In this document: positions 1 to 31,587 of the stretch, in pieces
Numbering within the stretch: position 1 is the stretch's first letter
Layout of the letters: each line of letters begins with the position of its first letter
Source of the DNA: Kipferlia bialata
Lineage: Eukaryota; Fornicata
DNA length: 31,587 nt
Reading direction: 5' to 3'
NCBI GenBank assembly: GCA_003568945.1
Contig: BDIP01000025.1
Location: 1-31,587, forward strand
Translations under genes and position numbers: made by a program
Notes under the pieces: model-generated
Database searches by the model: none
Seen by the model: only the letters and a program-made list of their open reading frames with translations
What the model was told of the DNA's origin: nothing

Positions 1-40
<40 letters not shown>

Positions 41-53
41 GAGAGAGAGAGAG
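1..53. repeat. Poly-G run followed by (AG)n
   Basis: Positions 1-39 are an unbroken run of G, followed by an AG dinucleotide tract to about 53. Read on the minus strand this is (CT)n then poly-C, lying inside an intron of the leftmost gene. C-rich tracts just upstream of 3' splice sites are common in this window, so it may belong to a splice acceptor beyond the edge. It could equally mark a contig end or a homopolymer length error. Confidence 0.9.
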
Positions 54-275
54 CCACAAAACACACACAGTGGGCTCAAAACGAACGAGTACCACGCAGC
101 ACTGACAACGAACACTGCTGAATGAGATATAGTATCACCTCCCCTCACCTGCGGCCACGAGGCCTCTCTTGATGGCCACCTTCACAGGCTCATCGGACAG
201 GGTGGGGAACTCAAAGGTGTCCCCAGGCAGCACTGACACGGCCTTGCCCTTACCATCCCTAACCAGGGAGTACAT
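1..275 (-). CDS. 5' part of an unrecognised gene, cut by the window edge
   Basis: One convincing coding exon is visible: it starts at the ATG at 275-273 and ends at 149 with the donor GCAG|gtgagg. It encodes about 42 residues beginning MYSLVRDGKGKAV and ending KRGLVAA. The first intron then runs off the left edge. An alternative first exon at 494-521 (ATG AGA GCA GTG CCT, donor gtaagg) would join in frame to an exon starting at 277, adding about ten residues. The acceptor this needs at 278-279 lacks the YTNAC element seen elsewhere, so the ATG at 275 is preferred. No domain can be recognised from so short a piece. The gene is divergent from TOR. Positions 1-148 hold only intron sequence and the poly-G/(AG)n tract. 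Confidence 0.55.
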
Positions 276-698
276 GGCTGGAGAGGCAGGTACCTACAGA
301 TGCAAAGACTCGTAGACTGAGAGACCGGATGGGAGGGGGACTAACTCACAGGTAGAAGCGGGAGTTCTAGTACTAATAAAGAGGGTCAAGAGGCAGTGTA
401 GACCGCAGTGTGAGTGACCACAGCGTGTGTCAGCAAGAGAGTGAGCAGCTCTCTTCTGACTGAGTTTGATACGACAAAAATAGTTGGCCTTACGGGGTGT
501 AGACCCAGGCACTGCTCTCATGGCCTCCCCCACTCCCTTCACCAGGGCATTCCTCACGCCCACCAGTTATAATTGACCCTTCCTACGGGTCCTATAGGTT
601 AGTAGGACAGAGAGTGGGAGTCTCTCTGCAAGAGCTCTGAGCGTGAGGGCTCTGTGAAGTACAGAGAAAGGGAGAGTAAGGGTAGAGGCTCCACCTAG
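276..698. promoter_or_regulatory. Shared upstream region of two divergent genes
   Basis: These 423 bases separate the start codons of the leftmost gene (minus) and TOR (plus), so any promoters of both must lie here or in the first exons. I found no TATA box or other motif I could defend. Short open frames on the minus strand at 294-563 and 567-842 do not start with ATG or overlap TOR exon 1, and are not counted as genes. Confidence 0.4.
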
Positions 699-3600
699 AT
701 GGAGGTGTCTACATCCAAGCCCCACCAGTCGGCACTGGATCTCTATGTACACCAGCTGGAGAACGCCAAGTAAGTTGTGTTGTAGGATCTCTTCTAGTTC
801 AAGCCATTCATTGTATGTATACTGCTCTCTTTGTTGTGGCATCAGTTGGGACAGTGGCTGTTCATGGAGTTCATATCTAGTATCATGATTGAGCGTTGAT
901 AGTGGTTGTAGAGATCAGTGGATTGAGATAAATGTGTATCATACATATGTCTCTCCCTCATTGCCAGGGACTCCCCTGTGTCCAGAAGGCATGCCGCACA
1001 GTCATTCAGGTAAGGAGCAGAGTATTAGGACATTAGTAAGATCGTGCCATGTTTCGGTGTGTATGCTGGCTGTCCCCATTATTACATGTATACACCCTGA
1101 TTTGTCATTCTCGTGTTCGTCTATCACTCTCTTTGTACTACTGTTCTCACCACCAGGATCTGGGTCGAGGAGACTGGGGCCCTGACGCTGTCAGACTTCC
1201 ACAGGACGAGGTGTGTACCCATATTCTCTCTCTCTCTCGCTGTAGGTTCTCCCTCCTTACTGTCTCCCTCACTATAGGTTCCTGGAGCGCATCTGTGAGA
1301 GGCTCAGAAACCTTGTCATCAGTCCCCTGTACTCCGTGGAGTTCGCAGGCATGGCTAGAGTAGTCTCTCTCTCTGCATCTCGTCTTCTGTATTGTTCTCT
1401 CCAACTCTCCATCTTCTCTCATACCCTATTCCTCCCCTGACCACTAGGCCTTGCTGCCATAGCTGAGCTGGTCTCGCACCGTGTTGGTGACACCCCCTCT
1501 CTCTCTGCCATCCTGTGGGAGGCACTGGTGTCGGTCAAGAAGTGCCCAAAGAACGTGTCGAAGGTGCATACATATGTATCCTCCTCTTAACTCTGCTATA
1601 TGTGTATACTTCTGTCTCACCCTCCAGGCCACCCATGCGTCCATGCGGTCCAAGGCACAGTACATGGCAGCCACCAGCATCGGAAAGATAGTCACATACG
1701 AGAGGTGGGTGCTATATGACCATACTATCTCCTGCCTCAAGATATCTGTATTATGTCATCCACACACCCTCCCTCTGACCCCCAGGAGTATGAACCCTGC
1801 TGTCACCCAGTTGCACCTGGTCGGGTCTATCTTCCCTCTGCTCAGGTACCTGACCCATACACCTCTCACTCCTGTATACATCCACCTTACCATCAGAGAC
1901 AAGTCGAGGAATGCAAACATCGGTGCCTGTAGGGTCCTGGCAGCCATCACGGCAGCAGGTGGGTATTGAATGCGGTCCTTTCTATTCACTGTATCCCCCC
2001 CACCCCAGGCGATGGCCGCACTGCCCTGGATGACATTGATCTGGACACAGCATCAGAGCTACTGAGACTGGTCATCGGACACGTGCAGGGTAGGGACTAT
2101 GTATGTGTTTATATTAATATACACTTAGTCACATAGTGTGTATTGCCTCCCATTCTCCCTGACTCACTGTAGGTGACCCTCTAGTGACAGAAGTGGCAAG
2201 GGGGGCATACACGTCCATCATGAGGTGCATCAGACACAAGCAGGTGAGAGATGTGTCAATGAAGAGAGTCTAGAGGGTTCCTCCTTGCCTTCACATCGTT
2301 GTTATTCATTCGTTCTTTCTTCAAACGTCTTCTCCCCTCTCACCCCCAGGTGCTGCCCTCTGGCTCTGCCCTCTCTCTCTCCCAGCGCAGTGCCGCATCC
2401 CTTGAAGGGGACGATGCAGCAGACAGAGCCACTAAGCTCTCGAGGTATTAGATATCATTATATGTACATAGTGTATAATATACCTTATATACCTTGACTG
2501 ACCCCCAGGCGCAGTAGCATCAGCCTTGATGCCACTGGTAGTGATGCCTTCAGCCAGGCACTAGGGGCCAGGTGGGTGCACTTCTGACACAATATGTATA
2601 TACCGCATTGTGACACTCCTTCACTCTGCGCATCTGTGTGTCTCCTCACCCCAGGATCTTCTCCGGCCACCTGCACCAGGTGGTGTATGAGGCCATGGGC
2701 CCGGGCATCATGTCCTCCAACTCTAACGCATCCTCCCTCTCGGCATGTCTGGTGCTGGCCACAGAGGTAGGGGCAGTGGGTGTATAGAGTAGTAACAAGT
2801 ACCCCCCCTCACCCCCAGTACCTTAAGGAGACCCAGCTGCCAGGGGTCATCAAGAACAGGAGAGGCATTGTCACTGCCATCCTGGCTCTGCTACCTAGCA
2901 GGGCGGCCAGAAATGCAAAGGTATAGGAGTGTGAAGACACGTCAGTGTGGTACAGTCTTGTGTATGTCTACCCCTCACCCCCAGGTCCGCAGTGCTCTGT
3001 CCATGGCCGTCCCTGGCCTGGTGTCCAGTCTCAAGGCTATCGAGGCAGAGGATAGAAGGTGCGGCACATGGGTCTCACTTTTAGTGATTGTTTGGGGGAC
3101 AATTCCCACTTTATCTGTACCTATATCATCCCCTCTTTACCCCCAGGTGGGACAGTGAGAGACAGAAGGAGGCGCAGGCCCAGGCCAACAAGGATAGTGG
3201 GAGGGAGGGAGAGAGGGTCAGGGCTCGGAGGGCCAGGGCCAGACCCCCCCTGCCCCACCTGCCCTACCAGGCACCCTCCTCGACCCTGTCGCACTCTCTC
3301 TCCCACTCCATGCAGGCAGGAGAGGCAGAGAGAGACGATACCTCGAGGGTCGGTGGGGGGACGGGCCAGCAGGAGAGGGAGAGAGAGAGTGAGCTGGATG
3401 GCGAGTATGACCTCCAGCCCGCCCCAGTCCCCAAGCCCCTGGGTGATGTGGACACTCTCATAGGCCCTATAGTCACATTCCTGCTGCAGTGCTACGACAC
3501 TTGTGCGGCAGAGTCCGTGGAGTGTAGCAAGCAAGTGTTCACAGGACTAGGTGCGTCTCTATTATGTGTTAAGCTCTCGAAGTGTAATATCAACTTGTAT

Positions 3601-6600
3601 CTAGTTTGAACCCTGACCCCAGCTGCTGTCACTGGGGCTCTTAAGGAGGGCATTGTCAAGTACATGCCCCAGATTAGACCCAGACTCAAGCTGGCTCTTA
3701 GCAGTAACACAGGTGGGTGTATACCCCGTCGAAGTGTGGTTCCTCTGTCACGTTGTATCCATTGTGTACTCTATCTGACCCCCAGACATTGAGTCCGCCC
3801 TGACCCTTGTGCGGTCTCTGGCCAAGCATGCCCCAGAGGCAGTGGCACCAGCTGTGGCCACGATGCTGGACGTGATGCTGAGCAGGTGCGGGGTGTATAG
3901 TGACTGTGTGACGTGTTGTTGATTTCAATGAAGTGTTGATGTTTTTGTCCTTATTTATCATTGACCCCAGGGAACCCACCAAGGAGCTGGTCACTGCTCT
4001 GCAGCTGTTGCACTCCTCTCTGCCTGTCCTTGCATACCCCATCCAGGTATGTAGTGTCTGTATGCATTATATGTATCTGCAATACGCTATTGATGGCTCC
4101 GTTCTGACACCCAGCGCCGTCTCCTGAACGTCGTGTCTCTGACCCTCGCCGGAGTCCCCTTCTGTCTATCCAACACAGCAGCCCTTCCCCCCCTTAGTGA
4201 GAGAGAGAGAGTCATGGCCCAGCACTCCGATGAGGCCGAAGAGGAGAAGGAGAGGCTCAGAAGGAGGGTCGAGTCGCAGTACACTCGGTCAGCCAGTGCC
4301 AAGCCAAGACGGTATGGGAGCCAGTGTACCTCTCTCATATGACTATCTCTTTCTCACCTCCAGTGTGACCACCTCTGTGTCTTCCTCACAGCTCTCCTCC
4401 CTGCCCGACTCTCCCGTGTCAGCACTCTCCCAGGCCTCTCCCACGGTACGTCAACGTATTATATGCGGATCCACCTCATATTGAATGTGTAGTATGTCTA
4501 TGAGTAAGTAGGTGAGAGTGTATATGGAGTCCAATACCCAGGAGAGCCCTCTGTCTGCTGCTGGGCGTGAGATGTCAATGGACATTGCCATGGAGAGGGA
4601 GAGAGACAGTGAGAGGGAGGAGGACCTGACCCGGTCTACTACTGCCAGGGGAGTGCCTAGGAAGCAAGGTGTGTGAGGGTGTCCTTGTGTGTGTCTCCAT
4701 TAACATCACCTCTTCCCCCACCCCCAGGCACCAAGATCCGACTGGTACTGCCTGAGGAGGCCTTCCAGCCCCAGGATGCAGAGCTGCCCAAGAACCTCTC
4801 ACCTGCCTCTCTAAGGTATGACATGCATAGTAACTAGGTCAGTCTGGTTTTTGGTCTTCTCTCTATCCCTCACCCCCAGGGACTGGCAGCGTTCCTGCCT
4901 TGCTCTGCTGTGTCACTTTGACTTCGGCACCTTCCCCCTTACAGACTTTGCAGCACACGTCGTGGCAGGTGAGGATCTATATATATGTGAATATTTCTAT
5001 TTGTGTGTGATGTGTCTCCGACTCTATCATTCCTCTCTCTGACACCCAGGCTATCTAGATGACCCTGACGCCTCCCTCAGACGCCTAGCATGTGCTGCCC
5101 TAGGGCACATCCTGATACCTGATACAGAGCTCAACTCGAGGAGGACAAGGTAGGATCCTTGTAGGATCCATCTCTAAATGTTCATATGAAACACCTCTAT
5201 ACCTCACACTTCAGAGTCCTGGCCCACTCTCTGTTCCTTGCCGGGCACAGGTGCACCATGCTGACTGGGACTGCTATCAGACTGGTGGTAGTGGCTGTCA
5301 CGGACGAGGAGGTGGGTGTATGGCTATGTATCATGTGTGCAAGTGTCTATATATGCCCCTCACCCCCAGCCGTCAGTGCGTCTGGCTGCCTATCAGGCCA
5401 TCCACCCCTTCCTGGACCAGTTCCTCCATCATGACACAGACACCGTGGCACTCACACTCACCCTGGGGGTCAACGACACGGACCCAGAGGTATGGATATA
5501 TATGTGTGGAGTGCACTATTACGTATAGGATACACATCTACTCACCACCCTCACCCCCAGGTCAGGAAGGAGTGTCTGTCTCTCATGGGCAGGCTGAGCC
5601 CCAACAGACCAGCCCTGCTATACTGCCTCAGGTACAGGATACTCGCTATGCATAATTGTATGTATATATCCATGTGTCATATCAGTTCCGCGTATGTTTG
5701 CAAATTCCCCCCACCTCAGGAACCAGTTCAGCTCTCTCCTTAAGAGGGTCACAGATGCCGCACAGGAGCAGGTGGGTTTCATACAGTGACACATATATCC
5801 ACTATAAAACAATTTGATATGGCTAACCCTACCCCTCTCACACCAGGAAGGCCCCTCTGTGGACGTGCCCTCTGACTATTCCTCAGGTGCCTCCTCCTCC
5901 TCCTCGTCCCACTGGGACCAGATGCCCCCCCCTGCACCCACTGGGTATCTGTCCGGCACAGCCATCTCTGCCCCCCTCTCCCTCTCTCTCCCCCATGGGT
6001 CTGAGAGGGAGTCCATCGGGCCCATGTCGCCCACCTCCCCCTCTGAGGCAGGGTATGCCCTGGGGCAGAGTGTCAGCAGGGGAGGTGGCATGGCTGGGCT
6101 GTCTGGCAGGGGTGGGGGGTCGAGGGGGAAGCCCTTCCACACCATCGGCAGTGTCAGTGTCGACATCCTGACCCATGTCATATCACACTCACCCCCGTCA
6201 GTGGTACGTGTCAGTCAGTCTCTCTGCCTCTCCCACTCTATCTCTCTTGTCACTCCCCTCACCCGTCAGATCATGCCGCAGATTGACTCCCTGGTCACCT
6301 CTCTCCTCACTGTCATCAGCGGGGTGTCCCAGGCCAAGCCAGCTGCCCTCACCCTCTCCCTCTCCATATCTCTCAGTGCAGACAACGTCAGGTGGGTTAT
6401 GGAGTTGTTACATACCTCCCTACTCCCAATCCCTCCTCCTCTAGTCTCCCATACTCACCGACAGGGAGCGTGCCGACCAGCGTCTCCACCTCCTGTCATC
6501 ACTCCTGAGGTAGGGTATAGTTGGTATTGTAATCCGTCACTTCCGTTATAACGAGGGACTGGGTTTGATCCCAATTATGACTGCGGGACAGTCTCTCCTC

Positions 6601-9600
6601 TGCCCCCACCCCAGGTGTCTAGGCCATGCCGCAGCTGTGGCCAGGATGAAGATGCTGCCCCACCTCGACAAGTGCTTCAGGTACGGTATTATGCCCATAT
6701 ATCCAACACATCAACCCCCCATTCCACCATCCACCCCAATCAACCCCAGGACCCTGATTGACATCATATCTGTCAGACCCGATGGTACTGCCAAGAGTGA
6801 CCAGAGAAAGCAGGTAGGCGTTGTTGTTCTGCACAGACAAATCAGCTGTTACATCTGACTTCCTCACCATCCCTGTTCCTCACCCCTCAGGCTCTGCTGG
6901 CCCTTTCTAGTCTGGTGGAGCACACGGGATGCTCCTCCGTCCCCCTCACTGTGTATCCTGAGCTCCTGGACCACCTGTCCACCATCTTCCACACAGAGAG
7001 GGATGTGGCTGTGAGGCTGGCAGCCTCAAAGGCCCTAGGTCAGTGGTGTGGATATGGTATATCCATCGCACGTATATTATGCCACTGGGTGTCTCTGTCT
7101 AACCATAGGCACCCTTGGTGCTCTAGACCACCGGAGACTCAATGCTCTAGGACAGGTGGGTACTCACTGGAGGGTTTACCGTCAGCGTGTGTACATTGTG
7201 TATATACAGAAGCACTCCTATATTCACTGACATCAGGTCCGTCTGACCCCTTCCGATGTCTTTGTCGAGGGCAAGCCTCGGTTCTATGTCACTGCTGATC
7301 CCTTCATCCATAGAGACGTCGGTACGGGATATCCGTTGTAGGATGGCGATATCAGTGTTTAGTAATGGGTACAGTCCAGTCCCTCACCCCCAGGCACCCC
7401 CCTCCCACCCCCCATGCGCCATCACGGCCCCCTGGAGGTGGATGCCTCGAGGGCACACCTGCTCAAGGTGGGTACACTTGTTATACCCATCCTTCCTCTC
7501 TCTTTCTTTCTCTCGCTCTCTCTAACCTTTCAGGATGGCAACAATGGAGGCGAGGGTGGAGGTGGGAACCAGGTATGTACTTGCAATTATGCTCTGCATT
7601 CGAATTGTCTCCCTCCCACGTCTTAGTGCACCTACCACCTATTTCATAGTGACTGTCCACTGACCCTAGGACACCAATGCCGCAGATGGAGACGGGGGTG
7701 ACGGCGACCATGGCTCCACAGACCTCATTGTGCAGGTATGGACATGTATAGTACATAGATGCATATGTATAGGAATGGTATGGTGGGATAAGGTTTATGG
7801 TTGTTAGAGTGGTCCTTCCTTGAGTGGTGGATGTGTAACAATTTGTTCCCAATCCCTTACCCCAGGTCCCCCACTATGTGAGCCAGTTTGGGCTTGACTC
7901 TCTGCTCATGCTACTGGAGGACTCTGCACAGTATGTCAGACACCCCATCGTGACAAGGTATGGGAGGGTGTGACATGTACCTAAGGATATGATATGTATA
8001 CCCTCATCCCCAGTGCCCTTTGTGCCGTACTGAGGAGTGGGGACCAGAAGGAACTGGTACAGAGCAGACTGCCCAGGATCCTAGGTACATACTCTATCTC
8101 TCTCTCTCTGCCTCTCTGCCTCCACCTTACCCCCCAGCCGGTATCCTAGCCACTACAGACAGGGCCCACAGGAGGGAAGGCGGCCAGGACACATGCCGCT
8201 ACTTTGTGGAGCAGGCAGTCCTCATGGTGTCATTCACAGGTGGGGGAGTCTACTGTCTCACTCTCTTACCGTGTCTCTGACCCTCAGGCAGCTATGCATT
8301 CCTGTCAACTGGGTTCACATCTGCTCTATTCAGAAAGTACTGGGGCATAGCTCCCCTGAGGCTCCAGGTGTGTGTGCTCACTTGTGCCCTCTCTCATTGC
8401 ATATGAAGATAGAAGTATACATTGTTCAGCACAGTTGCGCCTCCCCCCACCTATCTCACCCACTAGCTGCTAGCCCTGCTTGAGACACTGCTGCAGGCCA
8501 GGAGACAGGAGTTCCTCGGATACCTACCCTTCTTCGTGAGGCCAGTGCTAGGGGTCCTGTACTCCCAGGTCGGTGTGCCTTGGTATATGCATTGGTACCC
8601 CCACTCCTAATAGTCCATCTATATGCCCCTCTAATGCCTAGGATGCTGCCCAGGGTGCAGATGCCAACTCTCGCAAGAGAGAGCGGGAGAGAGAGAGAGA
8701 GAAGGAGAAGGAGAAGGCCAAGGACAAGTCCAAGGACAGCAAGGGTCCGATGTCGGAGGAGAAGGAGAGAGAGAAGGAGAGAGAGAAGGAGGCCAGTCTC
8801 GAGAGAGGTGCCCAGTCTGGGACAGGGGAGGCCTTCCTGTACAGGACACTCCTCACTATACAGGTGGGTTGAGTATCCTGTGTGTATCTGACTAGCCACT
8901 CCACAACATAGTGGACCCTGTCTCTTTACCCCTCACCCCCTTCTCACCCAGGCCATGACCCCTCTACTGAGGGACTACCTGCACAACGTGGTCCCAGCCC
9001 TGCTACACCTACTGGAGACACCCACAGTTAACAGGTGCGATGTGGAGAGATAGAATGAAGGGCCAAGTTTTCATCTCTCAGACTATTGTGTTGAATCCCC
9101 CTCTGTCTCACCCCAGGACCTCTGGCTCTGTTGGCCCTATCGTGTCAGTCCCCACCCAGGTCCGTACCCTGGACACCCTCGAGAGACTGTGCCGCACACT
9201 GCCCCTGGACCTGCACCTCAGCAGCCTCATCCAGGTACGGTCAAACCAGTTCTTTGTGGACGCGCGTGCCTGAACCGTATATGGTCCCAAGTGTCTCCTC
9301 TCCAATACCCGTCCGTCAATTACCATCCCTCTCCCTCCTCACCCCAGGTCCTTCTCCTGGTCATCTCCAGGCCTGATGTGTCCGGTACCTCCCTCATCGC
9401 ACGGACAGCGGTCAGGGTGCTGTGTTGCGCCGCATTCCAGGTGTGGTATACTTGACTCCACAGTATGTGATGGTATCAGTGTGTGTAATGTCTCCAGTAT
9501 GTTGGTCTCATCCCAGGCTGGCTCCCAGTTTGTAGTGTTTGTGCCAGCTGTATCAAGGGTCCTGTCCAGGAAGAATGTAACCAGTGCAGCCACACGGTAG

Positions 9601-12600
9601 GGATACTCTGTACTCTCTCTCTCTCCCCTTATTATGCCCCTGCCACATACCCTCACTCTCCAGCGACATGGAGACCATATGCAACTCCCTCCTCGGGGGT
9701 GTATGGCCCCCTAGGATACCCCTCATGGACAAGTACAACAACATCGTGCCCATATCAGGCCCAGTAGGTACATACTCTCTTTGCATCTCTCTCTCTCTCC
9801 CATGTTGTTCTCTGACTCTAGGCTTTGCCTCTCTGAAGGGCCAGCGGGAGAGGGCAGAGAGAGGCGAGAGGGGCCGTGACGGAGAGTATGACGAGAGGGA
9901 GAGAGACAGGGCCAGACACAGCATGGGGGCAGGCATGTTGGGACATGCCCCCCCGGCCCTGGGTATAGGCATAGGTATACTGCTAATCCCCTGTATACCA
10001 ACTGTATCCCATTGATCCCCCTCACCCCCTAGGCGTTGGCAAGGGCTCCCCTGCCAGGGATGGTGCTCTGACCCGGTCTGTCCAGACATCCCTCCAGACA
10101 TCCATGATGGACCCCTTACAGAAGCTGTGTGCCCAGCTCAGGGTGCCACCTGCAGGTACCCATGATATAGCGTATATCCCCTTCTATCACTACACTTGAT
10201 GCTGAGCCTAACTTGAAGGAGAACCGGACCAGATTGGCTGGATCACCTCTATTGCAGAGACGGCAATCACCCACTCACCATGTGGGGTACTCAGGTAAGG
10301 GTTGGCTCGCTTGCCAGTGTGACATAGTATAGTCTACCTCCACCTACCTGACCCCAGGGCGTGCAGTGTTGTGACTAAGAGAGACGCCAGACTGGCCCGT
10401 AGTCTATTGACTGTGGCCTTCCTCTCTCTCTACGACGACGCAGATATCGGGGACAAGAAGGTGTGTATGTTGTATATCTAGTGTATATATATATATATGT
10501 GTGTGTCTGGTAACTCGCCGTCCCTGACTCCAGTCTCTGGCCGGTGCCCTAGCCCGTGCCGTATCTTCAGACCTGCTAGGCATGGAGTGTCTTCAGATGC
10601 TGCTGGATCTGATTGAGTACATGGAGAGAACACCCACAAACTTCTGTGACGTGTTTGACTTTAGGTGACAATGCTCTCTCTCTCTCTCTCCCACCCTCCT
10701 CCCTCTCCCACCTACTCACCCTCAGGGGTCTGTCCTTCCTGTCGGAGAAGTGTTCGGCCTTTGCCAAGGTACAGACAAATGCATATATACATATGGACCT
10801 GATATCTTAGTATACATCGGCCTAGCATAGGATTGATCTGCTCGATTATACACTTCTATCTGATGCCCACCCCGTCTCCCTCCCCCTGACCCCAGGCTCT
10901 GCACTACCGAGAGAAGGAGTACGAACTGCAGCCCCTCACCTCAGTGCGGTCTCTCATCAACATCAACCACCAGCTGGGTACGGCATCTATATATAGGTTT
11001 ATGTATCTGTCACTACCGTAACCCCTCCCCCCCTCACCCCCCAGGCCTCACCGATGCCGCAGCTGGTGTCATCATGCACATGCAGGTGGGGGTAGTAGTA
11101 CAAGAAGATGTGGGTTGGACGTCAATGTGAATCCACTGTATGTACTGAATATACTTACTGTCTGATGCACAGGTGCGGCAAAGGCTGGAGGAGCTGAGGG
11201 GACAGGCCTCCAAGGAGCACTTCCACGTCAGGACAGAGTACCTAGAGAGACTGCAGGTCAGACTGGAGCCTCCATCGTTTCTCTCTCTCTCTCTCTCTGA
11301 TTCCCCCTCACCCCTAGGACTGGGGCTCTGCCCTTGACCAGTACCAGAGGCGGTGCGGACGGTTCTCCATCTCTCAGGCGAGTGTGTTTCTCTACCCTAC
11401 ACACAACCCCACCCCCATCTGACCCACAGGCCGAGAGGGAGGATGCCCTCTTTGGCGAGTTGAGGTGTCTGTTCAGTCTCGGAGAGTACAGGTGGGATAG
11501 ATCATGTTTACCAATAGTGTATTCAATCTACAGTGACGTATGTGTCTGTCCAGATACCCCTCCTATCCCTCCATACTCACCCCCCAGACAGGCCCAGTGT
11601 ATAGTCAACACTGTGATCTCTGCCCCCAAGGGTCTGGACCCATCGCTCACAGAGACAGCACCCAAGGTAGGACAGGGACTGTATATCTACTCTCTCTCTC
11701 TCCCTCTATCTGCCACCCCCTCCCCCTGACATCCAGGGCAGCAGACTGCACCGTACCCCCTCCCACACCCATGTGGCCATGTCGCTATCAGACGAACAGA
11801 CAAGGCACATGCAGAAGACGAGGGCCCTGGCAGGTAGATACACCCATATTCATTCCCTAAATGCATCTGTATATGTATATCTCCCCCTCACCTCTAGCCT
11901 TCCGCATGGGCGACATGACCACCCTCGCCCTGTATGTGACTGACCTACCCACCGATGAGTACCTGGGTGCATTCCTCAGGGCAGTGCTCGCAGTGCACAG
12001 GAGAGACAGGGCCAAGGTATGCTTACATGTGTTTCTTTAGCATACTCTGTTACCACTCCTGCTATGCTATCTGCTCACCCCAGGCCATCATCTACATCGA
12101 GAGGGCTCAGCGTCTACTGGACCCCAAGTTTGTAGCCCTGATGGCCGAGTCCTATCCCAGGGCCTATAGGATAGCAGTGCAGGCAGCCCAGCTGGAGCAG
12201 CTGTCTCAGATCATCAGGTGCGGGGCGCAGTGCTCTCTTTCTGTCTCTCTCTCACTCTCTCTCTCTGTCTCTCTACCCCCCAGGTACATGGAGACCTTTA
12301 CCGCCGCCGAGCTGGACATCGACATAGGCAGCCCCACCCCCAGCCCCCACTCTCTGTCTACCACCTCAGCTACCATGGACAGGCACTGTAGACTGGCAGT
12401 GGCAGCAGCTGGGGCACCCCATGTCTCCATGGCAGTGGGTACCAGTGGGATAGACGACGGAGCCAGGGTCAGGGGGAGATACATCCACTCCTGGAACCAA
12501 CTCTTGGCAGGTAGAGATGTGTGAATTTGCCTTATAAGATGTGTTATACTCTTTTCAGTGTGTATGTCCACCCACACTCACACCCAGGTGTAGACCCCTC

Positions 12601-15600
12601 CCCAGACACCTGGGCCGAGCTTCTGGCCATCCGTAGGCTGGTCATACCCTCCACATGCGATGTGGACGTCATCATTAGGTATCAGTATCAGTATATGTAT
12701 ATTTGTATTCTTTCGGGGGTGCAGTTACCATCTTCTATTCCGTCACCCACCCCTCACCGTCTAGGTATGCCCACGTGTGCAGGGCTGCCGGTCGCAATGC
12801 CCTGAGTGAGAGGACCCTTCTGTCCCTGGTGTCACTCGACAAGGAGCTGCCAGTGATAGGGAAGGTGAGCACGGGTGTTGCCTTCAGTGGATCTCTATTT
12901 GTGTGCCCTCACTATATCCCTGTCCCCCTTCACCCCAGGCCCCCTCCGACGGCATGCTGTACCTGACCAGACCTGGGTCAGGCAGGGGGGTCAGGGCATC
13001 GGCAGCCACAATGGGATCAGAGATGTCGTCACTTACAGGTGGGGATGCCTTTAACACCCACTCTCTCTCTCTGAGTGTATCTCTACCTCACCCCCAGGCA
13101 CCTCCGCCCCTGCCATCTATGCATACACACGCCATGTGTGGAGCACTGATGCCTCTCCCGCTAGTAGGGTCAGGGCGTTCCACCTGCTGCACAGATACAT
13201 ACACAAGAAGGGCATCCTGGAGGACAACAAGAAGTACGGGGGACACACTGCATATTCCAATGACTGTTCCACCTTCAACCTCCCCTGTCTATAGTTCCTG
13301 TCTGTATCTAACCCCTAGGCTAGGTGCCAAGATGCTGCTGAGGCTGAGTGTGTGGTATGCATGGCTCATGTGGACGGACCCGGACAGCAGGCTCATACTG
13401 CCAGGTACAGCTATATCTACCTCCTCAATGATATACTCCAATATCTGATGTCTCTAGTACTGGTTCTAGGTCCTTGTTCCTAGTGTATATATATGTATAT
13501 TGTTGTGTCTCACCTCCAGGCCCTGCCACCGATGTTGGCAATGAGCAGCCCCCCGTGCCCACTGTGGAGACAGTCACGGAGAATGGGACTCTGTTCCCCA
13601 AGCTGCCCCTCAAGTGAGTGTCTTTGGTTATGTGTAGCATGTGTCAATGACCAGTGTGTCAATTCATGACGGCGCATGACGCTCCGTATCCCTTCCACTT
13701 CACCCCCCTCACCCCCAGGTGTGTTGTTCCTGCCAGCCGTATACCCACCCTTGTGGAAGATAGAGACATGGACAAGGAACTGCTGGCTGAGGTACTTCCG
13801 CATACTCTGTACATTCACTGTACATGTGTCTCAGAAATGTCAGTTAGATTCATGTATGTACCTGAGTGTTTACCCCTTCCCTGACCCCCAGGACGTTGCC
13901 TATCTCTGTAACGACATTGTGGAGACACAGAGAGAGGCAGAGGCCGCTAAGGGAAGGGTGAGATATGGAGTGTATCATTGTCTATGTCATATACACAGCC
14001 ACTACTCTCTCTCCCTTGTAATACCATTCACCCCCAGGTTGTCGCCGAGGCCGTCCCGCCCTCGCCTGCCCTCACTCTCTCCATATTCGACAAGGTGGGT
14101 TGGATCTATCTCTCATTCGTTTCATATACTCACCCTTTCTCCCCTCCCCCCTTACCCTATTTCCCCCCCTTACCATAGGGTGTTGACAGAGACAGGGCCA
14201 GGGGCATCGAGCGGGGTCTGCCCCTGAGAGAGAGGGAGCAGGCTAGGGAGAGAGAGAGAGAGGCAGAGAGGGAGAGGAAGCGCTCCCAGCGCTACGAGAG
14301 CGTCTTCTCTGTCGACTCTCGCTACTCCACCCGGATGAGGGAGCAGGAGAGGGAGAGGGCGGCAGCTACCACCCCACTGACCCAGCCTGAGGGTATGGGT
14401 GCAGCTGGTGTAGGAGATGCCACACTGGGAGGCCGTGTATCCCGCCCCTCCCTTACCATCAATGTGTCTGACACTCTGTCTATGTCTGAGGATGCGGAGG
14501 ACACAGAGAGACCACCCACCCTCAGTCCCTCTGAGGAGGAGGGGGTGCACGTGGTCGGGGACACCGCGTCTCTCACCCCTGTCGACTCTGCCCATGTGGA
14601 TACCGTTGTGGGTGTGGGCACTGTGGGTGCAGAGACCCAGGGCGACAAGGGCCACATGAACATGAGGCTGGCAGAGCGTGCCCGCCTGGGTATCACCCGC
14701 AGTGAGAGGGAGACGGAGAGAGAGCTGATCCACAAGAGGGTGAGGGGCTGGGCCGAGCGGGCTGCCACCCTGGACCCCTCGAACCCCAGGGTCCACCATG
14801 CCGTGGGGTACTCCTCACTCATACTGGCTACCAGTCTCCAGGTGGGGGTGGTTGAGAGTGATGCTTGTCTATTCTTACTCTACACATTGGTATACCTACC
14901 CGTACTCACTGACAGGAGAAGAGGAGACAGTCTGAGAGAGAGAGAGAGGCTAGGGTACAGGCACTGCCAGAGGAGGAGAGAGAGGCGGAGAGGACCAAGG
15001 AGAGAGAGGGAGAGAATGAGGCTCTGATGACCGAGGCCATCGACTACTACTCAAGGTAAATATATACATACATGTGTCTCTTCTTCTATCCCACCCATCG
15101 TCTCCCCCTCACCCCCAGGGCTGCTGCTGAGGGTTACTTCCGGTGCATTGCGGGCCCCCACTCCCAGGATGCCTTCCCTGCCCTGCTCAGGCTGTTGTCC
15201 ATCCTGTTCAAGACTAGCCAGGGTGAGGAGGGATACTGATATCTAGATAACTACACCCCAAGTCGTATCTCCCTATATCTCACCCCCAGGCTCTTCGTCT
15301 GTGTTTGCAGTGTTCCAGGAGTGGTTTGACAGGACCAGCCTCGACCTGTGGCTGAGTGTGGTCCCCCAGATCATAGCCAGGATGGACAGCCCCAGCCCAT
15401 CGGTCAGGGCACTAGGTACACATACAGTGTTTATGTATACTCACCCATGGCTACCCTCCTCACCCCAGTCCGGCACCTCCTCACTACTGTTGGCACCAGG
15501 CACCCCCAGGCCCTAGTGTACCCTCTGACCGTGGCTGCCAAGACCAGCACTGAGAACGGCAATGCCCTGGCTACCTCCATCCTCAACGACATGTCTGTGG

Positions 15601-18600
15601 GCATGGCCAAGGGAGCACCCTCATCACTGGTGGGTCAGGCCAAGCTGGTGTCAAGGGAGCTGATCAGAACAGCCAGGCTCTGGCCAGAGATTTGGTTCAA
15701 GGTACCCTGCACTCTATTGTGTCACCCTGTCTGTCGATTTCCTATGTATATTGATGTGTGTACTCATACCCTCCCCCTCCCTCACCCCAGGGAATCGAGG
15801 TTGCCGCCCAGTTCTACTACGAGGACACACAGATCGACAAGATGTTTGCATCCCTCGGCAAGTTGTTCCAGCTGCTGCAGGTATGGAGGGTGGATGCATG
15901 GACATATGCTACTGATACAGTTGTGGGTGTTGGTAGCTCTAGACTGTGGAACACGATGCACCAATCCCTTTTTGAGTCACTCCCCCTCACCCTCAGACTG
16001 GTGCCCAGACACCGGCCGAACAAACATTTGTGTCTGCCTTTGAGGGGGTGCTCAAGGTGGGTGGATGTAGCTCTTGCCTCTTTCCGCTCTCTTCTTTCAT
16101 ATCCACTCATATTGTCGTATGTCCTCTCTTCCCCTCGCGTTCTCTCTTACCCCCAGGAGGTTGAGCACCTGCTAAAGAACTACACTCTGAAGAAGAACCC
16201 ATCTAGACACCTGCTGGAGGGTATGTGGGGAGATGTGTTATGATTACTTGTTCATGAACAACTACTGTTATTGTGTATTGTTTACATACCCAGATACTAA
16301 ATGTCTATCTCCTCATCTCTTACCCCAGGTGCCTGGGAGCACCTGATCTGGGTGTACCACATCATCGAGGAGCAGCTACCTGTGCTGAGGATACTAGGTG
16401 GGTGGATGTGTATGTATGTGTATATATGGTGGAGGGCATTGGTGCACTTGTGTGTCAGTTCATGATGCAACAGTTGCACTTCCATGCATTACAGGGCTTG
16501 CATACATAGTACCCCAGAATACCACCCCACCCCACCCCAGACCTTGTGTACACCGCCCCTGCCCTGCTTGAGTGCAAGGACCTAGAGCTGTGTGTGCCTG
16601 GCAGCTATGTGGCAGGACAGGACGTGGTGGGCATCCACAGGTTCCAGCCCCTCATGACGGTATGTGGTGTGTGTTTATGTGTTGTGTCATATTTATGATG
16701 TGTTATTATTCCTGCCCTGACCCCCAGGTCATCCACTCCAAGCACAGACCCAGGCAGGCCACCCTGATAGGCAGTGACGGCATGAAGTATGTGTTCTGCC
16801 TCAAGGTGGGTGGTAGTTGCGTAGCTGTGTGCATGGGACATACATATATCTGTATGAATGCATGCCTCCCCTCACCTGTAGGGCAGTGAGGACACCCGTC
16901 TGGACGAGAGAGTGATGCAGGTGTTTGGGTACATCAACACTGCCTTCCTGACCTCCCCTGACACAGACAGACTGGGCCTCATGATGCACAGATACCCAGG
17001 TGCAGATGTTTGGACATGTGTATATATATAGTTGTTGCTGTGTTTTGCTTTATTTGTTTCAGTGCTATAGTGTTTTCTCTGATCCATTGTATATGTATCC
17101 ATCCCCACCCCCAGTTGTCCCCCTGTCCCCCTCCGCTGGTCTCATCAGCTGGGTGCCAGACCACGACACACTCCACAACCTCATCGACACATACAGGTGG
17201 GTGTATGTGTCTATGCATGAATCTTTGTATTGGTTTACTGCTGTATTCATTATGCAGTATATACCTTGCCTCACCCCAGGAAGGACTACTCCTACTGCAA
17301 TGTGTCCACCAACCACGAGAGGACCCTGCTGTCAGTGAGGAGGGTGTCTGACTATGAGACCGCCTCCATAGTCCACAAGATGGAGGCATTCACAAACACC
17401 ATGAAGCAGAGCACAGGTAGGTGGTATCTGTCTCTCAGGGTTCCCACTGTTAGTGGAACTGTCTCTCTCTCTCTCTCCCTCACTGCCAGGCCTCGACATC
17501 CACAAGATGCTGTGGCTGAGGTCCAGTTCCAGTGAGGAGTGGCTGCTGAGGAGGACGGCATACACGAGGAGCATGGCAGTCGGCAGCATAGTGGGGTACC
17601 TCATCGGTGAGTAGTGGTGGATGGTGACTAATACTGGTAGCAATCTCTCTTCTATTCCCTCACCCCCTAGGTCTAGGCGACAGACACCCCAACAACATCA
17701 TGCTGGGCAGGTCCAGTGGCAGGGTGCTGCACATTGACTACGGAGACTGCTTTGAGACAGCCATGAGGAGGAGCAGATACCCGGAGAAGGTCCCATTCAG
17801 GTGGGCGGAGATGTGTATATACGTATCCCCACCATTATCTCTCTCTCTGTCGATCCTTCTCCTCCCACCCCAGGCTGACCCGCATTGTAGTCAGGGCCAT
17901 GTCTGTGTCCAAGGTGGAGGGCACGTTCAGGACAACGTGCAACCTGGCAATGCACGTGTTGAGGTATGGGTAGTGTATGAGAGTATATAGTGTATGGCGG
18001 AGGGACAAATTGAGCTGTGTGCTGTCTCCACTATCAAGAACCGTTCCATGGTGAATATTCACATATATATTCACACCGTATATGTATTTACACCCAATGT
18101 ACCTCACCCCAGGGGCCACCGCGACTCCATCATGGCCATGCTGGAGGCCTTTGTGTACGACCCCCTCATCACGTGGAGACTACTGGCAGAGAGGAAGGCC
18201 GTGACGCACAAGATGACGAAGATGTCAGCACACAGCGGTGTGAGGCACCAGGGGAGGGCAGGCAGGAATATGAAGGACCTCCAGCACGAGGACGCGAGGT
18301 GGGTACATTGAATACATACAGAGACTGCCCAACTAGTACTATCTACCCATCACCTCCTCACTCACCCCCCAGGGGCCCTGACCTGCTACCTCTGGACAGA
18401 GACACGGAGGCACCCGAGGGAGACGGGGAGCAGGTATCGGTACTCAGTGGTGTATACACTTGGACACACATACCATTGACTGTATCCCCCCTCACCTCAG
18501 GATGTGAACCCCAAGGCCCTGGCCATTGTCAAGAGGGTCGAGGCTAAGCTCACAGGTGAGTATAGGCTCAGGCACCAATTGGATCCCATTAGAAATTGTA

Positions 18601-18897
18601 TTATATATCTCTATGCCCCCCTCCCCCTTACCCGCCAGGCAAGGACTTCCCGTACCACCCGTATGCATTGGGCATAGCCAGACAGGTCGAGCTGCTCATA
18701 CACCAGGTGCGTATATATATAGATACATGGTGTTTTCTGTATAGTCAGTCCGATCACACTCTATACATTGCTCAGTTTGTCTGTGTTTGATATATTTGAG
18801 TATACACTCAGTGTACCCTCAATCTCACCCTCACCCCCAGGCCACCAATGTAGAGAACCTCGTCCAGGCATGGAAGGGATGGTGCCCCGAGTGGTAG
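699..18897 (+). CDS. TOR: Target of Rapamycin (TOR) Ser/Thr protein kinase, 98 exons
   Basis: TOR is the nutrient- and growth-sensing kinase of the PIKK family and the catalytic core of TOR complexes. The spliced frame runs from ATG 699-701 to TAG 18895-18897 through 98 exons; exon lengths total 10,356 nt, giving 3,451 residues with every junction in phase. Order: HEAT-type helical repeats (about 1-1820), FAT (about 1840-2880), FRB (about 2911-3015), kinase (about 3040-3400), FATC (last 33). Diagnostic pieces are [10 protein letters not shown] in [16 protein letters not shown] and GLGDRHPNN in the kinase, and a C-terminus ending GWCPEW. Human mTOR has 2,549 residues; the excess lies mainly in Arg/Glu- and Ser/Gly/Pro-rich insertions. 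The start was chosen as the ATG that splices in phase to the next exons; the N-terminus is the least certain part. Introns are 48-198 nt, mean about 81. Other PIKKs (ATM, ATR, SMG1) are excluded by the FRB and TOR-type FATC. Confidence 0.96.
1349..1447 (+). other. TOR: GC-AG intron (TOR intron 4)
   Basis: The donor is GCAG|gcatgg and the acceptor is ccactag|GCC. Only this junction keeps the frame, yielding [12 protein letters not shown], which aligns with GGILAIASLI of other TORs. The nearby GT at 1359 would lead to an in-frame stop just downstream. The +5 G of the usual local donors is kept. Confidence 0.75.
3147..3550 (+). other. TOR: TOR exon 16: charged and Pro-rich insertion
   Basis: This 404-nt exon (residues about 384-518) starts with an Arg/Glu/Gln-rich stretch ([12 protein letters not shown]), passes through Pro/Ser-rich sequence, then a second RERE tract. 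It returns to helical sequence at [14 protein letters not shown]. The low-complexity part has no counterpart in human or yeast TOR that I can recall. It is probably a disordered loop between HEAT repeats. Confidence 0.7.
5847..6203 (+). other. TOR: TOR exon 30: Ser/Pro/Gly-rich insertion
   Basis: The exon covers residues about 949-1067 and is rich in Ser, Pro and Gly (for example [11 protein letters not shown] and [16 protein letters not shown]). It resumes an ordered solenoid at [17 protein letters not shown]. It is uninterrupted by introns although flanking exons average under 100 nt. Confidence 0.7.
8642..8863 (+). other. TOR: TOR exon 46: Arg/Glu/Lys-rich insertion
   Basis: Residues about 1469-1542. 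The centre is an almost pure (GAGA)n purine tract encoding alternating Arg and Glu, followed by Lys/Asp/Glu repeats. It interrupts the HEAT region between a hydrophobic helix ([13 protein letters not shown]) and [11 protein letters not shown] surface loop or charged single helix is likely. Confidence 0.7.
11378..11429 (+). other. TOR: Probable GC-AG intron (TOR intron 61)
   Basis: The donor CAG|gcgagt pairs with cacag|GCC and gives the continuous frame [16 protein letters not shown] six bases downstream (gtgttt) also keeps phase and would add Ala-Ser, but it lacks the +5 G typical of local donors. The GC reading is therefore favoured but not proven. Confidence 0.55.
14179..14841 (+). other. 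TOR: TOR exon 77: largest exon, long charged insertion in FAT
   Basis: At 663 nt (residues about 2504-2724) this is the longest TOR exon. It opens with Arg/Glu repeats, then a Ser/Thr/acidic stretch ([15 protein letters not shown]), and ends with [17 protein letters not shown]. That ending aligns with the human AWHAWAVMNFEAVL helix. The insertion precedes this helix. The Glu/Arg-rich exon 78 follows it, at the place where human mTOR has its own Thr/Ala-rich disordered loop. Confidence 0.75.
15655..16397 (+). other. TOR: TOR FRB domain (exons 81-85)
   Basis: Exons after 81: 15791-15880, 15997-16056, 16157-16220, 16329-16397. The four-helix FRB is aligned through [20 protein letters not shown] and [14 protein letters not shown]. 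Trp2999 matches human Trp2101. The human contact residue Ser2035 is Ala2931 (codon 15806-15808), Phe2039 is Tyr, Thr2098 is Glu, Asp2102 is Glu, Tyr2105 is Ile and Phe2108 is Tyr. The fold is clear but the FKBP-rapamycin contact surface differs. Confidence 0.88.
16541..18555 (+). other. TOR: TOR PI3K-like kinase domain (exons 86-96)
   Basis: Exons: 16541-16659, 16728-16805, 16882-16999, 17115-17196, 17280-17416, 17490-17606, 17671-17800, 17874-17963, 18113-18298, 18373-18433, 18501-18555. The ATP-binding Lys3085 is in YVFCLK, its codon ending exon 87 at 16805. The catalytic loop GLGDRHPNN (Asp3240, His3242, Asn3245) starts at 17671. The metal-binding Asp3259 is at 17736-17738, in IDYGDCFE where other TORs have IDFGDCFE. 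The activation segment continues [16 protein letters not shown]. All catalytic acids are present, so activity is expected. The region after [18 protein letters not shown], the regulatory insertion of mTOR, is Lys/His-rich and different in sequence. Confidence 0.95.
18664..18897 (+). other. TOR: TOR FATC domain (exons 97-98) and stop
   Basis: Exons 97 (18639-18706) and 98 (18841-18897) encode [19 protein letters not shown] and end AWKGWCPEW then TAG. The length and the terminal GWC-P-x-W are typical of TOR FATC. The position equivalent to yeast TOR1 Cys2460 is Val3441 (codon 18862-18864). Cys3448, equivalent to Cys2467, is kept. Confidence 0.93.
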
Positions 18898-19349
18898 ACA
18901 GGGATCCATATGTAGATGGGTTCATATACTACTAGGCCTAGTATGACCCTTAAGGATGCATAGTCCCCTGGATGAGAGGAGAGGGCTGTTTCAGTCCAAG
19001 TTTTGTTGGAGTTACGTGAGAGAGAATGGTATTTGTCCCGTGTTTGTTTCTATTCTTTGGCTGGTGAGGGTATCATTTTACCTGATACTGAGTCTCTAGT
19101 CAACCATAAATCGTGTAGATATAGTCTAACGCGATATTTATAGTTAAGTGAGTGAAGTATTCGCATCATTACTCGGCCATTATTCCCCAAGTATTCTTCA
19201 CTCAATACCGATTATCAACGATACACTCCCAGTGACATTATCCCATATGCAATATGACTCAAAATCTATGGCCAACAAGGAAGCAAATACGAAAGAACGA
19301 AACACAACTGTACAACCCCAAACGACAACACACAACACAACCAGGATAC
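18898..19349. other. Intergenic region between two convergent genes
   Basis: These 452 bases lie between the TOR stop and the stop of the minus-strand gene, so both 3' ends and their polyadenylation signals must be here. No AATAAA hexamer is present on either strand near the stops. ATAAAT at about 19106 and AGTGAA at 19151 are the nearest candidates downstream of TOR. Nothing else was recognised. Confidence 0.5.
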
Positions 19350-19519
19350 TTAGTCAAAGTCCACTATCTCGGGCTCCCAGTCAGCATCGTCCTGTCTCTC
19401 TCTCCCTCTCCCTGTCTTTGGGGTCTTGGCCCTCCTCTGCAGCCTGGCATGCAGGGCCACGCCTCTGTCCAGAGTGTGCTAAGGGTGAGACGGAGGTAGG
19501 GTAAGAGAGACACAGATAG

Positions 19520-19550
<31 letters not shown>

Positions 19551-22500
19551 TACCTTGGGGCAGTCGAGCAGGTGGATGATGCACTTGGGGCATGCATAGC
19601 TGACCAGTTTCCCTGTGTGGGGCTCCACAAACCACTGTGCCACAAGGCCCTCCTTGAGTAGAGTGGTGAGGTCCCTACCATACTGGGGTGAGGGGTAGGC
19701 GGGTAGGGAGTACCAAGTACGTCAGAGAGAGGTCACCACACACACCTCGGCCATCGCTCTCCTGACCCCCACCACTACACCGAGGGGCAGCTTGTCGAAG
19801 CAGCGCTTCCGACAGCACTTGAACGGCACCCTCTCCCTCATTGCCTTCTCTCTCTCTCTCTCCATCTCGGCCAGTGGATCAGTCCGTCTGAGACGGCCTG
19901 AGGCACGTGCTGAGGGTAGGGCAGGACTGACAGCAGAGGGGAGACGGACCTCACTGACGGTAAGAACACGAACTCTCAACATACATAGTCAATAACACTA
20001 TGCACAACATGTGTAAGTATTCTTAGGGTACCTGATAATCTCTGTGGCAGGGGTAGGAGGCAGGTCATTGCCCTGAGGGTGAGGCAGAGGGTCGGCACTA
20101 GTAAACCAAAGTAGAACACCTCATTATTGTAACCGAAACACCCACCTCGAAGGCCTCCCACTGCTGCTCTTCCTCCTGCTCTCTGTCTCTGCGTGACCTC
20201 TTTCCCCTTGCACTGCGTGTGGGCAACAGAATGGCTGGTAGGGGTGAGTGTGTCTGTGTGTCGTGTGTGGTGTCTCTACTCAGAGGGGCATGGACGGGGG
20301 ACACATCACTCCTCCTCTTGCTCCTCTTCGAGGTGGATGATGTGGATGATGAACGGGACACAGCGCCACAGTGACCCTCGCCCTTCACCTTGGGTACTCT
20401 GGTAGAGGTAGTCTTCTTCCTACTGGTCTTTGTAGTCTTGGGGGTACCAGGGGGCGTGGAGACGCCTGCTGGGGTAAGAGAGTTCTTCTTGGTAGGGTGT
20501 TGGGTGGGATATACATATCTCAGTGCACTAGCACCAGTATACACTGAGTCCCCCCACCTCTTCTGGGCGTCATGCCATTGGCCAGGTATAGACTGGGGTC
20601 ACGGCACATGGCCTGGGCCTGGGCGTAAGAAGATATAAGAAGGGGCACTCAGTGGAGATGTGTGCATAAAGGCTTGTCCAGAGAGTCCTGAACATCTACA
20701 GCAGGCCATACTCTGTTCCATTGAAATCACAGTCAGACATGCACTCCACACCCCATAGATATACACACACCATACCTTTGTCAGCAGTGTCCTACCGCAG
20801 CTAAGGAGGGTGGTGAGCTGGGGTGAGAGAAACTAGAGAGTACCCGCAGCATTGGCCTGACCCATAGATTGTGGCACACATCCTATGTTGAAATACAACC
20901 ATGGTAAAGCCTTTGTCACAGACCATTGACGTATATATAATAGGGCACCTGTCCGTGTGTCAGCATGAACTTCTCCTTCTCAGGGTCCCACAGATAGTCT
21001 CTGGCATCAGGGAAAGGGTACAGTGGTAAGATACATACAACAGAGGCTATACCATTTTGCATCAAACATTTCAAATTATACTGAGGGTGGTATTGTACAC
21101 TTGGAAAACTAAACTACATAACAACAGGCAATCGAATGTATGAGCACCCAATATCCACCCCCACCTTATGAAGACCCTCTTGGCAGCCCCTGCCTCCATG
21201 ATAGACAGCTTGTGGGTCTCTATCCTGGTGTTCATACGGATCAGGGCATTGAGCATGGCCTTGGTGTCGCCCTGGTGTAGGTGTAGGTACACATTGACTA
21301 TATCTATATATATATACGAATGAATATATGTATTGAGTGGTACAATCCAACACATGAATGATTCCCCCATCCACAGTGTACCTAATCACTCACATGTACA
21401 TACCTTATACTTCTTCAGATCCACCCCCCCGTATCTCTGTGGGGTATCTGCAGACAGAGCAAATGTCCTAGAGGGAGGGGTGCTAGGTACAGAACTAGGG
21501 GCAGACGGCAGCCTGCTGGGGTGAGGAGAGTGCATATATGCATAGCAATACATGTGTGGGTCATTAGATTACATGTCCACCTGGGTGTACTGGGCACACT
21601 AGCAGTCCAGTGACTACCACTGCTAGAGTCCTTGGTCTGGGCATCGGCTTGGCCTGCCTCCTGCGATCAGTCTCTCTCTCTCTCTCTATCTTCACGTGAT
21701 CACAACAAACATTTATCAACTCAACCACCAAACGCACTAAACTATAGTATTGCAATGACACTCTCTCTGCATATACAACACCCATCCCACCTGAGATAGC
21801 ATCTCTGCCACAGCTATGTCCAGGAACCGTTGGGTGTCTGTCCTCATCAGCTTCTGCAGGGCCCTGACAGTCAGGGGGGGGGATATATACAGTCTATATG
21901 CATACCAGAAACATCATATGTATCTATGCACTCTGTATATACTGTGTCTCCTCACCTTGGGCACATTCTGACCCTGTATGCCCCGACCTCCAGGTCATAC
22001 AGGTGCTCGAAGAAGAAGGCCTTCTTGAGATCAAACACCTCATCCTGGGGGTGGGTATATGTATATACATATATTATACATATATACATATAACACTTCA
22101 TCCTGGGGTGGGGGGGGGGGGTATCTAACATATACATGCCACAACATATCCACATGCACCCACCCTTGTCTTGCCCTGTATCTGTCTGTCCAGCCGGGCT
22201 AGACTGCGCATCAAGGTGCGCTGGGAGGATCTACGGTCAGCGTCGATACTACCTTGAATACGTATATTGGAGAAGGGACTATATTCCATGTTGACACCTG
22301 TTGAAAGAAGATGGAAACACCGTACTGAAATTCAGCTATTATTCAGTAATATGCATAACCACACTCCCATTGACAGTGTATAGTACATGTATGCACCGCT
22401 CACTCTGGGAATGTCTTGAAGCACTTGTCCCTACAACACCTAGCAGTAGGGAAGGGCCTGACATCGGCAGAGTCCTCTGGGGTATTAGAGGGGGGGTATA

Positions 22501-24478
22501 GGATGTGGGGTATATATTAGGGGGTAAATGGACGCTGCACACACACACACACCTGACACCACCTCACTCCCTTCCTCTCCCTCTGACTCAGACCGCTCAT
22601 CCACCCACTCCTCCCTCTCAGAGGAGCTCTCTCTCTCCCTCTCTCTCCTTGCCTCTCTCTTACTACTCTTCCCCACACTCCTCTTAGGCCGGGACTGCAC
22701 AGCCACCCTCCTGGCACTCCTGCTAGGCCTAGACCTACGCCTATCACGTCCATACTCACTCTCGCTCTCACTCTCTTCCTCTGTCCCTTCCTCCTCCACA
22801 TACTGTGAGGCCTGGGTCTGGGAAACAGACACAGAGGTCTGAGAGGGGTGGGGGGGCTCAGACTTGACCCTCATGAAGAGAGAGAGAGACTCGGTCTTGA
22901 CTGGGTAGGTACCGGACTGGAGACCGTCTAGGGCTATCTAGGGTGGGAGGAGAGAGGGTGGGAGCAAGCGAATGTATACTAACACGCAGGTGCGAGAAAA
23001 GAAGAAGAGATAATGAATTATCGCAAAGTATACAATAGTGCATATAACACTACCTGTGAGGGGAGAGAGGGTGGGTACACACTAGGGTCACTAGGGGAGG
23101 GGCTGTTGCTGATGGATGGCTCGGTGGATGCTGCGGCAGAGTGGGGAACACGGGGCTCCTCCTTGACCTCAGTCTTGATGGGCCAGCCCTGGGGTAAGGG
23201 AATATATGGTGTGATACACCTCTAGTATGCATGTGAATACCCATGTCCCGCACCTGTCTGTCCACTATCGGGCACCTCAATAGGGAGGCAGATGACCCCC
23301 CGAAGAGGTGGGACCCTGACATCTGGCCGATGTCCCCCTTGATGTCCATTGTCAGGGGAGACCCCCCCAGCGGCACACCGTCCTCCCCCTCCGCCTCCCC
23401 CTCCCCCTCCCCCTCACTCAGACCCAGACCAGACGGAGTGGCACTCACCTCCTGTCCGTCCTCATCCTCCTCCTCTGCCAGGGCTGCCTGTATCCTAGCG
23501 TGCAGTCTGGCTGCTGCCTCTGCCCCTGTCTCTGTCTCACCCTCTGACTCCGAGGCCTCTGCACCCCTCTTGGCCCTGGGGGGCAGGGCATCCCCACCCT
23601 CCAGGGCATCCTCCCCTGCCCGCTGTCTCTCTCTCCTGTTCCTAGAGGCTCTGCACTGTCAGGGGGTGCACATCGTAGATCTATATACAATATAGAACAG
23701 GGAGCAGTATCAACCAGTATCAAGTCCCATACCTGCCACTGACACACAGCACAGAGTCCTCGTCTGCATCGGAGGCATGGACTGGGGTGAGGGGGGGGGG
23801 GGCTTGCAGATGAGACAATTGTATGATAGTAATAGTGTATAGAGTGTGTATCGAAACTTAGTGAGTGAGGAATCAGGTATGAAAGACAGAAAGCAAATGT
23901 TCCACTGTGGATATGTCTCTCTATATAAAACTATGGGCCGTAAACATTGGTGGGGTATATTGATGCCACAACATTATTAACCAGGAGAGTCAACGTCATA
24001 TACATACACATAGTGATGGAGTTTGTATCGATACACATATAGATGTCCATATCCTGTGCGTACCTGAGACCTCCTCCTCCGAACTGACCACTGCCTGGTG
24101 GTATATCTCACTGGAGGACCCGTCGGTGTCACATCTGGGGGGTCAGAGACACAATGAGAGTAAGGTACGGTGCAACAGAGGTAGAAGTATGTTCGTGTCG
24201 ATAACAGAGTGGGTATGCAACCAAACACCCAGTCAGTGTATATACACCATGTTCATGATAACATAAGGGTGGCGGCTAGAGCACCAGCGAACACTATAAA
24301 GCACATAGACAGCATACCACCATATATGGAAGAGACCCATGTAACAAGTACTGAAGCATACATGCTCTATAAACAAACGAATGCGTACATTGTGTCCCAG
24401 TTGCCAGTGGCCATTAGCACGCCCTACACACCGGCTGCAGATAGTCCACTCCTCAGTCAGACAACAAGAACAGGACAT
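19350..24478 (-). CDS. Unknown 890-residue protein with two Cys modules, 22 exons
   Basis: The family is not recognised. Exons in transcript order: 24478-24432, 24134-24064, 23781-23733, 23650-23254, 23188-23054, 22937-22553, 22476-22404, 22278-22164, 22044-21956, 21863-21791, 21660-21581, 21515-21404, 21271-21165, 21000-20949, 20817-20776, 20618-20558, 20468-20280, 20234-20146, 20072-20032, 19953-19746, 19682-19554, 19478-19350. They total 2,673 nt, all in phase, with TAA at 19352-19350. The N-terminus is Cys-rich (MSCSCCLTEEWTICSRC), followed by acidic and basic low-complexity sequence. Four sumoylation-type motifs lie at residues 192-260. A Cys module spans 374-470. A helical part (about 500-610, LNALIRMNTRIETHKLS, DYLWDPEKEKF) follows, then a Ser/Lys/Arg-rich linker and a second Cys module at 781-848. 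The tail is acidic (WEPEIVDFD). A nuclear, chromatin-related role is inferred from composition only. The start exon is the least certain. Confidence 0.8.
19523..19550 (-). repeat. (CT)14 tract in the last intron of the 890-residue gene
   Basis: A pure GA dinucleotide run on the plus strand reads as (CT)n in the transcript. It begins right after the donor AAG|gtatct at 19553. It is the longest dinucleotide run inside an intron here. Confidence 0.9.
19554..19820 (-). other. Cys module, copy D
   Basis: Residues about 781-848 of the 890-residue protein, in exons 20-21. It begins KCCRKRCFDKLP (Cys782, 783, 787) and continues with RRAMAEYGRDLTTLLKEG. It then has VAQWFVEPHTGKLVS and a second cluster ACPKCIIHLLDC (Cys836, 839, 846). 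The six cysteines and the following His suggest zinc binding, which is inferred rather than known. Confidence 0.65.
21956..22441 (-). other. Cys module, copy C
   Basis: Residues about 374-470 of the same protein, in exons 7-9. It begins RCCRDKCFKTFP (Cys375, 376, 380), followed by an Arg/Gln-rich helix (QRTLMRSLARLDRQIQ). It then has AFFFEHLYDLEVGAYRVRMCP, in the place of the WFVEP...CP element of copy D. The second Cys cluster is reduced to Cys452, so this copy may bind metal differently. Confidence 0.6.
22034..22113. repeat. Direct repeat duplicating an intron-exon junction
   Basis: The 22-base stretch at 22034-22055 (aacacctcatcctgggggtg) recurs at 22092-22113 with one substitution and a one-base length change. 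On the minus strand each copy reads caccccag|GATGA[AG]GTGTT, so the true 3' splice site of exon 9 has a decoy 58 bases upstream in the transcript. Use of the decoy would shift the frame. Confidence 0.8.
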
Positions 24479-25953
24479 GCGAGGAAACGCAAGTGGGGAA
24501 TGGAGTGAATGGGAATTGAACCCTATCCCACTCAGGTTTGAATCGGGTCCTCTATTAACAGTTTGGAAGTGACTTACTGAGATTCTATGACGGCGGCTTC
24601 ACAACAACACCTGCTCTGGATAACAGTCTGGCTAGGAGTTCTCAATACGTTATCATAAGGCTTCTGGTGATAAGAATACTCGGGTGAATGATCCTGAGAG
24701 AGAGTGAGCCTGACAGTTGGAGAGAAAACTGTTGCTTGCAAGGGTAGATCTAACGAAATGAAAGACTGAACTCTTCCGATAACCCATCGGACCGATGAAC
24801 GAGTATTCCACCCTACTATGTGTACCTCGTTTACTGTACTTATCATTCCACTACCAATTGACCCGATATATTTTGAGACCATTGTGAGTGTTCCACCGAA
24901 ACTTCACACACTATCACGTGTAGCAACTTGCTACTAGCAAGTGTGACAAGTCAATGGCGAAGCACGTCTCCTTTCCTCAGAAAGCCCCATCATATAAACA
25001 GGCCATGGTATAATTACGTGATGACCTTAGAATATCTGTGACAGGATGAGTCACTGTAGGCGAAACATACTTGTGGATACAGACACACGAGCTTCTGGAA
25101 ATAGCGGATGACTCTATGATGACTCCAGTGTGGTCTCCAACCGGCCACTGCGTACTTATACGACGGCGATCCTACTAGCATTGATAGGAGTTGGTACTTC
25201 TCAAAGACAAGTTCTCATGGTGTAGCATTATCAACACTTATGGTCTTGATGAATATGTCCACCGTCACTGACCCTTACATATCTGGCTGAACGAAAGGTT
25301 CTCTGTCCTTTACAATGTTGTTTACATACTTAGAATTCTCTTCACTGCGTCTTACCGAGTCATGATGTCTAATCAATGTTCAGTGCGATGGATGGTTGTG
25401 TCTGAACGTCAGCATGGGCATACCGGTCCCGCGAGTTGTAGTAATGGTATGTCAATTATCGACGCAGGATATGTATAGTAGAAGTACCAATAACATCTGT
25501 CCTCCTCAATAATTCTCACTTTTCGCTGGAACTCAGTGTGAAAACCGCAGTGTTTGACAACCTGACTGATGACTAGGATTAGAGTCATTCCATTCGAGTG
25601 ACGGCAACGTCTTAGCACTGTGCTCTGATGTCAAGCACCTGGGGGTTACCCGTCTGAGTCACTACGTTTACGAGCCTCGTAACGAGGTCTTTCTGATTTG
25701 CATCAGATGCCATAGCTACACGACAGCGGTGTGTGTGTGCAGTCTTTGGGTCATTGAGACTGACCCAGTATCAATACATGCTCAGTATCCCTTAGTACCT
25801 CACGTGCAGGAATCACAAACCAGGACACCTGTCATACCAGGGACACCAGTTGACAAATATAGTCTATTCCAAACGTTACAAATAACACAAAACTCAATAA
25901 TAATACTACCAACACTCGATAACACGGAAACCTCACCACTACACTCCACTTGC
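24479..25953. other. 1.5-kb region without a convincing gene
   Basis: Base composition and texture change here: the C-rich splice acceptors and GA-rich exonic sequence vanish and the sequence looks of mixed composition. It contains the 5' flank of the 890-residue gene and the 3' flank of the large charged gene. The longest open frame, 24574-24882 on the minus strand (102 codons), has a good donor (TCTCA|gtaagt) but no recognisable protein. Several short perfect palindromes occur: ACTTGCTACTAGCAAGT at 24926-24942, CCTCGTAACGAGG at 25675-25687, and GCATCAGATGC near 25700. No RNA gene was found. Confidence 0.5.
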
Positions 25954-26566
25954 TCACTTAGCCCTGCGTCTGCGAGACCTGGATGCGAGGAGCATGTGGG
26001 TGCCGTTGGGAGTGGTGGCCGGTGAGCTCTGTGACGACCCTGGGACAGCTAGGCTGGATGGGTATGGAACCGAGACAGTCCTCTTCCTACTGCTTCTCCT
26101 CGGTGTGCTAGGGGTGGTGGGTGTCTCAATCTGGATGGACTCAGAGACAGAGCCCTCGACAGTGGCCTCGGACTCCACCCCTGCCTCTGACCCAGGCGAG
26201 GGGGTGTGCACCTTGGCGACCCTCTTAGGCCGCGTAGAGGTAGCAGTGACAGTGACGCCTGGGGTCTTGGCCCTGCCCCTCCTAACAGGGGTCACAACCA
26301 GATCTGGAGTCACACTGCCGTAGTTTGCCTTCCTCTTGGCTACCCTCTTGGTCCGACTGGAGGCAGCGGTCACCACGGTCTCCCTGGGAAGGGGTCTCTT
26401 CGCTACCCTAGAGGACACACCCTCGCCCTTCTTAGCCCTCCCGGACCTGGTGCTAGGGCGGCGGGCCTTGCTGGCCGGTGTGGTTGCACCACTCGTGCCA
26501 ACAGGAGTACGGGGGGTGACGCCTGCCTTGGTAGCCCCCCTACCACGTCTAGGGTATCTGGAAGAG

Positions 26567-26597
<31 letters not shown>

Positions 26598-29500
26598 GGG
26601 GCGGCACCAGAGGCACAGGCTCCCCGTCTGCCCCCAGTCTCTTGATGTACCATGGGAGCTGCCTGAGAGAGCTGAGTTGGTATGATGTTATGGGGGGCTC
26701 CACGAACCCCACAGCAGCCATCTTTGCGATGTGCTCTGTCTCCCACTCTCTGAAGGCGGCATCACTAGCAAGGTCAAAGGGCCACAGGTCCTTCACCTCC
26801 TGCGGCGAGAACTGCAACGGCTCTCTAACCTCGTCCAGTGTGTGAAGAAGGACACCCTCAGCAAGAGGGTCTGCACCTGGTACACTCTCCCCACCATCCG
26901 CACCATCCGCACCATCAGTACTGGTACCAAGGGGGCATGGGAGGCCTGGGACACCGACAGCGGGGACCTCCACCTCTGTGTGATCTGCCTCTGGGAATAC
27001 AGGCAACACAGGCTGTGCACCAGCCTCAGCCTCAGTCTCTGGCTGGGGCCACATGGGACCAGTACTATGGGTGCCTAGCAGAGTGGTGCCTAGGTCCATG
27101 TAGGAAGGGGGATCAAGCATGGCGATCGGGCTGTCACAGGGGGCCAGGGACGGCTCCAACAGTGTCTCTGCCACACTAGAGGTGGAGGAAGAGGCGTCGC
27201 GGGGGACCGCCTTGGGAGTATGGGGTACAATCAGGTCTGGCTCACTAATAGCAGGGACTCGCACATCACCGGAGTGGGAGACGGAGTCAGTCTGGGAGAC
27301 CACAACGCCTCCCTCTCCCTCTCCCTCTCCCCCCCCCTCTCCCTCTCCGTCACTCTCTGCAACGACAGAGGTCTCTACCGGGACCACCGGAACCTGCGAA
27401 TGCACTACGGGAGTCGGCTCAGGAGACGATAGGGGAGCCTGGGCCTCGGCCAGAGGCTCCTCCTGGACAGCAGCAGAGCCATCACCAGCCACAATGGGGT
27501 CAGATGGGTCTTGGGTACTTAGGCCATCGACAGAGACAGGAACATCGGCTGACTGGGGCCTATCAGAACTCTCGCCAGTGGGAACCTCAATCTCTGCCTC
27601 TTCTTCCACCTCTGCCTCTTCCACCACCTCTGCCTCTTCTTCCACCTCTGCCTCTGCCTCTGCCTCTGCCTCTGCCTCTGCCTCTGCCTCGCTGTCTTGA
27701 GTCGCCATCCCCTCAGTCCCAGGCTCAGCTGTGGGAGAGTACTCAGAGGTGGTCTCTGCGCCACTGGACAGAGGGGTGTCAGAGGAGGTGGAAGTGGGAG
27801 CGTCAGATACGGTGACCTCACTCCCAGTCTCATCTGCCACCCCCTCCTCTTCACCACTAGCTGGTGTCTCACTGGCGTCTGTACCGTCCATCTCAACATC
27901 CCCTGCACCCTCGGTGACCTCCTCTGCCACAGGAGGGGAGGACTGCCGCTGGGCATCTCTGTCCCGCCTCGCCTGGGCCATCTCAGCCATCTTCTGCTCC
28001 TGTTCAAGCTTCAGGCGCTCTCTGTTCTTAGCCCTCTCCTCTCTCAGCCTCGACCGCTCCTTCTGGCGGGCCTCCCTCGCCGCCTCTGCCTCTGCATCTT
28101 CTATCACGATGGCAGCGTGTCTCTCGGCCTTCTGGGTCAGACGGTTGATACGCTCATCCTCCTCGTCCTCCTCCCGCTTCCTCTCCTCTCTAGTCTTTCT
28201 CCTGGGCTTCACCCTCACCTTAGTTTCCCTCTCCTCCTCTTCAATCTCCACCTTCACAGAGTCCTGACGAGCAGACCCCCGCTCCCTTCTCTCCTTGGCT
28301 TTCTCTCTCCGCTCCTTCATTTTCCTGTCTCTCTCTTCCTTCTCCTTCTCTCTCTCAAGCCTCGCCTTCTCTCTCTCAAGCCTCGCCTTCTCTCTCTTAA
28401 GCCTTGCCTTCTCTCTCTCCCTCTCCTTCTTCTCCCTCTCCCTCTCCTTCTTCTCCCTCTCCCTCTCCTTCTTCTCCTTCTCCTCCTGCTTCTTCTTGAC
28501 AGCCTCTGCCTCCTGCAGCGCCTTCTCTCTCTTCTCCTTCTCTCTCTTGGCCTGAGCCTTGGTCATACGGGGTGTGACGCTAGGCTTGCTGGCTCCCTTT
28601 CCCTTCCCTCTAGCCTTCGCCCTGCCCTTAGTCACTGCCTTCTGCACCTCTGGGATCACCTCTGGCACCACCTCTGGGACCGGAACAGTCACCTCATGCT
28701 CCTCCCCTGCCCCCACCTCCTCCAGAGACTCTTCCTCGGTGTCGGTCTCAGCACCAGTCTCAGCACCAGTCTCCGCCTTAGTATCGGCCACAGCACATGC
28801 CACAGTGTCAGAGTGCGGAACAGCCAAGGTAGGAAGGCTGGCAGAGACAGAGACAGGGGCAGACACTGCGGCAGAGGCAGCTGCAGTGACAGTGACATGC
28901 TCAGGCAAGGGAGAGATGGACGGCACATGGGAGTAGTGGACCATCGACACGTCCCCCATTCCGCCACCCTCCATCTCACTGGCCTGGGTCGTCTCCTCGT
29001 CCTCCTCCCTATCCTCCGAGCTGCTGCTGCTCTCCTCCTCCTCAGTCGCAGCCTCCAGAGACGCCTTCACCTGTCTGATCTCCTCCTTCTGGGCCTTGGC
29101 AGCCTCCTTGGCCCTCAGGTCAGCCAGTCTCTTGGCCTCCTTATCCTCCCTAGCCTTCTTGGCGGCTGCCCTCTTCTGGCGCAGAGCCTTGGCCTTGTCG
29201 GCCTTAGCCTTGGCAGCTGCGGCCTTGGCTGCGGCAGCCACCCTCTCTGCCTCCTCCTTCGCCAGCCTCTCCTTCTCCTTTGCTCTCTCCCTGGCACGCT
29301 TCTCCCGCTTCTCCCTGGCTAATCTCTCCTTCGTCTCCTTCTTGCCCTGGGCGGCGCTCTTGCGCTGAGGCCTGCCCTTGGAGGTGGTTGTCACGCCCTT
29401 GCTCTCGGCCTCTGCCTTGAGGCTGGCCTTGAGAGCTGCAGCCTCCTCGGCACGCCTCGCCTGCATCTCCTCCTTCTGTCGCTGCTTCTCCCTGGCCTCC

Positions 29501-31587
29501 TCTAACAGCACGGCCCTCTCCTCAGGAGTCGCCTCCTCCAGCTGCTTCTTCCGTGCCTCCTCAGAGGCCTCTCTGTTCTTGGTCACGGTCTCGGCATTCA
29601 CCATGCGCCTGATCTGACTGTGAGTACGCCATAGTTAATAGAACAGAGATCGATGGATGAAACACACTCATATACATTACATACATGTACAAGTATGGTA
29701 CCTTGGTGACGAGCTTGTTGCTGACCCTGGTGATGATCTGGATGCACCTGTAGCAGCAGGGGTTGAAGGGGTCGTAGATGAGTCTGATTACGGGGATGGC
29801 CGGGTGCTGCAGTCCGATAGGGGTGGGGGGAGGCATGGCGTCGATCTCATGCTGCATCTTGAGGATCAGCTCACGCTTCTCCTTGGGGATGCTCCTGAGA
29901 CAGACTGGCGTGAGGGGGAGGCAGGGATAAATCACATATGCAGACCAACACAGAAGAGTATACGCCAAGTATAGCACGACCCACTCACACTTGGTGCAGC
30001 ACTCGTAGTCGAATGTGGCCATGCTGGCCGGCTCTGTCTTGGGGGGCAGGCCCCGGGAGTGGGTCTTGTGGGGTGTCTTGTAGGGGGTGGCCGAAGGAGT
30101 TGGCTTCTTCTTTGGCTTGGGGGTAGGCTTAGCCTTGGGGGCAGGTCTCGACCGAGTAGTGGTGGATGTGGTGGCCCCGCGCCTGGATCTCGTCTCCTGC
30201 TTCACCTTGACCCTGGCCCCAGCCATGGCTCCCTTCCTACCCAGGGGTATGGTGAGGGCCCCTGCCCCCCTCCGAGGCCTAGTGTCCTTCTTGGCCTTGA
30301 CCGCCTTGGGCTTGCCGGCCTTCTGCACCTGGAAGGAGTGGTCCTTGGTGAGCCACGGCATGGGCGTGGCTCCCTTGCCCTTGCCCTTCCCCTTGCCACC
30401 AGAGGGCTCCTTGGGCCTCTCTCTCTCCTTCCTCTCTGCCTCCCGAGCCTCCCACTCCCCAAGCTCCTTGGCCTGCTGGGCCCACTCCATGCTCTCCTTC
30501 ACAGCCAGGAGCTCTCTCAGCACGCTGAGGTTCTTGCGGGTCTCTCTGCTCTTCCTATGCTCCTTCAACTGCTCAATCTCCCTCCTGATGTCTAGGATCT
30601 GGGTGCGCCTCCGAGAGATGCTGGTGTGGGAGTTGCCCTGGTACACCTGGACATCAGTGACATGTATGGAGGGAAGTACTGACTACAGTATTGGGGGTGG
30701 TTCGGTACCTTAGTCATGCAGCCACTGGGGTCCACCGACAGGAATCTACCCCAGTCAGCAGGAGGAGCGGGACTCTCGGAAGACGAGGGAGAGGGAGAGG
30801 CGGAAGGAGACGGAGAGGTGCGGCGTGGGAAAAGAGCAGAGCGCTTGACCCCTGACTTGCCCCTCCCGGGTGTGTCTGCCTCTGCCTCTCTCGAGGGGCC
30901 ACGGGTACGCTTGGCAGGGTGTGTGGGGGAGGTAGAGGCAGTCGCCGGTCTCTTGCTGCTCCTGGAGAGGGGATGCCTGGTGCTGGACTCAGAGACAGGG
31001 GCGGAGGGGGTGCGGTTCTGAGGCTCGTCATCCTCCTCGTCCCCTGGTAGAGGAGAGTGGGAACCATCCTGCGTAAGAACGTCGAGGGAGAGAACACCGA
31101 TCACATTCAACGCACACACACTGTAGTGTTAGAGCACCCACCTTGCTGCGGGTCATAAGGACGTCTCCCTGGGCCTGTGTCTCGGGACTGTGGGGCTCCA
31201 AGGGGTGGAAGCGTCTATAAAGGAGGGCCTGTGGTGTAGGTTCGTAACAAACAATAACAGTGTCACAACAAAGTCAGTGAGCGCACTAGTACGGTATATA
31301 CACGGTAGCAGATGCACACTTACGTTGAAGCACTGCCTCCTGGTGTCGTCCATGTCGGCATTGCCTAGACACTCGTGGATACCAAAGATGCACATGATCC
31401 TGGGTCAGAGGGATAGAGAGAGAGAGGGGGGGGGTATTGAGAGACAGACCATACGCACTCCTTGTTGTTCATGCGCCCTGTTGCTGGGTCCAGGAACCAC
31501 TTGGCGATGCACTGCGTGATGGCGTCACTGGGGTGGGTGGGGGGGGGGGGCATGGGAGAGAGAGAGATAGAGAGAGAAACTGATAGA
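25954..31587 (-). CDS. 3' part of a gene for a large charged, probably nuclear protein
   Basis: The family is not recognised. Visible exons in transcript order: 31527-31459, 31399-31324, 31228-31142, 31068-30709, 30646-29989, 29904-29702, 29613-25954. They give 1,703 residues and a TAA at 25956-25954. The 5' end lies beyond the right edge. Numbering from the first full codon: residues 1-36 are the end of a Cys module (copy A). Ser/Pro/Arg-rich sequence follows to about 200, then a helical segment (RREIEQLKEHRKSRE) and a Lys/Pro-rich linker. Cys module copy B is at 412-471. The last exon encodes a long Lys/Glu/Ala helix with EREKK repeats, Glu/Ala repeats and an acidic Ser/Pro region. A short ordered patch follows (FSPQEVKDLWPFDLASDAAF), then a basic tail with AT-hook-like RRGRG, SGRAKK and RRGRAK and a final RSRRRRAK. 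Chromatin or nuclear-scaffold roles are inferred from composition alone. Confidence 0.78.
26569..26598 (-). repeat. Hexanucleotide repeat encoding Pro-Val
   Basis: About five copies of GGGACA on the plus strand encode alternating Pro and Val (PVPVPVPVP). They separate the ordered patch of the large charged protein from its basic tail and probably form an extended linker. Confidence 0.85.
27595..27690 (-). repeat. Hexanucleotide minisatellite encoding Glu-Ala/Val
   Basis: Imperfect then perfect CTCTGC units on the plus strand, perfect from about 27644 to 27690, encode a run of Glu-Ala dipeptides followed by Glu/Val-rich imperfect copies. It lies in the acidic half of the large protein. It is likely to vary in length among isolates. 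Confidence 0.85.
28345..28482 (-). repeat. Tandem 21-nt and 18-nt repeats encoding a charged helix
   Basis: Three copies of a 21-base unit encode KARL[EK]RE-type heptads and about three copies of an 18-base unit encode EREKKE-type hexads. Their regular i to i+4 Glu-Lys/Arg spacing is typical of single stable charged alpha-helices rather than hydrophobic coiled coils. Confidence 0.8.
29702..30004 (-). other. Cys module, copy B
   Basis: Residues about 412-471 of the large protein. The junction of exons 29989 and 29904 forms ECCTKFCLRSIP (Cys413, 414, 418). It is followed by a helix (KRELILKMQHEID), then IRLIYDPFNPCCYRCIQIIT (Cys466, 467, 470). Spacing and flanking residues match copies C and D, with DP in place of EP or EH. 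Confidence 0.65.
31324..31527 (-). other. Cys module, copy A (second half only)
   Basis: The first visible exons encode CIAKWFLDPATGRMNN and then IMCIFGIHECLGN. This aligns with WFVEPHTGKLVS and CPKCIIHLLDC of copy D. The CCxxxC half would lie upstream, outside the window. Confidence 0.6.

Follow-up and report, generated by a model that had tools for sequence, protein, structure and literature searches.

Introns in which the branch site is fused to the 3' splice site have been described in metamonads. The handful of cis-introns in Giardia duodenalis carry CT[A/G]ACACACAG (PMC10711314), with R before the branch A and an ACAC spacer. Type A introns of Trichomonas vaginalis read GYAYGY...RCTAACACAYAG, and the branch A lies 7 nt from the 3' splice site, the same distance as in Giardia (PMC6260720); this species has about 32 introns, a near-invariant CTAAC and a constrained 5' splice site. 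The few introns of the fornicate Spironucleus (RCTAACAARHTAG) also have fused motifs (PMC6679479), with a pyrimidine element directly upstream of the branch site and a fixed AARHT-type spacer one base longer than that of Giardia. The oxymonad Streblomastix is reported to lack such spacing (PMC1501061). Aduncisulcus paluster has 11,743 introns. In the fungus Yarrowia lipolytica, a case regarded as convergent, with a strong ACTAAC consensus, the branch-site motif lies 2 nt before AG (719 introns surveyed; PMC2483917). In the survey of 50 species by Irimia and Roy, the species with anchored branch-to-AG spacing were Yarrowia, Trichomonas and Giardia, each of them intron-poor; the branch consensus was weak in every intron-rich species, and the constrained spacing was interpreted as convergence in intron-poor lineages (PMC2483917).

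We analysed a window of 31,587 nucleotides from the fornicate Kipferlia bialata. The accessible part of the Kipferlia genome paper gives 124,912 introns for the draft genome, and 1 intron per about 139 nt can be computed from its figures; the density in the window, about 1 per 145 nt of CDS, matches this (PMC5874029). That part of the paper describes GU-AG boundaries, and we saw no mention of a fused acceptor motif there. We modelled 124 introns in three genes, comprising 97 in TOR, 21 in gene B and 6 in gene C:

699..18897, plus strand: TOR (target of rapamycin) kinase gene, about 3,410 codons and 97 introns (phmmer and gene models)
19350..24414, minus strand: gene B, family unknown, about 21 introns (gene model)
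25954..31553, minus strand: gene C, family unknown, 6 modelled introns (gene model and codon-only decoding)

A phmmer search of the C-terminal 1,318 aa of TOR against PDB identified human mTOR (E=4.7e-175). Genes B and C could not be assigned to a usable Pfam family. The limits of gene C are approximate, and it may extend past the window. A search for related loci in viral and prokaryote contigs returned none. The gene models were refined with an acceptor matrix, and minus-strand acceptors came from the TOR-trained model, except in the codon-only decoding. TOR acceptors 2172, 10218 and 12587 and the GC-AG intron 1349-1447 were fixed by reading frame. One unreliable gene B intron (22439-22249) was left out, giving an analysis set of 123 introns.

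The original prediction held that a fused YTNAC acceptor occurs in nearly all introns, with its A about 6-9 bases from the AG. The results showed that the motif is real, with a share of about 85% in the strict form (YTNAY with A 4-6 nt before the terminal AG, 105/123) and 97% in the looser form (YYNAY, 120/123); NAC occupied the position in 111/123. Thus the yUnAy core of U2-type branch sites was found in 105/123 introns. The close spacing was also borne out, with a narrower range: the A lay 4, 5 or 6 nt from the AG in 35, 52 and 18 introns, that is, 6, 7 or 8 nt from the intron end (mode 7) and not 9, compared with the near-fixed 7-8 nt in the fused introns of Giardia, Trichomonas and Spironucleus. 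A distance of 3 nt occurred in 2 introns and 7 nt in none, and every distance within 0-60 nt other than 4-6 nt stayed at background, with at most 5 introns each. The acceptor is therefore laid out as YTN-A-C, 3-5 mostly C bases and AG, and a longer C/T-rich stretch sits just upstream of the A. The YTNAC 5-mers were CTCAC (54), CTGAC (23), CTTAC (11), CTAAC (3), TTCAC (2), TTTAC (1) and TTGAC (1). The base before the A was C in 58%, A in 6% and R in 31% of motif introns, so CTCAC and not CTRAC dominates. The best WCTRAY-type hexamer, CTGACC, reached 13% of introns, compared with more than 50% in the class of Irimia and Roy, and the most frequent free hexamer was CTCACC (39%). About 15% of introns lacked the T of YTNAC, mostly reading CCCAC, and the introns of gene C agreed less well with the motif.

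The original prediction also took the A of YTNAC as the probable branch point, and our analysis supports this. Because its distance to the AG is confined to 4-6 nt, no rival peak lies upstream and upstream AGs are not excluded, we read the motif A as the branch point, most likely with Giardia/Trichomonas-like spacing to the 3' splice site. An alternative that we consider unlikely is that the motif is merely a strong acceptor, a C-rich tract plus CAG resembling TTTCAG of C. elegans, with the branch point at an unrecognisable A further upstream. C. elegans does combine many introns and a strong 3' consensus with a branch site that is not strong (PMC2483917), the spacer is C-rich, and the CCCAC deviants can be read as plain C tract. 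However, the conserved T at position -2 relative to the A, together with the C that follows the A, gives YTNAC, the general branch-site core. Moreover, an upstream branch point should exclude AGs, but 12-43 nt upstream of the acceptor AGs occurred at the expected frequency (95 observed vs 102.9 +/- 8.2 in shuffles), as did YAGs (58 vs 61.6), and in 38 introns another AG preceded the used one by no more than 30 nt. We searched for a second branch-site peak 7-60 nt upstream of the AG and found none. The undepleted upstream AGs and the missing second peak make it unlikely that the branch point lies at the usual distance of 20-40 nt.

We then considered the intron class. The donor profile was MAG|GTRNGT, which is U1-complementary, and the introns had the GT(GC)-AG termini of U2-type introns, two of them being GC-AG (1349-1447 and 11378-11429). 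The 5' splice sites were weak, with 2.0 bits over +3..+6. It is very improbable that these are U12-type or hybrid introns, which normally have a short, fixed distance between branch point and AG, even though strict spacing is a U12-type feature and mixed U2/U12 traits occur in Giardia snRNAs (PMC6679479). The donor and branch profiles led us to reject the U12-type class, as the donors lacked RTATCCTTT and the branch motif was a short CTNAC without the U12 TTCCTTAAC. U12-type branch-to-AG distances are also longer, at about 10 nt or more.

To place acceptors blind to their sequence, we aligned human mTOR to the DNA with GT/AG as the sole splice requirement and no acceptor model. This yielded 19 introns, with YTNAY in 16/19 and NAC in place in 19/19. 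These acceptors, all on the plus strand and all from the spliced alignment, were as follows:

15279..15289, fused acceptor CTCACCCCCAG
15459..15468, fused acceptor CTCACCCCAG
15781..15790, fused acceptor CTCACCCCAG
15986..15996, fused acceptor CTCACCCTCAG
16146..16156, fused acceptor CTTACCCCCAG
16319..16328, fused acceptor CTTACCCCAG
16531..16540, deviant acceptor CCCACCCCAG, C for T of YTNAC, A in place
16717..16727, fused acceptor CTGACCCCCAG
16871..16881, fused acceptor CTCACCTGTAG
17104..17114, deviant acceptor CCCACCCCCAG
17270..17279, fused acceptor CTCACCCCAG
17479..17489, fused acceptor CTCACTGCCAG
17659..17670, fused acceptor CTCACCCCCTAG
17864..17873, deviant acceptor CCCACCCCAG
18103..18112, fused acceptor CTCACCCCAG
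18361..18372, fused acceptor CTCACCCCCCAG
18491..18500, fused acceptor CTCACCTCAG
18627..18638, fused acceptor CTTACCCGCCAG
18830..18840, fused acceptor CTCACCCCCAG

Acceptors from other sources included two that had been cited as deviant, both of which proved real, and examples in gene B:

7522..7533, plus strand, acceptor CTAACCTTTCAG (splice model; read directly in the sequence)
10207..10218, plus strand, acceptor CCTAACTTGAAG (in-frame; the reading frame stays open)
20469-20478, minus strand, gene B fused acceptor CTTACCCCAG (gene model)
19683-19692, minus strand, gene B fused acceptor CTCACCCCAG (gene model)

Codon-only decoding recovered the motif in 68/92 TOR acceptors and 11/19 gene B acceptors, compared with 1/15 of the decoded acceptors that disagreed with the final set, and a GT/AG decode without training gave 40/77. 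By chance, the motif occurred at 6.9% of all AGs on the plus strand and 2.7% on the minus strand. It was present at 87/97 real TOR acceptors vs 20/254 unused AGs in TOR introns and 34/963 in TOR exons (Fisher p about 1e-50). In the TOR region, the coding strand contained 18 exact copies of CTNACCCCCAG vs 0.1 expected in dinucleotide shuffles, and the other strand contained 0. These results confirm the fused acceptor in the window. It is hardly credible that placing splice sites by hand or by model in low-complexity, C/T-rich sequence created the pattern as an artefact: CT runs are abundant in introns and the refined models relied on the acceptor matrix, but homology-only and codon-only placement, blind to acceptor sequence, recover it, and unused AGs of the same introns carry it in only 20/254 cases.

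Taken from the sequence, it is quite probable that these are U2-type introns whose branch point and 3' splice site form a composite acceptor, with the motif A as the lariat branch point. They would be normal spliceosomal introns of the U2 type, mainly GT-AG and in a few cases GC-AG, with the branch A at 6-8 nt (mode 7) before the intron end. The U2 snRNP, with SF1, and an AG-reading factor may recognise the composite element jointly, and a fixed ruler would replace the polypyrimidine tract and scanning for the first AG. Since the standard footprint of U2AF65 is too big for 3-5 bases, pyrimidine binding would have moved upstream of the branch point or be dispensable. The proposal that poly-C replaced poly-U is doubtful: a conventional U2AF65 tract would need more room than the C spacer of 3-5 nt offers, and the C/T-rich stretch lies upstream of the A. 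A 3' polypyrimidine tract is also missing in Giardia and Trichomonas (PMC2483917), so compared with them there was nothing to replace. Two observations go against a composite acceptor: the C-rich, A-poor position before the branch A pairs poorly with canonical U2 snRNA, and the introns without the T and those of gene C fit less well.

The predicted likeness to the fused motifs of Giardia and Trichomonas held, as the modal A-to-end distance of 7 nt is the same in both. Giardia shares with the window the fusion of branch site and 3' splice site; unlike Giardia, the window has about 120 introns in 31 kb, C as the commonest base ahead of the A, a spacer of C and spacing that varies over 3 bases. 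It shares the fused motif with Trichomonas but has weak 5' splice sites and rare CTAAC. Spironucleus resembles it in the fused motif and the pyrimidine element upstream, and differs in its few introns and fixed spacer. Yarrowia also anchors the branch site beside the AG, with another spacing and a stronger consensus. The fit to metamonad fused introns is thus one of architecture, not of exact sequence family. This architecture may be common by descent to Giardia, Spironucleus and Trichomonas, in which case it would predate their intron loss.

What sets the window apart is that densely packed introns and weak 5' splice sites go together with a loosely defined CTNAC core and a C spacer. In the window, anchored spacing comes without a strong WCTRAY consensus or strong 5' splice sites, indicating that spacing and motif strength are separable. 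Fixed spacing in such intron-packed sequence suggests that it is more than a by-product of intron loss. Tentatively, with somewhat less than even confidence, we propose that intron loss is not the origin of the fixed spacing between branch point and AG in Giardia and Trichomonas, that the rule already existed in an intron-rich fornicate/parabasalid ancestor, that the splicing machinery would read branch point and AG as a unit with no intervening polypyrimidine tract, and that the U2 snRNA or a branch-binding protein here would tolerate or prefer C before the branch A. In Kipferlia, with its roughly 125,000 introns, the question whether the spacing preceded intron loss could be tested on a single public genome and transcriptome. 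A composite acceptor also predicts specific changes in U2 snRNA, SF1 and U2AF. Rfam and tRNA scans of the window detected no snRNAs, and no snRNA candidates are reported for Kipferlia (PMC6679479); the acceptor motif offers a search constraint for its U2.

The original prediction further saw the motif as kept through massive intron gain. Such gain was not supported, as the introns share low-complexity similarity only, with no repeated introner-like family, and the accessible part of the Kipferlia genome paper favours ancestral intron richness (PMC5874029). The MFE per nt of the introns was only slightly below that of mononucleotide shuffles (-0.171 vs -0.156).

The window is eukaryotic DNA, dense in introns, and three genes were modelled in it:

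699-18897, + strand: TOR kinase gene, about 3,410 codons, 97 introns
24414-19350, - strand: gene B, family unknown, about 21 introns
about 31553-25954, - strand: gene C, family unknown, about 6 introns

The C-terminal part of the TOR protein, which ended in GWCPEW, matched human mTOR (E=4.7e-175) across the FAT, FRB, kinase and FATC regions. The models of the minus-strand genes B and C lean partly on the model trained on TOR. Intron length had a median of 76 nt (range 48-282), and donors followed MAG/GTRNGT, a weak signal carrying 2.0 bits over +3 to +6. Two GC-AG introns were found in TOR on the + strand, at 1349-1447 (cag/GCATGG) and 11378-11429 (cag/GCGAGT); both keep the reading frame, and their acceptors are of the standard fused type.

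The original prediction held that nearly all introns end in a branch motif fused to the 3' splice site. We assessed this motif, defined as YTNAY with its A 4-6 nt before the terminal AG, on three intron placements, each blind to acceptor sequence. An untrained decoder, whose knowledge was limited to codons, GT and AG, gave the motif at 40/77 acceptors, a figure that is a floor, as many introns in that placement were merged or wrong. Once this decoder had been given the codon usage of TOR, plus an intron model lacking its last 18 nt, the motif was present at 68/92 acceptors in TOR and 11/19 in gene B, and among the TOR acceptors of this placement that differed from the final model, only 1/15 carried it. 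In the third placement, human mTOR served as the reference protein for a spliced alignment in which GT/AG was the sole splice requirement; it yielded 19 introns, all 19 with the same acceptors as the final model, of which 16/19 had YTNAY and 19/19 had NAC at the same position. The motif is expected by chance at 3-7% per AG. These results confirm the predicted acceptor, since placements made blind to it show the motif far above chance.

We then examined the fine structure of the acceptor in 123 introns. The distance from the motif A to the AG was 3, 4, 5 or 6 nt in 2, 35, 52 and 18 introns, respectively, and 7 nt in none, while at each of the remaining distances up to 60 nt the motif occurred in 0-5 introns. 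The three commonest distances correspond to 6, 7 and 8 nt when measured to the intron end. In the profile aligned on the A, in which T and A are invariant because the introns were picked by the motif itself, C occupied position -3 in 96% and position +1 in 92% of introns, and position -1 was C in 58%, G in 25%, T in 11% and A in 6%. The three bases after +1 were each 70-76% C, and the positions 4-9 bases upstream of the A were about 76-85% pyrimidine. Two minus-strand acceptors, with ends at 29614 and 23651, contain a tandem AG inside the motif (CTCACAGTCAG and CTGACAGTGCAG, respectively); at these sites the modelled AG may face competition from the AG closest to the presumed branch point.

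A branch point located 20-40 nt upstream would predict that AGs between it and the acceptor are avoided. No such avoidance was observed: the region 12-43 nt upstream of the acceptor contained 95 AGs, compared with 102.9 +/- 8.2 in shuffles, and 58 YAGs, compared with 61.6 in shuffles. Moreover, the 123 introns showed no second upstream peak of branch-like motifs out to 60 nt. These two sequence tests favour the motif A as the branch point. The sharp lower and upper limits on its distance from the AG look like a ruler. Only 3-5 bases separate the branch motif from the AG, leaving no room for the usual U2AF65-bound tract. U2/SF1 together with the AG reader would engage a single composite element, and pyrimidine contacts, if present at all, would lie upstream of the branch point.

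It has been documented that the branch A lies 7 nt from the intron end in Giardia and Trichomonas (PMC6260720; PMC10711314), and that the fused motif of Spironucleus is one base longer (PMC6679479). Introns are few in those three genomes, and their CTRAC is strict. Irimia and Roy's survey assigned anchored spacing and strong branch sites to intron-poor species; in intron-rich species, one branch hexamer was found in <22% of introns (PMC2483917). Scored by their metric, the window is weak (13%), in the manner of intron-rich species, although it has anchored spacing. CTCACC as a free hexamer was present in 39% of introns, above the intron-rich range, a figure that is not comparable one-to-one because the Irimia and Roy metric takes only WCTRAYN forms.

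The intron density of the window agrees with the figures given for Kipferlia bialata in the genome report, 124,912 introns in 17,389 genes (PMC5874029), with Carpediemonas as a possible alternative source. The massive intron gain proposed in the original prediction was unsupported, because the window introns showed no family resemblance beyond simple repeats and the genome authors prefer ancestral intron richness (PMC5874029). That the anchored spacing may descend from a common ancestor of fornicates and parabasalids is an attractive reading, because the oxymonad Streblomastix lacks this spacing (PMC1501061).

The neighbouring genes B and C gave no usable Pfam match and showed weak mutual similarity (BLASTP E=0.003), which sits in a Cys-containing segment (CCxxxCxxxxP; WFxxPxTG); they possibly represent an unknown domain family that was locally duplicated. 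Within gene C, 25954-29604 on the - strand is a 1,216-codon ORF without clear introns and with abundant Glu/Lys/Arg repeats, in contrast to its intron-dense neighbours. The window opens (1-53, + strand) with 39 consecutive G and then GA repeats, a pattern that resembles the end of an assembly.
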